A stretch of DNA of 64,000 bases from an uncultured Prevotellaceae bacterium (GTDB lineage: Bacteria > Bacteroidota > Bacteroidia > Bacteroidales > Bacteroidaceae): positions 45,585 to 109,584 of the forward strand of contig OMXX01000007.1 in the NCBI GenBank assembly GCA_900315105.1, in the 5' to 3' direction. The notes beneath the pieces are model-generated. The model made no database searches. It had not been told where the DNA came from and saw only the letters and a list, made by a program, of their open reading frames with translations. Position 1 is the first letter of the stretch. The number at the start of each line of letters is the position of its first letter. A program made the translations under genes and the position numbers. This document shows positions 1 to 64,000 of this stretch, in pieces.

Positions 1-1
1 C

Positions 2-223
2 TTCCCTAAGTGTACAAGTTTCTACGGCAAGACAGACGGTGAGCGTACAATAAATAATTCAACGGATCTCGCTATGTACCTCCTTGAGGTTGGACACGTT
101 GCTACAGTAGGCGGAGACGCATTCGGCGACCCAGAATGTTTCCGCATGAGCTATGCCACAAGCGATGACAATATCCGTGAGGCAATGCGACGTATCAAAG
201 ACTGCCTTTCACGTTTGCATTAA
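2..223 (+). CDS. PLP-dependent aminotransferase, class I/II (C-terminal fragment)
   Basis: The gene enters from the left edge of the window, so only about 73 C-terminal residues are visible. They include GDAFGDPECFRMSYATS and NIREAMRRI, which match the small-domain end of fold-type I aspartate-type aminotransferases; the Arg of the FRMSYA block is the residue that normally binds the substrate alpha-carboxylate. The enzyme would move an amino group between an amino acid and a 2-oxo acid in the cytoplasm. The exact substrate cannot be told from this piece. About 190 bases separate it from exbB, which has its own promoter element, so it is probably not in that operon. Confidence 0.8.
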   Translation, partial: FPKCTSFYGKTDGERTINNSTDLAMYLLEVGHVATVGGDAFGDPECFRMSYATSDDNIREAMRRIKDCLSRLH

Positions 224-275
224 AAAAAATAGTGTTAAAAGTTCTTAATCATAAGTGAAGTTCAATTTTAATTTG

Positions 276-283
276 TATCTTTG
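276..283 (+). promoter_or_regulatory. Bacteroidetes-type -7 element upstream of exbB
   Basis: TATCTTTG fits the TAnnTTTG element used by the Bacteroidetes primary sigma factor. No clear TTTG sits at the -33 distance. It would give a leader of about 130 bases in front of the ExbB gene. Confidence 0.5.
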
Positions 284-415
284 CGTTCGGAAACGGGAGG
301 AAAGCCTTATATCGGCATTCAATTATGTTCAAACTTAAGAACTCTTTAACCGTAAATCAGAAAGAAAAATTCATTAACTCAAAATTTTATTTAACAACTT
401 AAACTAAAAAAAATT

Positions 416-1246
416 ATGGCAGCTACACAAAAGCCAGCCCCAAAGAAGTCTTCTGGCTTCCAGGGCGTTCGTAATGCGTTTTGGATCATCGCAGCAATGT
501 TCGTTGTTGCAGTATGTATCTACAAGTTTGTTCTCGGTGCACCTGATAACTTCGTAGGCGGTGACCCAGATGGTGAGGTTCTCAATGGTAACATTGCAGG
601 TACTATCTACAAAGGTGGTATTGTTGTACCAGTGCTGATCACATTGATGCTCACAGTGCTTTGTCTTTCTATCGAGCGTTTCTTCGCTCAGAAGACAGCT
701 TTCGGTAAGATGGCAACTACAAAGTTCGTTATCGCAATCAAGGCAGCTCTCGCAAAGAACGATTTCGTTGAGGCTCAGAACCTCTGCGACAAGCAGCGCG
801 GTACAATCGCTAACGTTGTTGGCGCTTCTCTCAAGGCTTACAAGGAAGTTGAGGCTCTTCAGGGTGTAAAGAAGGCTCAGAAGATCTCTAAGATCCAGCA
901 GGCTCACGAGGAAGCAGTTCAGCTCGAGATGCCAACTCTTCAGATGAACATGCCTATCCTTGCTACTCTCGTAACACTTGGTACTCTTACCGCTCTGTTC
1001 GGTACTGTAACCGGTATGATCAAGTCATTCGCTGCTCTTGCATCTGGTGGTGGTGGTGACTCTGTTGCTTTGTCAACTGGTATTTCTGAGGCCCTTATCA
1101 ATACCGCTCTCGGTATCTTGACATCATGGCTCGCTGTAATCTCTTACAACTTCTACTCTAACCGTATCGACAAGCTCACATACGCTCTCGACGAGGTTGG
1201 TTACACTATTGCTCAGACATACGAGGCAAACCACGACGAGGCTTAA
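416..1246 (+). CDS. exbB: ExbB/TolQ/MotA family proton channel protein
   Basis: Inner-membrane subunit of the proton channel that energises TonB for outer-membrane transport. Of 276 residues, hydrophobic segments lie near 22-42, 71-90, 175-200 and 235-255. The last two contain the Gly/Thr-rich stretch TALFGTVTGMIKSF and the ISEALINTALGI block typical of the family, which line the channel. The extra N-terminal membrane segment is common in Bacteroidetes members. It is first in a tight same-strand set of exbB, exbD, exbD, tonB (gaps of 32, 3 and 36 bases), a standard Bacteroidetes arrangement. The ATG follows an A-rich stretch rather than a Shine-Dalgarno site. Confidence 0.92.
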   Translation: MAATQKPAPKKSSGFQGVRNAFWIIAAMFVVAVCIYKFVLGAPDNFVGGDPDGEVLNGNIAGTIYKGGIVVPVLITLMLTVLCLSIERFFAQKTAFGKMATTKFVIAIKAALAKNDFVEAQNLCDKQRGTIANVVGASLKAYKEVEALQGVKKAQKISKIQQAHEEAVQLEMPTLQMNMPILATLVTLGTLTALFGTVTGMIKSFAALASGGGGDSVALSTGISEALINTALGILTSWLAVISYNFYSNRIDKLTYALDEVGYTIAQTYEANHDEA

Positions 1247-1278
1247 GTTTTTACTAACCCTTTAAAACATTTATCACT

Positions 1279-1890
1279 ATGGGTAAAGTAAAACTTAAGA
1301 AACAAGACATCTGGATCGATATGACGCCTATGTCAGACGTGATGGTGCTGTTGCTCTGTTTCTTCATGCTGACCTCTACTTTTACAAAGCCAGAGCCAGT
1401 GAAGGTTGTTGAGCCACAGTCTATTGCCGAGATTAAGGTGCCTGAGAAGGATGTGCTGAACATTCTTGTCGATAAGGAAGGCAAGGTGTTCATGAGTATG
1501 GATAACCAGTTCAACCTGGGTGACGCTGCAATGGACGTTACCGATCAGTTCGGTATCACATTGACAAAACAGCAGTTGGCTAATTTCAAGTCAGATCCAA
1601 TGTTCGGTGCTCCAATGAATGTTATTGAGAAGTTCCTCAACATGGAGGAAAGCCAGCGCCGTGAGGGCTTGAAAGAACTTGGTATTCCATTGGATAGTAT
1701 TGATGGTGGAAAGAGTGAGTTCCAGATGTGGGTTAAGGCAGCAAAGAATGCCAATTCTGACATCAAGGTTGCTATCAAGGCCGACAAGGATACTCCTTAT
1801 AAAATCATCAAGCGTGTAATGTCGGAGCTTCAGGATATTAACGAGAACCGTTACTACCTGATCACTTCGCTCAAATCACAGGAGGATTAA
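1279..1890 (+). CDS. exbD: ExbD/TolR family biopolymer transport protein (first copy)
   Basis: Single-pass inner-membrane partner of ExbB. The N-terminus reads KKQDIWIDMTPMSDVMVLLLCFFML; the DMTPMSD motif and the Asp at the start of the membrane helix (the proton-carrying residue in ExbD) are present. The remaining 170 residues are periplasmic. At 203 residues it is longer than E. coli ExbD (about 140), with an inserted stretch in the middle of the periplasmic domain, as in many Bacteroidetes. It is followed after 3 bases by a second ExbD paralogue, so the channel may hold an ExbD heterodimer. Confidence 0.9.
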   Translation: MGKVKLKKQDIWIDMTPMSDVMVLLLCFFMLTSTFTKPEPVKVVEPQSIAEIKVPEKDVLNILVDKEGKVFMSMDNQFNLGDAAMDVTDQFGITLTKQQLANFKSDPMFGAPMNVIEKFLNMEESQRREGLKELGIPLDSIDGGKSEFQMWVKAAKNANSDIKVAIKADKDTPYKIIKRVMSELQDINENRYYLITSLKSQED

Positions 1891-1893
1891 GCC

Positions 1894-2538
1894 ATGGCAA
1901 AAGTAAAGAAAAGTAGACAGAAAAAACAGCAGACTCGAGTAGACTTCACCCCTATGGTGGATATGATGATGCTGTTGATCACCTTCTTCATGCTCTGTAC
2001 CACTTTGGCTAAGCCTCAGACAATGGAATTGAGTATGCCTACCAACGATAATGTTGATGATGCCGAGAAGACTGTTACAAAGGAGTCTTATACTATCACA
2101 ATGTTCCTTGGAGCAGATAATCAGATCTACTATGTAGAAGGTCAGATCAAGCCAGAAGATCCTACTTGTCTGAAGAAGACTACATGGGGTAAGGACGGCA
2201 TCCGCAAGGCACTCATTGGTCACGTTACAGAGGACGGCACTCAGCCTATTCTTGATGTAATGACTGCAAAGGCTAAGCTTGATGAATTCAAGGTGAAGAA
2301 CCCAACAATGACTCAGGCTCAGTACGATGAAAGGCTCAAGGCAATCAAGAAGGGTGAGCTTGAAAGTGGAAAAATCGAGACAATGACCATCATCATCAAG
2401 GCTACAGATAACTCAAATTATCTCAACCTTATTGATGCTCTTGACGAGATGCAGATTTGCTCTGTATCTAAGTATGTAATTGATAAGATTAACGACAACG
2501 ATAAGAAGCTTCTCGAAGCTGCCGGTGTCAAGGAGTAA
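1894..2538 (+). CDS. exbD: ExbD/TolR family biopolymer transport protein (second copy)
   Basis: Second ExbD paralogue, 214 residues. A basic N-terminus (KKSRQKKQQTR) is followed by DFTPMVDMMMLLITFFML, again with the essential Asp at the head of the single membrane helix. The periplasmic part carries an insertion of roughly 60 residues (around 70-140) relative to enterobacterial ExbD. The tight spacing to the neighbouring exbD and tonB suggests co-transcription and a mixed ExbB/ExbD/ExbD' channel. The role is known from the family; the heteromeric assembly is inferred. Confidence 0.9.
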   Translation: MAKVKKSRQKKQQTRVDFTPMVDMMMLLITFFMLCTTLAKPQTMELSMPTNDNVDDAEKTVTKESYTITMFLGADNQIYYVEGQIKPEDPTCLKKTTWGKDGIRKALIGHVTEDGTQPILDVMTAKAKLDEFKVKNPTMTQAQYDERLKAIKKGELESGKIETMTIIIKATDNSNYLNLIDALDEMQICSVSKYVIDKINDNDKKLLEAAGVKE

Positions 2539-2574
2539 TCTATTAGTAACTTTAACTTAAGAAAGGAAAAGAAA

Positions 2575-3414
2575 ATGTCACAAATAGATCTTATTGACAA
2601 TAGGTGGTCGGACTTAATGTTCGAGAACCGTAACAAAGAGTACGGTGCTTATGTTCTTCGTCGTCAGACTACAGCGCGTAACATCAAATCAATTATCATC
2701 GTACTTATCCTCTTCGCTCTCGTAATGGCATACATGGTTGCTATGAATGCTTATAATGAGTATCAGAAGGCACACATGGCACAGACTCAGGTAACTGAGC
2801 TTACTGCTCTTCAAGAGCAGAAGAAGGAAGCTAAGGTTGAGCGTAAGGAGATCATCAAGCAGGAGAAGGTTGAGCAGGTTGTAGAGAAGGTAAAGAGCTC
2901 TATCAAGTTCACCGCACCTGTGATCAAGAAGGATAATGAGGTAAACCCAGAGGACGAGATGAAGTCTCAGGACGAAATCATGAACTCTAAGGTAGCCGTA
3001 GGTTTCGCTAACGTTATCGGTAACGATGAGTCTGGTGAAGTGCTCAAGGCTAAGGAGCAGCTCATTACAGAGCCAGTTAAGCCAAAGGAAGAAGAGAACA
3101 AGGTGTTCGACGTAGTAGAACAGATGCCTTCTTTCCCAGGCGGTATGAATGCTCTTATGGATTACCTCAGAAAGGCTATCAAGTACCCACCAGTAGCAGA
3201 GGAAAACGGTATCCAGGGTCGTGTAGTATGTACATTCGTTGTAGAGCGTGACGGTAGTGTAACTGACGTCCGAGTTGCAAAGTCTGTTGACCCATCTCTC
3301 GACAAGGAGGCTGTTCGCGTGGTTAGCGCAATGCCTAAGTGGATTCCTGGTAAGCAGAATGGTCAGTCTGTACGTGTAAAGTACACACTCCCTGTAACAT
3401 TCCGTCTCCAGTAA
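2575..3414 (+). CDS. tonB: TonB energy transducer (first copy)
   Basis: Couples the ExbB/ExbD proton channel to TonB-dependent receptors in the outer membrane. Residues 1-30 hold the block DLIDNRWSDLMFENRNKEYGAYVLRR, common in Bacteroidetes TonB; a membrane helix follows at about 38-58, then a Lys/Glu-rich periplasmic spacer (about 75-180), then the TonB C-terminal domain (about 185-279) with YPPVAEENGIQGRVVC and the closing LPVTFRL. Length 279 is usual. It ends the exbB operon just before a terminator hairpin. A near-identical paralogue lies at 33918-34757 on the other strand. The window contains three candidate client receptors (two SusC and one TPR-receptor). Confidence 0.93.
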   Translation: MSQIDLIDNRWSDLMFENRNKEYGAYVLRRQTTARNIKSIIIVLILFALVMAYMVAMNAYNEYQKAHMAQTQVTELTALQEQKKEAKVERKEIIKQEKVEQVVEKVKSSIKFTAPVIKKDNEVNPEDEMKSQDEIMNSKVAVGFANVIGNDESGEVLKAKEQLITEPVKPKEEENKVFDVVEQMPSFPGGMNALMDYLRKAIKYPPVAEENGIQGRVVCTFVVERDGSVTDVRVAKSVDPSLDKEAVRVVSAMPKWIPGKQNGQSVRVKYTLPVTFRLQ

Positions 3415-3462
3415 TACTTGAATGTTTTCTGTGGATTTCCGCAGAATACGATACATTAAACT

Positions 3463-3505
3463 TTGAGCTCTCTCACTCTCCCGTAGAGGAGGGAGCTCAA
3501 TTTTA
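3463..3505 (+). terminator. Rho-independent terminator after tonB
   Basis: TTGAGCTC at 3463-3470 pairs with GAGCTCAA at 3493-3500, with partial pairing inside, and is followed by TTTTAT. It closes the exbB-exbD-exbD-tonB operon. Confidence 0.7.
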
Positions 3506-3579
3506 TCATATAAGGTGCCATATCTGACACCTTCACTACAGCCAAGACAATTTCAAAAAATTCATTATTAACCCGAACA

Positions 3580-4554
3580 ATGAAATCAATTGCATCAACA
3601 CTCGTAATCTTCATAGCATCTATGCTCACATTCGGCATGCTGTCCTCTTGTAAAGAAAAAAAGAAGGACCCAAATGCGCGCACAGATACATACGCCACCG
3701 GAAAGATAACATTCGGTGCTGATGAGAGTTTTATGCCAATCATCGATGAAGAGATGGAGGTTTTCCATCATACCTATAAAGATGCTCATGTAACTCCGAA
3801 ATACATGAGCGAGTCAGAAGGAATGAACCTTCTTCTTAAAGACAAGCTTCTCATGATGTTCACAACACGTGATTTCAAGAAAAGCGAATATGACAATCTG
3901 AAGGCGCGTCAACGCTTCCCTATGACAATACATATTGGTTATGATGCACTTGCCATAATAGCCAACAAGAATAATACAGACTCATGCATCTGCGTGGATG
4001 ATGTAAAGAGAATCCTTACAGGTGAGGCTCTTAACTGGAAAGACATATATCCAGCAAGCGCTTCACGCGGAGAAATTGTAGTGGCATTCGACAACAAGAC
4101 ATCAAGCACAGTACACTACGTAGAGGACTCAATCCTCGGTGGAAAGCCTATCACAACTCCTAATGCTTTCGCAACAAAGAAAACAGCTGACGTGATAAAG
4201 TATGTTGAGGAACATCCAAACGCTATCGGAATTATAGGCAGCAACTGGCTAAACGACAAGCGTGACACGACAAACCTCACATTCAACCGCAATATCCGAG
4301 TAATGCTCGTTTCAAAACATGCACCGGCAACATGGAAGAACTCATATAAGCCATATCAAGGCTATATCTACAACGACAAATACCCATTCATCCGCAGACT
4401 TTATGCACTTCTGAATGATGAACGTGGCAGATATGGACTTCCACATGGTTTCGCACAGTTCATAATCTCCCAGAAAGGACAGTTGATTCTCTTCAAGGCT
4501 GGTCTGCTTCCTGCATATGGAAATATCGCCATAAGAGAGGTAAAGGTCAATTAA
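3580..4554 (+). CDS. PstS-like phosphate-binding lipoprotein
   Basis: A 324-residue protein with a lipoprotein signal (hydrophobic stretch then LSSC, so Cys near residue 24 would be lipidated). The body looks like the periplasmic phosphate-binding protein PstS: an opening KITFGADESFMPIIDEEM, a central DALAIIANK segment, the LTGEALNWKDI loop with following SSTVHYVED, and a GIIGSNWL segment. Most likely it binds phosphate or a similar anion at the periplasmic face. No pst transporter genes are in view. Comparable PstS-like genes often sit next to ExbB/TonB and TPR genes in Bacteroidetes, so an envelope role linked to TonB is possible. Confidence 0.75.
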   Translation: MKSIASTLVIFIASMLTFGMLSSCKEKKKDPNARTDTYATGKITFGADESFMPIIDEEMEVFHHTYKDAHVTPKYMSESEGMNLLLKDKLLMMFTTRDFKKSEYDNLKARQRFPMTIHIGYDALAIIANKNNTDSCICVDDVKRILTGEALNWKDIYPASASRGEIVVAFDNKTSSTVHYVEDSILGGKPITTPNAFATKKTADVIKYVEEHPNAIGIIGSNWLNDKRDTTNLTFNRNIRVMLVSKHAPATWKNSYKPYQGYIYNDKYPFIRRLYALLNDERGRYGLPHGFAQFIISQKGQLILFKAGLLPAYGNIAIREVKVN

Positions 4555-4738
4555 AGTCAGGATAATATATAAGGAATTATTACTTTTTGCTCAAATTCCT
4601 TTTAAGAAAATAAAAAAACGGACGTATTTGGTTAAAATCCGTAAACTGATGCAACAAAATCAATTATAATACGTCAAATTAATAGATAACCCAAACAAGA
4701 CGGTAAATAAATAAAGACAAGAGTAAAATTTGCAAATT

Positions 4739-6166
4739 ATGAAAACAGCTAAATACATTATCATCGGAGCAATGATGACAGTCATCAGTGTTCCAACTAT
4801 GGCTCAGGATGCAACTTCAGCAATAGAACAGGCAACAAAGATTATTAAGTCTGGAGCTGAAGATAAAGACAAGCAGGTTACTGCAGTATTCAAAACAGTA
4901 AAGAAGGATGCAAAGGCTATTGCAGGTATCGGTCGCGCATATCTCAATGCAAAGGAATTTGACAATGCCGACAAGTACGCTGACCTTGCTATCAAGGCAA
5001 ACAAGAACTGTGCAGCAGGCTATGTACTCAAGGGTGACATCTGTGTAATGAAGGACGACGGTGGTGCAGCTTCAAGTTGGTTTGAGAATGCAAATACCAT
5101 GGATCCACAAGATCCAGAAGGTTATCGTCGCTATGCTCAGGTTAACGCAAAGGCAGACCCAGACGGTTCTATCGCAAAGCTTGAGCAGCTCCGTTCTATT
5201 GACCCTTCTTATCCTGTTGACCTTATTGCTGCTGAGATTCAGTCAAAGGCAGGCAGAGCAGATGCTGCAATAGAATACTACTCAAAGGTAAACCTTGACA
5301 AGATGGAGGACTACCAACTTGCTGACTATGCAAGTACTCTCTTCCTCAAGCAGAAGTATGATGAGTCTTTGAAGGTTTCAAGCTTCGGTAACAACAAGTT
5401 CCCACGCTATGGCTCCCTCAATCGTCTCTCTCTCTTGAACAACGTAAACCTTGAGAAGTACGAGGATGCAGTCAAGTATGGCGAGCGTCTCTTCAATTCT
5501 TCTGACGATATCAAATACAATGCGCTCGACTATATCAACTATGGTACAGCTCTTCAGAAGCTCAAGAGAAACGACGAAGCAATCCAAGCCTTTGAGAAAG
5601 TCGTTAACACCCGCACCTTCGACATGGAGCAGAGAATAAGCGTATATAAGAACCTCTCTGACGTTTACAAGTCAATGAGCGACTATCCAAAGGCTCTCGA
5701 ATACTACGATAAGTATGTTAAGGGCAATCAGGGCAAAATGACTGCTAACATCAAGAATGGTCTTGCTCTCCTTTACCGTTCTATGGCTCTCGAGGAGAGT
5801 GCTACCCCAGAACAGAAGCAGGAAGCAGTTGAAAAGGCTGATAAGGTATTCGCTGAGATTGCAGAGCAATTCCCTGCATTCAAGCAGAGTGTAACAGCAC
5901 AGCGCGCTAAGCTCGCCTTCATTCTTGACCCAGAGGATAAGGCAGGTGTAGCAAAGCCACACTTCGATCAGCTCATCGAGATTATCAATGGTCTTGACAG
6001 CAAGGACGCTTCTGATCTCGCTCAGCTCAAGCAGGCTCTTAGCTATAACATGGTTTACTTCGTAAAGGTTAACGAGGACATAGCAAAGGCAAAGGAATTT
6101 GCAAACAAGCTTCTCGAAATCGATCCTGAGAATGCGATGGCTAAGCAGGTTGCAGAGCTTCAGTAA
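4739..6166 (+). CDS. Secreted tetratricopeptide repeat protein
   Basis: A 475-residue protein with a cleavable signal peptide (MKTAKYIIIGAMMTVISVPTMAQ) followed almost entirely by helical TPR units, for example AGIGRAYLNAKEFDNADKYADLAIKAN, NYGTALQKLKRNDEAIQAFEKV and ALEYYDKYVKG. A TTG nine bases upstream is in frame, but the ATG at 4739 gives a standard signal peptide and is preferred. It probably acts as a periplasmic scaffold. Position after exbB/D, tonB and the PstS-like gene, with strong codon bias towards the same well-expressed style, suggests a role in the same envelope-energising system. A hairpin terminator follows. Confidence 0.8.
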   Translation: MKTAKYIIIGAMMTVISVPTMAQDATSAIEQATKIIKSGAEDKDKQVTAVFKTVKKDAKAIAGIGRAYLNAKEFDNADKYADLAIKANKNCAAGYVLKGDICVMKDDGGAASSWFENANTMDPQDPEGYRRYAQVNAKADPDGSIAKLEQLRSIDPSYPVDLIAAEIQSKAGRADAAIEYYSKVNLDKMEDYQLADYASTLFLKQKYDESLKVSSFGNNKFPRYGSLNRLSLLNNVNLEKYEDAVKYGERLFNSSDDIKYNALDYINYGTALQKLKRNDEAIQAFEKVVNTRTFDMEQRISVYKNLSDVYKSMSDYPKALEYYDKYVKGNQGKMTANIKNGLALLYRSMALEESATPEQKQEAVEKADKVFAEIAEQFPAFKQSVTAQRAKLAFILDPEDKAGVAKPHFDQLIEIINGLDSKDASDLAQLKQALSYNMVYFVKVNEDIAKAKEFANKLLEIDPENAMAKQVAELQ

Positions 6167-6207
6167 TACGTAAGAAACAATAGAATTAATTCATATTAAA
6201 TATTTTA

Positions 6208-6240
6208 AGCCCTTCGGTCATAAGACCGGAGGGCTAATAT
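6208..6240 (+). terminator. Terminator after the TPR gene
   Basis: AGCCCTTCGGTC (6208-6219) pairs with GACCGGAGGGCT (6224-6235) around an ATAA loop, with one G-U pair. There is only a weak T-run after it. Confidence 0.6.
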
Positions 6241-6287
6241 TATGCCCCAATAGAATCTGTCGTGCATTTTTCATAAGCTATACATGC

Positions 6288-6680
6288 ACTAATTTCCTTA
6301 TTGTTACCTGTTACTTGTTACCGAGCATGATTTCGCTCCCAAAAGAAACCGGGCTTGCATCCCTGATGTAGAAAGTAAATTATCAGCAAATCAAACCTGT
6401 AAATTAATTTCTTCGCAAAGCTCAGGCGGCAAGCTGAATCCTGATAAAATTTATTGCTAATTTACTTTCCAAATAATATGTTCGCGTAAGCTAGCCTTTC
6501 AAGTATGATGTTAACGAAATCAGGATTGTGTAAACCATTCCGGGAAACCGACAACCTTTCAAGTATGATGTCAACGAATGCAGTATAATAACAACTAAAA
6601 ACTGTAAACCAAAATCAGGAAAAGACATTTCCCAGAAAACATGTCGGTAACGGGTAACGGGTAACAATAAGAAAAATAGT
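6288..6680 (+). repeat. Gene-free island A of nested inverted repeats
   Basis: The left arm at about 6291-6326 repeats the word TTGTTACC/TGTTACTT and returns as GGTAACGGGTAACGGGTAAC at about 6646-6672. Inside are a second inverted pair (GAAAGTAAATTATCAGC near 6371 against TTGCTAATTTACTTTCC near 6460) and a direct pair CCTTTCAAGTATGATGT near 6496 and 6555. The stretch ending with TTCGCGTAAGCTAGCCTTTC (6442-6500) recurs in island B at 7184-7244. There is no credible reading frame. Islands A and B together fill the 1.5 kb between the TPR gene and the GH2 gene. Confidence 0.75.
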
Positions 6681-6769
6681 GTAAACTGCTGCCTATATTT
6701 AATATTTGTATATATAATAAGGTATATAAACTCCTTAGAAAGATTTAGTAAATTTCTTGGCCATGCACT

Positions 6770-7490
6770 AAAATCCTTATTGTTACCTGTTACTTGTTAC
6801 CGAGCGAGATTTCGCTCCCAAAAGAAACCAGGCTTACGCCTCAGAAAGTAAATTATTGAATATCACGCAGTTGAAAGAGCTCTGAAGGAGCGGTACCTAA
6901 AAGGGCAGTCCGTTAGGGCTGTTATATTTGCCGATATTTGGGGGATGAGGTCTGTAGGACCGACACCTATTGTATTTATCTATGTTTTTAGGTGTCGCAC
7001 TTACAGCGCTCCTTTAATCACACATATACAGAATAACAGCCCTTACGGACTGCCCTATTAGGTGTCGGGCTTTGGCTTTCCCTTCGGCCGCCGACCTCTT
7101 CGACGTTCAGCCCTCACAGTCTTGAATTATTCGCTGATGCTCATCAAGTTGAAGCAAGTCGTCGAACTCACGTTAAATTAATTTACTGATAAAATTTATT
7201 GCTAATTTGTTTTCCAAATAATATATTCGCGTAAACGAGCCTTTCTCTTGGTAAAAGATTGGTAAGATAGAGAACTTATTTTTGCTTGTTGAGCCTTGCT
7301 AGAACTTTCTTTCAACTCCCTTCCGATGCAGATCGGTTGTAGGTCCGTTGTAAGTCCGTTGTAAGTCCGTTGATGCTCCATCGATTGGAGCGAACCTAAA
7401 GCGAAGGCATAGCGAAGGCATAGCGGAGGTATAACTGCAGTTCTACCCCTATAGTAACAAGTAACAGGTAACAATAAGGATTTTAGTGTA
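6770..7490 (+). repeat. Gene-free island B, paralogous to island A
   Basis: It opens with CACTAAAATCCTTATTGTTACC (a longer word cluster) and closes at about 7446-7485 with its reverse complement ending in AATAAGGATTTTAGTG, so the whole 700 bases are bounded by inverted arms. Nested inside are the 170-base palindromic element (6853-7070), a TCGTCGAACTCACGTTA-type repeat (7115-7175), the direct repeat shared with island A (7184-7244) and a word array (7320-7440) where AGTCCGTTGTA units pass through CTCCATCGATTGGAG into GCGAAGGCATA units. Reading frames here are poor in known motifs and I treat them as noncoding. Confidence 0.75.
6853..7070 (+). repeat. Palindromic dispersed element, copy A
   Basis: About 175 bases match 60859-61036 nearly base for base. 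AAGGAGCGGTACC near the left pairs with GGTGTCGC...GCGCTCCTTT near the right, and AGGGCAGTCCGTTAGGGCTG (6900s) pairs with CAGCCCTTACGGACTGCCCT at about 7037-7056. The extra right arm is missing in copy B. It may be transcribed and folded; no open frame is conserved by it. Confidence 0.8.
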
Positions 7491-7631
7491 AGCGTACCTA
7501 ATTTCAAACATAGTACCACCATCAGGATATGCTCTATTGGGTAGGACTATGAATAATTCGGAGTAACTTTTTGAGAGCATAAAGTTTTTTTCTGGTTTTT
7601 GTTTTTACCAGACACCAATAATAAAATGCGA

Positions 7632-7673
7632 AACAGCGCTAATCATTTCCAAATCGGAATAATTAGCGCTGTT
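7632..7673 (-). terminator. Hairpin after the GH2 gene
   Basis: AACAGCGCTAAT (7632-7643) pairs with ATTAGCGCTGTT (7662-7673), extended inward by TTCC/GGAA. It lies 18 bases past the GH2 stop codon on the minus strand. Confidence 0.65.
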
Positions 7674-7690
7674 CTTGAATATCTAAGATA

Positions 7691-10273
7691 CTAATTCACA
7701 GACTTAATCGTTATGCTGTTCTCTATCAGACTCTTTGTGAACTTCTTGCCCTTATCATTCTTGAAGGTACCAGAAGGACGAGTAACGGTAATGGTAATAT
7801 CACCAGGTTTCTCTGTGCTCTGTATGGTCACAACAAGTTTTCCGTGGAAGAGCTTCATGTGAGGCTCTACAAACATTTCCGTAGAAGTGGCATCGCCGTT
7901 ACAGATGGCAAGGAAACGCCCCTCACCCTTAATAGCGACAAGAATCTCGTCATCCGCATCTGGACATAGATTACCGTCCTTATCAAGCATGCTCACCGTA
8001 ATGTAGCTTAAATCCTCTCCATCAGCCTTGATGGTCTTCACATCAGGCTCAAGCAACAACTGAGATGTATAACCAGCGGTACGAATAACCTTCTCTGCAG
8101 CAACAGCGCCCGATTCATCGTATGCCACCACCTTCAGTTCACCAGGCTCATACTTCGGATACCAGCGGAGACGGAAACGGTCCATGTTCGGTGCATTGGA
8201 GGTATCATACCTTGCATCCCATCTGTCACCGTTAGGATTTGTCTGACTCTGACCTGTAATCTGATTACCACTCTCATCACAGTTGACGAAATGGTTCTTC
8301 TTTTTCCTGCCCTGTGACTTACCATTTATGAAAAGCTCAGCTTCCTCATAATCCGTATAGACCATAACAGGAACACTTTGTCCAATTCGTTCCTTACCCC
8401 ATGTCCAATGTGGAAGAACGTGGAATGTATGCTCTTTTTTATTCCATACAGAACGATAAAGGTAATATCTGTCCTTTGGAAGACCAGCAAGATCACAGAT
8501 TCCGAAGTATGATGAACGGCTTGGCCAATATTCATCGTAAGGTGTAGGTTCTCCGAGATAGTCAATACCAGTCCATACGAATTGTCCTATCGTCCAAGGA
8601 AGATCCTCCATATTCTCGAAATCTACATCAGGAAGGTTACTCCAAGGGCACCATTCATTATCGTAACTTGAGCATTGTCCATCATCATATATAGCATAGT
8701 TCGATGTCTTGAAAGGAAACTTATACACACCGCGCGAACTAACTGTAGAGCCAGTCTCTGTGCCAAGCACAAACTTCTGTGGAGTTTGGTCATACGCATA
8801 CTGATAACGATGTGTACGATAGTTGAGTCCTACGACATCCATCGTTGCCGCAACTTTACTCTTGATAGCCGCATCTACACGGTCAAGTCCCTGAGTGACT
8901 GAACGGGTCGGATCAAGTTTATGGCATAGATCCTGAAGCCTCTTCGACCATTCCACACCCACCTTAGAGTCGGTCTGTTCAGGAATCTCATTTCCGATAC
9001 TCCACATAACGATACAAGGATGATTACGATGCCCGAGCAGAAGATTTGTAAGGTCTTTCTCTGCCCATTCCTTGAAGAAGCGTGAATAGCCATTCTTGCA
9101 CTTAGGATACATCCATTCATCGAAGCTTTCAGCCATCACCATCATACCAAGCGAGTCGCAGACATCCATCTGCATCTGAGACGGCATATTATGGGCAGTA
9201 CGAATAGCATCGCAACCCATATCCTTCATCAGTTTCACCTGACGTATCAATGCAGCTTTGTTAACGGCTGTTCCAAGCGGTCCAAGGTCATGATGCAAAC
9301 ACACGCCCTGTATCTTGCGAGCATTTCCATTGAGTTTGAAGCCATCCTTGCCTACTTCTATGGTTCTGATACCAAGATTTGTGAAAGTCTCATCCACAAG
9401 CTTTCCCTTGCGGAAAAGACGGGCACGCACCTTATACAGATATGGTGTTTCTGGCGACCATAGCTGCGGATTAGACACGGTGATAGTAGTCTTGATATGC
9501 CCATCAGCAGGAACATCATAGTGACTGCCTGCCTCAAAATTGCCTTCTGCATTCAAAACCTCCACAACGAATGCCATATCATCGTACTGTTTCTGTGCAG
9601 CCTCGGAAGCAGGTTTAAGCTGTGTCTCATACTCCACCATAGCCAGAGGCTTTGTATCTCCATAGTTGTTCACACCCTTGCCGAATCCGGTTGTACGAAT
9701 ACTCGTTCCCCAAGGGTCTATTGCAACTTCAGGCAAGATCTCTACTTTCACAGGACGGTAGATTCCCGCACCCGGATACCAGCGGCTACTCTCTTCAAGG
9801 TTTTGCAACTCTACATTCACATCATTCTCGCCAGCCTTCACAAGCTTTGTAATATCAAGTCGGAAAGCATTATAACCGTATGGCCAGTAACCCGCCTTCT
9901 GTCCGTTTATATACACTGTAGGCTCTGCCATCGCACCGTCAAACTCGATGACGCAACGTCCCATCTTTGCAAATTTATCCTTGTCAATAGTGAATTTAGT
10001 GCGATAGTATCCTTTTCCCATCCACGGAAGGGCACCTGTACGACCACTCTTCTCCGTTGGAGTCTTTTCTCCATTCTGCTCAATCGTAACCACCTGAAGG
10101 TCATTTTTCTTATCAAACGGTCTTGATATAGCCCAGTCATGTGGAACCGTGACCGGATACCAATAGGTCTGGCTACGAGTAAATTCCCATTTTTTCAGGT
10201 TTATTATACTGCGCTGTGCCCAAACATTGATTCCTACGAGCATCAGTATCGCAGTTAATAACGACTTGTTCAT
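7691..10273 (-). CDS. Glycoside hydrolase family 2 (beta-galactosidase-like), secreted
   Basis: About 860 residues with signal peptide MNKSLLTAILMLVGINVWAQ; a longer start 36 bases upstream exists but would bury the signal. Order: sugar-binding jelly roll (about 60-180), immunoglobulin-like domain (about 200-305), TIM barrel (about 310-600), then two beta domains as in DUF4982-type Bacteroidetes beta-galactosidases. The acid/base Glu lies in MWSIGNEIPEQ, and the nucleophile Glu in FVLGTETGS; RTAHNMPS and GQFVWTGIDYLGEP are also family hallmarks. It should remove terminal beta-galactose (or a related beta-linked sugar) in the periplasm. It lies beside the SusC/D region but is separated from it by other genes, so membership of that utilisation system is likely but not shown. 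Confidence 0.88.
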   Translation of the reverse strand: MNKSLLTAILMLVGINVWAQRSIINLKKWEFTRSQTYWYPVTVPHDWAISRPFDKKNDLQVVTIEQNGEKTPTEKSGRTGALPWMGKGYYRTKFTIDKDKFAKMGRCVIEFDGAMAEPTVYINGQKAGYWPYGYNAFRLDITKLVKAGENDVNVELQNLEESSRWYPGAGIYRPVKVEILPEVAIDPWGTSIRTTGFGKGVNNYGDTKPLAMVEYETQLKPASEAAQKQYDDMAFVVEVLNAEGNFEAGSHYDVPADGHIKTTITVSNPQLWSPETPYLYKVRARLFRKGKLVDETFTNLGIRTIEVGKDGFKLNGNARKIQGVCLHHDLGPLGTAVNKAALIRQVKLMKDMGCDAIRTAHNMPSQMQMDVCDSLGMMVMAESFDEWMYPKCKNGYSRFFKEWAEKDLTNLLLGHRNHPCIVMWSIGNEIPEQTDSKVGVEWSKRLQDLCHKLDPTRSVTQGLDRVDAAIKSKVAATMDVVGLNYRTHRYQYAYDQTPQKFVLGTETGSTVSSRGVYKFPFKTSNYAIYDDGQCSSYDNEWCPWSNLPDVDFENMEDLPWTIGQFVWTGIDYLGEPTPYDEYWPSRSSYFGICDLAGLPKDRYYLYRSVWNKKEHTFHVLPHWTWGKERIGQSVPVMVYTDYEEAELFINGKSQGRKKKNHFVNCDESGNQITGQSQTNPNGDRWDARYDTSNAPNMDRFRLRWYPKYEPGELKVVAYDESGAVAAEKVIRTAGYTSQLLLEPDVKTIKADGEDLSYITVSMLDKDGNLCPDADDEILVAIKGEGRFLAICNGDATSTEMFVEPHMKLFHGKLVVTIQSTEKPGDITITVTRPSGTFKNDKGKKFTKSLIENSITIKSVN

Positions 10274-10321
10274 ATGTAGATGGAAATTAGTCATTCTATT
10301 TCTTTTCATGAATTATTTTTG

Positions 10322-10329
10322 CAAAAATA
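10322..10329 (-). promoter_or_regulatory. -7 element for the GH2 gene
   Basis: On the minus strand this reads TATTTTTG, matching TAnnTTTG, about 50 bases ahead of the preferred start. It is divergent from the promoter at 10372. Confidence 0.45.
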
Positions 10330-10371
10330 ATAAATTTCTTTAAAAAAGAAAAGTTTTTATGCCAAAAAACT

Positions 10372-10379
10372 TAACTTTG
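10372..10379 (+). promoter_or_regulatory. -7 element for the TauE-like permease
   Basis: TAACTTTG matches the Bacteroidetes -7 consensus, 41 bases before the ATG at 10421. Confidence 0.5.
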
Positions 10380-10420
10380 CAGAATAATTTTTGAAATAGA
10401 ACACTTTTCACTCGAAAAAA

Positions 10421-11146
10421 ATGCAAGAAACAACGATATTCTTGGTGTTGATGTGTATAGGCGCTTCATTTGTGCAACGAGTTTCCGGTTTCGGATTCGG
10501 CATCTTCATCATGACAGTCCTCCCATATCTCATGCCTTCGTATGGTGAAGCCACTACTCTTTCCGGATTATGCGCCATGAGCATGTGTCTTTACATAGTC
10601 ATTACTCATTGGAAACATATAAGATGGGATAAACTCTGGTATCTTCTGATTGTCTTTCTCATAACATCTTTCTTCGCCGTCCACTTCGTCAGCCAGGCAG
10701 GAGACGGTTTGCTGAAGATTCTTCTCGGCATCATACTTATCATAGCGAGCCTATGGTTCTCCTTATTTGCAGGAAAGGTGCATATCAAGCCTAACAGGTT
10801 TACACAAACGATATTGGGCACCCTCTCTGGAATTATGGGCGGGTTGTTCGGAATGCAAGGGCCTCCGGCTGTCCTATACTTTGTTGAGACAACAGAAACC
10901 AAGGAAGAATACATGGCCGTAGCACAGACCTACTTTCTTATAGGCAATATAATGATGACCATTTACCGTGCCTATTACGGATTTCTGACCACAACCGTTC
11001 TTACCGGCTATTGTCTCGGAATACTCGGAGTAATAGCAGGTACAATACTCGGGAGCTATGTTTTCAAGAGAATATCACTACCTATCCTAAGGAAAATAAT
11101 CTACGCCTATATGGCGATAAGTGGTATCAAATGCTTTTTTTTCTAA
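10421..11146 (+). CDS. TauE/SafE family membrane permease
   Basis: A 241-residue polytopic membrane protein with about eight hydrophobic segments. The start (FLVLMCIGASFVQRVSGFGFGIFIMTVLPYL) carries the GxGFG signature of the sulfite exporter TauE/SafE (DUF81) family, and the repeat half contains TLSGIMGGLFGMQGPPAVLYF with the family's GxxGGPP-like loop. Members move sulfite, sulfoacetate or other organic anions across the inner membrane; the cargo here is unknown. It stands alone on the plus strand, divergent from the GH2 gene, and is followed by a terminator. Confidence 0.82.
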   Translation: MQETTIFLVLMCIGASFVQRVSGFGFGIFIMTVLPYLMPSYGEATTLSGLCAMSMCLYIVITHWKHIRWDKLWYLLIVFLITSFFAVHFVSQAGDGLLKILLGIILIIASLWFSLFAGKVHIKPNRFTQTILGTLSGIMGGLFGMQGPPAVLYFVETTETKEEYMAVAQTYFLIGNIMMTIYRAYYGFLTTTVLTGYCLGILGVIAGTILGSYVFKRISLPILRKIIYAYMAISGIKCFFF

Positions 11147-11148
11147 AC

Positions 11149-11213
11149 AACAGTAAAAATCCCCCACTCCACTGCCGCTGCAATAGAGCCAAATGGGGGA
11201 TTGACTTTTACTG
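11149..11213 (+). terminator. Strong hairpin between convergent genes
   Basis: CAGTAAAAATCCCCCA pairs with TGGGGGATTGACTTTTACTG around a loop of about 30 bases. It follows the TauE-like stop at once and can act for both converging transcripts. Confidence 0.65.
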
Positions 11214-11257
11214 AATATGATAAAACTTGTGTCTAAAGTGGGTATTACATACCTAAT

Positions 11258-12016
11258 TTAAAATAATTGTGAATCTCCATAATGACCTGCAACGAGAGCT
11301 GAAGGCACAGACTTGGTTGAAATACCAATACTGATATTCTCAAGACTGCTACAATCGTCAAACGCATCACTACACAGAACTCCACCGTTTACAGCCAAAG
11401 ACTTGAGACTGATAGGAAGTGAGAATTTCATGGTCTTACGGCCAATCATGTGAGATACATTATAGTATTCCTTGCCTGTGCTTGTCCCGAATATCCACGA
11501 AAGGTCATTCCTGTCTGTCTGATCAACCCATATAGCGCCATTGTAGCCAAGGAATGGAAGAGACACAGACACAAGGCTTGAACAGCCTTTTAGAGCGTTT
11601 CTGCCGATACTTTCAACTGTTGAAGGGATTATTATCTCCTTGAGGGCTGTACATCCCTCAAATGCGCTCTCACCAATTACGCGTACTTTATCTGAAAAAC
11701 GAATGCTTTCCACTTTGTCAAGGCCTTTGAACAGATTGTCGCCTATGACAGCAAAACCTTCGTCGCAATAAAAATCATCTTCTATTATCACATTCTTAAT
11801 CTGCTTTCTGTACTTGTAGAAAGGAGATTTGTCAAAATGAGAGGTTGAAGCCTCCAATGGAACTACGTGAAGCGTTCCATTGCCATCGATATTCCATACG
11901 AAATATGCGGTGCCATCCACGTTACATGTACTCGGCTCTTCAGCCATACCTACAGACGCTAAACCCATGGTTATTACCATAGTAATAATCATTCTAAGAT
12001 AGAATGCTTTTTCCAT
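11258..12016 (-). CDS. BspA-like leucine-rich repeat protein, short form
   Basis: A 252-residue secreted protein with signal peptide ending ASVGMA. After an N-terminal stretch (DGNGTLHVVPL) it carries LRR_5/BspA units such as VRVIGESAFEGCTALKEIIIPSTVESIGRNALKGCSSLVSV and a later SDAFDDCSSLENISI. Such proteins are exposed on the surface and bind host or polymer ligands in oral and gut Bacteroidetes. It stops abruptly in HYGDSQLF, without further repeats or the C-terminal tail seen in its relative at 61607-63364, so it may be truncated. The minus-strand -7 element CAAAGTTA (reads TAACTTTG) lies at 12110-12117. Confidence 0.72.
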   Translation of the reverse strand: MEKAFYLRMIITMVITMGLASVGMAEEPSTCNVDGTAYFVWNIDGNGTLHVVPLEASTSHFDKSPFYKYRKQIKNVIIEDDFYCDEGFAVIGDNLFKGLDKVESIRFSDKVRVIGESAFEGCTALKEIIIPSTVESIGRNALKGCSSLVSVSLPFLGYNGAIWVDQTDRNDLSWIFGTSTGKEYYNVSHMIGRKTMKFSLPISLKSLAVNGGVLCSDAFDDCSSLENISIGISTKSVPSALVAGHYGDSQLF

Positions 12017-12375
12017 AATAAATAAAATTTAGATGTTGGAAATAAATGTATTATATAAATTTAGGAATTTAGTTACTTCACATCGCCATATGACAAATCC
12101 CATTTTTTGCAAAGTTAAGCAATTAAATTCACAAAAACGAACAATACTTTATTATATTTAGTGTACAACCTACATTCTTGATATATATCAAGTCAACAAG
12201 TCAAAAAAAGAAGAAAAAACTCAAAAAACAGCAAAAAAGCACACAAAAAACAGTTTCGGCAATAGTGCATATTTGTAAATATAGCAAAAACAACGTACAA
12301 TGTATCGGTTAGGTTATTGCGGAATTGTAAAAATCGTTGCATCTTCGGAAACGCAATATTTTTGTTATCTTTAAA

Positions 12376-12407
12376 TTTGCACAGAATAATATTATGTATT
12401 AACTTTG
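12376..12407 (+). promoter_or_regulatory. Full Bacteroidetes promoter with no plus-strand gene downstream
   Basis: TTTG at 12376-12379, 20 bases, then TAACTTTG at 12400-12407: an exact fit to the Bacteroidetes consensus. The next features are hairpins and a T-run (12413-12522), which point to a small RNA. Confidence 0.65.
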
Positions 12408-12412
12408 CACTC

Positions 12413-12522
12413 GGAAATAAGTGTAAGATTTATGAAAGTGACAGATATATAACAATGTCACAACAAAAAGGGGAAATAAGCCATACTTAGTTGTTTGAAA
12501 CTGGGTATGGTTTCTTTTTTTG
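12413..12522 (+). ncRNA. Candidate small RNA of about 110 bases
   Basis: Just downstream of the promoter at 12376-12407. A first stem pairs GTGACA (near 12438) with TGTCAC (near 12456). A terminal hairpin pairs AAGCCATAC (12478-12486) with GTATGGTTT (12505-12513), continued inward by AGTT/AACT, and ends in TTTCTTTTTTTG. Only tiny frames of 6 and 11 codons exist. The promoter, two stems and the terminator are seen directly; transcription is inferred. It resembles no RNA family I can name. Confidence 0.55.
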
Positions 12523-12574
12523 TTTAATATCCAATCCTCCCCCCCCCTGCAAAAACACGAATAAGACACCTCCG

Positions 12575-13085
12575 TAGTAAGTCCGTTGCAAGTCCGTTGT
12601 AAATCCCATGCAAGTCCCATTTTCCTCCTATTCCAAGGAACGGAGGAGAAGCGGATTAGAAACGAAAGAAGAACGGAGGATTAGCGAATGATCAACGGAG
12701 GCATAATCGCCTTTGGATATTATCGCTCACCTTTACAGTAAGAAAAACAAAATTTCCACATTACTCGTCCACTCGTCACCCGTAGCTCTATAATGATTTA
12801 TGTGTCAAAGAATTATGGCGGTGATTCATTCCAACTCACTCGTCACCCACTCATCACCCTAAAATTGCATATCATATTGATATAGAATCAGTTGAAAGGA
12901 CAAATCACTCGTCACCTTTTTCAGGGTGACGAGTAGAGCAAGGGCAAATCGAGTGCGTAATATTCACATCCTCAACAAGATACAAGGCTTTGGGTGATGA
13001 GTCGGGTGACGAGTGGTATAGGGTGAATCAACGCTGTAACAACCAACGTTACAACAACTTACAACGTTACGGGTGATGAGTGACG
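12575..13085 (+). repeat. Two word arrays: AGTCCGTTG/GGAGG type and CTCGTCACCC type
   Basis: At 12575-12700, AGTCCGTTGCAAGTCC units pass through a centre TTCCTCCTATTCCAAGGAA into ACGGAGGA units. At 12765-13085 the word CTCGTCACCC (also CTCATCACCC) occurs several times, then returns as GGGTGACGAGT and GGGTGATGAGT. With the promoter and RNA before and other repeats after, this fills most of the 1.5 kb gap 12017-13520. Confidence 0.75.
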
Positions 13086-13185
13086 AGTTTTTACAAAACT
13101 CTTTTTTTTGAGCACAAAATTGCAAACTCCACATTGCAATATATAACATTAACGCGAGTACGAAGAATTTCATATACTCATATAT

Positions 13186-13378
13186 TAACGTGAGTTCGAC
13201 GACTTGCGTAGCTTGTTGAGCCTTGCGAAAAATTAGCTCTGAACGTCGAAGAGGTCGGCGGCCGAAGGGAAAGCCAAAGCAAGTCGAGATAAAGAAAAAA
13301 CATGGAAAGAAAGACTTTGTTCCTCTTATGCTGCTCTTATGTAACTCTTATGTAGCTCTTATTCCCGAAAAGAGCTTA
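13186..13378 (+). repeat. ACGTGAGTTCGACGACTTGC repeat followed by CTCTTATGTAG array
   Basis: 13186-13290 shares ACGTGAGTTCGACGACTTGC, GAGCCTTGCGAA and GACGTCGAAGAGG-like words (here AACGTCGAAGAGGTCGGCGG) with 7087-7175 (inverted) and 58591-58829. 13316-13378 holds the unit CTCTTATGTAG four times and closes with AAAAGAGC. Noncoding. Confidence 0.7.
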
Positions 13379-13445
13379 GATGGTATCATGGCTTTCTGAG
13401 TCTCATCTCTTCCTTAATCAGGAGAGACGTGAGTTCAACAAAAAA

Positions 13446-13476
13446 ATCGTGCGCCACATCAGATGTGACGCACGAT
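13446..13476 (-). terminator. Terminator for the carbohydrate-binding protein gene
   Basis: ATCGTGCG-CACAT pairs with ATGTG-CGCACGAT around a two-base loop; on the minus strand it is followed by a run of T. It sits 45 bases past the stop at 13521. Confidence 0.75.
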
Positions 13477-13520
13477 AGTTTATAATACACTCTCTATACT
13501 ACAAGAGAGATGAGAATTTC

Positions 13521-15641
13521 TTACTTAGCAAGATACTTGCTACCATTGCCGTCAACAACTATACCCTTATAGTCGTTAGATACACGCTGGCCAGCGAGGT
13601 TGAACTTAACAGTAGAGTTGTTCTTCTTAGCTACAACAACATTGCTGATAGCTGTCTCGTGATCTGTACCGAAGATATATGGAGTTGTACCAGCACCTTC
13701 CTTAACATTGAAGTTCTTTGCACCAGTCTGATCGATAAGAGACTCAGAACCGTCCTCAAGCATCCAAACTACGTCCTTAATCTCATAATCACAAGCCTCC
13801 TTGATTTCAGCCATGTTGAATGCGATAGACTGGAAGTTCTTATAGAATGTTACTTCACCAGTTTCTTCATTCTTACCAGCAGCTTCACCATTACACTCAT
13901 TAGGAACAACAAATGTCTTGTTGAATTCCTGCCAATCAGTAGTGAAGTTCACATCACCGATAGCAGAGTAGTGGATGTAGTTACCTGGGCGCTCATGGCA
14001 CTGTGTAGTGGTCTTAGCCTCTGTAGAAGCCTTATACTTAAACTTGAGAACAGTACTCTCACCAGCTTTAAGTGTACGGTTAGCAATAATGAAGAACTGG
14101 TTATCCCATGTCTGACCTGTACCACCTTCTTCTTCCTTAATATCAGGGGTACCATCCTGTTTTACACCATCAGCAAGGTCGTCTCTTTCCTGACCCTTTA
14201 CAACAATATTTGTTGGGTTAGGTTCGATCTTTGGATACATCTTACCACTAACAAGTTTGATGTTTATCTGCCTTAGATCTCCCATGATAACAATTTCCCA
14301 TACGCCCTTACCAGGAAGCTTGATAGTACCAGCATTTGCCTCCTTATATGTTACGAAATTATCAGTTCCAACAAAGTCTAAGTTGTCAGTTTTGATAGCA
14401 CCGCCCTTGAATGCAGAAGGAGTACCATAAACGGTAGAAATCATAATTTCTGAAACAGGAGCATCCTCAGTACCTACAGTAATTGTATAGTCATCACCAT
14501 CCTGCTTAAACGGTACGACACCGTTATAGTCTGGTGATCCTGCATCACAAATAGCAATAAAGAAGCCTTCCTGAAGCTTTACTTCCTGCCAAGAGAGATC
14601 GTCGAAATAGAAGTCTGTTGCATTTTGTTTATCTGAATTAAGATTGAATGCAAATGACCAACCATCAGCATGCTCATTGTTAGCAATGAATTCATTTTCA
14701 TAAGTCTGCCAATCCTCAGTGAATGAAATATCACCTAAGCCTGTACCTGTTTTAAAAGATGATGGATTCTGATAGTGAATCTGAGTTTGGCACTTTATCT
14801 CTTGTGAAGCCTTGTAACGGAAACTAACCCTATACTTTCTACCAGCCTTCATAGCCTTTGGACCCTCAATCCAGAACTGGTTGTCCCATGCCCAACCTTC
14901 ATCAGAATCAGCATCTGCAGCATGAACAACGAATACATGGTTAGAAGTATTACCCTTTTCTTCCTCGATTGTAGCAGGGAATGGATCCCAACCGCCGTTT
15001 GCATTCTTATTCTCATTCTTCACCTTGCCCCATGCACAGATAGTGAAGTTCTTGTCCTGATCATCGAATTTTACCGTTGGATCAGCCCATGCTTTCTCTG
15101 CATTACCATTGGTAAGAAGTTCCTCCCAGTCTTCAACAAGTCCGTCTTCTTCCTCATGAGTGATCTTAACATTTGAAATCCACCAGTCGCCTACATAGTC
15201 ACCACACTGGAAGAGTACCATACCGCTACTAGCAAAGTACTGTGCACTTGGATTATCATGACACTTAAATGTCAGCGTCTGCCAATCTGTTGTGAGAGCG
15301 AACTCACCAGGAGCATCAGAACCTGAGAAAAAGGCACGAATGTTTTGTGCAACAGAACCCTTGATTCTAAATTCGATGGTGTACTCTGCATCAGGATTTA
15401 AACTTTTAACACCGAAAGCTTGGAACTGTACATTATAGAATGGATCTACAGCCTCTTCACTATGGTAATAGAGACATCCATCATCGATGGAGAGACGTGC
15501 CTTAGCATCATCACTTGCCCATCCACCTTTCTCAGTCCAATCGCTAACATCAGAGTAGCTAAACTCTGTATCAACGACCGTTTTAGAATTTGCTCCCAGG
15601 ACCATTGCCAGAAGAGCAACAAGTGTAAATAATTTCCTCAT
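13521..15641 (-). CDS. Secreted multidomain carbohydrate-binding protein
   Basis: A 706-residue protein with signal peptide (MRKLFTLVALLAMVLGANS). Three related beta-sandwich modules of the CBM4/9 kind are visible: about 20-155, 170-355 and 485-630, the last two sharing the block AWDNQFWIEGPKAMKAG / DNQFFIIANRTLKAG and the phrase TxDWQxxxxxF. A SusE-like segment (about 360-475) lies between. The end, with TVKFNLAGQRV and GIVVDGNGSKYLAK, is the basic C-terminal tail of exported Prevotella proteins. No catalytic motif is visible. It probably binds the target glycan at the cell surface. It follows the GH10-like gene but has its own promoter, so it may be expressed more strongly. Confidence 0.72.
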   Translation of the reverse strand: MRKLFTLVALLAMVLGANSKTVVDTEFSYSDVSDWTEKGGWASDDAKARLSIDDGCLYYHSEEAVDPFYNVQFQAFGVKSLNPDAEYTIEFRIKGSVAQNIRAFFSGSDAPGEFALTTDWQTLTFKCHDNPSAQYFASSGMVLFQCGDYVGDWWISNVKITHEEEDGLVEDWEELLTNGNAEKAWADPTVKFDDQDKNFTICAWGKVKNENKNANGGWDPFPATIEEEKGNTSNHVFVVHAADADSDEGWAWDNQFWIEGPKAMKAGRKYRVSFRYKASQEIKCQTQIHYQNPSSFKTGTGLGDISFTEDWQTYENEFIANNEHADGWSFAFNLNSDKQNATDFYFDDLSWQEVKLQEGFFIAICDAGSPDYNGVVPFKQDGDDYTITVGTEDAPVSEIMISTVYGTPSAFKGGAIKTDNLDFVGTDNFVTYKEANAGTIKLPGKGVWEIVIMGDLRQINIKLVSGKMYPKIEPNPTNIVVKGQERDDLADGVKQDGTPDIKEEEGGTGQTWDNQFFIIANRTLKAGESTVLKFKYKASTEAKTTTQCHERPGNYIHYSAIGDVNFTTDWQEFNKTFVVPNECNGEAAGKNEETGEVTFYKNFQSIAFNMAEIKEACDYEIKDVVWMLEDGSESLIDQTGAKNFNVKEGAGTTPYIFGTDHETAISNVVVAKKNNSTVKFNLAGQRVSNDYKGIVVDGNGSKYLAK

Positions 15642-15764
15642 AATAGAAATAATTTAGATTAATAATAGAAATAGATAAAATTATTGATATAATATACGTA
15701 AGAAAATTATCCGCTATTCACCTCTAACTATGGGTTGCGAGATAATATTACAGATTTCTGACTG

Positions 15765-15798
15765 CAAATATAATCTTTATTTTTGAAAATAACAACAA
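15765..15798 (-). promoter_or_regulatory. Promoter for the carbohydrate-binding protein gene
   Basis: On the minus strand: TTTG (15798-15795), about 22 bases, TATATTTG (15772-15765), close to consensus. Apart from this the 260 bases between the two genes are AT-rich, with no gene. Confidence 0.5.
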
Positions 15799-15902
15799 AA
15801 AACAGATATATTTTTATAATTATTAGGCAATAATGCACAAAAACTTATATTTTGGGGGGAATATCGTAAAAAAATTATACGATATTCCCTATTTTCTGCA
15901 GT

Positions 15903-17582
15903 TTATTTTCCACTAAGAGCATCGCAGAATGACTTGTAAGTGGCATTGCGAACCCAGTCCTTGCCCTCAACAGTCCACAAACCGACAGGGTCTGATGTAT
16001 CCTCCATATTACCCTTACATATACCTGCTTGCTTGTCTTGAGGAATCTTGGTCATATAACTCTTTATGACATAACCATAATAATCAGCCAACCTCTGACG
16101 CTGTTCGTCCGTTATTTTCTTTGCCGTAACATTTGCACCAGAGGCATCCTGATACTTGATGTCGAAGTTTGAAAGACGAACCATCTTGCCAGTTGAAGCG
16201 AGGTTATCAAGAAGCTTATTAAGAGATGCCTCATTTGCAGCCTGCTTGGTACCATCCTCACTATATATGAGATCCAACTTTGCATTGATACCGTCAATCT
16301 TTGCACCTTTCCCGTCCCAAAGAGCCATCCAGTATTTGAGACTCTCAAACTTCTTCTGTTCATCAAGTCCGGATTCACTGATAAAGAACCTTAACTTAGA
16401 GACATCGCCCTCATACTTTTGGTATGCCTCGCTTGCCACCCTTGAAACTGCCGGAGCATAGTTTTCACTACCGAAGACGTCTTGCCAAAAGAAACCTGTT
16501 CCTGAGTGTTTGAGATCATAATATCCGTTCTCAAGAGTTGCTTGTACATCAATTGGTTCGTCAATAAGGTCGAATGACGTTATACGGCCTTTATTAATCT
16601 TCATCAGACCATCACACCATGCGTTAAAAGCATAGTTAAGAGTATCATTCTTCTCCTGTGCAGTTTGTGGACGGTGATTATCAGGAGTGTGAACAACAGA
16701 TACATTTTTGATATAGATAGCGCCATTCACAATGCCACCAATCTTAAAATAGCCTGCAGTTGCATTCTTTGAAGGTTTCGCCTCTACTACGACTTTTGTC
16801 CATTCACCGACATTAAGAGGGAAATATTTGCCATTTGTATCCTTTGCTTTTTCTTTGACTATACTGTCAGCAAAAGTACAAAGAATTGAATTGGGTCTTT
16901 CTGTAAAAACATACAAAGTAATGGTATAAGACCCTAACGGATCCACATCAAAGTCCTCCACAATATTATACTTTGTATATGCGGAACACTTAAGAGCATT
17001 TCCATTAGCATCATAATTCTTCACAATTTCCGGAGCGGTAGCAGGTCTGGTTGCTCTTTCTTTTTCATAAGTACATGTGTACTCATCCATTGTGGTGAAA
17101 TCAACCTCCTTATCCTTTATAATATCTACATCAATTTCTATAGGAGCAGTAAGTGTGTTCAGCCATCCATCTGCCTGATTTGTATTTGCAGCAATAGGAC
17201 TACCGAATACTTCACCACCAATCTCCTCAACATGGTCAAGAAGATCCTTCATGTCAAGGAAGTTCATCACACCCTTTTCATTGATTATAGAACCAGACAT
17301 AAGAGTGGAACCGAAAGCGAGATTGTCAAAGTTTGTCACGGCAGCCGCATGGGCAAGTTCCTGTTTGTTGAACTCAGCCACCCTTAGAGTCGCACCGAGA
17401 GACATATTGGCATATTTGCTTCTGTCAATATACGTCTTCACAGGAGCATAATCCTTATATGGTTCCTGATAATTTGGATCAGGCTGAGCGGTGAAATCAT
17501 CCGTTATGTCGTAGTTGGCACACGAAGCAGAAAATACACCTGCCACCAACATAAAGAGACCGTTTCTATAAATCTTTTTCAT
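15903..17582 (-). CDS. GH10-fold lipoprotein with inserted CBM, catalytic residues lost
   Basis: 559 residues with a lipoprotein signal (FSASC). It has the architecture of Bacteroidetes GH10 xylanases in which a carbohydrate-binding module interrupts the barrel: barrel start about 55-140, insert about 145-310 (with KVVVEAKPSKNATAGYFKIGG), barrel continuation to 555. The acid/base region reads FDLIDEP (Glu342 kept, but the usual WDVVNE is changed). The nucleophile strand reads RLSNFDI where active enzymes have TELD, so the nucleophile Glu is Asn472. The early GHxLVWH motif is also lost (GSPIAANTNQADGW). It is best read as a surface glycan-binding pseudoenzyme rather than a xylanase. It is the last clear gene of the Sus-like operon. 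Confidence 0.78.
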   Translation of the reverse strand: MKKIYRNGLFMLVAGVFSASCANYDITDDFTAQPDPNYQEPYKDYAPVKTYIDRSKYANMSLGATLRVAEFNKQELAHAAAVTNFDNLAFGSTLMSGSIINEKGVMNFLDMKDLLDHVEEIGGEVFGSPIAANTNQADGWLNTLTAPIEIDVDIIKDKEVDFTTMDEYTCTYEKERATRPATAPEIVKNYDANGNALKCSAYTKYNIVEDFDVDPLGSYTITLYVFTERPNSILCTFADSIVKEKAKDTNGKYFPLNVGEWTKVVVEAKPSKNATAGYFKIGGIVNGAIYIKNVSVVHTPDNHRPQTAQEKNDTLNYAFNAWCDGLMKINKGRITSFDLIDEPIDVQATLENGYYDLKHSGTGFFWQDVFGSENYAPAVSRVASEAYQKYEGDVSKLRFFISESGLDEQKKFESLKYWMALWDGKGAKIDGINAKLDLIYSEDGTKQAANEASLNKLLDNLASTGKMVRLSNFDIKYQDASGANVTAKKITDEQRQRLADYYGYVIKSYMTKIPQDKQAGICKGNMEDTSDPVGLWTVEGKDWVRNATYKSFCDALSGK

Positions 17583-17597
17583 ATTCCTAGCCTCCTA

Positions 17598-18722
17598 TTA
17601 TTGTTTAACATATTTTGGCGTAAAGAACACTCGTTTGTTTGACTCACGTGTCTGAACAACAAGGGTATCGTTTGTTGAAACCTGAACATTTCTTTTACTG
17701 AAGTTCACATCGTATGTCAAACGAAGGATGTCACGCTGTACTGGCACGCCATTGTTACTTCCCCACTGGAAGTCCTTGTATTCAGGCATCTCCGTTCCCT
17801 TGGCGATGAACTCACCAGAGCCAGTGGCAGTTACATTCTCATCATCGGTGGATATAGTACATTTATTTCCGTCGAATGTCAGGATGAGATTACAAGACAA
17901 TGATGCACCAGAAGTCTTGAATGATACAGGGAAGATGGCCTGTGTCATATTCTTTGTAGTGATACCACATACCTCGTCATTTGCATTAACAGGATTCTCC
18001 TTAAGATGTTCGAGGTCTGAGTTCACAAGCGAGAAATCATGTCGGACAACTTGCCTGGTATTGTATTTTTCTTTCACATTGTCAACACCACGACGGATAT
18101 ACTTTCCCTGCCAAGGGTTCATGTACTTCACGCAGTAAAGCACATAGTCCTTTGCAAGAACGCCCCAGTTCTCTGTATCGGTACGAGAAGGGGACAGGCC
18201 TTCAAGCGGTGTTCCCGTGAGCATATTGTCAATGCCTCTTACACCTGTCATCACAAGTGGAATGACGTATGTATTCTCCACAGCCTTTTCATCGTTGAAG
18301 AATGCATCTGTGAACTGCACCTCTACATAACCGCGTAAATCACCATTATAGGGTATGACATTGGACAAAAGGTTGTAGTATGAAGAAGGCATAGGAAGCA
18401 CAGGAGCTGCCGGATTTCCACCTTCATCAACAAAATAGAGGTTGTCGCAAAGTGACTCATCAACGACAATATCCGCATACGCGTCACGACCTCCGTATGC
18501 ACCGCCCATCGTTGACCATATCTGGCACTTGTGCGCGTTGTCAAGGGAATTGTCATAGATATCGTTACCAAGCACGAGTGTACGTACCGGGAACTGATAT
18601 GCGAAGTAGGCAGTCGTACCTCCTTCATAGTCAGGGAACTCATGATCAGCATTATAGCATGAGCTATATGTGAGAGCCATTGTTCCCATAGCTACACCAT
18701 ATATATATTTCTTCAGTTTCAT
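17598..18722 (-). CDS. DUF1735/DUF5627-like surface lipoprotein
   Basis: 374 residues from the ATG at 18722, which gives a lipoprotein signal ending SSCYN. The N-terminal half (FPDYEGGTTAYFAYQFPVRTLVLG, then CQIWSTMGGAYGG) resembles the DUF1735 beta-sandwich; the C-terminal half has the look of DUF5627 (KYVLYCVKYMNPWQGKYIRRG-like text and a closing barrel-like strand set). Such proteins sit next to SusC/SusD pairs and act as accessory surface glycan-binding proteins. Sixteen bases separate it from the GH10-like gene and it overlaps no other. The ligand is unknown. The equivalent position in described xylan (xus) clusters holds a gene of unknown function, xusE. Confidence 0.7.
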   Translation of the reverse strand: MKLKKYIYGVAMGTMALTYSSCYNADHEFPDYEGGTTAYFAYQFPVRTLVLGNDIYDNSLDNAHKCQIWSTMGGAYGGRDAYADIVVDESLCDNLYFVDEGGNPAAPVLPMPSSYYNLLSNVIPYNGDLRGYVEVQFTDAFFNDEKAVENTYVIPLVMTGVRGIDNMLTGTPLEGLSPSRTDTENWGVLAKDYVLYCVKYMNPWQGKYIRRGVDNVKEKYNTRQVVRHDFSLVNSDLEHLKENPVNANDEVCGITTKNMTQAIFPVSFKTSGASLSCNLILTFDGNKCTISTDDENVTATGSGEFIAKGTEMPEYKDFQWGSNNGVPVQRDILRLTYDVNFSKRNVQVSTNDTLVVQTRESNKRVFFTPKYVKQ

Positions 18723-18742
18723 AATAATTATATCTGTTTCAA

Positions 18743-20572
18743 TCAATGTAATTCCCAACCTCTGTTCTGTTTGAGATTACTCCACTTCAACACTTCACTC
18801 TTAGGAATAGGTCCGTAACACTGGAAAGAGTTGTCAAACTTACGATCTTCCACCGGAATAATGGTGTATGTGAGTACTCCCGTTTCCGCATTGCGTTCAA
18901 TCATCATACCTCTAATAGGTTCGTTGATTGGCAATAACCAACGGCGGAGATCCCAGAATCGCTTGTTCTCAAAACAAAGCTCGATACGACGCTCATTACG
19001 GATAAGGTCTGTCATTCTTGACTGATCATTAGCGCACTCTTCAAGATATGCGTCACCCTCAGGAAGTTTTGCTCCCATGAAATCAGTACCAAGTCCTGCA
19101 CGTTCACGGATCTTCTTTATAACGTCATATGCAGTAAATCCAATGCCAGTAGGATCATTCTTCGGTCCCCATGCATCGTTAGCTGCCTCTGCATATGCAA
19201 GGAATATCTCTGTATAGCGAATACGAGGATATATATGCTGCTGCTGACTAAGACCTTTGGACGCACTTACATCGCTGCGGAGAAGCTTCTTCATATAATA
19301 GCCCGTACGAGTAGAAAGTGTGTTAGCATTAAGATTGTCTACATTTCCGTTATTATCATCCGAATATAAACCTGTTATGACAATATTACCACCAGCGCCA
19401 AATTGCGTATCGTTATACACAATGTTATCGCTAAGACGCGGGTCACGGTTAGCGTAAGGATTCTGTGGGTCGTAACCGGAATTCGGATCTGTTATAGGCC
19501 TACCGCTACGCATAGGGAATGCATCAACAAGATTCTGCGAAGGATTTACACGACCAGCGCCATAAATAGATGGAGGGAAGTTGTCCTTCTCCTGATTTGT
19601 ATCCTTTGAACGGTCTTCACGCCAAAGAATCTCTGGCATTTCAGATGCAGCACTCGGCTCAAGCATTTTCTTGTTCTTATACCACGTGCTACCAGTCATA
19701 TCAAAACCCTCCAAGCCTCCAATACGCTTTAAAACATTGGCACAAAAGGTTGCAGCCTCTGCAGAAGTCACACCGCTCTGCTCGCGGAAAGCAGGACTTG
19801 CAGCGAGAAGGGCAGCCTGAGCCTTGATAGCTTCAGCGATCTTGCCAGATATAAGTCCTTTCGCTTTTTCACCAAACACAAGATTATAACCTGTTACCTG
19901 TGCTCCGACACTAACATACTTTGCTGGAATATCCCCAGTTGTCTTTATATCCGCATAATCTTGAGGAAGAAGAGCCACAGCACTGTCACAATCTGCAAAA
20001 ATCTGCTTGACACATGCAGCAAAGGTCGCACGTGGCTGATTGAAATCAGAACTTGCATCTTCTGGCTTAGTTAGCAACGGCACACCATAAAGCACGTTAT
20101 CTTCTGCATAGCCTCCATGAGCCTGAAGAAGGTAATAATAAAAGAGAGCACGAAGCGCAAAAGCTTCACCTTTCAAACGGTCTGTAAACATCCTCTGCTT
20201 TGAAACTGCACTTGGAGCCCACTTCACCTTATCCACCTTTGTCAGGAAGAGGTTCACATACTGAATGCCATCCTTACAATTGTTCCATTGTGTCATTGGA
20301 TCGTTGTTCGAACTCCATGCTCCAGTTGCCATATTATAGTAAGCATCGCTAAATACATTGGTTGTAGCATCATCAGTTGCCACATCCGTCTGAGTCGTTT
20401 TTATATAAGGAAGACGGTCATATCCATACATCAGCAGACCATGCGCATACTTAGACTCTTCATACATGGCATCCTCCGTACGATAGTTCTCAATTGCAGG
20501 TTCAAACATATCATCACATGAGCAGACACCAAGGATGCCGATGAAATAAAATATAATGTTTCTTATCTTCAT
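18743..20572 (-). CDS. SusD/RagB family glycan-binding lipoprotein (second pair)
   Basis: About 609 residues from the ATG at 20572 (a TTG nine bases upstream is less likely). The lipoprotein signal ends LGVCSCDD. Helical TPR-like N-terminal half with KGEAFALRALFYYYLLQAHGGY, then a C-terminal part with DPRLSDNIVYND, RYTEIFLAYAEAAN and LIRNERRIELCFENKRFWDLRRW, all SusD signatures. It forms the lid of the SusC channel encoded directly upstream (20602-23532) and captures oligosaccharide. Between the two genes lies an AT-rich word repeat. Confidence 0.92.
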   Translation of the reverse strand: MKIRNIIFYFIGILGVCSCDDMFEPAIENYRTEDAMYEESKYAHGLLMYGYDRLPYIKTTQTDVATDDATTNVFSDAYYNMATGAWSSNNDPMTQWNNCKDGIQYVNLFLTKVDKVKWAPSAVSKQRMFTDRLKGEAFALRALFYYYLLQAHGGYAEDNVLYGVPLLTKPEDASSDFNQPRATFAACVKQIFADCDSAVALLPQDYADIKTTGDIPAKYVSVGAQVTGYNLVFGEKAKGLISGKIAEAIKAQAALLAASPAFREQSGVTSAEAATFCANVLKRIGGLEGFDMTGSTWYKNKKMLEPSAASEMPEILWREDRSKDTNQEKDNFPPSIYGAGRVNPSQNLVDAFPMRSGRPITDPNSGYDPQNPYANRDPRLSDNIVYNDTQFGAGGNIVITGLYSDDNNGNVDNLNANTLSTRTGYYMKKLLRSDVSASKGLSQQQHIYPRIRYTEIFLAYAEAANDAWGPKNDPTGIGFTAYDVIKKIRERAGLGTDFMGAKLPEGDAYLEECANDQSRMTDLIRNERRIELCFENKRFWDLRRWLLPINEPIRGMMIERNAETGVLTYTIIPVEDRKFDNSFQCYGPIPKSEVLKWSNLKQNRGWELH

Positions 20573-20600
20573 AATTTTCAATTTTCAATTGTCAATTAGA
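20573..20600 (+). repeat. AT-rich word array (CAATTTTCAATTGTCAATT) before the second susD start
   Basis: Word AATTTTCAATTGTCAATTAG directly upstream of the SusD start. The same words recur at 23539-23582, again directly upstream of a start codon, and in variant form at 48463-48560 and 56760-56800. Confidence 0.7.
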
Positions 20601-20601
20601 A

Positions 20602-23532
20602 TTAGAGGGTTACCTTGACACCGAGATTATAGAAACGGGTCTGAGGCGCATAACCAACGCTTGTCTCCATCAGCCAGTGATTCGGCGAGAATATAAAGAG
20701 GTTACTTCCGCTAAGATATACAGAGAGAGCATTTACAATCTTACCTTTCAACATTTTCTCAGGAAAGTCGTAGGTAAGTTGAACCTTATCAAGCTTAAAA
20801 TAGTTTTTACGATAAAACCAGAAACTTGATGCTGCGGCATTGTGAGGCGAAGACTTCGTTGTTAGACGCGGATGTGTTGCGGTCTCCGCAGTCTCCGGTG
20901 TCCAACGACCATAAGCATTTACAGAATACTTATCTGCTCCAGACATATAGTAGTATGAACTGGCGTTCTTCATTCCGCTTGCACCAATCTGGGCATCACC
21001 AAGCATGAAGAGAGTAAACCCCTTGTATTTGAGAGTAACGTTTACTCCCATACTGAATGGAGCTCCGAATGTACCATTCTTTCCAAGACATATCATATCC
21101 TTGTTGTTTATGATATTATCGTGATTCATATCCTCATACTTCAAGTCACCTGGGCGGATTGTACCACCAATAGAAGGAACTGCCAGTCCATTCTTCAAAT
21201 CGTACTTCAACATACCGTCTTGAGTTATGGATATGTCAAAATCATCATCAGTGTAGAAGCCGACACAATTGTAGCCCCAAAGTCCATCGACAGGACTACC
21301 CTCCATCCTCTGGTAATCCTCCTCTACGATTTCATCATACTTGGAGTATTTAGTATAGAGGTATGTACCAACGACACCAAGAGTAGCATGAACCTGTCCG
21401 AACTGTTTCTGAGCAGTAATACTAAAGTCTATACCCTTGCGGTTTTGGATATCATTATTGATTGCAGACTTAAAAGTACTACCAGAAAGACCATTCTGCA
21501 AGTGTGAAGGGAATGTTGTTGGATTCTGAATGATATAGCCTGACATATCTGTATTAAAGAACGAAATGTCAGTGGTAATAAGTTTGTTAAGGAACGAACC
21601 TCGAACGCTTACTGAGAATTCCTTACGATGAATAAAGTCGAGAATAGGGTTATTACCTGCTGTGGAATAGGTACGCTGTGTCCTAACTCCTTCATTCCAA
21701 GCGAAACTACCATCGGCAGTTTTCCACAATGCATCGTAGATATAAAAGTACTGATAGTTGTTGGAGTTGGATCCCATATACACATCCGCATCCTCACTCA
21801 GGTTACTATAAGATGCACTGAGTAACAGATTGTCAACACCTTTGGCATTCTTCATGAAACCTTCCTTGGAAATATTCCAACCTATAGTGAATGAAGGAGA
21901 TACCGCTTCGCGATTCCCTTTTGGAAGGCGTGCAGAATGTACTGCAGCCATAGAGAAATCAGCAAAGTAACGTCCCATATAGTCATAACCAGCCTGCAGA
22001 CCTAAGTTCGCATTCGCATAGCGATGATATTCCCCACTGGATGTAGTGGTAAACATATTTGCAAGCAGCATACCTGTAAAATGATGCTTACCGTCAAATG
22101 TATGATCATAATCAAAATGACCATTCCAGGTTATCGTCTGGCGATATGAAGAATCTGACATCCCCATACGACCTGTCACGATTTCATCGTTTTGCTGGGT
22201 AAGTGCCACTATAGCATCCTCTCCGTTATAGTTACTCCATGTCGGAATAAACACTGCATACTCGTTATCATACGAAAGATTATAATTAGAAGCATAATCA
22301 ATAGCAAACTGCGTCTTGAATGATAACCCCTTCAAGAACTTGTCCATATCATAGATTATGCCGGCATCAAACTGGAACTGACGGGTTGTTGCCGTTGTCT
22401 TACCACCAAAATAACAATCTGCAATAGCATTTGTCTGAGTGATTTTCGTTCCACCAGGAAAATACTTCCCATCGAGGAAGTTGATAGACTTGTCAAGTAT
22501 GGCAAGAGCCTTGGAAGCATTTGGGTCAACCATATCAATAGGAATCAACGGAGCTGCGTTTTCAGGGTAATTCGGGCGCATAGTAGCAGCCTCTCCCCAA
22601 AAGTCTCCCTTATTCCTATTTTCATTATAGAATGTGGCACTTACATTAGCAAAACCCTTTACCATACGGTTTACAACGATATCAACGTTACCACGCACAC
22701 TGAAACGGTCAGTGTAGTTATCCTTTGCAGGTCCGAAATTTAACAGGTCCTCAAAGCGATAGTAGTTTATATTAGTGTAGTAATGCGCACGAGTACCACC
22801 GCCCTCAACCTCAAGCGTACCCTCAGAACGGTTGTACGCCTTACGAACATACTCGTCTGAATAGTAGTTTATATTTGGATAACGGTATGGATTAATCCCC
22901 GAAGCATGGTTATAGATATCCTGCTGACTATATCTTGGAACATAACCATCGTTCATACTTGCCTCGTTGTATAGCGTCATATACTCCGCAGAACCAAGAT
23001 ACTCAGGGAAAGCCTTTGCCACATGCCAACCAGTATTTGCGTTGGCTGTAATCTGAAGACCGTCAACCTTGCCGCGCTTGGTTGTGATGAGAATAGCACC
23101 CTTTGCAGCCTTAGCACCATAGAGCACAACAGCCTGTGCACTCTTGAGGAAGGTTATCTGCTCTATCTCAGAAGGGAGTACATTGTTTGAAGGGCGCTTC
23201 ACTCCGTCAATAATAACAAGCGGAAGGTCACCATCGTCATTAGTGTCAAGACGATCATTATCCATTCCCCAGAGGTTGTGCCCGTTCCAGCCACCGATAA
23301 GACCATACATATCCTCAAGACTGGTTTTTGTATGATTTTTCTTCTGCAGCTCTTCCATGTCAATATAGGAAATGCCACCAAGAAGCTGATCTGCATCCTT
23401 GTCGCGGAAAGCAACATGAACTTTCTTTTTTGCCGTGATGGTATCAGCAGCATCAGCTATCTGGGCATTGACCGCCAGAGGTGAAGCTGCAAGCAAGGCA
23501 AGGAGAAATATATTTGTTTTTATATCTTTCAT
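20602..23532 (-). CDS. SusC/RagA family TonB-dependent transporter, short form (second pair)
   Basis: 976 residues from the ATG at 23532 (TTG 18 bases upstream is the alternative). Signal peptide ends SPLAVNA. It lacks the N-terminal carboxypeptidase-D-like domain of classical SusC; after a short linker it goes to the plug (MEELQKKNHTKTSLEDMYGLIGG, VIIDGVKRP, AVVLYGAKAAKGAILITTKRG) and a 22-strand-type barrel ending PQTRFYNLGVKVTL. It imports oligosaccharides through the outer membrane using TonB. In known xylan systems the second SusC is likewise paired with a second SusD. Energising TonB copies lie at 2575 and 33918. Confidence 0.92.
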   Translation of the reverse strand: MKDIKTNIFLLALLAASPLAVNAQIADAADTITAKKKVHVAFRDKDADQLLGGISYIDMEELQKKNHTKTSLEDMYGLIGGWNGHNLWGMDNDRLDTNDDGDLPLVIIDGVKRPSNNVLPSEIEQITFLKSAQAVVLYGAKAAKGAILITTKRGKVDGLQITANANTGWHVAKAFPEYLGSAEYMTLYNEASMNDGYVPRYSQQDIYNHASGINPYRYPNINYYSDEYVRKAYNRSEGTLEVEGGGTRAHYYTNINYYRFEDLLNFGPAKDNYTDRFSVRGNVDIVVNRMVKGFANVSATFYNENRNKGDFWGEAATMRPNYPENAAPLIPIDMVDPNASKALAILDKSINFLDGKYFPGGTKITQTNAIADCYFGGKTTATTRQFQFDAGIIYDMDKFLKGLSFKTQFAIDYASNYNLSYDNEYAVFIPTWSNYNGEDAIVALTQQNDEIVTGRMGMSDSSYRQTITWNGHFDYDHTFDGKHHFTGMLLANMFTTTSSGEYHRYANANLGLQAGYDYMGRYFADFSMAAVHSARLPKGNREAVSPSFTIGWNISKEGFMKNAKGVDNLLLSASYSNLSEDADVYMGSNSNNYQYFYIYDALWKTADGSFAWNEGVRTQRTYSTAGNNPILDFIHRKEFSVSVRGSFLNKLITTDISFFNTDMSGYIIQNPTTFPSHLQNGLSGSTFKSAINNDIQNRKGIDFSITAQKQFGQVHATLGVVGTYLYTKYSKYDEIVEEDYQRMEGSPVDGLWGYNCVGFYTDDDFDISITQDGMLKYDLKNGLAVPSIGGTIRPGDLKYEDMNHDNIINNKDMICLGKNGTFGAPFSMGVNVTLKYKGFTLFMLGDAQIGASGMKNASSYYYMSGADKYSVNAYGRWTPETAETATHPRLTTKSSPHNAAASSFWFYRKNYFKLDKVQLTYDFPEKMLKGKIVNALSVYLSGSNLFIFSPNHWLMETSVGYAPQTRFYNLGVKVTL

Positions 23533-23538
23533 AAAATT

Positions 23539-23582
23539 GTCAATTTTCAATTATCAATTATCCATTAGCAATTTTAATTGCT
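23539..23582 (+). repeat. AT-rich word array before the second susC start
   Basis: TTGTCAATTTTCAATTATC followed by AATTATCCATTAGCAATTTT: several degenerate copies of TCAATT in the gap between SusD1 and SusC2. It lies in the mRNA leader of the downstream gene. Confidence 0.7.
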
Positions 23583-23588
23583 TTGCCT

Positions 23589-25595
23589 TTACCAGCCCGG
23601 ATTCTGTGGGAAATCCTTATACAAGTAAATATCATTATCAGGAAGTGGGAACCAATAGTGCTTTGAATCAAAATGACGGGTGATTAATTCCTTCTTACGG
23701 AAGTTCGCAACCTCAGCGTCCTTCGGATCGTGCTTTGGCTCGCGAGATTTCGCATCAAAATACCAGTCGTCTTTTTCCATACGCTCAAACTCATGAGAAT
23801 ACTTCATCGTGTAAGGAGGTTCCGTAAGGAGAAGCCAACGCTGAAGGTCACACCAACGGAAGCCTTCAAAAGCAAGCTCAACGGCACGCTCACGACGCAC
23901 CTCATCAAGGAAGTGCTCCTTCGTGTCAAGGAAATTAGGCTGCACATGCTCCATTGGATAATCGAGGGAGTTCACACGATCACGAAGCGCATTTATTGCA
24001 TCAACGGCTGTTAGATTACAAGTGGTTGCCGTTGAGTTCGGACCATCAACTACACCCTGCGCCTCCGCATACATAAGATAGACATCGGCAAGACGAAGAT
24101 AAGGGATATAGGATTGAAAATTCCAATCCCAGTCATACCATTTGTCACCTATATTACATTGGTGAGGTACGAGTTTCTGGATGAAATATCCAGTACTGCT
24201 TCCATTATCCACGGCACGCATTGCTCCATCGGTATAGAGTGAGCAATAGTCGAGTGGTTTCTGCTTCTCATTAAGGCCTTCAGTCTGAAGAACATAGCGA
24301 AAACCGTCAAATACTATATCGTGATAGAAACGCGGATCACGATTCTTGTAAGGATGAGTTGGATCCCAACCAGACTCAGGATTCAATACATAGACACCAT
24401 TCTTTACTATATATATCGGCTGACCATTTGACATGCCGTACTGGTCGATGAGGTTTGCCGTCGGATGGTGGATGATATTGTCATGCTCTACAAGACCAGC
24501 AACCTTTGGACCGAATATCTTTGCACAATTCCAGTTTGCAGAGTTAGCGCCAGGATACATACCACGGAAGATTGCCTCTGTAGTTCCAGGCATATTCCAA
24601 CTCTGCTTTACTGTATAGAATATGTCCGAATAGCAGGTCTCCGCATCAGGATCACGCTCGTGATCATATATGTTAGTATACTTGAACTCGGCAAGCTTAT
24701 AGCGAGTCTGCCCTCTACGAACCATATTAAGGACCTTGCCAAATGTCTCAGCTGCTTTTCTGCAATACTCCACATCATAGTCGTATGTCTTGCCATTGGC
24801 ACTTGCACCTAAGAGTTGTGCAGCATCACCATTCTTTAGCTCCTTCATAAGAGGTGAACCAGCCCAGAGATAGCACTTGCCAAGATAGCAGAGAGCCATG
24901 ATCTTATTGATACGGAGATCGTTCTTGCCAGAGGTATATTGACCAGCAAGAGTCTCGTCCCAGTCCATAGGAAGAAGACTTGCAGCCTTCTCAAAGTCCT
25001 CTGCACAACTATCTGCACATTCCTGGAAGGAAAGGCGTGGAAGCTCAGGTATTGATTCTGACTCGTATGCATGCTTAACGTATGGAAGACCGCCAAAGTA
25101 ACACATAAGCTCGAAATGCCACCATGCACGGAAGAAGTACATCTGTCCGAGCAAGAGGTCGCGCTCCTCGTCTGAGCCTACAAGTGTCTTTATCTTTGAG
25201 ATGCCCAGATTACACTTACGAATACAATACCATGAATTCTTCCAAAGTGAGCTTCTGTCGCCATTAAGCCAGCACTGGGTGTTTGTCCACCAGTCACGAT
25301 AATTGCCAAGGTCAACCTGATGATCCATGTGGGCATAGCCTTCCGGATTATGAACTGCATCGTCACCAAGATTCCATGCAGTACAATAGTTTACCTTCTC
25401 CTTATCAGGAACCCTGTTATAAATTTCTTCTATAAATCCCTGAAAATTGCGAAAGTTCTTGAATGCCTCATCCTCAGGTACGATTGCATCAGGATCCTTA
25501 TCGAGCCACTCACTACAGGATGTGAAGCTAAACGTGCCGACAATAAGGAAGAGCGAACCGCACAATAGGGCTTTTATGTATTTATTATATTTCAT
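23589..25595 (-). CDS. SusD/RagB family glycan-binding lipoprotein (first pair)
   Basis: 668 residues with lipoprotein signal (FSFTSCSEW). SusD features: RDLLLGQMYFFRAWWHFELMCYFGGLPYV, DPRFYHDIVFDGFRYV, PYLRLADVYLMYAEAQG, and VRRERAVELAFEGFRWCDLQRW. It is larger than the second SusD, with insertions near the probable ligand face. Partner of the SusC at 25646. The gap to the upstream SusC contains the word run CACTAAACTCTAAACACT (25610-25630). Confidence 0.93.
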   Translation of the reverse strand: MKYNKYIKALLCGSLFLIVGTFSFTSCSEWLDKDPDAIVPEDEAFKNFRNFQGFIEEIYNRVPDKEKVNYCTAWNLGDDAVHNPEGYAHMDHQVDLGNYRDWWTNTQCWLNGDRSSLWKNSWYCIRKCNLGISKIKTLVGSDEERDLLLGQMYFFRAWWHFELMCYFGGLPYVKHAYESESIPELPRLSFQECADSCAEDFEKAASLLPMDWDETLAGQYTSGKNDLRINKIMALCYLGKCYLWAGSPLMKELKNGDAAQLLGASANGKTYDYDVEYCRKAAETFGKVLNMVRRGQTRYKLAEFKYTNIYDHERDPDAETCYSDIFYTVKQSWNMPGTTEAIFRGMYPGANSANWNCAKIFGPKVAGLVEHDNIIHHPTANLIDQYGMSNGQPIYIVKNGVYVLNPESGWDPTHPYKNRDPRFYHDIVFDGFRYVLQTEGLNEKQKPLDYCSLYTDGAMRAVDNGSSTGYFIQKLVPHQCNIGDKWYDWDWNFQSYIPYLRLADVYLMYAEAQGVVDGPNSTATTCNLTAVDAINALRDRVNSLDYPMEHVQPNFLDTKEHFLDEVRRERAVELAFEGFRWCDLQRWLLLTEPPYTMKYSHEFERMEKDDWYFDAKSREPKHDPKDAEVANFRKKELITRHFDSKHYWFPLPDNDIYLYKDFPQNPGW

Positions 25596-25603
25596 TTTAT
25601 TTC

Positions 25604-25640
25604 GAATTCACTAAACACTAAACTCTAAACACTCAATTCC
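25604..25640 (+). repeat. ACTCTAAACACT word array
   Basis: ACTAAACACTAAACTCTAAACACTC: three degenerate copies of one word between SusC1 and SusD1. The same word appears inside coding sequence at 39705-39752 and 44078-44113. Confidence 0.65.
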
Positions 25641-25645
25641 TACGA

Positions 25646-28600
25646 TTACATATAAAGCTTAAAACCTAAGTTATAACGCCTGGCTGTTGGGTAGGCACCA
25701 CCGCCGCCACTGAATCCATAGTTACTCTCACGGTCATCAGGCATCTTCGTGATAAGGAAGAGGTTATTACCATTGAGATAAACCTTCAGGCTTGAGAAAC
25801 CTATCTTCTTTATCCAGCCCTTAGTCCATGTATAGGCAACCTCAGCATTTTTAACTCGGAAATACGAGCCATCGTAAAGATACTGCGTACCTTCATTGTA
25901 TGACACCTGCGTGTTGAAGCGTGGCACCACCACCTTTCCGTCACGATCTACAGGATTCCACCACGTACCATTATCATATACAGTAAGAAGCTTATTATTG
26001 AATGATGTCAAACCTACATTTCGCGTAACGCCTGTAGCTCCATATATCTGCACAAACATACTCCAGCCTTTCCACTCCCAACCGATTGTAGCATTGTAGG
26101 TGTGTTCTGGTGTCTCTGTATAGCCGTATGGTGCCTGATCGTCAACTGTCACCTTACCGTCACCATTAAAATCCACAATGTAATGGTCACCAATGAGCAC
26201 CTGATCATCGTTAGAAGCGCGCCAAGCCGTACTATACAGTTCGTCGTATGTACCAATAAATCCATTGTCAATATATGTGACCTGCTGTCCCTGTGAATAT
26301 CCTGCAGCCTTGCGATAGTTTGGAATCAATGCAGGGTCGTCCTTAATTATAATATCGTTATGTGCGTATGTATAGTTGGTATTTGCCCAGAAACGCATAC
26401 CATTCGCCAACACCTTATTAAAACGAACCTCAAGCTCGAAGCCATAGTTCTTTATCTTACCTTTATTAATATCAGGATTACTATACGCACCAAAATATGA
26501 AGGCAAAGAACGGTTACGTCCTTCAATAAAGATATCGTATCGATCATCACGGAAGTAGTCAAAACTACCTTTAAACATACCGTCAAGCACAGCATAGTCA
26601 AAACCAAGGTTTATCTTTCGCACCGTAGCCCAATATATATCAGTAGCTATGCCTTCCTCGAAATATGAGGTGAATGGACTTCTTGTGCCATCAATAGCCA
26701 GAGGATAGTTCTGAACACCCGCAGCTTCTGCATCACTATCAATCACAGACCAAGTTGGCATATATGCGAAACGCCTACCAGAACTATCGTCACCGATTTC
26801 ACCCACAGAACCTCGAATCTTAAACATATCAAGAATTCTCTTATCCGTTAGCCACTTCATGAATTTCTCCTCAGACATCATCCATCCGAGAGCACCAGAA
26901 GCAAAGAAACCGAAGCGATGTTTCGGTGAGAACCTCTGCGAACCATTATAAGCACCATTAGTCTCAAAGAAATACTTACTCTTATAGTCGTATGTAGCAC
27001 GATACACCCAGTCCTCACGACGATTCTCTAGTTCCCTGCCCAAGGCATCGATACGACGTTTCCAGTTGCCCATGAGTGACACGTTATGGTCACCAAACTG
27101 ACGAGCCCAGAAAAGTTGAAGCGACATCTCTGTAGAACGGAACGGGGCATCCATATTGCCTGCCGAAGATGACCAGTCACGACTTTCATAGAAGTCGAAA
27201 CCAGTATTCGAATTAATCTGCGTTTCATAGAGGAGCTGACCGTTCTCAGGGAGCATATAGGCTCTCTTGGGCTGGTGCAGGTCAGAAATACCACGATTTT
27301 CCTCGTTAAACGAATTGTCCCACGATATAGTGCCACGGGCAACAAGTCCCTTTGTTATGAAATCAAGGTTCTGTTCAAGAAGGAAATCAGTAAAGACGCG
27401 TGTCTTGGTTCTCAGCACATAACCCGCATTTGCAACATCCATTGGAGAGTTAGCGATATTCGATACAAGAGGGTAGTAGCCCCATGACCCGTCTGAGAAC
27501 TGAACGGGGAATAGATTTGGAGCCATACCATATGCACCAGCCCACTTCTGCTGCTGGAAGAACTCACCCTCATTACCATAGTAATAACGCGGAGTCTTTT
27601 GCTGAGCATTTGAACCGGCAAGGCTCACCTTGAACATGGTACTCTTTGTAATTTGGAAGTCAAGGTTTGAACGCACATTCAGACGATTGTATGTATAACC
27701 ACCCTCGTAACCCTGATGATTATCCCATATCTTTGTCATATCGCCCTCGTTCTGGAAATCGAATGCCACGAAATACTTTACATATTTAATACCACCAGAG
27801 ATATTGAGGTTGGTATTATACGACAATGCGAAATCCTTGAACATCTCTTCCTGCCAATCCACGTTAGGATAGCGTTCTGCCTGACTATAGTCACCAAGAT
27901 ATACACCATTGGCATCATAGTTCGGCTTTACTTTATGATCCTGATTACGGAAGTTATTGATGAATGTCTGCGGACGATAGTATGCCCATGAAGCATCACC
28001 GCCCAAAGCAAGTTCATGTTCTATAGCCTGATTGCGTAGCATATAGCCATCGTATGAATCATACTTGCGTGGGAGCTTTGACACAGCCTTCAATGTAGCG
28101 TTAAAGCCGACATCGATTCTTGCCTTACCCTCAACACCACGCTTTGTAGTAATAAGGATTACACCATTCGCACCTTTTACACCATACATGGCAGTAGCAG
28201 ATGCATCCTTCAATACAGAGATCGTAGCAATTGATGTGATATCAACCGCCCTAATCTCACGCTCGACACCATCTACAAGAATAAGAGGCTGCGCATCCGT
28301 GTTCCATGCAGCCGCACCACGTATATATATACGAGGGTCTTCCTCACCAGGCTGACCTGTTGAGGCAATAGTTGCAACACCAGGAAGATTACCTGTAAGG
28401 GCTGCACCCACGCTACCGATACCTGCAGCACGCTCAAGGACTTCACCCGTTGTCTGCGTGATTGCACCAACTACCGATGTCTTCTTCTGCTGGCCGTAAC
28501 CGACAACGACAAGTTCCTCAAGCTGGGAATCGTCATCATCCATAGTCACCTTAGTAGGCTTGTCAGAAGCAACCTTTACTTCCTTTTCTTTCATGCCCAC

Positions 28601-28870
28601 GTAAGAAATTACAACAGTTCCCTTACCTCCTGGCATTTTCAAAGAGAAGTTACCATCAAGATCAGTAATGGTTGCATTCTGCTTGTCGCCCTTCTGGACG
28701 ACTGTTGCGCCAATGACAGCATCACCATTGTTGTCAACGACGGTACCCTTGACAAGTTCCTGAGCAAACGCAGGAACAGCTAGGACCATCATAAGCAACA
28801 CAGCAACCGATGTCTTTGACAACATCCTGCGTATAGCAAGACCTAAGATCTCTTTCCGTTTTTTGGTCAT
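25646..28870 (-). CDS. SusC/RagA family TonB-dependent transporter (first pair)
   Basis: 1074 residues. Signal peptide ends VPAFAQ. Carboxypeptidase-D-like domain (about 40-115: VKGTVVDNNGDAVIGATVV, TITDLDGNFSL), TonB box region LEELVVVGYG at about 118-127, plug with LILVDGVEREI and DASATAMYGVKGANGVILITTKRG, then the barrel, ending ARRYNLGFKLYM. It transports oligosaccharides through the outer membrane with the SusD lid. It heads the minus-strand run SusC-SusD-SusC-SusD-DUF1735-like-GH10-like, an order close to the xylan (xus) cluster described in Prevotella bryantii. That resemblance suggests a hemicellulose target, but the enzyme expected at the end is degenerate here. Confidence 0.93.
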   Translation of the reverse strand: MTKKRKEILGLAIRRMLSKTSVAVLLMMVLAVPAFAQELVKGTVVDNNGDAVIGATVVQKGDKQNATITDLDGNFSLKMPGGKGTVVISYVGMKEKEVKVASDKPTKVTMDDDDSQLEELVVVGYGQQKKTSVVGAITQTTGEVLERAAGIGSVGAALTGNLPGVATIASTGQPGEEDPRIYIRGAAAWNTDAQPLILVDGVEREIRAVDITSIATISVLKDASATAMYGVKGANGVILITTKRGVEGKARIDVGFNATLKAVSKLPRKYDSYDGYMLRNQAIEHELALGGDASWAYYRPQTFINNFRNQDHKVKPNYDANGVYLGDYSQAERYPNVDWQEEMFKDFALSYNTNLNISGGIKYVKYFVAFDFQNEGDMTKIWDNHQGYEGGYTYNRLNVRSNLDFQITKSTMFKVSLAGSNAQQKTPRYYYGNEGEFFQQQKWAGAYGMAPNLFPVQFSDGSWGYYPLVSNIANSPMDVANAGYVLRTKTRVFTDFLLEQNLDFITKGLVARGTISWDNSFNEENRGISDLHQPKRAYMLPENGQLLYETQINSNTGFDFYESRDWSSSAGNMDAPFRSTEMSLQLFWARQFGDHNVSLMGNWKRRIDALGRELENRREDWVYRATYDYKSKYFFETNGAYNGSQRFSPKHRFGFFASGALGWMMSEEKFMKWLTDKRILDMFKIRGSVGEIGDDSSGRRFAYMPTWSVIDSDAEAAGVQNYPLAIDGTRSPFTSYFEEGIATDIYWATVRKINLGFDYAVLDGMFKGSFDYFRDDRYDIFIEGRNRSLPSYFGAYSNPDINKGKIKNYGFELEVRFNKVLANGMRFWANTNYTYAHNDIIIKDDPALIPNYRKAAGYSQGQQVTYIDNGFIGTYDELYSTAWRASNDDQVLIGDHYIVDFNGDGKVTVDDQAPYGYTETPEHTYNATIGWEWKGWSMFVQIYGATGVTRNVGLTSFNNKLLTVYDNGTWWNPVDRDGKVVVPRFNTQVSYNEGTQYLYDGSYFRVKNAEVAYTWTKGWIKKIGFSSLKVYLNGNNLFLITKMPDDRESNYGFSGGGGAYPTARRYNLGFKLYM

Positions 28871-29621
28871 TTTTTGGATTTAGGTTATTATTTATTTTGT
28901 TTATTTCAGTTTTAGATATTTGCGCAGCTTCTTAAGCTTTGCAAAGATTTAGGTTGTACCAGGGTATCTTACAGTCAACTGCTTTTGGAATAAAAAGAAA
29001 ACCGCCTGAGTTTCTCCATGATTTTGATTCCTAAATTCATGTTTCCAGAAAAAGCCACAGAGCCGTTGAGCCTTGCAAACTGAGTTTCTGGTCAGTCGGA
29101 TTAACCAATCTTTCCAAGCATCCGAGAAAAGTCTTTTTTAGAAAAACTCGGGTAGCGGTTAAACCTAAGCGTATGACATGCGTCTTTAGTTTAGATTAGA
29201 TGTTTGGAGGACTGCACAATTCCGTCCATTCTTCTTTCTTCTGCAAAAGTAATTAAATTTCTTAATATTATAAAAAAAAGACGTAACTTTTTGCTATATC
29301 ACCGTTACATTTCACTATATAGCACGTTACGCCAACTTTTTTGTTTGTTCCACAAAAACCTATTACAAGGCCCCAAAATCGCATTTGAACGTACAAAAAC
29401 AAGCATTAAGAAGGTATAAAAGGCATTTTTACACTTATACCGAATTAATGACAATATTTTTAGAACAACCGTAAAAGGACAAACTTTCCAAAGTGGCGAA
29501 TTGTTATCACACACAAACGTATAATCATTGTTAAAAAAAGAGGTTTTTCATATCAATGCAATATGAATTTAAATATTTTTAGTAATTTTGCCGCAAAATA
29601 TCCAAATAAAACATATTAGTT
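28871..29621. other. Gene-free divergent region, probable leader of the Sus-like operon
   Basis: No credible coding frame. On the minus strand TACTTTTG (29251-29244) matches the -7 consensus and would give SusC1 a leader of about 370 bases; within it CCGAG pairs with CTCGG around TTTTT (29122-29152). Text GTTGAGCCTTGCAAACTGAG near 29063 matches part of the dispersed ACGTGAGTTCGACGA family. No HTCS, ECF sigma or SusR regulator gene is next to the operon in this window. Confidence 0.5.
29583..29590 (+). promoter_or_regulatory. -7 element for the M48 peptidase gene
   Basis: TAATTTTG, 31 bases before the ATG at 29622. Confidence 0.5.
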
Positions 29622-30509
29622 ATGAATATCAAGAAAGCATTTCTCGGTGCTGTAGCAGCACTTATGCTCGTGTCATGCGGCACCACATCTACAGTTCCTA
29701 TTACAGGAAGAAAACATACTCTCCTGTATGATGACGGACAAATCCTCAGTCTCAGCAAGCAGCAGTATAGTGAGGTAATCCAGAAATCAACCCTTTCAAA
29801 AGATGCAACAAAGACAGCATTGGTGAAACGAGTTGGTGAGAAACTCGCAAAGGCTGTTGAATCATACCTCAGAGAGAATGGTGCTGCCAACGACCTGCAA
29901 TACTACGAATGGGAGTTTAATCTCGTAAAAAGCGACGAGGTAAATGCTTTCTGTATGCCTGGAGGTAAGATAGTGGTGTATGAGGGCATCCTGCCTGTAA
30001 CACAGGACGAAGCAGGACTTGCCATCGTCCTCGGTCATGAGATAGCACATGCTGTGGCAAAGCACTCTGCAGAACAGATGTCAAAGCAGGCACGCCAGCA
30101 ACAAGCCGCACAGATTGGCGGTGCACTTCTCGGAATGGCTGGTGTATCTGGCTCTGCTGCTTCTATTGCCGATATGGCATCACAAATAGGTTTTAACTTT
30201 GCCAACCTGAAATACAGTCGCGACAACGAGACGGAGGCTGACCGCATCGGACTTGTCTTTGCTGCAATGGCTGGTTACGACCCTAACAAGGCTGTTGAAT
30301 TCTGGCAACGTATGGCTTCTCTTTCAACCTCTAACCAAAGTGAAATCTTCAGCGATCACCCAAGTGACGCCAAACGAATTGCAGCTCTTCAGCAAGTAAT
30401 TCCAGAAGCTATGAAATACTACAAGCCTGCAACTACCACCACAACAACGGCAAAGAAGAAAACGACAACGACCAAGAAGAAGACTACAACAACTAAAAAG
30501 AAGAAATAA
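29622..30509 (+). CDS. M48 family zinc metallopeptidase lipoprotein
   Basis: 295 residues. Lipoprotein signal ends MLVSCGTT. The zinc site HEIAH lies near 139-143 (VLGHEIAHAVAKH) and the third ligand in NETEADRIGL near 206; NAFCMPGGKIVVYEG before the site is typical of M48 (BepA/LoiP-like) envelope proteases. It likely degrades or helps fold outer-membrane proteins in the periplasm. The last 25 residues are an unusual Thr/Lys tail (runs of T alternating with KKK), which might grip anionic polymer or peptidoglycan. It is followed by a very strong terminator shared with the converging acyltransferase gene. Confidence 0.9.
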   Translation: MNIKKAFLGAVAALMLVSCGTTSTVPITGRKHTLLYDDGQILSLSKQQYSEVIQKSTLSKDATKTALVKRVGEKLAKAVESYLRENGAANDLQYYEWEFNLVKSDEVNAFCMPGGKIVVYEGILPVTQDEAGLAIVLGHEIAHAVAKHSAEQMSKQARQQQAAQIGGALLGMAGVSGSAASIADMASQIGFNFANLKYSRDNETEADRIGLVFAAMAGYDPNKAVEFWQRMASLSTSNQSEIFSDHPSDAKRIAALQQVIPEAMKYYKPATTTTTTAKKKTTTTKKKTTTTKKKK

Positions 30510-30524
30510 AAGACAAACAAGCCA

Positions 30525-30562
30525 AACCCCTACCTTTTCCCGCTCGGGAAAAGGTAGGGGTT
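30525..30562. terminator. Bidirectional terminator
   Basis: A perfect 18-base stem (AACCCCTACCTTTTCCCG against its complement) with a two-base loop, between the converging M48 and acyltransferase genes. Confidence 0.85.
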
Positions 30563-30568
30563 AGAGTT

Positions 30569-31576
30569 TTATAATATTTTCTTCACCCCCGGTATTAATC
30601 TGAGCAGATATGTGACAATGAAGGAAATTACGCTTGCCACACTACCAATAATAAGGAATTTGACAATACCAGGGAGCATTATTCCATCGGTAGCATTCTG
30701 AACGGCAAGAAGTACAAACAAATGGACGATATAAGCACCATAGGCCTGTTGTGAGCACCAGTTCTGGAAGGCATTAGTACCATTTACAAACTCACGGAAT
30801 AGCCAAAGCAACCCCACGCTGAAGAACACGCAGAGCAAGGACTCATAAATTCCAAACCATTGATAAACAAAGTTATTCCACTCTCCATCATTACGAACAT
30901 AGTCGCCTATAGCCAAGGCCGAACCTATCAATAGAGATATAGCACCTGTACGGTTCTTTATCTCCGTTAGCCATTGTCCACGATAGGCAAGGACACCCAA
31001 CACAAACATAATAACGTATTGCAGATAATGTGCTGGTTCTATATGAATAAAGCCTAATACCCATATCCAGTTATCCTGCGGGCTTACTTGTCGGATGAAA
31101 TACCCGCCAACTCCCATTACGAGAGCCACAGCCAACAATCCCCAAAGCGAAACGTTGCTATTTATCTGTACAGGCGAAACAAATCTCCTTACAAGTGCAT
31201 AGATAAGGCAGAATAGCAAAAGACTCTCCACATACCACAAATGCCCGACCTCTAACTGTCCTGTAGCATAGGTAAGCAAAGCCGTGACAAGCACAACTGG
31301 TATACCAAGTCGAAGAAGTTTCTTCTTCACAAACACCCATACACCTTGTTTATCATAACTGCGAGGCACGAAATATCCAGCAATAAAGAAGAACAATCCC
31401 ATGAAGAAAGCCGCATTAACAGAGTTGAAATGCCATATCAAAGGCATCATCTCATCCTTATTGCTCGGCTTATATACCCATGCTGAATAAGGAGAATATG
31501 CCTCAGCCGCATGATGAAAAACCACCAATATGGTCAACATCACCTTCAATGTGTCAAGATAATATAACCGCTTCAT
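30569..31576 (-). CDS. Acyltransferase family 3 membrane protein
   Basis: 335 residues with about ten membrane segments. The N-terminus YYLDTLKVMLTILVVFHHAAEAY has the R/D-x-LK...H arrangement of acyltransferase-3 proteins (with the catalytic His in VVFHH), and FFMGLFFFIAGYFVPRSYDKQG is the usual second block. Members O-acetylate or O-succinylate sugars and lipids at the inner membrane. The acceptor is unknown. It lies 39 bases after the oxidoreductase fusion on the same strand. Confidence 0.85.
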   Translation of the reverse strand: MKRLYYLDTLKVMLTILVVFHHAAEAYSPYSAWVYKPSNKDEMMPLIWHFNSVNAAFFMGLFFFIAGYFVPRSYDKQGVWVFVKKKLLRLGIPVVLVTALLTYATGQLEVGHLWYVESLLLFCLIYALVRRFVSPVQINSNVSLWGLLAVALVMGVGGYFIRQVSPQDNWIWVLGFIHIEPAHYLQYVIMFVLGVLAYRGQWLTEIKNRTGAISLLIGSALAIGDYVRNDGEWNNFVYQWFGIYESLLCVFFSVGLLWLFREFVNGTNAFQNWCSQQAYGAYIVHLFVLLAVQNATDGIMLPGIVKFLIIGSVASVISFIVTYLLRLIPGVKKIL

Positions 31577-31615
31577 TTATTTAAAGTTAAGTAGTAATAA
31601 TAGAACAAGCACAAA

Positions 31616-32542
31616 TTACAATTCCTCTATAACCGATGTTCCAGCTTCGCCGGAAGCCCATTGCCATTCCTCATAAAACCGCAGTTTACCATTTTCCTCA
31701 CAAGGACGAGAATGACACGAACCAGACTTTAACTCTCCATTAATGTTCAAATGCTGATATGAGAAACTCAAACAACGATTATCATCCATTGTACCTATTA
31801 GAAAACCCTTCACGATACTGCCACCGGAATATTCTGCCCATATGGCATTATCCTTCTGATGATAGGCAAATACTGTCTGTTCCGACACCTCGCCTGACTC
31901 AGAATTCTCTACAGCAACAAAATACCGGCCATCCAGAGAGAAACCGCCCCTTGGATTCTCAAACAGAGTAAAGCCCTTACTATAAGCCGTTTCCAAATGC
32001 TTTTCCCAGTTATCATGACGTGATTTCTTTTCCTTGGACATACCATCGAAGACCACGAAATCGCTTTTCCCAACCCGTTTGGCAAGTCTATCCCCAAGCA
32101 TCACGTTCTTCATGCTTTCCAAGAACCCGAATTGCTCTAAGGTAATGAAATCATGCCCCGACGTACACATAAACAAAGCCTTGTCAAGCATCTTCATTGT
32201 CTTGTCTCCGTATGCAAACCCATACGACCACACACGATCGAACCACCCCACCAACTTAGCCGGAGCCTCCGTCCAAAAGACTGGATATATGAAGGCAATC
32301 GCATCTGCGGCATTTATCTTCGCCTGCTCAGCCAATACATCATCAGCCAACTGGGGCGATGTGTTATAGTTGGAATCACGAAGATACTCACCCTCAGACA
32401 TATCCGTGCGGAAACCCATACGATACAAATCCGACAACTCATACTCATGACCGGAATCCGCAATTCCCTTCAAGAAGGAATCACGAACATGTCGGGTAAA
32501 GGAATCTTCTGACGGATGACAATAGACAACGAAAACTTTCAT
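31616..32542 (-). CDS. NAD(P)H oxidoreductase fused to a C-terminal beta domain
   Basis: 308 residues. Residues 1-190 look like the flavodoxin-fold NAD(P)H-quinone oxidoreductase family (start FVVYCHPSEDSFTRHVRDSFL, later AIAFIYPVFWTEAPAKLVGWFDRVWSYGFAY). Residues about 195-308 (GRYFVAVENSESGEVSEQTVF ... HSRPCEENGKLRFYEEWQW ... TSVIEEL) match a small stand-alone Bacteroidetes protein often mislabelled N-acetylglutamate synthase. I infer a fused two-domain protein: an FMN-dependent reductase plus a domain of unknown role. The single open frame argues against a sequencing join. The substrate is unknown. Confidence 0.72.
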   Translation of the reverse strand: MKVFVVYCHPSEDSFTRHVRDSFLKGIADSGHEYELSDLYRMGFRTDMSEGEYLRDSNYNTSPQLADDVLAEQAKINAADAIAFIYPVFWTEAPAKLVGWFDRVWSYGFAYGDKTMKMLDKALFMCTSGHDFITLEQFGFLESMKNVMLGDRLAKRVGKSDFVVFDGMSKEKKSRHDNWEKHLETAYSKGFTLFENPRGGFSLDGRYFVAVENSESGEVSEQTVFAYHQKDNAIWAEYSGGSIVKGFLIGTMDDNRCLSFSYQHLNINGELKSGSCHSRPCEENGKLRFYEEWQWASGEAGTSVIEEL

Positions 32543-32548
32543 TTTTAA

Positions 32549-33697
32549 TTACTTTTTCTTTGCGTTTAGGCGAGATTTAATAGAACGTACACTCGAAGCG
32601 CTAATACTCAGTATCTTCTGAATCTTTGTATCGCTATGCCCCATATCACATAATATAAGGTATGTAAAGGCTCTTGGGGTAAGTTTATCGTATTGTTCCG
32701 TCCATTGCCTATACTTTACTGGATAAAAAAGCATCACATAATCAATAAGATATGAATCTGCATCCTTGAGGTCATAAGGCATAGGATTTCCTTCTGTCAA
32801 GGACAAATATAAAGCCCTACCCCTCTGCATTCTCTCCATCAAACGCTCCTGAATACTGTCTATCTGCCTACGAAGCATATCCGTCTCGCGCTTGTTATCA
32901 GAATTAGTCGTCTGAAGATCATCAAGCATCTGCTGATACTCGTCTATTGAATCTTGTAACCTTGACGTAACGCTCTCATACACATACTCTTTGTCTTGTT
33001 GCTTTGCCCTTACAAGATAAACGACCAAACAGATGATAGCAACTACGATAACGACAATAATAAGTACATTTGCAAGACTTGACCTCATCTTCGTTGCATC
33101 TTCCAGATGTTTCTTTCCGATAGTATATCTCATAGAGTCACACGCCACAAGATTATGGTGATAAATCTTTGTAGCAGTAAGCATCTGCCCTTCATTCAAC
33201 AAGGAAACTGTTAGTTTCTTGCATCTGTCATCGAGATGCGACATCACCTTTTCCTTTCCGGGAATAGTATCCTTCATAGCAGCCGTAAGGAATTTCCTTG
33301 CCCTTGCCGTATCACCCTTAGAGGCATATTTAGCCGCCATACTCGCCAGAATAGTCTTCAGCGACGGACGCTTGTCCTTTGCATCCGTCACCTTATAATA
33401 CTTCTTCATAGCCGCAAGAATCGCCTTTTCAGTAGAAGCAGAATCACGGGAATCAATAACGGCGTTGATAGCCACACATATAGCATCCCTGTTCTTTGTC
33501 CCTACGGCTGCATCAAGAAGGCTATCGGCAAACTGCGGAGTCAAAACGACATATCTCTTCAGGGTATCCTTGAAAATATTTGTCAGAAGAAACTCTCTCT
33601 GCTCATAAACGGCAGAATCATCACCCTCCCGATTCTTACAGCAAGTCAGGAAGGCGATGACAAACATTGTGATGAATATGCCTATGAATTTTCTCAT
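32549..33697 (-). CDS. Membrane-anchored regulator with LuxR-like C-terminus
   Basis: 382 residues from the ATG at 33697, chosen because a perfect promoter lies just upstream and the start gives a lipoprotein-like signal (FLTCCKN). Residues 30-200 are helical repeats, probably periplasmic. A membrane helix follows at about 210-232 (VLIIVVIVVAIICLVVYLV), then a coiled coil (about 240-310), then a C-terminal helix-turn-helix of LuxR type (LTPRAFTYLILCDMGHSDTKIQKILSISASSVRSIKSRL). This layout is known in Bacteroidetes one-component membrane regulators. Target genes are unknown. The remaining text is near-standard, with no sign of transfer. Confidence 0.7.
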   Translation of the reverse strand: MRKFIGIFITMFVIAFLTCCKNREGDDSAVYEQREFLLTNIFKDTLKRYVVLTPQFADSLLDAAVGTKNRDAICVAINAVIDSRDSASTEKAILAAMKKYYKVTDAKDKRPSLKTILASMAAKYASKGDTARARKFLTAAMKDTIPGKEKVMSHLDDRCKKLTVSLLNEGQMLTATKIYHHNLVACDSMRYTIGKKHLEDATKMRSSLANVLIIVVIVVAIICLVVYLVRAKQQDKEYVYESVTSRLQDSIDEYQQMLDDLQTTNSDNKRETDMLRRQIDSIQERLMERMQRGRALYLSLTEGNPMPYDLKDADSYLIDYVMLFYPVKYRQWTEQYDKLTPRAFTYLILCDMGHSDTKIQKILSISASSVRSIKSRLNAKKK

Positions 33698-33714
33698 TAA
33701 TTTTATAGTGAGGG

Positions 33715-33746
33715 CAAAAGTAAACAAAAATTCCCATTTCCCCAAA
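33715..33746 (-). promoter_or_regulatory. Perfect Bacteroidetes promoter before the LuxR-like regulator
   Basis: Minus strand: TTTG (33746-33743), 20 bases, TACTTTTG (33722-33715). The ATG at 33697 lies only 18 bases further on, so the leader would be about 10-12 bases. Confidence 0.7.
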
Positions 33747-33785
33747 GAAAAACCCAAAAAGTTTTTCCCGACATCCCTTGTTTCT

Positions 33786-33895
33786 TTTCCGAGGTTAGTC
33801 CATCATAGCTCCATCGTTAGTCCATCGATACTCCATCGAAACGATGGACCATCGATGGAGCATCGATGGAGTATCTACGGAGGAAGAGCGGAAGA
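33786..33895 (+). repeat. Word array CTCCATCGAT / ATCGATGGAG
   Basis: TTAGTCCATC, CTCCATCGT, TTAGTCCATCG and ACTCCATCG run to a centre CGAAACG, then GATGGACC, ATCGATGGAGC and ATCGATGGAGT return. A close relative lies at 50475-50580. Confidence 0.85.
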
Positions 33896-33917
33896 ACAAC
33901 GGCCTCACTTGGGCAGA

Positions 33918-34757
33918 TCATTGTAGTCTGAAAGTGACAGGAAGGTTATATTTCACACGTACCATCTGACCATTCTGTCTGCCTGGAATCCACTTAGGCA
34001 TAGAAGAAACCACGCGAATAGCTTCCTTGTCAAGTGAAGGATCAACACTTTTAATTATACGTACATCACTAACGCTACCGTCACGCTCTATAACGAAAGA
34101 GCAGACAACGCGTCCCTGAATGCCATTCTCCTCAGCCACAGGAGGATATTTGGTGTTTTTGCTCAGATATTGCATCAAAGCAGTCGTACCTCCAGGGAAA
34201 GAAGGCATTTGTTCAACTACCTCGAACACCTTATTTTCTTCTTCCTTTGGCTTTACAGGTTCATTCACAATAGCATCCTTCCATTTGAGGACATCAGCAG
34301 ACTCGTCATTTCCTATTACGTTAGCAAAGCCTACCGCAACCTTAGAACTCATGATTTCATCCTGAGTTTTCATTTCTTCATCTGGATTTACCTCACTATC
34401 CTTCTTAATTATAGGGGCAACAAACTTGATAGAACTCTTTACTTTTTCTACTATTTTCTCAATTTTCTCCTCCCTAATAGGCTCGACACGCTCAGCCTTA
34501 GGCTCAGGTTTTTGATTCGTAAGGTTCGTTAGTATAACTACATCCTCATGGCGAATGTGGCTTGCCTTATAGTCATCATAGGCATTCTTTGCAACCATGA
34601 CAGCCATAACGATAGCAAAAAGAATCAGCACAGCGATGATTGAAATTATATTACGTGTGCTTGTCTGCTGACGGAGAACATAAGCTCCATACTCTTTGTT
34701 ACGGTTCTCAAACAAAAGGTCTGACCATTCATTTGAAATAAGATCAATCTGTGTCAT
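33918..34757 (-). CDS. tonB: TonB energy transducer (second copy)
   Basis: A 279-residue paralogue of the TonB at 2575-3414, same length and about 80% alike by eye. It starts DLISNEWSDLLFENRNKEYGAYVLRQ and ends VRVKYNLPVTFRLQ, with a membrane helix at about 38-60, Lys/Glu-rich spacer and C-terminal domain. Differences cluster in the periplasmic spacer (NEVNPDEEMK and EDVVILTNLTNQKPEPKAER). No exbB/exbD lies beside it, so it would share the channel from the first locus or serve a special receptor. -7 element TAACTTTG at 34886-34879. Confidence 0.92.
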   Translation of the reverse strand: MTQIDLISNEWSDLLFENRNKEYGAYVLRQQTSTRNIISIIAVLILFAIVMAVMVAKNAYDDYKASHIRHEDVVILTNLTNQKPEPKAERVEPIREEKIEKIVEKVKSSIKFVAPIIKKDSEVNPDEEMKTQDEIMSSKVAVGFANVIGNDESADVLKWKDAIVNEPVKPKEEENKVFEVVEQMPSFPGGTTALMQYLSKNTKYPPVAEENGIQGRVVCSFVIERDGSVSDVRIIKSVDPSLDKEAIRVVSSMPKWIPGRQNGQMVRVKYNLPVTFRLQ

Positions 34758-34878
34758 AATTCAATAGTTTTTAAGGGTTAATAATTCCGTTTTCTGAGAG
34801 CAAAGAATATCTTCGCTTGAAAGAAAAAGTGCGTGTCAGCTATCAAAGGCTGGCGCACGTTCTTCGATTTTCTGAGAG

Positions 34879-34886
34879 CAAAGTTA
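34879..34886 (-). promoter_or_regulatory. -7 element for second tonB
   Basis: Reads TAACTTTG on the minus strand; a second possible element TATTCTTTG lies at about 34803-34811. The rest of 34758-35082 is AT-rich and holds no gene. Confidence 0.45.
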
Positions 34887-35082
34887 TGGAGAAGATTTTT
34901 CTCTTACAAGGATTTTTTCATTTATTTTCAGAGGGTGTTGCAACGTGATTTTTCGTCTATTTTATTTATAACTCTCTATTTTTCAGATATTTAAAAACTA
35001 CAACGATTTACATCGCCAATACCTCATTTGCAACACTTCAAGCCACTATCAACCCTATAAAAATGAATGCAACACGCAAAAA

Positions 35083-35117
35083 AAGGCTAATATACAAACG
35101 AGATGTATATTAGCCTT
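35083..35117 (-). terminator. Terminator after the radical SAM gene
   Basis: AAGGCTAATATACA (35083-35096) pairs perfectly with TGTATATTAGCCTT (35104-35117); on the minus strand a run of T follows. Confidence 0.8.
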
Positions 35118-35137
35118 ATTAACAATTTGTACTTGTC

Positions 35138-36088
35138 TTAACTCTTCGGTTTTCCTCGGAAACTATTACGGACGTTGCCCGACTCGCAATTCCGACAAAG
35201 CAGTTCCGTAGCTCTATGATGACGGAAACCTTCAATCATAGCCTTGGCACGTGGTGAGTCGAGAATCTCATCAAGCGACTGAGTAAAGAGATTTCCAAGC
35301 TTTATATCACCATTATGATCCATACAGCAAGGCACCAAACTTCCATCAGAAAGAACACCAATCTGCTTGTGGAGAGCCTTGCAGAATATCTCAGCCCCCC
35401 TCCTACTCCCCCGAGGGGGAGAGTTTTTAGTCACCTCTTTTTGTTCAAAAACATCATTTAAGGGATCTATACTATCTAAAAATCCCTCCCCCTCGGGGGA
35501 GTTGGTAGGGGGCAGGACTTTAGGCCACTCAAACTTCCTATCAAACTCGAGATACAGATTATCACATAGACGATAGCCGTCAGGACGCTCATGCCAAGGT
35601 TTTTGCACGTATTTCTCCAGAAGTTGCATAACCTGTTCGTTTTCACTCTCGCGTCCACCTTGATTCCAAAGCCTCAGCACAACACAAGTGCCTTGTTCAG
35701 CCGCAGGAATTGCGAATTGCATCACCTTATCTATATATTCTGCAAGTATGCCCTTGCCATTACTTTCGTGGGAATGTAATGATAGCTGCACCTTGTGGGG
35801 AAGAGAAGACAGAAGACGCATAGCCTTGACTGGCAAAGTGCCGTTGGAAGTAAGTACGGTATTGAAACCTTTTTCACGCGCCATACGGATGAAATCAGGC
35901 AGGAGAGGATGAAGCATAGGCTCGCCCATCAGATGGAAATACAGGAAGATAGCCCTACCACGAAGTCGATCTGTGACAAGGTCAAATTCCTGTGCAGTCA
36001 TACGTCTTTCAGCCCTGTTATGCTTAGGACAGAAATCGCAACTCAGGTTGCATACATTGGTTATCTCAATATAGCAGCGGTCAATCAA
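35138..36088 (-). CDS. Radical SAM / SPASM domain protein with in-frame palindrome insertion
   Basis: 316 residues. The radical SAM cluster motif is CNLSCDFC near 12-19; a MGEPMLHPLLPDFI substrate-edge segment and TSNGTLP follow. A SPASM-type C-terminus holds CKAL, VPCCMDHNGDIKLGN and LCRNCESGN, so a second Fe-S cluster is likely. The start reads TTG at 36088; no ATG lies before the cysteine motif. Between barrel and SPASM domain about 42 residues (VLPPTNSPEGEGFLDS...KNSPPRGSRRGAE) are encoded by an inserted GC-rich palindrome pair (35392-35516). The substrate is unknown; relatives modify peptides or sugars. Confidence 0.8.
   Translation of the reverse strand: MIDRCYIEITNVCNLSCDFCPKHNRAERRMTAQEFDLVTDRLRGRAIFLYFHLMGEPMLHPLLPDFIRMAREKGFNTVLTSNGTLPVKAMRLLSSLPHKVQLSLHSHESNGKGILAEYIDKVMQFAIPAAEQGTCVVLRLWNQGGRESENEQVMQLLEKYVQKPWHERPDGYRLCDNLYLEFDRKFEWPKVLPPTNSPEGEGFLDSIDPLNDVFEQKEVTKNSPPRGSRRGAEIFCKALHKQIGVLSDGSLVPCCMDHNGDIKLGNLFTQSLDEILDSPRAKAMIEGFRHHRATELLCRNCESGNVRNSFRGKPKS
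35392..35516. repeat. Composite GC-rich palindrome inside the radical SAM gene
   Basis: Two elements, CCCCCTCCTACTCCCCCGAG at the left and CTCCCCCTCGGGGGAGTTGG at the right, are inverted copies about 65 bases apart, giving an insertion of about 125 bases that keeps the reading frame. Confidence 0.8.
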
Positions 36089-36343
36089 TTCTATTTACTA
36101 TTTTAGTATTTACGATTTACTGTTTTTTATATCTACAATTTACTATTTGCCTACAAAGTTACAATATTTTTTCTTTTTTCCCGACATTTATTTGGTATAT
36201 TCACATACTTTTGCTATCTTTGCACTCATATAAGGTCTAAGGCCTAAAGACCAAGGAATAAGGTCTGAAAGCCTTCAACCTTAGTCCTCTGACCTTAGAC
36301 TTGAAACTATAGACCTTAGTCTTTTGACCTTAGACAAACAATT
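36089..36343. repeat. Word arrays TACTATTTACGATTTACT and AAGGTCTAAGG/GACCTTAGAC
   Basis: At 36094-36150 AT-rich words (TTTACTATTT, TTTACGATTT, TTTACTGTTT) precede the radical SAM start. At 36232-36343 the word AAGGTCTAAGG passes into GACCTTAGACTT and GACCTTAGTC units. A standard promoter (36191-36222) lies between them. Confidence 0.8.
36191..36222 (+). promoter_or_regulatory. Promoter of the signalling operon
   Basis: TTTG (36191-36194), 20 bases, TATCTTTG (36215-36222). The leader of about 130 bases contains the AAGGTCTAAGG word array, a potential hairpin in front of the first gene. Confidence 0.65.
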
Positions 36344-36362
36344 ATAATCTTATCCTATTTCT

Positions 36363-37523
36363 ATGATAAAAATTCTAAGCGTGGATGATGAGCTTGACCT
36401 GGAGCTCCTGCTAACCCAGTATTTCCGCAGAAAGATTCGCAAGGGTGAATATGAGTTTTACTTTGCGCACAACGGTGTAGAAGCCATGCAGATGCTTCTG
36501 CAACATCCAGATATAGATATAGTTCTCTCCGACATCAACATGCCGGAGATGGACGGACTCACGCTTCTCAAGAAAATCAAGGATCGCAACAACCCTGCCC
36601 TGAAGGTGGTTATGGTAAGTGCCTACGGCGAAATGAGCAACATACGTCAAGCCATGAACAATGGTGCCTTCGATTTTGCCACAAAGCCTATCGACCTTGA
36701 GGACTTGGAGCGCACCATAGAGAAGGCACGTGAAGAGATTGAGTTTGTAAAACAGTCGCAGAAAGAGCATGGACAGTTGGTGGATCTAAAGGCAGACCTC
36801 AGTCTTGCTGCCGAGGTACAGTCGGCTATTCTGCCTAACAAGTTCCCTCCTTTCCCCGATGTGGCTTCAGAAGTAGATATCCATGCCACGATAAAACCTG
36901 CAAAGGATGTGGGAGGCGACTTCTATGATTTTTTCCGCATAGACGATGACCATATAGGTTTCGTGATAGCTGACGTATCGGGCAAGGGTGTACCAGCCGC
37001 CTTGTTTATGACCATGAGCTATACGTTGCTTCGCTTCACGGGAACAAGGAGTCTGACACCCGTTACCACAGTATCAGAATCAAATGATATGCTGTCAAGG
37101 GAGAGTTTTGACTCAATGTTCGTAACCGTCTTCTATGGTGTGTATTGCATAAGCACAGGCGAGATGCGATATGTAAATGCAGGACATAATCCACCATATA
37201 TCATCAAAGCCAACGGCAATGTGGATGTACTGCCCCATTCCAATAATATATGCATGGGAGTTACAGAGGGATTCCCATATCAGGAGAGCACCCTGAAAAT
37301 GGAAAAGGGCGATATGCTCGTAACATTCACCGATGGTGTGACGGAGGCTTGTGACCTGAACAACAACCTATATGGAGAAGGACGGCTTGAATCCTTGCTT
37401 GCAACGCTGAGAGGCAATACCGCCCAAGAGGTCACCTCTGCTATCGACAATGCCGTTAACGCTCATGCCAATGGTGCAGATCAGAGTGACGACATCACGA
37501 TAATGGCGATAAAGAGAAAGTAA
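36363..37523 (+). CDS. Response regulator with PP2C/SpoIIE phosphatase output domain
   Basis: 386 residues. Receiver domain 1-120 with phospho-acceptor Asp57 (VLSDINMPEMDG) and conserved Lys in TKPIDLED. After a linker, a SpoIIE/RsbU-type serine phosphatase domain (about 160-386) carries VGGDFYDFF, IADVSGKGVPAAL, TDGVTEACD and QSDDITIMAI, all metal-binding residues included. It should dephosphorylate a serine/threonine target, likely a partner-switch antagonist, under control of phosphorylation at Asp57. No STAS antagonist is in this window. First gene of a tight operon with two kinase genes. Confidence 0.9.
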   Translation: MIKILSVDDELDLELLLTQYFRRKIRKGEYEFYFAHNGVEAMQMLLQHPDIDIVLSDINMPEMDGLTLLKKIKDRNNPALKVVMVSAYGEMSNIRQAMNNGAFDFATKPIDLEDLERTIEKAREEIEFVKQSQKEHGQLVDLKADLSLAAEVQSAILPNKFPPFPDVASEVDIHATIKPAKDVGGDFYDFFRIDDDHIGFVIADVSGKGVPAALFMTMSYTLLRFTGTRSLTPVTTVSESNDMLSRESFDSMFVTVFYGVYCISTGEMRYVNAGHNPPYIIKANGNVDVLPHSNNICMGVTEGFPYQESTLKMEKGDMLVTFTDGVTEACDLNNNLYGEGRLESLLATLRGNTAQEVTSAIDNAVNAHANGADQSDDITIMAIKRK

Positions 37524-37554
37524 AAAAAAGATCTCTCCCCCATAGGGATAATTT

Positions 37555-39192
37555 ATGAATAATTCTGCTAACACACGAAAGAGGATGCTATTGCTCTGGC
37601 GAAAGTACGGAGCTTTAGTTGGCGTCGCAGCAATCAGTTGCGGTGTAACCTACCTTGTGTGTGATCAGGCATACGAGGCAAAGACAGCCGAACTTCAGGA
37701 ACAGATATCCGACCTCCAGAAGAAAGAGCTTCAGGCAAAGGTGACACAGCGCGTAAGCGAGCAGATGGAGGACATAGCCTTTCAGCAGAAGGACATCTCA
37801 GACAAACAGCGTGAAGAGGCTGTGAGACAGTCGCGTATAGCTGATATGGAGCGCGGCAAGGCAGAGATAGAGAGAGGATTTGCACAACAGGCCCAGAAGA
37901 AAGCCATGCAGGCAGCAGAACAGGCTGACCAGATGCGTATCATGGCTGTGGATCAGAAGGAGCTTGCCACAAAGAATATGATGGAAGCGGAAAAGGCCCG
38001 TGCCAAGGCCGATACGCTGTTCTATCTCTCTATGGGCAATTCTCTTGCACAGTCTGCCCTCGCCAAGGGAAGTGTGGCAACGGATATTTCACGACTCCTT
38101 TCTTATGCCTCATGGCACTATACCAAGCAGTATGGCGGCCAAGAGAACTCCGATAACGTATATAAGGCTCTTCTCTATTCTTCCAATTCCACAGAGAAGA
38201 TGTACACGGGACTCAAAGGTAATGTGAGAAGCGTGGATATCATCAAGATAGACGGTGCACGCTGGGTTCTAGGCATAACTGACTATGGAGAAGTAATACT
38301 ATGCAACGATGCACGAGAGCGTTGGCAATTCAATATTGAGAATGCTCCTTTCCGAAGCATGGCTATGCTTTCCGATAACAAGATAGCAGCCATGACATCC
38401 GACGGTTTGGTCGTTGTCATGGAGTTCAGCGGTGCACGCAATCCCCGTATGAATGTGTTGGGCACGATAAGGATCGGACCTGGAGTATGGAAGGGTATCT
38501 GTACCATCGGAAAGAATTTGCTTGTAGCGATGAACGACAACTCCCTTGTATGGATAAATGCCCAACTGATGGCAATCAAGGATATCATAGACCTCAACCC
38601 AGGACTTCTCACTCTTGGTTATGAAGAAGAGAACGGTATCCTACACGTCTTCGGGGTTAACGGTCTGCACTACACGACATCTTCCACAAAATCGAGTCGG
38701 TATAAGCGCTCTGACCTCAAAGAGGTAAAGGATAACGTAACGGCATTCTTCCATGACAAGCAGAACGGCAGTAACCTGCTCGGAACGGAGTCGGGTACTA
38801 TATATGTCACAGACAAGAACGGACATGTGACAAGCACAATGATCGGTCATACAGGTGCCATTACTTCGATAAAGGCAGTCAACCGTTCCGTTGTCTCCAC
38901 TAGCTATGACCATACCATGCGTTTCTGGTCGTTTGCCACCGCGACATCAATTGCAGAGTCTATTGAGTTCCGCTTCGACTCATGGCCTCTGTCGTTTGTC
39001 GTTGACAACGACTCGCAGATGATATGGATAGGCAATGAGGCAGGAAACATGAACCGCTTCTGTACATCAGTAGCCAAGAATGCTATTTCCACACAGTCAT
39101 TGCTACGCCGTGAGTTCACACGGGATGAGTGGAACTACTATATCGGTGAATCCGTGCCTTACCGCACATTCATGAAAGGAGGTGGGAAATGA
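37555..39192 (+). CDS. Membrane-anchored coiled-coil and beta-propeller protein
   Basis: 545 residues. A membrane helix at about 15-35 (ALVGVAAISCGVTYLVC), a Gln/Glu/Ala-rich coiled coil (about 40-150), a helical stretch, then from about 215 a beta-propeller with WD40-like units (TSMIGHTGAITSIKAVNRSVVSTSYDHTMRFWSF). It overlaps the next gene by 4 bases (ATGA) and likely works as a scaffold between the phosphatase and the two kinases. Sidedness of the propeller is unclear. No enzymatic motif is visible. Confidence 0.72.
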   Translation: MNNSANTRKRMLLLWRKYGALVGVAAISCGVTYLVCDQAYEAKTAELQEQISDLQKKELQAKVTQRVSEQMEDIAFQQKDISDKQREEAVRQSRIADMERGKAEIERGFAQQAQKKAMQAAEQADQMRIMAVDQKELATKNMMEAEKARAKADTLFYLSMGNSLAQSALAKGSVATDISRLLSYASWHYTKQYGGQENSDNVYKALLYSSNSTEKMYTGLKGNVRSVDIIKIDGARWVLGITDYGEVILCNDARERWQFNIENAPFRSMAMLSDNKIAAMTSDGLVVVMEFSGARNPRMNVLGTIRIGPGVWKGICTIGKNLLVAMNDNSLVWINAQLMAIKDIIDLNPGLLTLGYEEENGILHVFGVNGLHYTTSSTKSSRYKRSDLKEVKDNVTAFFHDKQNGSNLLGTESGTIYVTDKNGHVTSTMIGHTGAITSIKAVNRSVVSTSYDHTMRFWSFATATSIAESIEFRFDSWPLSFVVDNDSQMIWIGNEAGNMNRFCTSVAKNAISTQSLLRREFTRDEWNYYIGESVPYRTFMKGGGK

Positions 39193-41990
39193 TAAAAGCC
39201 AAAAGTCTAAAGTCTAAAGTCAAAGGTCTTTTGCCTCTTGTCTTTTGTCTTTTGCCTCTTTCTGAGATAAAGGCAGACGGGAGAGGTGTGCCTTTCTTCC
39301 GCAATTTCTCATCAAAGGAATACATGGCGCACAATCGTAACTACGATATCACGTGCGATGACTATGGCACAGTATTCGTTGCCAATTTCGAGGGACTACT
39401 CTATTACGACGGTGCCACATGGAGAAAAATCCATACCCCGGGCATCAGTCGTGTGACGCGATTGGCACGAGGAAACAATGGACGTATATGGATAGGCGGA
39501 TATAACGTGTTCGGCTATCTCAAATCCGACAATCAGGGACGCATACAGATCCACGCAATTGTTTCCGACGCAGACAAGGGTGCACTCTCTGAAGTCGATG
39601 ACATCAAGATTGAGAAAGACAAGGTGTATGTGCATACCACCGCAGGCAAGACGTATGAGGTTGTGAATGAGAGTCTTCGATTTATAAAAGATGACAAAGA
39701 CCAAAACGAAAGCTCTAACCCCTCAACTCCAAACACTAATCTCTCATCTCCCGACTCGGTGAGCCTGTTGAAGATGCCGCTCGACATAAAGCTGCGCTAC
39801 AGCTACACATACGGCATTGACTTCGGTAACAGTCGCTATGCCTTTGCACCTCTTTCCGAGACCGACGGTCTTATATCCAATGCTATCAACCACATTGTCT
39901 CCAATCGCACAAATATGTTATGGGGCGCTACCGATAACGGTATCTTTGCCGTTGATGCGCTCTCTCCATACGGACAGATTGGGGAAAGAGAGGGACTGAA
40001 AGGCGAGGTAAACTGCATCTGTCAGCTTGCAGGAACATACTACATAGGCACGATGAAGGGACTGTACCGCCTTGATGGTAACAGAATACACTTGGTGGAA
40101 GACATCGACCTTGCCTGTTGGCAGCTTACACGCATCTCAGATGCAGAGATGCTTGCAGCCACATCACAAGGTCTGTACCTCATCACCCCAAGTACCATAC
40201 GACATATAACAGGCTACAACACCTTCTCTGTATGCCACGACAAAAAACAAGGCGGCTATGTCACAGGTGAAGTCGATGGAGTATATTACGTTTCCAAATA
40301 TGGACAAAAGACGATGGTTCTACCTTTGGAAAAGGTGACGAAGATACAGCATGCTAAAGGGAAGTTCACCGTGGAGAGTATCTTTGGCGAACTATGGGAA
40401 CTTTCATTCTCCGACAGCGATAGCGGAATAAAGGTTTCCGACAAGTGCATACGCCAGAATGCAGACGTAAAGGCACCGAAGCTGAGATATACAGATCCGT
40501 CGGGCACACTATGGCAAACCGACCCGGAAGGACGCAATCTTAGAGCCAGCGACAACCAACACTCAAAATCTGATTTGCCCTTATGGATGTACCCATTCAC
40601 AAAGCGTGCCCTCAACTGCCTCTACGCCTCCGAAGACGGAAAGATGTGGGTTGGTGGTGACTTCGGTGTAATAGTACTTGACACAAGGATGGTGAAAGAG
40701 ATCAAGCAGCAACCATGCGCAAGACCGTATATCCGTCAAGTGATAGCAATGGGCGACTCTGTGATGTGGGGTGGTTATTCGCCAAGAGACATGAAACCAT
40801 ACTCCGACGTGGAAGACATCATGCTACCGTCATCCTGCAATCAGCTAAATGTTACATTCTCCACTCCATACTCCTCCATTATCTGCCCTACCGAATACCG
40901 CTATCGCATCAACGGTGGAAGATGGAGTCTGTGGAGCGACCACAACGAAGTGGAGATCAATAACCTCGACTATGGAAGCAGCAGAATCGACATTCAGGCA
41001 CGCGACATGTTCGGACGAGTATCGGAAATCAGTACCCTACACTGGTCGGTAGCCACGCCTTTCTATCTGCAATGGTGGGCTTTCATTATATACCTACTCA
41101 TCCTCGTGGCAATAGTACAAAGGTTCTTACAGCATCGCACACGACGTCTGAAAGCCGAGAAGATAAAGCTTGAGACATTGGTGGCAGAGCGTACCTCTGA
41201 CCTGAAGCGAACACAGGATGACCTCGTGCGTATGGAACGTACCGCTGCGGTAGGTAAGCTCACGCAGGGACTCATCGACCGAATCCTGAACCCAATCAAC
41301 TACATCAACAACTTCTCAAAGCTCACTTCCGGTCTTGCGCAAGACCTCATGGAAGACATTGAAGATGAGAAAGATCATATGTCACAGGACAATTACGAGG
41401 ACTGTGCCGACATCATACAGATGATGAAGACCAACCTGAAGAAGATTGAGGATCACGGTATCAGTACCACACGAACCCTGCGCGCTATGGAGGCAATGCT
41501 CAACAGTCATATAGGCACTATGACAGAGCACGACCTCATTTCCCTCTGCCAACAGACGGTGAAAGTCATATCCGAATACCACAAGGCTGAAATAGCAGAG
41601 TACGGAATAAGCATAATATGCGATATGCCAAACCAGCAGTTGCCTGTCAATATCGATGCTGTATCAATAAAGAACGCCCTCATAGCATTGTTCAGCAACA
41701 GTATATACTCTGTCGTTAAGAAAGCAAAACTCAGCACACCTAACTATGTTCCAGAAATAGTGCTAAGCCTCCCGGAGGAAGGTATCGGAATCGTAATCCG
41801 TGACAACGGCATGGGCATCGGAGAAAACATCATCAGCAAAGTATTCGACCCGTTCTTCACCACCAAGCCTACAGGCGAGGCTGCCGGTGTAGGACTCTAT
41901 CTTGTACGTAATATAATAAACGATCATCATGGTAAAATCTCAGTAGAATCCCAACAGGATGAATACTGCCAATTCACAATAACACTATGA
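39189..41990 (+). CDS. Propeller-type sensor, histidine kinase-like, phospho-acceptor His missing
   Basis: 933 residues. Signal peptide, then two-component-regulator propeller repeats (about 35-510), a Y_Y_Y domain (about 545-610), membrane helix (FYLQWWAFIIYLLILVAIVQ, about 620-640), coiled coil, dimerisation helices and an ATPase domain with DNGMGIG and VFDPFFTTKPTGEAAGVGLYL. The expected GIAHEINNP of the phospho-acceptor helix is GLIDRILNP here, so His is Asp697 and the next Glu is Arg. ATP binding looks intact; self-phosphorylation at His does not. A signal-peptide stretch (KSKVKGLLPLVFCLLPL) is coded by a GTCTAAAGTC-type word array, and SSNPSTPNT (about residue 175) by another. Confidence 0.82.
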   Translation: MIKAKSLKSKVKGLLPLVFCLLPLSEIKADGRGVPFFRNFSSKEYMAHNRNYDITCDDYGTVFVANFEGLLYYDGATWRKIHTPGISRVTRLARGNNGRIWIGGYNVFGYLKSDNQGRIQIHAIVSDADKGALSEVDDIKIEKDKVYVHTTAGKTYEVVNESLRFIKDDKDQNESSNPSTPNTNLSSPDSVSLLKMPLDIKLRYSYTYGIDFGNSRYAFAPLSETDGLISNAINHIVSNRTNMLWGATDNGIFAVDALSPYGQIGEREGLKGEVNCICQLAGTYYIGTMKGLYRLDGNRIHLVEDIDLACWQLTRISDAEMLAATSQGLYLITPSTIRHITGYNTFSVCHDKKQGGYVTGEVDGVYYVSKYGQKTMVLPLEKVTKIQHAKGKFTVESIFGELWELSFSDSDSGIKVSDKCIRQNADVKAPKLRYTDPSGTLWQTDPEGRNLRASDNQHSKSDLPLWMYPFTKRALNCLYASEDGKMWVGGDFGVIVLDTRMVKEIKQQPCARPYIRQVIAMGDSVMWGGYSPRDMKPYSDVEDIMLPSSCNQLNVTFSTPYSSIICPTEYRYRINGGRWSLWSDHNEVEINNLDYGSSRIDIQARDMFGRVSEISTLHWSVATPFYLQWWAFIIYLLILVAIVQRFLQHRTRRLKAEKIKLETLVAERTSDLKRTQDDLVRMERTAAVGKLTQGLIDRILNPINYINNFSKLTSGLAQDLMEDIEDEKDHMSQDNYEDCADIIQMMKTNLKKIEDHGISTTRTLRAMEAMLNSHIGTMTEHDLISLCQQTVKVISEYHKAEIAEYGISIICDMPNQQLPVNIDAVSIKNALIALFSNSIYSVVKKAKLSTPNYVPEIVLSLPEEGIGIVIRDNGMGIGENIISKVFDPFFTTKPTGEAAGVGLYLVRNIINDHHGKISVESQQDEYCQFTITL
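39705..39752 (+). repeat. CTAACCCCTCAACTCCAAACAC word inside the sensor gene
   Basis: Encodes ESSNPSTPNTNLSS in the propeller. The same word at 44078-44113 encodes ESSNLSTLNTEPS in the receptor gene three genes further on. Confidence 0.7.
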
Positions 41991-42844
41991 GCAACTCAAA
42001 AACACCCACCCCTAAACCCTCATCAATCAACTCAAAAGAGGATTTAGACCGTCTTCTTCTCAATCAGCAGAAGCTTGCCTCTCTGGGAATGCTCAGCGCA
42101 GGTATCGCGCATGAGATACAAAACCCTCTGAACTTTGTCATCAACTTCTCGAAGATGTCAGAGCAACTCCTTGCCGACATGAAAGCCACAGTAGATGACG
42201 TACGGGAAAACATTCCCGAGGACGCTGCAGCCGAACTCGATGATATAACCTCCAACCTCACCGTCAACATGCAAAAGATACGTGAGCATGGAGAACGTGC
42301 CGTAAGCATCATTCAGGGCATACTGCTCATATCGCGCGGAAAGGAGGGAGAATGCATCCCAACCGACATCCCCCACCTACTGCACGAATACGTGTGGCTT
42401 GCATACCATGCCCAGAGGGCAAACGACAAATCGTTCAACATATCCATCTGCGAGAACTATCAGGAGGGTATGCCATGCGTCATGGTAGTTCCACAAGACC
42501 TCAGCCGTGCCGTCCTCAACGTAGTCAATAATGCATGTTATGCCGTGACCGAGAAAGCAGCCAACGAAGGTGAGGACTACAAACCAACTATCAGCATAGA
42601 GGCAAAGGTGGATAACGGTAACCTCATCATTAGTATATGTGACAACGGTTGCGGTATGACCGATGATGTTCGTAGCCGACTGTTCCACGAAACCTTCACT
42701 ACCAAACCGATAGGCAAGGGCACGGGTCTCGGCATGATCATCACCCACGATATCATTGTAAACGAGCATCATGGCAGTATCGACATCTACACAAAGCAAA
42801 ATGAAGGAACAACATTCACGTTCACTATTCCTGTAAAAGGATAA
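41987..42844 (+). CDS. Soluble histidine kinase
   Basis: 285 residues, no membrane segment. Dimerisation helix with phospho-acceptor His42 in GIAHEIQNPLNFVINF, then ATPase domain with NVVNNACYAV, DNGCGM, FHETFTTKPIGKGTGLGM and a closing FTFTIPVKG. It overlaps the upstream sensor by 4 bases. The two share the same overall DHp-ATPase layout, one with an Asp and one with His, so a heteromer in which the sensor part controls this intact kinase is plausible. The N-terminus (PTPKPSSIN) is low complexity. Its likely target is the Asp57 receiver at 36363. Confidence 0.88.
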   Translation: MSNSKTPTPKPSSINSKEDLDRLLLNQQKLASLGMLSAGIAHEIQNPLNFVINFSKMSEQLLADMKATVDDVRENIPEDAAAELDDITSNLTVNMQKIREHGERAVSIIQGILLISRGKEGECIPTDIPHLLHEYVWLAYHAQRANDKSFNISICENYQEGMPCVMVVPQDLSRAVLNVVNNACYAVTEKAANEGEDYKPTISIEAKVDNGNLIISICDNGCGMTDDVRSRLFHETFTTKPIGKGTGLGMIITHDIIVNEHHGSIDIYTKQNEGTTFTFTIPVKG

Positions 42845-42849
42845 TAAAA

Positions 42850-43017
42850 GACCCCCCCCTTACCCCTCCCATAAAAGGAGGGGAGTAGATAGTAATACTC
42901 ATTAATAATGAAAGATAAAAAACAATACATACAAACGAGTTTTCCTAAATCTCCACAGCGAGAAAAGGGTAACTACACCCCTCTCTTTATGGGAGGGGTA
43001 AGGGGGTGGGTCTTTTT
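42850..43017 (+). repeat. Inverted GC-rich elements spanning the receptor start
   Basis: ACCCCTCCCATAAAAGGAGG (42860s) and its reverse complement near 42975-43017 lie about 90 bases apart with the start codon at 42908 between them. The right element encodes NYTPLFMGGVRGWVF before the hydrophobic signal core. Confidence 0.8.
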
Positions 43018-45547
43018 ATTTTTAACTCTTCTACCCCTTTCATCTTTTGCGCAGTCCTCTGAGACTATGCAACAATACGCTACGGCATATCGCTACTTCC
43101 AGATCGGGCGTCTTGACAGTTGTGAAGCATACTCACGCAAGGTCATTAGCACGGGTAGTGGTATGCTCAAGACGAGTGCCTACCGCCTCATGGCACTCTC
43201 CCTTTTAGAGAAAGGTGATATACCGGGCGCAGGAGCCTATGTTGACAAACTACTTGCCTATAACCCATATTTCACCCCTGCCATAAGCGACCCACAGCGC
43301 TTCATCGACATGATAAACGAACGCAAGCAACAGGAGGCTGGCATCACCACGGCATCACGACAAACGGAGTCTATTGAGGAATCGCCTGTTCCTGTCACAC
43401 TCATCACCGAGTCCATGATCAAATACTCTGGTGCCCAGACCATTCAGGAACTGCTCTGTCTCTATGTGCCGGGAATGTCCATAGCAGAGGGAATAGAATC
43501 AAACATAGCGATGCACGGTATAACGGGCATCACTCAAGATAAGATTCTCTTCCTTCAAGATGGTCACCGTCTCAACGGATCTTCAACCAATGCAGAGGCT
43601 CCCGACTATCGCAACTCCCTTGACAAGATCCGACAGATAGAGGTACTCCGTGGTCCTGCGTCATCACTCTACGGAAACGTGGCTCTCACCGCCGTAGTGA
43701 ACATCATCACCCACAAGGGAGCTGTGCTCAATGGCGGTCGAATAGGTGTTATGGCCGGCACTCAGAATACATACGGAACTTCTTTCACCATAGGTGGAGG
43801 TAACAATGCCGTGGATATCCTCGGTTGGGGTAACGTACAGGCAACCGACGGATTCAAATACACCTATGATAACGAAGCCTATACCCCGAACAATCATGCA
43901 GGTCTCAAACCGCAGAGCACCGTCTATGCCCATGCCTTCAACCGTCGTCCTTCCTACGACATAGGTGTCAAGGGGCGCTGGCTCGACTTCTCCCTTACCT
44001 TCCACTCACAACGCTCAAAGCAGACCCCGTATATCAATATCCTTCAGATTCCTGCAACAAAGCAAATACCAAACCTGAACGAAAGTTCTAACCTCTCAAC
44101 TCTAAACACAGAACCATCATACGAGGCTGTCCAGAACTTCAACTACAACCGCTACGCCAACATAAAGAGTAATGGTCCGGGTGCCACTCGCACCAACCAT
44201 CACCTCAACATTAACTACTCCCATTCTTTCGGGAATTTCAACATACAGGCCTCTGGCTATCTTTCAATGGAACATACAAGTTTCTACAACGTAATGGGCG
44301 ATTCCATCGACTTCTACGTTGGTGCAAGCATATTACAGAAACTTCAAGAAGGAGCGACCTCTACTCCCTCAACTCTAGCCTCTAACCCTTCAACTCTAGC
44401 CTCTAACCCTTCAACTCTAGCCTCTTACGTCAAGACATCTGGAGTATTTCAGGTACTTGAATGGGAGAACTTCACCATGGGAGGACAGGCTCAGTTACTT
44501 GCAAAATACAATAGCTCCATAGGTCATGGCAATGCCGTAGTAGGATGTCAGTACGAGCATTTCGCCCTCACCGACGGAGTTCTCTATCTTGGAGGCAACT
44601 ACTCCGCACAGCAGATGGTGTCAAGCGGTGATGTTTTCACTGACGGAACAGAGAACATCTATTCCGCATACATGCAGTTGAAGCATTTCTTCTCACGCAA
44701 GATTATCGTCAATGCCGGACTACGCTTTGACCACAAATTACGCATCAATGATGCCAGCCTCAACCACTTCTCTCCACGTCTATCAATAATCTACAAGCTA
44801 AGGAGGGCAATCTCACTACGTGCATCCTACAACCACAGTTTCGTTGATGCCCCATATCTCTATCGAGCATGTAGGGTGAAGATGTTCAGCGGAGGCACAA
44901 ATATGAACCCTGAAATCATGCACTCTTTCCAGATATGCGGTACCTATCATAATCAAGGCACGCCAATATCTGCGGAAATCAGTTTCTACCGCAACAAGCT
45001 TGAAGACCTTGTGACCATAGGCTTAGGAGGCGACCACCTCTTCCAGAACTCCGCGAAGGTAACACAGGCAGGCTTGGAAGGAGCCGTACAATATACAACA
45101 GACAACTTGTTCTTCAACGCAAACCTCACTTGGCAGCAGTTCATTAAGTCAGAAGGATATACCGTGCATAAAAACAATCCTTACGGTGTACCACAGCTCA
45201 TGGGTAATCTCATTGTTGCAGGCTCACCATACCACGGCAAAGGAAAAGGGTTCTTCGACGGAGGAAAGATATGGTTGCGCAGCACAATCAGCGCCCAGTC
45301 AACAACCTACTACCAGAAGGCTGATATTATCCAGTCGTCAATAACGCAACAGACAGTGAGCAGCATTGAGGAAGTGAAGCCTCAAAGCATCATAAGCCTC
45401 GGCATAGGCTATGAATGGAAATATCTTGATATCGACATCACAGCCCACAACATCACCAACAACGACTACAAGATTGGCTCTTTACTTGCTGACGGTGTGC
45501 CAAGAAAAGGTCGTCAGATTCTCGGAAAACTCACGGTAAAGTTCTAA
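42908..45547 (+). CDS. TonB-dependent receptor with N-terminal TPR domain
   Basis: 879 residues. A lengthened N-terminus (from the repeat) leads to a signal core FLFLTLLPLSSFAQ. A short TPR-like part follows (about 50-130, RYFQIGRLDSCEAYSRK), then the plug (ESPVPVTLITESMI, LCLYVPGMSIAEGIESNIAMHGI, IEVLRGPASSLYGN) and a barrel ending GKLTVKF. It probably imports a siderophore, vitamin or glycan, perhaps as signal source for the kinases upstream. Two in-frame word insertions are visible: ESSNLSTLNTEPS near 400 and three copies of PSTLASN near 490-510. The last four bases overlap the end of the converging vsr gene. Confidence 0.85.
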   Translation: MKDKKQYIQTSFPKSPQREKGNYTPLFMGGVRGWVFLFLTLLPLSSFAQSSETMQQYATAYRYFQIGRLDSCEAYSRKVISTGSGMLKTSAYRLMALSLLEKGDIPGAGAYVDKLLAYNPYFTPAISDPQRFIDMINERKQQEAGITTASRQTESIEESPVPVTLITESMIKYSGAQTIQELLCLYVPGMSIAEGIESNIAMHGITGITQDKILFLQDGHRLNGSSTNAEAPDYRNSLDKIRQIEVLRGPASSLYGNVALTAVVNIITHKGAVLNGGRIGVMAGTQNTYGTSFTIGGGNNAVDILGWGNVQATDGFKYTYDNEAYTPNNHAGLKPQSTVYAHAFNRRPSYDIGVKGRWLDFSLTFHSQRSKQTPYINILQIPATKQIPNLNESSNLSTLNTEPSYEAVQNFNYNRYANIKSNGPGATRTNHHLNINYSHSFGNFNIQASGYLSMEHTSFYNVMGDSIDFYVGASILQKLQEGATSTPSTLASNPSTLASNPSTLASYVKTSGVFQVLEWENFTMGGQAQLLAKYNSSIGHGNAVVGCQYEHFALTDGVLYLGGNYSAQQMVSSGDVFTDGTENIYSAYMQLKHFFSRKIIVNAGLRFDHKLRINDASLNHFSPRLSIIYKLRRAISLRASYNHSFVDAPYLYRACRVKMFSGGTNMNPEIMHSFQICGTYHNQGTPISAEISFYRNKLEDLVTIGLGGDHLFQNSAKVTQAGLEGAVQYTTDNLFFNANLTWQQFIKSEGYTVHKNNPYGVPQLMGNLIVAGSPYHGKGKGFFDGGKIWLRSTISAQSTTYYQKADIIQSSITQQTVSSIEEVKPQSIISLGIGYEWKYLDIDITAHNITNNDYKIGSLLADGVPRKGRQILGKLTVKF
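44366..44428 (+). repeat. Three tandem 21-base units inside the receptor gene
   Basis: CCCTCAACTCTAGCCTCTAAC and two near-copies, coding PSTLASN three times in the barrel region, probably in an extracellular loop or between strands. Confidence 0.85.
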
Positions 45548-46098
45548 TCTACCCCATCTTCTGCCACCATTGCCTGCGACTCCCTTGTCTCTTTATGTGG
45601 ATAGGGCTTGTAGTTTTTGGCCTTTACCCCATGATCTTGCATCCAAATATGGTTTAGTGTGAAAGCTATGGAATCTAGTGTTTCCTCACGTTTCTGAGGT
45701 TTCAGTTCACATTCCCACACGGTAATGCAATGCCATCCCATATCAGCCAAAAGCCTTTGCTCTTCTTTGTCCCGTTCCTTATTACGTTTTATCTTCGATA
45801 CCCAGAACTCACGGTTTGTCTTTGGTATCTTACAACAAGCCGAATTCTCAATTGTAAATTCTACATCGTCAAATTGTAAATCAACGTGATGCCCATGCCA
45901 AAAGCATCCATTCACGAAGATGCATGTCCTGTACTTTCTCAGCACAAGGTCTGGATGTCCAGGCAACCTCTTGTGATTCAGTCGGTATCTGAATCCACGT
46001 TTCCACAGCCCTCGTCGCACAATCAACTCAGGCTTCGTGTCTTTCGACCGTATTGCCGCCATATTATCATGACGCTTTTGTGCTGTAAGACTATCCAT
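45544..46098 (-). CDS. vsr: Very short patch repair endonuclease (Vsr-like)
   Basis: 184 residues. The Vsr fold signs are clear: RSKDTKPELIVRRGLWKRGFRYRLN, PGHPDLVLRKYRTCIFVNGCFWHGH (catalytic Asp and metal site), then KIKRNKERDKEEQRLLADMGWHCITVWECEL. Vsr nicks T:G mismatches left by deamination of methylated cytosine and normally travels with a Dcm methyltransferase. No methyltransferase gene is in this window, so it may be an orphan. The C-terminal extension (about 145-184) is not typical. It converges on the receptor gene with a 4-base overlap. Confidence 0.9.
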   Translation of the reverse strand: MDSLTAQKRHDNMAAIRSKDTKPELIVRRGLWKRGFRYRLNHKRLPGHPDLVLRKYRTCIFVNGCFWHGHHVDLQFDDVEFTIENSACCKIPKTNREFWVSKIKRNKERDKEEQRLLADMGWHCITVWECELKPQKREETLDSIAFTLNHIWMQDHGVKAKNYKPYPHKETRESQAMVAEDGVD

Positions 46099-46264
46099 AA
46101 TTATTTTGGTTTTCTATATGCAAAAGTAATATTAATTATCCGTAATGCCAAAAGGAAAGAACAGAAAAGGGAAATGCGATGGAATTATTTTGCGAATATG
46201 TAGCATCATACAATATTTTTTTGCATTTTTTTAGATTTTTCTTGGTTTTTTTAAAATTTATATT

Positions 46265-46272
46265 TATATTTG
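46265..46272 (+). promoter_or_regulatory. -7 element for the YD-like repeat protein
   Basis: TATATTTG at 46265-46272, 43 bases before the preferred start. Confidence 0.45.
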
Positions 46273-46314
46273 CAAGCAAAACCTCTAACCTCTAATATTT
46301 TAACACTAACCGAC

Positions 46315-47280
46315 ATGAAAAAGATCTTGAATCTAATAGCCATTTTGGTAGCAATGACTAATACCGCAACTGCACAGAACAATGCGCAGCCATCCCATAT
46401 GACCATATACGACAGCGAAGGAAACTTGACAGACTCGTATGAGTTCAAGTATGATGCCAACGGAAATCAGATTGAGGAGACAGATTTCTCAAACGATGAA
46501 CTTGCTGGCACCACGAAAAGATACTATACCTATACCTCTGAGGGCAAGATACAGTCCGTTGTTGCCCACAAGATGGAGAATGGTAAATGGAACGTTTACA
46601 GCAAAAACCAGTATTCATATAATTCTGACGGCTCGTTGGCAGGTGAGTGTTCCTATCAATGGAACAACGGCACATGGATTCCCAATTCAAAAACCGAACT
46701 TGAATATAACGAGTTAGGATATACGGAATATAGCTATGACTGGACGGGAGTCAAGTGGGAAATGAGGTTTAAGGACGTGCATTGTATTTCAAGCAACGGC
46801 GACTTCTCCACCTTCTACACATACAAGAGTGGCAACTTCGTGCTTATTTCCAAATCGTTGGTTGGCTACAACGATTTGGGGAAAGACAAACTCCGTCAGA
46901 CGTGGGCTATAAAGAATGGTAATGAGGATAGTTCTGTATATGGTCCAAGAACAAGCTATGAATATGATGATAATGGTAATCTGAAGGCAGAGACCACCTT
47001 CATTTATGATGCTCTGGGCAGAAACGAGAACAACTACAAAACAGAGTATTCCTACGATGAAAACGGCAGGAACACGAGCATAGAATCCTACGTTTGGAAC
47101 AAAGGCCAATGGATTCTCGATAGTGTTGAGCGCTACGACTATGCGGAAATCGCCACTTGTATGAACAGCATCAACAGTATGGTGGCAAAGAGTTCCGTCA
47201 AGAAGATTATCGACAACGGCCGTATCAACATCCATGTTGATGGCAAAAGCTACAATCTCAACGGAACAGAAGACAAATAG
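46315..47280 (+). CDS. Secreted protein with YD-like repeats (DUF3836-like)
   Basis: 321 residues from the ATG at 46315, which opens the signal peptide MKKILNLIAILVAMTNTATAQ; an upstream start would hide it. The body is a chain of about ten units of the type FKYDANGNQIEET, YSYNSDGSLAGECSYQW and YEYDDNGNLKAETTF, with YD repeats close to those of RHS proteins but looser. The end (IDNGRINIHVDGKSYNLNG) resembles the exported tail of Prevotella proteins. It probably forms a beta-spiral in the envelope. It stands just before the RHS cassette region, perhaps not by chance. Confidence 0.68.
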   Translation: MKKILNLIAILVAMTNTATAQNNAQPSHMTIYDSEGNLTDSYEFKYDANGNQIEETDFSNDELAGTTKRYYTYTSEGKIQSVVAHKMENGKWNVYSKNQYSYNSDGSLAGECSYQWNNGTWIPNSKTELEYNELGYTEYSYDWTGVKWEMRFKDVHCISSNGDFSTFYTYKSGNFVLISKSLVGYNDLGKDKLRQTWAIKNGNEDSSVYGPRTSYEYDDNGNLKAETTFIYDALGRNENNYKTEYSYDENGRNTSIESYVWNKGQWILDSVERYDYAEIATCMNSINSMVAKSSVKKIIDNGRINIHVDGKSYNLNGTEDK

Positions 47281-47373
47281 ACAGTTCTCTTTTTATTTAC
47301 GATATAGATTTTGGTTTAACAGTTATAGCTCAACTAACAAATCAGTTTTTTGTTATCTTAAGTAATTCTATAG

Positions 47374-47408
47374 CAGCTTGTAATCGTGAGATTACAGGCT
47401 GTTTTTTG
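47374..47408 (+). terminator. Terminator after the YD-like repeat protein
   Basis: CAGCTTGTAATC (47374-47385) pairs with GATTACAGGCTG (47390-47401) around GTGA, then TTTTTTG. Confidence 0.85.
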
Positions 47409-47492
47409 AGTTAGATTTACTTTCAACTTGAATACTGGACTTTACAATTCTACATATTAAATGACTATATCACAAGAAAAAACGTCTAAATA

Positions 47493-47524
47493 TTTGTAAA
47501 TACAGAATATTTACATTATCTTTG
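47493..47524 (+). promoter_or_regulatory. Promoter before the broken gene
   Basis: TTTG (47493-47496), 20 bases, TATCTTTG (47517-47524). It lies directly against the first ATG at 47527. Confidence 0.65.
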
Positions 47525-47612
47525 CACATGATAAAGTCTAAGGTCAAAAGACTAAGGCCTGAGGTTATAAAGCCTTTGACCTTTACCTCCTTAGACCTTT
47601 ATCTTCACGATA
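47525..47612 (+). repeat. AAGTCTAAGGTCAAAAGAC word array
   Basis: AAGTCTAAGGTC, AAAAGACTAAGGCC and later CTTTGACCTTTACC and CTTAGACCTTTA, related to 36232-36343 and to 39205-39250. Confidence 0.7.
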
Positions 47613-48299
47613 ACAGGTTTCCTGATAAACGGATTATCAGGACTAAGACGGGAACACAGTGTGAATCTGAGACATTACCCGATGCTGTAAGCCTATACAA
47701 AACATACAGGCAATCAAAACGACCCTCTAAATCCCCCTGCTTAGGGGGACTTCCTTTCGCGAATCGGCTCTCTTCCTATGCAAGGGAGAGTGGGAAGAGG
47801 GTTCAAACACGTCACTGGATTATTATCTGGGAAGACGAGCCTGCATGAGGACGAGTCAGAAGACCTGCCTGTTATTTATGTCAAACTGATGTCTGCGGGA
47901 CTACGGACACACAAATTCTATTATTCTATGAACAGGTACGACAAAACGTATCACAGCTATCGTGAGCTTATGTGCCGTCTTCGCAATGAGTTCAACGAGG
48001 TCAATTCCCACATGAAGGTAGCTATGACGGGTAACTCAACAACCCAGATTCTGCAGTCTATTGACTCTACAATCAGGACAGCCGAACAGCAACGTAATCT
48101 TCCAAGTGCCGAACTCTATTCCATTACCATTGCTATGATGGACTATCGGAAGCGTATTGCCGGTCTTCCTTGCGACACGAGCCTTTCTTGGAAGAAATGC
48201 TTTTCTACTATCAGTCAGGCTTCAGAATCGCTCATGAGTATTACTGATGATCCATACGTAAACAAATCACATACGCTCGCAAGCAGTATGATAGGATAA
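47527..48299 (+). pseudogene. Hypothetical gene split by a palindrome insertion
   Basis: Two frames seem to belong to one gene. The first (47527-47848) starts in the AAGTCTAAGGTC word array and runs through SLDLYLHDNRFPDKRIIRTKTGTQ and DAVSLYKTYRQSK. A GC-rich palindromic element (47722-47810) then appears, after which sense resumes in another frame (47778-48299) as TGLLSGKTSLHEDE, RTHKFYYSMNRYDKTYHSYRELMCRLR and a helical end. The downstream ATG at 47889 could give a 136-residue protein. I do not recognise the family. The promoter and body quality favour a once-real gene. Confidence 0.45.
47722..47810 (+). repeat. GACCCTCTAAATCCCCC element
   Basis: Composite element with AATCCCCC/GGGGGACTT, core CGCGAATCGGCTC and a second hairpin; the best full copy is 63367-63453. 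Confidence 0.8.
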
Positions 48300-48303
48300 T
48301 CAT

Positions 48304-48712
48304 CCGAAAAAAACTTTTTCGCACTAATCCTACATTCCTACATTGATAGGCATCATAAACTATTGACGCACAAAAGCTTGCAGCGATTTCAAATATTGTC
48401 TAATCCTACACTAAACCTACACTAAACCTACACTAAAACCTGAATTTTTCAGAAATTCAGGTTAATTGATAATTAATAATTGATAATGTATAATTTAGTT
48501 TGACTTGAACGCTTACGATACTATTCAAATTATTCATTATTCATTACTCATTATTAATTTCATGCCTTGACAGGCATGATTAGTGTAGGTTTAGTGTAGG
48601 ATTAGTGTAGGTTTGGCGCATATTTAAAATCCTTATAACGCTCTATGTTCGTGGGTGTTATATAGGATGGTAATGTAGGAATGTAGGATTAGTGCGCAAA
48701 AGTTTTTTCTGA
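48304..48712 (+). repeat. Large nested inverted repeat, about 410 bases
   Basis: Outer arms: GCACTAATCCTACATTCCTA (48321 on) pairs with TAGGAATGTAGGATTAGTGC (to 48696). Middle arms: three units of CCTACACTAAA (48401-48438) pair with TAGTGTAGGTT units (48580-48615). Inner: CCTGAATTTTTCAGAAATTC self-pairs, an AATTAATAATTG word array faces ATTATTCATTATTC words, and ATGCCTTGACAGGCAT self-pairs. No coding potential. Confidence 0.85.
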
Positions 48713-48737
48713 GGTAAAATTTTCAATTGTCAAAGGG

Positions 48738-48855
48738 CGGTCGTGCCTTCGTTCTCCCTCCGTTGTGCCTTCGCTCTGCCTTCGCTTTAGGTTCGCTCCC
48801 TTCGATGGAGCATCTACGGACTTACAACGGTTTTATAACGGAGGTGAAACGGACT
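48738..48855 (+). repeat. Word array GTGCCTTCGCT / GATGGAGC
   Basis: This is an inverted relative of the array at 7320-7440: GCCTTCGCTTTAGGTTCGC and GATGGAGCATCTACGG appear there as their complements. Confidence 0.8.
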
Positions 48856-48924
48856 TAAGTAAAACCAGAATGTAGTGGATTTTTCCTTTATATAAAACCA
48901 CTCCAAAACTTTTCCCTAATTTTC

Positions 48925-48955
48925 TTTGTCGTATTAGTTTTTTTGTTTACTTTTG
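48925..48955 (+). promoter_or_regulatory. Promoter of RHS cassette 1, almost touching the start codon
   Basis: TTTG (48925-48928), 19 bases, TACTTTTG (48948-48955). The ATG is at 48964, so the transcript would be nearly leaderless. Confidence 0.6.
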
Positions 48956-48963
48956 CCATTGAA

Positions 48964-49152
48964 ATGAGCAATGCTAGAACATACGGAACAATACATAGTG
49001 AACAGAAACCATTCGTGATTCAACATGCCAACTCCACCGACTATCTCCTCGGCGGCAGCCTTGTCATGACTAACGGGAAATTAGTTGATACGGTTTATGA
49101 AGAAATCACCGACAAATCTATTGCAGAACATATAGAAGATAGTTTAAAATAG
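48964..49152 (+). CDS. Short RHS-derived fragment
   Basis: 62 residues. It starts MSNARTYGTIHSEQ, parallel to the RHS protein at 50746 (MSNIRTYRVNHAMQ), and STDYLLGGSLVMTNGKLVDTVY resembles the RHS core phrase in Bacteroidetes (DYCGN...NGKLKT). It leaves the RHS text after about 50 residues and ends in an unrelated tail. Likely a deletion remnant of an RHS gene, joined to following cassette material. It could still be translated. Confidence 0.5.
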   Translation: MSNARTYGTIHSEQKPFVIQHANSTDYLLGGSLVMTNGKLVDTVYEEITDKSIAEHIEDSLK

Positions 49153-49158
49153 AGTATT

Positions 49159-49572
49159 ATGAACCATAATATTTTCGATTATTTTTTTTATCGAGCTTTC
49201 AAACAGTATGTTGAAAAAGAAGGTTCATATGGAGCATATTTTAATGCTGCTCTTTATATAAGTCTTGTTTTCATCTGTATAACAGGTTTTATACCATTAA
49301 ACCTAATAAAAATCATATTTCTACAACATAATTTATTAATATATTTATTTGTTATCCTGTATTGTATTTCAATAGTAACCTATTTCGTGCTTAGATATAA
49401 GAAATACAATCAAAGGAAAAATAGAATAGAATTATTTCGTAGATATAGAAATAGTAATTTTAATAAATATATTCCAGATTGGTCTATATGGCTAATTGGA
49501 ATCATACTGTGTCCTGCCGGAGGTTTCTTTATGGTTTGGGTTCAAAAAATATTATTATGCTATTTATTGTGA
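49159..49572 (+). CDS. Small polytopic membrane protein in RHS cassette 1
   Basis: 137 residues with three hydrophobic segments (about 27-52, 55-76, and 110-135). Basic, AT-rich coding text unlike the neighbouring housekeeping genes. I do not recognise the family. Its place between an RHS fragment and a toxin-tail remnant suggests an immunity protein for a membrane-acting toxin, but this is inference from position only. Confidence 0.5.
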   Translation: MNHNIFDYFFYRAFKQYVEKEGSYGAYFNAALYISLVFICITGFIPLNLIKIIFLQHNLLIYLFVILYCISIVTYFVLRYKKYNQRKNRIELFRRYRNSNFNKYIPDWSIWLIGIILCPAGGFFMVWVQKILLCYLL

Positions 49573-49614
49573 TTATTCCATATGTTGTCTAGTAAATTGT
49601 TGCATGTTCTTTAG

Positions 49615-49770
49615 AAAAGTAAGTCAAACAATGGATATAATTCAACAGAAGCAGAACATAAGAAGAATGCTCGCCCTTCATCAAAAAACAAACACGAAAG
49701 TGGACAATCGAGAAAAGCAAAAGATAAAGGGAATGAAAAAGGAAATGCAAGGCGCAGAAGATACAAGTAA
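49615..49770 (+). pseudogene. C-terminal remnant of an RHS-type toxin
   Basis: An open frame without start codon ends EHKKNARPSSKNKHESGQSR then KAKDKGNEKGNARRRRYK. The KH-x-x-GQ-x-R-K and following basic tail is very common at the C-terminus of Bacteroidetes RHS polymorphic toxins. The upstream part of the toxin is missing. A longer overlapping frame (49496-49798) in another phase does not carry this motif and is rejected. An intact candidate immunity gene follows 18 bases on. Confidence 0.6.
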
Positions 49771-49788
49771 TAATATATTCATAAAAAA

Positions 49789-50289
49789 ATGGAATTAGCA
49801 GAAATAAAAATCAGACATTTTAAAGAACTTATAACGGGAATCTTATTAGGCAATGGCACACATTGGTCTTTAATGAGAGTAAATGTTGTTGATTATGTAT
49901 TAGATGGTTTTCAATTTACGAACAAAAAATACATTGTCGACAATAGTAAACTAAAAGAAGACACGCTACTATATAAGATCTTGACAATAAAAAACAGTCC
50001 CAATGATTCCTTGGCGTGGATAGATTTAAATGTCTTAGATGAAGATAAATTGCTTTATTCTTTCCTAAAAAAGAATAATATATTAGTAGCAATCTGTTTA
50101 CATCGTGAAGACGTATTGTATGTTGGAAAAATAAAAAAAGTAAATTCAAAGTCACTAATTTTAGATTCATATGATACGGAGCTAAATAGTAGTGGTTTAA
50201 TGAAAATTGAGTTTAATAGGGTACGATATGTTCAGATGCATACTGATTATCTTGATTCTCTCAGTTTGCTTTTAGACAAAAGAAATTGA
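49789..50289 (+). CDS. Candidate immunity protein of RHS cassette 1
   Basis: 166 residues, AT-rich. The text (GILLGNGTHWSLMRVNVVDYVLDGFQFTNKKYIV and LYVGKIKKVNSKSLILDSYD, closing YLDSLSLLL) resembles small Bacteroidetes proteins found behind RHS toxin ends. The pattern suggests a mostly beta fold with a C-terminal Sm-like barrel. It is the companion of the toxin remnant just before it. No enzyme motif. It is followed by the cassette terminator at 50347-50395. Confidence 0.5.
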   Translation: MELAEIKIRHFKELITGILLGNGTHWSLMRVNVVDYVLDGFQFTNKKYIVDNSKLKEDTLLYKILTIKNSPNDSLAWIDLNVLDEDKLLYSFLKKNNILVAICLHREDVLYVGKIKKVNSKSLILDSYDTELNSSGLMKIEFNRVRYVQMHTDYLDSLSLLLDKRN

Positions 50290-50346
50290 TTCCACTTTTC
50301 TGTTTTTTCTTTCTAGTTTTTACTCGCAAAAAATAAACATTTCATT

Positions 50347-50400
50347 CCCACACCTTCATCAATTCCTTGCGAATTCCTTGGTGGTGTGGGATTTTTCTTT
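50347..50400 (+). terminator. Terminator of RHS cassette 1
   Basis: CCCACACC pairs with GGTGTGGG across a loop of about 30 bases containing AATTCCTTG twice, then ATTTTTCTTTT. A homologous hairpin ends cassette 2 at 52460-52510. Confidence 0.75.
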
Positions 50401-50474
50401 TCTCTCTTTCTTGATTTTTCACCCCAAGAACATGGGAATTCCTTGTAAGAAATTCCGCTGTTTTACCGCTTTTC

Positions 50475-50585
50475 CACCGTAGATGCTCCATCGATACTCC
50501 ATCGATACTCCATCGACGGTCCATCGTTTCGATGGAGGATCGATGGACTACTGATGGACAATCGATGGAGTATCCTCGGAGTTTT
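50475..50585 (+). repeat. Word array CTCCATCGATACTCC / GATGGACTACTGATGG
   Basis: Units of CTCCATCGATA pass through CATCGTTTCGATG and return as ATCGATGGAC and ATCGATGGAGT. Almost the reverse of 33786-33895. Rest of the gap 50401-50745 has no gene; TGATTTGAAAAACTTTTAG precedes the -7 element at 50730. Confidence 0.85.
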
Positions 50586-50729
50586 AAGGAGGGAATTGCT
50601 TAATTACGCCTTGAGAATTAGAAACGCGCACCAGCCTTTAGGGGCTGACGTCCGCTATTTTCAAGTCGTGATTACTATGCAATTTTCACTTTTTCTTTGG
50701 AAAAGTTGCATGATTTGAAAAACTTTTAG

Positions 50730-50737
50730 TATTTTTG
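50730..50737 (+). promoter_or_regulatory. -7 element of RHS cassette 2
   Basis: TATTTTTG, nine bases before the ATG at 50746, the same spacing as in cassette 1. Confidence 0.5.
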
Positions 50738-50745
50738 CCCTCGAT

Positions 50746-51765
50746 ATGAGCAATATCCGAACATACAGGGTTAATCATGCAATGCAGATGATTTCTGTTC
50801 CTCTGCATTCTACCACTAGCGACTATCATCTCGGGAACAACCGCGAGGTGGTGGAGGCAAGTGGAACTGTGACTCAGGTGACGAACTACTATCCGTTCGG
50901 TGCACCTTATGCTGATGCGTCAGCTACTCTAAATCCGAGCCTCCAAGCATATAAGTACAACGGCAAGGAGCTTGACCTGATGCATGGTCTTAACACCTAT
51001 GACTATGGCGCTCGTCAGCATGACCCTATTCTCGCAAGATGGGATAGGATTGATCCACTCTGCGAGAAGTACTATAATGTTAGTCCGTATGCGTATTGTG
51101 CGAATAATCCTGTGAAGTTTATTGATCCAGATGGAAGAAAAATTGATACTAGTCAAATGTCTGATGAAGAATTAAATTCATATAATCAATTTATTAATGG
51201 TATATGCAGTTATGAAATGATGCAGACTGTTTATGAAGCTCTTCAGAACTCTGATGCTACATTTCAGGTCTCTTTCGACAAAAGAACAGGATCGACAGGC
51301 GACTTTGTGGATGGTCAATTTGTTGTTGGTGCAGATAACAAAGGTGGTAACATATATTTAGATAGGGATAAAGGAATGAATGGAACTTTATCTGGGCTTG
51401 CTATTATGGAAGAGTTCTTTCATGCATATCAAAATGATAACAGCGCAAATTATACAGGCGAATTCAATCGTGAGTTTGAAGCAAAAACTTTTTGTATTGC
51501 AGCAACGGGACAGACAGCAGATTTATATCAGGGTATGCAAGCATGGAGTGAAGGAATAGCTTTAGGTAAATATTCTGGTCAATTTGAGTATATATCACCA
51601 GCAGCAGCATCTTCTCCGAGATTTCTTGAGGAATATCAATCTAGTGCTAATCAATATGCATCATTCAATAAACAACATAATATAGGCAACATAAATTATC
51701 ATCAAGCGACAACTTGTAAACCACAGAATTTAATAAATGTAATTAATTTAACATATAATAAATAG
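50746..51765 (+). CDS. Orphan RHS core with C-terminal toxin-like domain
   Basis: 339 residues. The first 130 carry the closing RHS core (YHLGNNREVVEASGTVTQVTNYYPFG, YKYNGKELDLMHGLNTYDYGARQHD, WDRIDPLCEKYYNVSPYAYC) up to the FIDPDGR junction after which variable toxin domains begin. Residues 130-339 form the variable part with AIMEEFFHAYQ. That phrase resembles the zinc motif HExxHAYQ of RHS-linked peptidase-like domains, but the first His is Glu. No secretion signal or long RHS shell is present. It looks like a silent or swap cassette rather than a complete toxin. Confidence 0.8.
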   Translation: MSNIRTYRVNHAMQMISVPLHSTTSDYHLGNNREVVEASGTVTQVTNYYPFGAPYADASATLNPSLQAYKYNGKELDLMHGLNTYDYGARQHDPILARWDRIDPLCEKYYNVSPYAYCANNPVKFIDPDGRKIDTSQMSDEELNSYNQFINGICSYEMMQTVYEALQNSDATFQVSFDKRTGSTGDFVDGQFVVGADNKGGNIYLDRDKGMNGTLSGLAIMEEFFHAYQNDNSANYTGEFNREFEAKTFCIAATGQTADLYQGMQAWSEGIALGKYSGQFEYISPAAASSPRFLEEYQSSANQYASFNKQHNIGNINYHQATTCKPQNLINVINLTYNK

Positions 51766-51768
51766 AAT

Positions 51769-52344
51769 ATGACTATCCAGTTTTTTTTTAGATATATAAA
51801 CATATTAATATGTTTTATGTTTTCTAATGTCGTTTCTGCTCAAACAAAAATTACATTGTCAGAAAATGCCGCATTGGATAATTCTATTATGTTATTAAAA
51901 ACATTGAAAAATCATTATCCTGCTGATAGTTTAATTAAATGGGCACAGCAGAATGGGCAGGCATTAATTTTATGTCGTGTAGATACATCAGGCTTGATTT
52001 TGGAATTCGATAAATATAGGACATTTAAGAGATCCAATTCTTTTTTATCTGAAAATGGTGATAATATTAGAAATATCCTAATAAATAGTAGTGCTGAATT
52101 CGTATTTCCCTGTTCATTTACAGGCTATAGTCCTAAATGCCAAGAAATACTTTTACAAAAAGAGTCTATATCAGAAATTTTCAAAGAGAAAGGATACATA
52201 AATCTGCAGATACCAATATTTTATATCACGTTTCCAATGATATTTCGTAATATTAAGGAATACGGAGAACGTAATAATATTAAATTAACAGCAGAAAAAA
52301 CGCTTGATATATTATTTGAACGGTACATTAGTAAACATTATTGA
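51769..52344 (+). CDS. Secreted protein downstream of the RHS cassette, candidate immunity
   Basis: 191 residues with signal peptide (FMFSNVVSAQ). Four bases separate it from the RHS stop, with the same AT-rich composition, so the two move together. Phrases NGQALILCRVDTSGLILEFDKYRTFKR and a conserved-looking Cys in SPKCQEIL are the most distinctive. The periplasmic location suits protection against a toxin acting there, but I do not recognise the family. Confidence 0.5.
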   Translation: MTIQFFFRYINILICFMFSNVVSAQTKITLSENAALDNSIMLLKTLKNHYPADSLIKWAQQNGQALILCRVDTSGLILEFDKYRTFKRSNSFLSENGDNIRNILINSSAEFVFPCSFTGYSPKCQEILLQKESISEIFKEKGYINLQIPIFYITFPMIFRNIKEYGERNNIKLTAEKTLDILFERYISKHY

Positions 52345-52459
52345 TAATGTATGATGGATCGTCGTAGTATTGTAGGTTTAACCGAATATATTATACCCAT
52401 AATTGCTTCGTAATCAGGTAAGGTATCAAAGACGTTTAAACTCAATAACTCTCTCTTAC

Positions 52460-52510
52460 CCACACCTCCATAAATTCTTCGTGAATTCCTTGGCGGTATG
52501 GGATTTCTAG
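52460..52510 (+). terminator. Terminator of RHS cassette 2
   Basis: CCCACACC ... GGTATGGG hairpin with loop text TAAATTCTTCGTGAATTCCTTGG, homologous to 50347-50400. Confidence 0.65.
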
Positions 52511-52511
52511 A

Positions 52512-52650
52512 CCCTCTAAATCCCCCTGCATAGGGGGACTTTTTTATCTTGAATATGCCTATTGCACGTTCGCAACAAGTCCTATGTAACTCCTATGCAA
52601 ATCCCATGTAACTCCCATTTCAAATAAGAGCAACATAAGAACAGCATAAG
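52512..52650 (+). repeat. GACCCTCTAAATCCCCC element and ACTCCTATG / AGAGCAACATAAG array
   Basis: 52512-52548 is a short copy of the GC palindrome; 52565-52650 runs CCTATGTAACTCC units into AAGAGCAACATAAG units. The gap 52345-52739 has no gene. Confidence 0.75.
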
Positions 52651-52739
52651 AGTTTCAGCTATGTCAGATACTTGCATTTTGGCTTATTCTCTGTCTGTTT
52701 TCACATTTTACTTGATTTGTTTGGAGGTTTCAGGGAAAA

Positions 52740-53498
52740 TCAAAGTTTTGGCAAAGCGACCCGTGAAAGAGAGTATCGTGCCTCTGGGTTTATTTCCTGA
52801 AGATGACGGAAGACATCTGCCATGGTCTTTCTATTTGTTTCTTCCTCGTATGGACAGACGGTTTTCTGCTTTTGAAAGCCAAGTTCTTCTGCTATCTCAC
52901 GGATATCATCTTCATGCACAAGACACATAGGACGGATGATTTGCAAAGGATAATGCTCTAATTGAAGTATAGGGGGCATGGTATGGGCAGAGCCTTCAAA
53001 AGTGATATTCATCAGATAGGTTATGATGATATCATCATTATGATGCCCAAGAGCTATCTTATTAAAACCGTTGGCTACGGCATATTCAAAGAGCGTCTTT
53101 CGGCGATTCCAAGCACATAGGAAACAGCGTGTCTTTCGTGGATCGGTACTCTCATCAAAACGGGAATGGAGAATATGCAATCTGATACCAAGCTCATCAC
53201 AAAAGTTCTGAAGATACGTGCGGTCTGTCTCGTATGGAATGTTATCCATAATAACATGGGCAGCCTCAACCGTTATCTTCGGTTTATAGATACGAGAACG
53301 CTGAGCCATCAGTCGGGCAAGCATTAGCGAATCCTTGCCACCAGAAAGCGCAATAAGGATGCGGTCACCATCTGAAAGGAGATGGTAAGAAACGCAGGCG
53401 CGGTTGAAGGAGCGCAAAAGCGGCCTCTCCCCCCGCCCTCCCCCGTAGGGAGGGAGCCGATTCGCACAAGAAGTTAACTCTTTCTCCTTATTAGACAT
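52740..53498 (-). CDS. ttcA: tRNA 2-thiocytidine synthetase TtcA-like
   Basis: 252 residues. The PP-loop SGGKDS lies at 52-57 (ILIALSGGKDSLMLARLM). The paired cysteines are in TRCFLCAWNRRK; GHHNDDIIITYLMN is the family's third block. TtcA thiolates C32 of certain tRNAs with a 4Fe-4S cluster. Short for TtcA but complete. Residues about 13-28 (NRLPPYGGGRGERPLL) come from an inserted GC palindrome between the start and the conserved domain, without loss of frame. End of a seven-gene minus-strand run. Confidence 0.85.
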   Translation of the reverse strand: MSNKEKELTSCANRLPPYGGGRGERPLLRSFNRACVSYHLLSDGDRILIALSGGKDSLMLARLMAQRSRIYKPKITVEAAHVIMDNIPYETDRTYLQNFCDELGIRLHILHSRFDESTDPRKTRCFLCAWNRRKTLFEYAVANGFNKIALGHHNDDIIITYLMNITFEGSAHTMPPILQLEHYPLQIIRPMCLVHEDDIREIAEELGFQKQKTVCPYEEETNRKTMADVFRHLQEINPEARYSLSRVALPKL

Positions 53499-53585
53499 TC
53501 AATTTCTTTTTAATTCAACCCTTCCTTGACTTCTCCCATCGACTTCCGGCTCCCTCCCTACGGGGGAGGGCGGGGGGAGAGGCCG
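53420..53585. repeat. Inverted GC-palindrome pair around the ttcA start
   Basis: GGCCTCTCCCCCCGCCCTCC is inside ttcA, and its reverse complement closes at about 53583. Loop of about 75 bases contains the start codon, as at 42850-43017. Confidence 0.8.
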
Positions 53586-53598
53586 TTCTTTTCTTTTT

Positions 53599-54255
53599 TT
53601 AAATATAATACTCTGCCTCATCAACTATACCGGCACGAAGGGCGTAGCGGGTAGCCTCGTGAACATTATTTACAGATAGTTTACGGAAGATGTTCTTCCT
53701 ATGGGTATTAACCGTGTGAAAGGAAGAGAAGCGTTTCTCTGCTATGTCTTTTGTGGTGAGTCCAAGGGCTATATCCCTCAGAATCTCAGTCTCGGTCTTT
53801 GTTAACAGACCTGCATACGGGTTAGTCTGCTGTTTGGATGCCACCAAGAGCGAAGCTGCCTGTTGGCAAATATATCGCTTATCACTCGCTGCATACCTGA
53901 TGCACTCACGAATCTCACTCATAGGCGATTCCTTTAGCAGAATACTAAACTGTGGACTCGTCGCAACTATTCTCCCAACAAAATCGGCACTAAGATCTTC
54001 GGAAAACAGTATCCAACGAGAATATGGGAATCGTGAGGCAAGGATATACAGCTCAGCCTCACCCACAAAATCGAAATGGGTATAGTCGAGTATCACTACC
54101 GCCTCATGTGAGGGACGGAAATTCGACTGCTTAAGGCGCTCTATGAGCGATACCTTGTCTTCTGAATAATGCATCTCCACACCGGGGAACATATCATTAA
54201 TGATATACTGAAGTCCGGCACGTGTGATGTCTTGGCGGTCTGCGAGGATTATCAT
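53599..54255 (-). CDS. LuxR/NarL-type response regulator
   Basis: 218 residues from the ATG at 54255 (the upstream TTG is unlikely). Receiver-like domain 1-115, where the phospho-acceptor is expected in VVILDYTHFDFVG; the acidic pocket near the N-terminus is LADRQD. The HTH part (about 150-215) is TKTETEILRDIALGLTTKDIAEKRFSSFHTVNTHRKNIFRKL, a canonical LuxR domain. It regulates transcription; the partner kinase is not adjacent. It could control the preceding envelope gene cluster. Confidence 0.85.
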   Translation of the reverse strand: MIILADRQDITRAGLQYIINDMFPGVEMHYSEDKVSLIERLKQSNFRPSHEAVVILDYTHFDFVGEAELYILASRFPYSRWILFSEDLSADFVGRIVATSPQFSILLKESPMSEIRECIRYAASDKRYICQQAASLLVASKQQTNPYAGLLTKTETEILRDIALGLTTKDIAEKRFSSFHTVNTHRKNIFRKLSVNNVHEATRYALRAGIVDEAEYYI

Positions 54256-54269
54256 AAGCCTAACCAAGC

Positions 54270-54395
54270 CTTCCCAAAGGGAAGGATGTTTTATAGTATA
54301 AATCCCTTAAAGGAAGGGTTATTTAATTATTATTTGCTGTTTTTTTGATTTGAAGAATGTATCTACTCCCCCTTGAAGGGTTGAGGGGGGTGGGC
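54270..54395 (+). repeat. Short GC palindromes
   Basis: CCTTCCCAAAGGGAAGG, ATCCCTTAAAGGAAGGGTTA and CCCCCTTGAAGGGTTGAGGGG lie between the LuxR and DUF5686 genes; members of the same GC family. Confidence 0.6.
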
Positions 54396-56759
54396 CTAGA
54401 ATGTCATTTCAAACATAACCCTGAAGCCATCCTTATTGGCTGTGGGGAGGTCGAGATAGTTGAGTCTGCGTACATACTGAACGCGGAAGAACTTGAAGAT
54501 ATTATATATACCGACAGAGAATTCGGCATAAGGACGGTTAGGGTTCATAACCGTACAACCTTCAGGGAATTCCATCAGCAAAGCAGAATTCTGATTCTTC
54601 ACAAGAAATGGATTGTTCTTGTCGGATATTCCACCCCAGAGAGTCTTGAAGCCGACAACCTCACGCCACTTCAATTTCTTGAGCAGAGGCACACGGTTGA
54701 ATATCTTTCCTGCCAAATCCCACTCTATATCAGCCGAAGCATAGCGGTCGTTAAGAAACTCCATGTTATTCACAAGGTTGAAACATCCTTTCTGAACGAT
54801 ATAGGAGAGATTGGCAGCCGGCATCATCAACAGAGGATAAGGCGCCTGAGACCATTGCACGCCACCCTTGAGATTACAGTTCAACTTTCCCCATGAGTTC
54901 AGCCAGAAACGCTTGTAGATGCTTGCCTCCGTCACATTATAGTTATAGTCGCCACCGAGGATTCCCTTCATTCCGAGCGTATGCGACAACTTGAAAACAG
55001 GAGCATCGTTATTGTTCGGAATACGGTTCTGCTTCGTATTTATGAACGTACGGCCAGGGGCATATTCCACCTCAAAGCGCATCTCCGTGGTTCGCAAGGA
55101 TATTTCTTTGTCAGGCTCCGCGAGAGTACGGAAATGCAGGTTGCCAGCCCCCTCATTCTTTTCCACCTTGATATTGGCAAGCAAACGCAAGCCCCACTCT
55201 TCCTCATATTCGAACTCCAGTTTATGGCGATGATAGAACATCATCTTATCAACCTTCGCCCATTTGAATGCCGTGAACACGTTATCCTTATCGTTTACGA
55301 GGAACTTATCCGAAGGCGACATTACATCGTATGAGGAATGAAACATGATGGTTCTGCGAGGAAACTCCATCGGGATGTATTTCTTCGGATTGAACGAATA
55401 TGTCAGTTCTCCCTTATAGTAGTTTCGCTTTGTGTTGAAACCGCGAGCCACATATCCAGAGAGGAAGAGGTGCCGGTTGAGATTAGCCGTGGTGAGTCCC
55501 GACAGACGCACACGATAGCCGTCAATGAAGTTATGCGAGATAATGGTATTGACCGGTCCGATATCAAACTTTGAAGGCTTGCCATTAAAGCCTGTCTCCA
55601 CAAAGTTCTCTACAACCGGACGTATGAAGAACATTATCCAGTTGAAGCCCTTCATACTCTGGGCATCCTTCACGAACTTTCCCATATTCCTCTCCGAAGT
55701 GGTGAGGTCAACCTTACGGTTTTCCCTCCAGAACTGCTCATCCTGTATCTCGGCATTAGCATCCTTACGAAGTTCTCCGACACCAGAGAGGAGTTTATCG
55801 TCTATCGGCTCAAATGAATAGTTGCTTCGTGTCGAGGTCTTCACCATAAGTCCGTGAGCCATAGACTGATTCACGCGCAACGCCACTATGAGGTCGTTGA
55901 CGGTTAGTACCCAGTCGCCCGTTGACAGAAGCTCGAATTCCTGATTTATCTGCAATCCCTCCACGAAGTTGATTCCAGATGATTTAGGGATAGAGAGCGA
56001 CACCTTCCTTACATGAAGTGAAGAATCCTTGAGAATATACATATCTCCGTTGAAACCGAAGTCCTGCGGGTTGTTCGGAGTAAAGAACACATGATAGCAA
56101 GAATCACGTTCCACCTTCACGGTGTCCAATATGTAATAGCGATAGAAACCTATGGCATCATCAGCAATAGGCGATGTCATAGTACGGCGAAGAAGTCGTA
56201 TGCTGTTATCGTAGATATCCACCTCGCAGAACGCATCGGCAGACAAGGCGTTGAAGATATTACCTGTCTCGAATATCTGATTGATACCTTCCGAACGCTC
56301 ACCTATCACAAGGGTTCGCTGTTTCTCAGGATCCTTGCGATACATCACCTTCGTCACCTTCTCGTCAAGCATGAACGGGAGGATGAGCTGACCGCTCAAC
56401 GGACTATATTCCACCTGATTCCTCAGCCAAGGAGTACGGCCTATAAGACCAGAGTCAAGCATCTCACCAGTAACACCATTGAGCGATATCGTCATCTTCT
56501 CATAGTTCTGATACTGGTAGTATGGCTTGTTGGTGAGCTTATTCTGTTTCTTTGCCGCAATAACGCGCTTCATCAGCTCAACGGCAGGATTGTTCTTGCG
56601 AGAGTACCTTTTCTTCTTAGCCTTCACCTCCACCCCCTTAAGATTCACATCGGCAAACAGAGAGTCGCCTGTGCGCTTCTTAACGGTTCCTTCCATCTGC
56701 GCATTAGCCGACAGACAGAAGAGGAATAGCAGTAATATGGTATTTAAATATCTAAACAA
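54396..56759 (-). CDS. DUF5686 family outer-membrane protein
   Basis: 787 residues. The start is TTG at 56759 because a stop lies directly upstream and no ATG precedes the signal peptide (LNTILLLFLFCLSANAQ). N-terminal part (about 25-130) is a shortened carboxypeptidase-regulatory-like region with NPAVELMKRVIAAKKQNK, followed by the DUF5686 domain and a beta-barrel ending DGFRVMFEMTF. The function of the family is unknown; it is very common in Bacteroidetes and sits in the outer membrane. An AATTAACAATT word array abuts the start. Confidence 0.8.
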   Translation of the reverse strand: MFRYLNTILLLFLFCLSANAQMEGTVKKRTGDSLFADVNLKGVEVKAKKKRYSRKNNPAVELMKRVIAAKKQNKLTNKPYYQYQNYEKMTISLNGVTGEMLDSGLIGRTPWLRNQVEYSPLSGQLILPFMLDEKVTKVMYRKDPEKQRTLVIGERSEGINQIFETGNIFNALSADAFCEVDIYDNSIRLLRRTMTSPIADDAIGFYRYYILDTVKVERDSCYHVFFTPNNPQDFGFNGDMYILKDSSLHVRKVSLSIPKSSGINFVEGLQINQEFELLSTGDWVLTVNDLIVALRVNQSMAHGLMVKTSTRSNYSFEPIDDKLLSGVGELRKDANAEIQDEQFWRENRKVDLTTSERNMGKFVKDAQSMKGFNWIMFFIRPVVENFVETGFNGKPSKFDIGPVNTIISHNFIDGYRVRLSGLTTANLNRHLFLSGYVARGFNTKRNYYKGELTYSFNPKKYIPMEFPRRTIMFHSSYDVMSPSDKFLVNDKDNVFTAFKWAKVDKMMFYHRHKLEFEYEEEWGLRLLANIKVEKNEGAGNLHFRTLAEPDKEISLRTTEMRFEVEYAPGRTFINTKQNRIPNNNDAPVFKLSHTLGMKGILGGDYNYNVTEASIYKRFWLNSWGKLNCNLKGGVQWSQAPYPLLMMPAANLSYIVQKGCFNLVNNMEFLNDRYASADIEWDLAGKIFNRVPLLKKLKWREVVGFKTLWGGISDKNNPFLVKNQNSALLMEFPEGCTVMNPNRPYAEFSVGIYNIFKFFRVQYVRRLNYLDLPTANKDGFRVMFEMTF

Positions 56760-56800
56760 TTAACGATTAACAATTAACAATTAATAATTAACAATTAAAA
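56760..56800 (+). repeat. AACAATTAACAATTAATAATT word array
   Basis: Four degenerate copies of AACAATTA upstream of the DUF5686 gene, in direct contact with its TTG start. Confidence 0.75.
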
Positions 56801-56807
56801 CGAACCC

Positions 56808-57533
56808 CTAAACAGGCAATTCCAGTAAATCCGTAATCACGAAATCAGGAATCGTCTCATCAACGGGTTCTTTCTTCCATCCCTCGCCCTTGAACCAAGC
56901 GGTCTTGCAGCCGAGGCTCTTGGCAGGAATGATATCTTTCTGAATACTGTCTCCTACAACGAGTATGTCCGATTCATCCAGATGCCCTGGAAGTTGTTTC
57001 TTTCTTAAAGCCTCCACCCCAAGGGCATAGAGACGAGGATCTGGCTTACGTATCCCGACCTGTGCAGATTCTATCACATCGCAGAAGAAATCCCGAAGTT
57101 GCATCTCCTCAAGCACAGTCTCCACGTTTCCGTAGAAATTGCTCACAAGTGCCATTTGGATTCCCCTTTCTTGCAACTGTGAGAGAACCGAACGTGTATG
57201 TTCCATATTCCCTTGAAGTCCCGAATACAGATATTCCACAAGGGCATCATGCTTCTCTGCACGTTCATCACACTCAGGCAACCAAGCCCCGGAATCTCGA
57301 AGGTAATCAAACTGAAGGTCTATCTTCACCTTGAGAGTCGTGAGAAAGGTATCTGTCTGTCGGATTATCTCCTTACTTCCAAGCGTGCGCTCGCCATAGA
57401 CGTATGCCTCACGATATTGTGCCTCTGTCACGGGAATGGCAAGATGCTCATAGGCATGCCATATAACCATACCCCAATGCTGCCCGAATGTGTCGAGCGT
57501 GGCACCATAGTCGAAAAGTATCGCTTTTATCAT
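56808..57533 (-). CDS. HAD family phosphatase
   Basis: 241 residues. HAD motif I FDYGATLD at 7-14, motif II ALVSNFYGN, Lys in motif III IRKPDPRLY, and DILVVGDSIQKDI for motif IV; all four are intact. Helical cap inserted after motif I (C1 type). Most likely a small-molecule phosphatase, such as one acting on the phospho-headgroup made in this run. It overlaps the upstream CDP-alcohol transferase gene by 4 bases, a sign of coupling. Confidence 0.85.
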   Translation of the reverse strand: MIKAILFDYGATLDTFGQHWGMVIWHAYEHLAIPVTEAQYREAYVYGERTLGSKEIIRQTDTFLTTLKVKIDLQFDYLRDSGAWLPECDERAEKHDALVEYLYSGLQGNMEHTRSVLSQLQERGIQMALVSNFYGNVETVLEEMQLRDFFCDVIESAQVGIRKPDPRLYALGVEALRKKQLPGHLDESDILVVGDSIQKDIIPAKSLGCKTAWFKGEGWKKEPVDETIPDFVITDLLELPV

Positions 57534-58573
57534 CTTGCCAACTCCTTACACATATTCTCGTGAGTCCTTCTCATATAGGCACAGGCAGCTGCCATTACCG
57601 TTACCTCGAAGAGCGGATATATCCACGGATGATTTGTCAGGCATCCTATGAAGAGCATTATTGCGCGCCAGTTGTGGGTGAGGAAATTGGTGTATTTCAT
57701 CAAAGGGAAGCTCCTTCTTCTGAACTCATCCCTAAACTCCTGCGGCACCTTATCAATTCCGCCATATCGCTCGGTAAGTACGGCCTTCAGTTTCTGAAAC
57801 TCGGGCGTTCCCTTCTCCTGAGCACGACAATATTTTGCATAGTTGGCAAAGAAGAGTACTCCTACCCAGTTCTTTTCCGCACGATATCTGTCGGCTATTG
57901 CTTTCTGTGAAGCGTATGAGTCGAGTTCCGAACCCTCCTTGCCAAGAAGGAAGAACAGGTGGATATTGCGGTAATAGTCGGAATAGCGACATTGTATGGT
58001 ATGTGCCCAAAGACCTGCAAGGGCGCACAAAGCCCATATCCATAAGCCCCACTTCACTTCTGTCCCCGGAATATTCTCAGGCATAAGACGGAAACAGATT
58101 GCCACATACACGCAGAAGAACCAGATGTCTGAGGCAAAGCCGTCAAGCATTCTGCCCGTTATGGTCTTCTTGCCTGTCATACGAGCCAACTGCCCATCGG
58201 TAGAGTCGCAGAAATTAGCGAACATCAGGAACAGCACACCATAGATATTCCATTCCAAGGATGTATGGTAGAAACACCATCCCGCAGCCGCTCCGAGAAA
58301 GAACGACAGAACGGTTATGGCATTTGGATGCACACCCAGTTTCTTCCAGATAAGCGCGAAGAACAAGCCTATCGGACGAGTGAAATATATGTCTATATTC
58401 TCTTCCGTATCGTATGACTTATACGTGCTGTGAAGCAAATCCAAGAAAGACCCCACCCCAGCCCTCCCGAGGGAGGGAGAAGAAGAGTCACCTTTGCTTG
58501 AAGATTTTCTTTCCTCCAAGAATGGTTCTATATTCTCTTGATTGCTTATCTTATTTTCTTCTTGACTTATCAT
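57530..58573 (-). CDS. CDP-alcohol phosphatidyltransferase family enzyme
   Basis: 347 residues with about six membrane helices. The signature D-x2-D-G-x2-A-R-x9-G-x3-D-x3-D is seen as DSTDGQLAR (123-131) through GRMLDGFASD (Asp149). Such enzymes transfer a phospho-group from a CDP-linked compound to an alcohol at the inner membrane, for phospholipid or phosphodiester headgroups. Residues about 33-42 (PSLGRAGVGS) come from a GC palindrome (58446-58490). Neighbour genes for an NTP transferase and a phosphatase suggest a complete headgroup pathway. Confidence 0.88.
   Translation of the reverse strand: MISQEENKISNQENIEPFLEERKSSSKGDSSSPSLGRAGVGSFLDLLHSTYKSYDTEENIDIYFTRPIGLFFALIWKKLGVHPNAITVLSFFLGAAAGWCFYHTSLEWNIYGVLFLMFANFCDSTDGQLARMTGKKTITGRMLDGFASDIWFFCVYVAICFRLMPENIPGTEVKWGLWIWALCALAGLWAHTIQCRYSDYYRNIHLFFLLGKEGSELDSYASQKAIADRYRAEKNWVGVLFFANYAKYCRAQEKGTPEFQKLKAVLTERYGGIDKVPQEFRDEFRRRSFPLMKYTNFLTHNWRAIMLFIGCLTNHPWIYPLFEVTVMAAACAYMRRTHENMCKELAR
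58446..58490 (-). repeat. GC palindrome inside the CDP-alcohol transferase gene
   Basis: CCCCAGCCCTCCCGAGGGAGG, in frame. Confidence 0.7.
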
Positions 58574-58590
58574 ATTTTATTCACTAACCT

Positions 58591-58829
58591 AACGTCAGTT
58601 CGACGAATTCTTTGAATGGCAGCAAGCTGCCTTAACCACAGCGTGGAGCTACATGACTTGCGAAGCTTGATGAGCCTTGCGAATAATTACCATTAATACT
58701 CACGAATTTTCCACGAATTATTATTTCTCTATCCCGATTTTTTCGAATATTCGAATTATTCGGGATAAGAATTTACGATTAATTATTCGCAAGGCTCATC
58801 AAGCTAAAGCAAGTCGTCGAACTCACGTA
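58591..58829 (+). repeat. ACGTGAGTTCGACGA palindrome
   Basis: GACTTGCGAAGCTTGATGAGC (58655 on) with CGAATAATTA returns as TAATTATTCGCAAGGCTCAT to 58816, outer arms TTCGACGA and TCGTCGAA. Contains TTCGAATATTCGAA in the middle. The gap 58574-58883 has no gene. Confidence 0.8.
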
Positions 58830-58883
58830 ACCTATTTACCCCTTCCTTGGGGAAGTCCGATGTTGATAATATCGGAGTATGTG

Positions 58884-59774
58884 TCAGATGGGGAGGGTCG
58901 CTATTTTTCTTGCCGCCTCCTCCCTACAAGGCGAGAACGTTGGCCAGTCGTTGAAATCTATTATCACAAACGAGCCGTCAGCCTTTACTATAGCATCACC
59001 ACCATAGACGATAACGCCTATTGTAGTGGCAAGGCGGTCAACCGTCTTCTTCATCTCCTCTGCGGAGAACGGATAATGATGAGCCTTTCCGTTATGCTCC
59101 TCGCTACCGAACTTGCTGCGGCCTGAGTCCGTTGGATAGAAATGATAGAAGAAATCCGTATTGGCTACACCATAGAACTTCACCAGATCACCCACCACGT
59201 GTGCCTGTCGGCAAACCTCCGTTATGCCACGAGCAGCAAACCTCCGCATAGCTTCTGACACTTCCTCTTCCGAAGAGCAGAATACGGTATCTTCCGCAAC
59301 CTCTGCCGTTCCTATGCCTCTCTTTAGCCAGATGCCGTTATCTCCATTTTCTGGAGGAAGAGGAATCTCCAGTCTCCTCATTATATCGGTAAGAGCCTGT
59401 CTGTTACCGCATATCCTTATTCCTTCTGGCTCATTAATGATACGTGCCTTCGAGCGTTCTATTATCTCCAGAGCCTCATTGCTTCGAGCCATGCAGAATA
59501 TCACATCCGCCTCTGGCAAGGTTTTTAGCGTAAGGACTTCCTCTTCAGTCATCATCCTCACTTCATTACCCTTAGCCTCCATCTCGCGAACAACACTCTC
59601 AAGAATCAGCCTGTCATTCTCCACAGAGTTGGGAGAGAAACGGCGAGCGCGGAAGAGAAAGAGAAAAGGCCTCTCCCCCCGCCATACAGCCCCTTTCCTG
59701 CCCTTCGGGCACCCTTTCCCCGTAAGGGGCAAGGGGGAAGTTACATTTTTATCGCTATTAGCCATTCGACACAT
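58884..59774 (-). CDS. ATP-grasp-like enzyme, function unknown
   Basis: 296 residues. After an inserted N-terminal region the text reads RARRFSPNSVENDRLILESVVREM, which looks like the true start of the family; later ARIINEPEGIRICGNRQAL, IWLKRGIGTAEV, and a closing GGDAIVKADGSFVIIDFNDWPTFS resemble the ATP-grasp layout (ATP-binding glycine region, then D-x-N-D metal site). It probably ligates an acid to an amine or hydroxyl. Residues about 11-33 (SPLPLTGKGCPKGRKGAVWRG) come from a GC palindrome. It lies between the NTP transferase and CDP-alcohol transferase, so it might decorate the headgroup. Confidence 0.6.
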   Translation of the reverse strand: MCRMANSDKNVTSPLPLTGKGCPKGRKGAVWRGERPFLFLFRARRFSPNSVENDRLILESVVREMEAKGNEVRMMTEEEVLTLKTLPEADVIFCMARSNEALEIIERSKARIINEPEGIRICGNRQALTDIMRRLEIPLPPENGDNGIWLKRGIGTAEVAEDTVFCSSEEEVSEAMRRFAARGITEVCRQAHVVGDLVKFYGVANTDFFYHFYPTDSGRSKFGSEEHNGKAHHYPFSAEEMKKTVDRLATTIGVIVYGGDAIVKADGSFVIIDFNDWPTFSPCREEAARKIATLPI

Positions 59775-59925
59775 AAACTGTATTATTAAGCGCCCATGAT
59801 TAGAAATACTAACATCCCCCTTGCCCCTTTACGGGGAATGTCGAAGAGATCGACGGCTCGAAGAGGAAAGTCAAAGGGTGCCCGAAGGGCAGGAAAGGGG
59901 CTGTAGGGCGGGGGGAGAGGCCGCC
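59674..59925. repeat. Two long GC palindromes, inverted, around an intergenic gap
   Basis: GGCCTCTCCCCCCGCCATAC to GCAAGGGGGAAG (59671-59742) returns inverted at 59813-59923 as CCCCCTTGCCCCTTTACG to CGGGGGGAGAGGCC. The left one encodes the N-terminal part of the ATP-grasp protein. CGAAGAGATCGACGGCTCG inside the right one comes from another repeat family. Confidence 0.85.
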
Positions 59926-60689
59926 TATTCTTTTATGAACTTCTCCGCCTTCTCAATATCACCTGCATGGTCAATATCGAGAACCTTGGAGAAGGGGAAA
60001 GCCATAAGCTGAAGCCCATCCTCTATTAGTCCGCGTTGGAAATTACGCATTCGGCTCTTTCCCTCCGCCATACAGCGGTTGAGGGTGTCTATCGCCTTGG
60101 GTGTCAAACCATAGATGCCGGCAGAGATATATGGGCATTTCCTTTCTTTATCTTCATCAAGGAAATTCTCGATAAGCGGAAAATCCATTCGCCTTCCGGC
60201 CTCCCCCCTCGGGGGGACGGGAGAGGGGGCCACATACAGCGGCTTCTCATCATCCACATAGTCCGTTACGCCCATCATTCCGTCAGCCGAGCCATTGGCA
60301 AGCGAAGCCTTGAAAGCCTTGACGTATGCCGAGAACTCCTCCTCACGGAAGATAGTATCAACCGTGGTAAGTACGAAGGGAGAGTCCGAAAGGAACTTAC
60401 TCAACTCGTAGAAACTATGCATGGAGCTTGGTGTTGTCCTGACTATATGCCGAAGCGGAATCTTCTTACCATCAAATCCATCACGCTCAATCCTTGTGAG
60501 ATGCTCATCCACAAGCGGGGTGAGGTCGTTGCATATCACGATTATCTCATCTGCCTCATTATCAAGAAACACACGGATTAATCGGTCAACAAGACATTGT
60601 CCTCCCACCTTGACCAAAGGCTTTGGAGCAGAGATTCCTTCCTCAGCCAATCTGGAGCCTTCACCGGCTGCAATGATTGCGTATTTCAT
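59925..60689 (-). CDS. Nucleotidyltransferase (NTP transferase family)
   Basis: 254 residues from the ATG at 60689, chosen because a consensus promoter lies immediately before it. Start MKYAIIAAGEGSRLAEEGISAPKPLVKVGG carries the NTP-transferase G-x-G-x-R-L and the PKPL Lys motif; later FVLTTVDTIF is the metal site. Likely makes a CDP- or UDP-activated sugar or alcohol. Residues APSPVPPRGEAGRR (about 160-175) come from an in-frame GC palindrome (60205-60236). It opens a run ending in the CDP-alcohol transferase. Confidence 0.85.
   Translation of the reverse strand: MKYAIIAAGEGSRLAEEGISAPKPLVKVGGQCLVDRLIRVFLDNEADEIIVICNDLTPLVDEHLTRIERDGFDGKKIPLRHIVRTTPSSMHSFYELSKFLSDSPFVLTTVDTIFREEEFSAYVKAFKASLANGSADGMMGVTDYVDDEKPLYVAPSPVPPRGEAGRRMDFPLIENFLDEDKERKCPYISAGIYGLTPKAIDTLNRCMAEGKSRMRNFQRGLIEDGLQLMAFPFSKVLDIDHAGDIEKAEKFIKE
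60205..60236 (-). repeat. GC palindrome inside the NTP transferase gene
   Basis: CTCCCCCCTCGGGGGGACGG, in frame. Confidence 0.75.
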
Positions 60690-60698
60690 ATCCGAGTG

Positions 60699-60730
60699 CA
60701 AAATTACACACTCTTCCACACACAACCAAA
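60699..60730 (-). promoter_or_regulatory. Promoter of the headgroup operon, next to its start
   Basis: Minus strand: TTTG (60730-60727), 20 bases, TAATTTTG (60706-60699). The ATG at 60689 lies 10 bases further, so almost leaderless. Confidence 0.7.
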
Positions 60731-60858
60731 AAAATTTATAAAAAATAACATTTTGGCTTGATTCCGCAAACAATTAATTAACGATAGTTCTACGAAATAA
60801 AGGAAACTGATTTATTGTTAATTTTAACGTGAGTTCGATGAATTCGTCTACTTGTATA

Positions 60859-61036
60859 TTATTGAATATCATGTAGTTGAAAGAGCTCTAAAGGAGCGAT
60901 ACCTAAAAGGGCAGTCCGTTAGGGCTGTTATATTTGCCAATATATGGGGGATGAGGTCTGTAGGACCGACACCTATTGTATTTATCTATGTTTTTAGGTG
61001 TCGCACTTACAGCGCTCCTTTAATCACACATATACC
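60859..61036 (+). repeat. Palindromic dispersed element, copy B
   Basis: Near-identical to 6853-7029; lacks the extra right arm of copy A. Directly after it (61040-61125) ACGGATTTATCTGA pairs with TCAGATAAATCCGT followed by TTTTTTT, a terminator-like stem. Confidence 0.8.
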
Positions 61037-61204
61037 GAAATGATAAGGGAAACGGATTTATCTGATTTTTCTGATAGCTGGCACAGTAATATATCCGCGA
61101 TTTGCTTCAGATAAATCCGTTTCCTTTTTTTATTCGAACTAACGTTAATCAGCCTGTCGCTCAGCTCTTACGACGCTTTTCCATAGCTATACCAACGCTG
61201 ATAA

Positions 61205-61372
61205 TCCGAACTACGCCCGATGATAATACCATTATAATACCATTATATTACCATAATAATACCATAATATTACCATTAACTATGGTATTTTAATGGTATC
61301 TTAATGGTATTTATATGGTATTTATATGGTATTTATATGGTATTTACATAGGAGGAACAACGGAGGTGAAAC
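61205..61372 (+). repeat. ATACCATTAT / AATGGTATTT word array
   Basis: About six copies of ATACCATTAT (some ATTACCAT), a centre ACCATTAACTATGGT, then about seven copies of AATGGTATTT or ATATGGTATTT. The clearest example of the mirrored word-array type. The gap 60690-61606 has no gene; small overlapping frames here are repeat-derived. Confidence 0.9.
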
Positions 61373-61479
61373 GAACTTGCAAAGTGCGTTTTTACGAACA
61401 CGAAACTCACGAAAGAAACGGAAGTTTTTTCGTCTATTCCGTGTTTTCCGTGTTCAGCAAACAATTTTCCCCCCGTTTT

Positions 61480-61511
61480 TTTGCCAATATCATTTTTTTT
61501 GTATATTTTTG
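61480..61511 (+). promoter_or_regulatory. Promoter of the B-repeat/LRR protein gene
   Basis: TTTG (61480-61483), 20 bases, TATTTTTG (61504-61511); leader of about 90 bases. Confidence 0.65.
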
Positions 61512-61606
61512 CATCCGTGTGGGGATGTGCCACACGTCTTCTGCACAATAATCCCCTAATACTTAACAGAATAACTAAAATATAAATATTTCACAAATAA
61601 ATAAAA

Positions 61607-63364
61607 ATGAAAAGAACGACTTTATCTTTTCTGACAGAGAGCAAGGTCTCACACGTCAGTCTCTTATCCATCCGAAGAGTGGCTATTACTCTGCTCGTCA
61701 TGCTGCTGACTACGGCAAGCGCTTGGGCACAGTTTTTCCCACCAACAAAATACTATCTCTACCTTAACCCAAACTATCCGGGAGAGGAGCGCTTAGCAAC
61801 GGTTGAAGTTGATATTTCTGAACCTACCACCACCTATACGTTAACATCATATGATGAACCTACCCGTGAAGGTTATATATTTGAAGGTTGGTCAACATCA
61901 CCGACAGGGAAAGTAGAATATAAAACTGGTGACCCGGTAGAATTAACTGGCAATTTGACGCTTTATGCTGTGTGGGATGATAATCCTTATACGCTAACTC
62001 TGGATGACAACTATGAGGGCGGAGCTTCCGAAGAGATTCTGGTCTTAAGCTATAGTCCCACCTATACTCTAATGCAAAGTGATGTGCCTACCCGTGAAGG
62101 GCATACATTCTGTGGATGGTCAGAAACACCTACAGGATACATACAATATGAAGCTAACAATATTGTAAAATTATCTGGCAATCTTACGCTTTATGCGTTA
62201 TGGGATGATTCGCCTAATCTATATAAATTGACATACACTATCACCTCTGAAAACTTAAAACAAGCAAAGGTTTCAGGGTATGAAGTAAATAAACCCACAG
62301 GAGTCTTGGACATCCCTGCCACTGCTATAATAAATGGTACAGAATATTCTGTGACGAGCATTGGTGATAAAGCATTTGGGGACTGTTACGATCTTCAATC
62401 TGTCACCATCCCTAACAGCGTGACGAGCATTGAAAGCAATGCTTTCTCGCGTTGTTCAGGTCTTACTTCAATAACAGTAGAAGAAGGAAATACATATTAT
62501 GATAGCAGAGACAATTGTAATGCTATTATAAAAACTAAATCCAACACTTTAATTCTTGGATGCAAGAATACAATTATTCCTAACAGCGTGACGAGCATTG
62601 GTAGTTACGCATTTTATGGTTGTAGCAGCCTTGAGTCTATAACCATCCCTAACAGCGTGACGAGCATTGGAAATTTCGCTTTTGCCGATTGTGGAGAACT
62701 TACATCGGTTAATCTCAATAGCAATCCGTGGTTTGACGCAAATGCCTTTAAGGACACACCTGCTACTGTGACAATGAACCTGACGGCAAGCAATGTAAAC
62801 GAGGATAAATGGACTACATTCTACAGCAACAGCTATAACAACTTCCAGGCTGATGAGAATACAACGGTGTATAAAGCAACTGTGGATGGCTCATCGCTCG
62901 TGCTGACGGAAGTGGAAGACAAGATTGTAAATAGAGAAACTGCGGTAATACTGAAATCATCAGGCAATCCAGTTATGACTCTCACAAACACAAGCAGCAG
63001 CGACACAAATGACAATGACCTGTGCGGTATCAGCGGCCGTTTACTGCGCAGCGATTTTATGGAATATTTCAGCGTTAATGCGATTTACACAATGGGCAAC
63101 ACATCGGCAGGCTTCGGTTTCCACAAATACACAGGCGAATATGTTCCGGCAGGCAAGGCTTTCCTTCCGCTCAACACGAGCAATGGGGCTAAGGCTCAGA
63201 GCCTTACTATTGTCTTTGCCATCGGGGCAACAGGCATAAAGTCCGTGTCTTCTGACAGCAACCTGCAGAATGACTGGTTCTCTCTCGACGGCACTCGTCT
63301 CAGCGGCAAGCCTTCACAGCCAGGAATTTATGTTAATGGGAAGAAGAAAATTGTAATCAAGTAA
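61607..63364 (+). CDS. Surface protein with InlB-type B-repeats and BspA leucine-rich repeats
   Basis: 585 residues. An extended signal region ends in ASAWAQ. Two B-repeats (about 60-125 and 130-200) carry TREGYIFEGWSTSPTGKVEY / TREGHTFCGWSETPTGYIQY and LTLYAVWDD / LTLYALWDD. LRR_5 units follow (about 245-385: IPNSVTSIGSYAFYGCSSLESI, SIGNFAFADCGEL). Then a beta domain and the Prevotella-type tail (WFSLDGTRLSGKPSQPGIYVNGKKKIVIK). It is exported and surface-attached, probably as an adhesin. Two of the LRR units share an identical 20-base coding word (CCTAACAGCGTGACGAGC). Confidence 0.82.
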   Translation: MKRTTLSFLTESKVSHVSLLSIRRVAITLLVMLLTTASAWAQFFPPTKYYLYLNPNYPGEERLATVEVDISEPTTTYTLTSYDEPTREGYIFEGWSTSPTGKVEYKTGDPVELTGNLTLYAVWDDNPYTLTLDDNYEGGASEEILVLSYSPTYTLMQSDVPTREGHTFCGWSETPTGYIQYEANNIVKLSGNLTLYALWDDSPNLYKLTYTITSENLKQAKVSGYEVNKPTGVLDIPATAIINGTEYSVTSIGDKAFGDCYDLQSVTIPNSVTSIESNAFSRCSGLTSITVEEGNTYYDSRDNCNAIIKTKSNTLILGCKNTIIPNSVTSIGSYAFYGCSSLESITIPNSVTSIGNFAFADCGELTSVNLNSNPWFDANAFKDTPATVTMNLTASNVNEDKWTTFYSNSYNNFQADENTTVYKATVDGSSLVLTEVEDKIVNRETAVILKSSGNPVMTLTNTSSSDTNDNDLCGISGRLLRSDFMEYFSVNAIYTMGNTSAGFGFHKYTGEYVPAGKAFLPLNTSNGAKAQSLTIVFAIGATGIKSVSSDSNLQNDWFSLDGTRLSGKPSQPGIYVNGKKKIVIK

Positions 63365-63366
63365 AA

Positions 63367-63453
63367 GACCCTCTAAATCCCCCTGCATAGGGGGACTTCC
63401 TTTCGCGAATCGGCTCTTCCCCTACGCAGGGGAAGCGGGGAAAGGGTCTTTTT
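63367..63453 (+). repeat. Complete GACCCTCTAAATCCCCC element, also the likely terminator
   Basis: AATCCCCCTGCATAGGGGGACTT, then CGCGAATCGGCTC, then CCCCTACGCAGGGG, and AAAGGGTC at the end pairing with GACCCT at the start; a TTTTTA follows. The same layout as at 47722-47810. Confidence 0.8.
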
Positions 63454-63469
63454 ATAATATTAAATCATT

Positions 63470-63613
63470 ATGGAAAAGAAAGAATACATTAAGCCCGCTA
63501 TGCGGCAGATAGAGATACATCACAACAAGCATCTACTCATCGGCAGTAATGATCCTACGAAGAAAATGGAGATTTACGAGGATGAGATGGACAACGAGGA
63601 TGATGTGATGTAA
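63470..63613 (+). CDS. 47-residue peptide of the KKEYIKPxM type
   Basis: MEKKEYIKPAMRQIEI ... LLIGSNDPTKKM, then an acidic tail EIYEDEMDNEDDVM. Small proteins that begin with (K)KEYIKPxMxVVEI and carry a Leu-x-Gly-Ser stretch in the middle are frequent behind exported surface genes in Prevotella and Bacteroides. The pattern of a conserved leader-like N-terminus and variable core resembles a secreted or processed peptide, but no maturation enzyme is adjacent. The role is unknown. Confidence 0.6.
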   Translation: MEKKEYIKPAMRQIEIHHNKHLLIGSNDPTKKMEIYEDEMDNEDDVM

Positions 63614-63643
63614 GAAAGCAAATAGTAAGGTATTAATAATGAG

Positions 63644-63927
63644 TTGCTTTCGCCATTTAGAAAAACCAATTAAAACAAAAGAACACAAAGTAAAACATTT
63701 TGTTTTTATATGTTTTTATTGGTTTTATCCTGTTTTTTTATTCGTTTATTCTGTATTTTTCCGTGTTCAGATAAAATTTTTGCGCCTTAGCGCCTTTGCG
63801 TTTAGTTAATAACTAGTTGCTTTCGCCATTTAGAAAAACCAATTAAAACAAAAGAATACAAAAGAAAACATCTTGTTTTTATCTGTTTTTATTGGTTTTT
63901 CCCTGTTTTTTTAGATGGCGAAAGCAA
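63644..63927 (+). repeat. TTGCTTTCGCCATTTAG / ATGGCGAAAGCAA palindrome and partial copy
   Basis: 63817-63927 is closed by TTGCTTTCGCCAT and ATGGCGAAAGCAA, with AAAACCAATTAAAACAAAA facing TTTTTATTGGTTTTT inside. A copy lacking the right end starts at 63644. The final 60 bases repeat TTTTTACGAACACGAAA from 61390. No gene in 63614-64000. Confidence 0.8.
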
Positions 63928-64000
63928 TATATTTCAAACGCAGAGCCGCAGAGATACAGAGGTTTTCTTTTTACGAACACGAAATGCACGAAAGAAACGA

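Follow-up and report, generated by a model that had tools for sequence, protein, structure and literature searches.

The GC-rich palindromes found in a 64,000-nt stretch of DNA from an uncultured Prevotellaceae bacterium (the window) most probably belong, with a probability of about 0.86, to a REP-like family whose short hairpin elements have spread through one clade of Prevotellaceae, uncultured gut-type bacteria, and are filtered by selection inside genes. The palindromes lie in gene gaps and also within all six genes for which the initial annotation had claimed them, and their coordinates were found in every case (Table 1). Their number is above chance, since the 16-nt end of the recurring arm occurs four times in the window and 70–231 times per genome across six related draft genomes, in which the reversed 16-nt pattern, used as a control, gave 0 matches. 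The same end had 0 copies in Prevotella conceptionensis. All the genomes compared are drafts, mostly MAGs.

Results

Palindromes of the window

As shown in Table 1, the copies are distributed over genes and gaps. Instead of the single element with one core that had been proposed, the window holds several related palindrome types and a nested second hairpin. The sequence put forward as the shared core, CGCGAATCGGCTC, has three copies in the window at up to 2 mismatches (two of them exact), a number that 3 of 100 shuffles also reach, and it was discarded in that role, as it is one version of the inner edge of the arm. In the NTP transferase, the linker that holds the palindrome appears in the structure model as a predicted loop of lower confidence.

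Table 1. Palindromes located in the window, with strand and the peptide or remark attached to each.
Feature	Position	Strand	Reading or remark
Palindrome in radical SAM gene (35138-36088, -)	35394..35423	-	NSPPRGSRRG
Inverted partner palindrome, radical SAM gene	35486..35513	-	PPTNSPEGEG
Palindrome immediately upstream of TonB-dependent receptor start	42851..42891	.	
Inverted partner in receptor signal peptide	42973..43011	+	NYTPLFMGGVRGW
Compound palindrome with CGCGAATCGGCTC in cobalamin riboswitch (47598-47886)	47721..47803	+	
Compound palindrome, first part, intergenic	52509..52541	+	
GC arm, TtcA N-terminus	53416..53459	-	RLPPYGGGRGERP
Inverted partner arm, gap between TtcA and LuxR-type gene, outside TtcA	53547..53590	+	
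Palindrome, 3' end of 787-aa gene (54396-56759, -)	54366..54396	.	
Palindrome, CDP-alcohol transferase N-terminus	58449..58482	-	SPSLGRAGVG
Palindrome and nested hairpin, ATP-grasp 3' end	58838..58899	-	includes stop codon (58884-58886)
Longer arm, ATP-grasp N-terminus	59668..59743	-	SPLPLTGKGCPKGRKGAVWRGERP
Inverted partner arm, gap between ATP-grasp and NTP transferase	59815..59922	+	
Palindrome, internal linker of NTP transferase	60188..60231	-	APSPVPPRGEAGRR
Compound palindrome, second full copy, 3' of 585-aa gene	63366..63449	+	terminator-like by eye

The recurring arm, its pairs and the nested hairpin

What recurs is a hairpin arm of ~45 nt that terminates in GGCGGGGGGAGAGGCC; by eye, the arm end is GGCC and a GTAG sits in the loop. 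Among 133 sampled arms, 110 were at most 6 mismatches from the consensus in either of its two stem versions (63 exact), and 90 arms matched by a loose pattern fell into 15 types. Near-identical arm DNA was found in unrelated genes and in gaps, and one 37-mer is found again, identical in every letter, across several frames and in gaps as well as in genes with no relation to each other.

About two thirds of the sampled arms (88 paired, 45 single) form inverted pairs around unrelated spacers. When the adjacent pairs separated by less than 300 nt were considered, 44 of 50 were inverted, all of them in one sense, and arm pairs spanned 121–281 nt. The 44 spacers, 25–185 nt long after trimming, are largely unrelated between loci, and the likenesses detected among them correspond to orthologues, to a start segment shared by TtcA and ATP-grasp, to nested or other palindromes and to AT-rich tracts; a MITE with a shared core between terminal inverted repeats was discarded on these grounds. 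Doublet arms were slightly more alike than single ones (95.5% vs 93.7%, 72 vs 38 plain arms), with a permutation p of 0.052 that is nominal and ignores shared descent.

The folding of the arm itself is ordinary for its composition, with single-strand folding energies at z -1.26 and -0.32 with respect to shuffled sequences, while that of the compound palindrome is strong (z -3.83). Covariation within the arm was detected in 1 of 7 pairs, a count reached by 316 of 500 shuffles and with a score equalled by the slid control. A second hairpin nests inside the arms, again in frame, and here the compensatory signal is strong: in 24 distinct types, chosen among the matches listed, 5 of the 6 pairs vary on both sides, 95.1% of the cells are paired and the covariation score was reached by 0 of 500 shuffles, shared descent being ignored.

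Reading frames and host proteins

Frames of 130 residues or more contain 71 of the 133 arms (31 of the 45 single arms and 40 of the 88 paired ones), a count that may include shadow frames and that leaves aside the copies in disrupted genes; in 13 of the 71 cases the frame runs against the sense of the arm. Pfam matches were obtained for 28 of the 29 frames tested, with UvrD, RsmF, MurB, MetH, TsaD and a calcium pump among them. At least one arm lies 35 or more residues from the frame start in 19 of these 28 frames, and in the other 9 the arms are found only within 35 residues of it and may precede the true start. Together they hold 43 arms, 35 in sense and 8 in antisense orientation, with the sense frames used 24/10/1, and most of these copies give a linker rich in Gly and Ser (GSLPTGEGGGRG). 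A single RsmF gene holds five arms.

Extra residues were apparent in comparison with solved homologues of MurB, RsmF and the calcium pump. The copies surviving inside genes sit in loops, linkers, N-termini and signal peptides, and, as judged from the sequences, the proteins seem to carry one more short loop with the frame unbroken. The palindrome would be tolerated in genes for two reasons: none of its sense frames contains a stop codon, and the frame most often used yields a flexible linker rich in Gly and Ser.

Filled, empty and swapped sites in relatives

Related species differ at a given site, with some filled, some empty and some holding a different insert. For each of the six genes a relative was found without the peptide or with other sequence in its place, which upholds the proposal that these stretches are insertions and not old native loops. 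For the NTP transferase seven related loci were compared: the linker is short in L004 and L007, and the other five have palindrome peptides of several kinds. In the radical SAM gene, the palindrome is absent from the G251 orthologue (L089), G248 has another, non-palindromic linker, and G003 has a filled site with a nested hairpin. The palindrome in the receptor signal peptide is present in G003 (L101) and absent in G228 (L102).

A similar pattern was detected at N-termini. The ATP-grasp arm, in a comparison made over the loci other than L007, is missing in L002, and L001 and L004 have the other arm type at this site. The TtcA arm is also missing in L002, and in L004 an open frame contains an arm directly ahead of the likely start. 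The CDP-alcohol transferase palindrome is common to L001, L005 and L006, is absent from L007 and is replaced by another one in L002, and L003 and L004 show other palindromes directly before a possible start.

Filled, empty and swapped sites were likewise found in the calcium ATPase, compared in 9 genomes, and in RsmF, compared in 10. In the ATPase, single arms occupy sites that are empty in relatives. At sites B and C of the relatives' ATPase the insertion is not a clean one, ~9–21 nt of host sequence being replaced by the palindrome, and target duplication was not obvious at these two sites (both compared by eye). Palindrome peptides were also present in 47 of 114 linkers of environmental proteins, parsed from 120 homologues among the matches listed.

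A copy inside a cobalamin riboswitch

The copy at 47721–47803 was initially assigned to a gap or short frame but is located within a cobalamin riboswitch. With the insert, the window riboswitch (RF00174) scores 69.8 bits and reaches the curated covariance-model score, and three relatives without it score 96.6–98.6 bits. In L001, L003 and L006 the site is empty and the aptamer is 209 nt long. A possible TCAAA repeat is present at the insertion site.

Search for a cognate transposase

Nine Y1 loci (PF01797) were found in G002–G006, none of them with an arm; flanks were examined at 8 of the 9, and all 8 bear other palindromes or inverted repeats. In G001, which has 102 arms, there was no Y1 match, and a crude scan for HUH motifs near the arm in low-copy relatives, over 20 stretches, gave one spurious frame only. 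On these results, obtained from drafts that may be incomplete, the Y1 genes found were set aside as candidates for a cognate RAYT.

Discussion

We propose that the arms may reach new places by being copied in the form of folded single-stranded DNA, perhaps with a HUH/Y1-type transposase acting in trans. Insertion would be broad, with the possible loss of a few host bases, and the copies that break the frame would then be removed by selection.

The closest competitor is a true REPIN/RAYT system, in which inverted REP doublets are moved by a cognate RAYT that was missed in the drafts. The predominance of one sense of inversion among adjacent pairs, the compensatory changes in the hairpin and the slightly higher likeness of doublet arms would all fit it, so that we keep it as a tentative possibility; against it, the spacers are largely unrelated between loci, the Y1 genes found bear other repeats, and single arms are seen in the ATPase where relatives have an empty site. 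Rather doubtful, and somewhat less probable than a missed RAYT, is a palindrome adapted to coding DNA as its normal habitat, to which the absence of stop codons from the sense frames and the Gly/Ser-rich linker of the commonest one would suit it, with nested layers of selfish hairpins built up in essential proteins and moved by a new mechanism.

The elements could also be retained for their use as terminators, mRNA-stabilising hairpins or insulators between genes, the copies inside genes being by-products. Judged by eye, several of the inverted pairs extend across gene starts or junctions and T runs follow some copies, and the arms are highly conserved, but the number of single and paired arms within frames of at least 130 residues argues against such a role, and the filled, empty and swapped sites among relatives fit turnover and not a fixed function, making this explanation unlikely. 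Two others were rejected. Loops that are old and native, or slippage that expanded low-complexity sequence, would agree with the variable and tolerant linkers of the hosts, but not with a 37-mer that stays identical from one unrelated gene to another, in gaps and across several frames, nor with relatives that lack it at the site. An artefact of assembly or binning could be suspected from the draft nature of the sources, but sites and copies are shared between separately named MAG records (L001–L006) and copies are found in environmental proteins too; we give practically no credit to either.

The family provides a natural and dense collection of conserved proteins in which related species have a site filled, empty or filled again. 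It allows measuring which protein loops tolerate insertion, whether selection acts on selfish DNA through its peptide and how hairpins move. It is also a warning for annotation, as N-terminal peptides and linkers in these bacteria may be recent mobile DNA.

With respect to known systems, a literature search on in-frame palindromes in Prevotella or Bacteroidetes, covering top-ranked papers and few subscription ones, returned nothing on this family, which departs from REPINs, MITEs and Rickettsia palindromic elements (RPEs) in several of their defining features. The parallel with RPEs drawn in the initial annotation holds for the way of working and not for membership, as unit size, clade and arrangement differ; by analogy, the family could aptly be said to work like RPEs and intragenic REPs. 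As in the cited parts of PMC2229807, palindromes occur in gaps and also, without breaking the frame, within genes that are unrelated to one another and often conserved, and repeats are reported there in RNA genes too. The RPEs are given as 105–146 bp, whereas the unit here is an arm of ~45 nt that occurs alone or in inverted pairs, and, going by that description, the use of several frames, both orientations, the nested second hairpin and a different phylum set it apart. The Wolbachia palindromic repeats, judged by title, group with RPEs among the nearest known systems.

The intragenic GTAG/CGTC REPs, of which the CGTC repeats are reported from Bacteroidetes, share with our family, as described in the cited parts of PMC3733652, short hairpins in ORFs, dimers, double insertions per gene and some gene classes (UvrD/REP helicase, DNA ligase, pseudouridine synthase). 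Unlike them, the arm ends here have no GTAG or CGTC tag, GTAG being found in the loop only, up to five arms occur per gene, nesting is present and no cognate transposase was found. Inverted doublets, conserved 16-mer ends, hairpin potential and compensatory changes (strong in the nested hairpin, weak in the arm) recall the REPINs as outlined in PMC3116915, whose spacers seem from that account to have conserved features, whereas those found here are largely unrelated and of variable length; moreover, no RAYT was found nearby, no repeat-flanked cognate Y1 transposase was seen at the nine Y1 loci of the draft genomes, and about a third of the sampled arms are single. A TIRYT gene was not found beside the arms, and yet the GGGGWSAS of TIRYT-associated terminal inverted repeats (cited part of PMC3733652) fits GGGGAGAG of the arm, a match of eight letters that may be due to chance. 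Finally, the enterobacterial RU repeats, in the portion of PMC2759123 cited, are units of 103–168 bp in other hosts, but they are also small elements with open frames that lie in annotated genes, some of them coding for proteins with signal peptides.

Distribution of the GC-rich arm

The initial annotation had placed GC-rich palindromes at six protein genes (radical SAM, TonB-dependent receptor, TtcA, CDP-alcohol transferase, ATP-grasp and NTP transferase), and hairpins were seen at all six. The recurring unit is an arm of about 45 nt, GGCCTCTCCCCCCGCCCTCCCCCGTAGGGAGGGAGCCGGAAGGCG plus its reverse. Genome-wide counts were made in the relatives G001-G007, all treated as drafts. The 16-nt arm end, with up to one mismatch, was found in 102, 71, 202, 139, 231 and 70 copies in G001-G006, respectively, and in none in G007 (Prevotella conceptionensis); a reversed-pattern control gave no match in any of the seven. 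At least one match was present in 27 of 201 sampled genomes of the family of G003, the next counts after its 202 copies being 11, 9 and 6. Low-copy relatives carry arm versions with different loops, and counts of the 16-mer may therefore miss part of the wider family. The window's CDP-alcohol transferase shows 87-100% identity to homologues in six MAG records of Prevotellaceae or Bacteroidales (L001-L006), and 57% to that of P. conceptionensis (L007), which assigns the window to an uncultured member of the Prevotellaceae. The RUG names of the relatives' records presumably stand for rumen.

The arms are uniform: of 133 sampled, 110 differ from one or the other of two stem versions at 6 positions at most, 63 of them being exact copies, and a loose pattern caught 90 arms of 15 types. 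A paired change, the sole covarying pair among seven, sets the two versions apart; the covariation score was equalled by a slid control. Of 50 pairs of neighbouring arms less than 300 nt apart, 44 were inverted in one sense, with GGCC outward; these 44 pairs span 121-281 nt, and their trimmed spacers measure 25-185 nt (mean 34% GC). Spacers showed no kinship between loci, except for orthologues, the TtcA/ATP-grasp start segment, AT-rich tracts, and palindromes of the nested or of other kinds. That near-identical start segment (ATGGCTAATAGCGA..AAAA) is common to TtcA of L005 and ATP-grasp of the window, and reads as if a start codon with its arm had been copied between the two genes.

A second hairpin (AAGTC-stem-loop-stem-GAGTATGT) is placed, by eye, mostly within the palindromes. 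It was found in 27, 56, 37, 29, 32 and 26 copies in G001-G006, respectively, and in none in five other genomes counted. In 24 distinct types, chosen among the matches listed, its stem compensates, with 95.1% of cells paired, five of six pairs changed on both sides, and a covariation score reached by none of 500 shuffles.

Arms within genes

Of the 133 sampled arms, 71 fell within frames 130 residues long or longer, with 37 arms inside the frame, 31 close to its start and 3 close to its end; 13 of the 71 frames are read opposite to the sense of the arm, and shadow frames may be among them. A Pfam match was obtained for 28 of 29 arm-bearing frames tested, and in 19 of the 28 at least one arm is separated from the start by 35 residues or more. 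Among the matched frames are UvrD helicase (three arms), RsmB/F methyltransferase (five), calcium ATPase (three in G003, four in G002), MurB, MetH, NAD-dependent DNA ligase, RadC and AcrB. Three others have arms only near the start: TsaD, Hsp90 and a PP-loop match that we take to be TilS-like. The 28 frames hold 43 arms, of which 35 are sense and 8 are antisense; a binomial test with 3/5 as the expectation gave p 0.0045, a value that ignores shared descent. Sense arms are read as GSLPTGEGGGRG in 24 cases, APSLRGRAGGEA in 10 and RLPPYGGGRGERP in one, again ignoring shared descent; the last reading is used by frames beyond the 28, such as the window TtcA. Compared with solved homologues, the arm peptide adds residues in MurB, precedes the segment LDLCAAPGGK in RsmF, and gives a net gain of just a few residues in MetH, where the arm thus replaced host sequence. 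The NTP transferases of L003 and L005 have new C-terminal tails from palindromes.

Coordinates of the features, by record
Feature	Record	Position	Remark
..CGACACCTAAAAGGGCAGTCCG.. repeat family	window	6848-7067; 60854-61039	separate from the arm
CTCCATCGATA-type tandem repeats, 11 nt	window	33785-33893; 50473-50581	mutually inverted
Gap near sensor gene	window	36225-36335	AAGTCTAAAGTC-like repeats
Sensor protein signal-peptide region	window	39189-39270	mostly AAGTCTAAAGTC-like repeats, by eye
CCTCTAACCCTTCAACTC-type repeat	window	39712-39740; 44088-44109; 44358-44428	distinct from arm
Palindrome in cobalamin riboswitch	window	47721-47803	
ATP-grasp stop codon	window	58884-58886	supplied by palindrome
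ATP-grasp spacer	window	59668-59922	shared start segment
TtcA spacer	L005	15229-15411	shared start segment
Tested frame without Pfam match	L061	5500-6096	

Filled, empty and swapped sites

Sites of the calcium ATPase were compared across nine genomes. Between fixed flanks, site C measures 66 nt when empty (G001, G004, G006), 120 nt when filled (G003, G005), and 177 nt in G002, where it is filled with a nested hairpin inside. Site B has no arm in G001 and G004, a sense arm in G003, G005 and G006, and an antisense one in G002. Like turnover was found at three linkers of RsmF (ten genomes compared). L004 and L007 have a short version of the NTP transferase linker DDEKPLY-FLD, and varied palindrome peptides occupy it in L001, L002, L003, L005, L006 and the window; among the matches listed (120 homologues), 47 of 114 parsable linkers had a palindrome-type peptide. 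In a structure model (mean pLDDT 88.8) this linker joins two strands, and the pLDDT averaged over ten residues falls there to 79 and 69.

The radical SAM gene has no palindrome in the relative G251, a different linker in G248, and a palindrome with nested hairpin in G003. The receptor signal peptide holds a palindrome in the window and G003 and none in G228; in a more distant homologue (L111, G240) this region has another palindrome-like peptide, LLWRGLGR, twice. The N-termini of TtcA, ATP-grasp and CDP-alcohol transferase also vary by species, and a palindrome lies just upstream of the likely start of TtcA in L004 and of CDP-alcohol transferase in L003 and L004. The window's cobalamin riboswitch, palindrome included, spans 289 nt (69.8 bits); the site is empty in L001, L003 and L006 (209-nt aptamers, 96.6-98.6 bits).

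Relation to known repeats and possible mobilisation

In-frame palindromes are described in Rickettsia (PMC2229807), and intragenic REPs, including double insertions, in several phyla, with repair genes overlapping those hit by the arms (PMC3733652); REPINs are inverted doublets like the arms, and have as their own feature a tie to a RAYT, a REP-associated Y1 transposase (PMC3116915). The arm family resembles these kinds, and is unusual in density, nesting, frame bias, fixed-site swapping and the riboswitch copy. No report of it in Prevotellaceae was found among the best literature matches.

The uniformity of the hairpins and their compensatory changes speak for a folded single strand as the form that is recognised. 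Our first guess for what mobilises the arm is therefore an HUH enzyme that acts in trans and would recognise the folded arm, with a probability of roughly one in three. Nine places with Y1 (PF01797, HUH-type) transposases were found in G002-G006, one under the family cut-off. The arm patterns tried were absent from all nine, and the flanks read at eight hold other palindromes or inverted repeats. G001 has its arms and no Y1 match, and 20 stretches taken from relatives with few copies, scanned in a crude way, gave no convincing HUH gene.

The CGACACCTAAAAGGGCAGTCCG family also flanks Y1 genes of relatives (L008, L009, L010, L015), which indicates that a REP with its likely transposase is present in the clade beside the GC arm. 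Further Y1 genes (L011, L014, L013, L012) have palindromes or inverted repeats of their own (CCCTGAAAGGGC / CCCAGGGCGATGCCCTGGG; GTACTGGCTTCCAGCCAG; GTACACAAAAGGGACGGTTCC). The CCTCTAACCCTTCAACTC-type repeat keeps the frame both in the sensor protein and in the receptor; the latter has several copies, three of them in tandem, at which site the G003 orthologue is shorter and different. By eye, the AAGTCTAAAGTC-like repeats of the sensor protein resemble those in the nearby gap.
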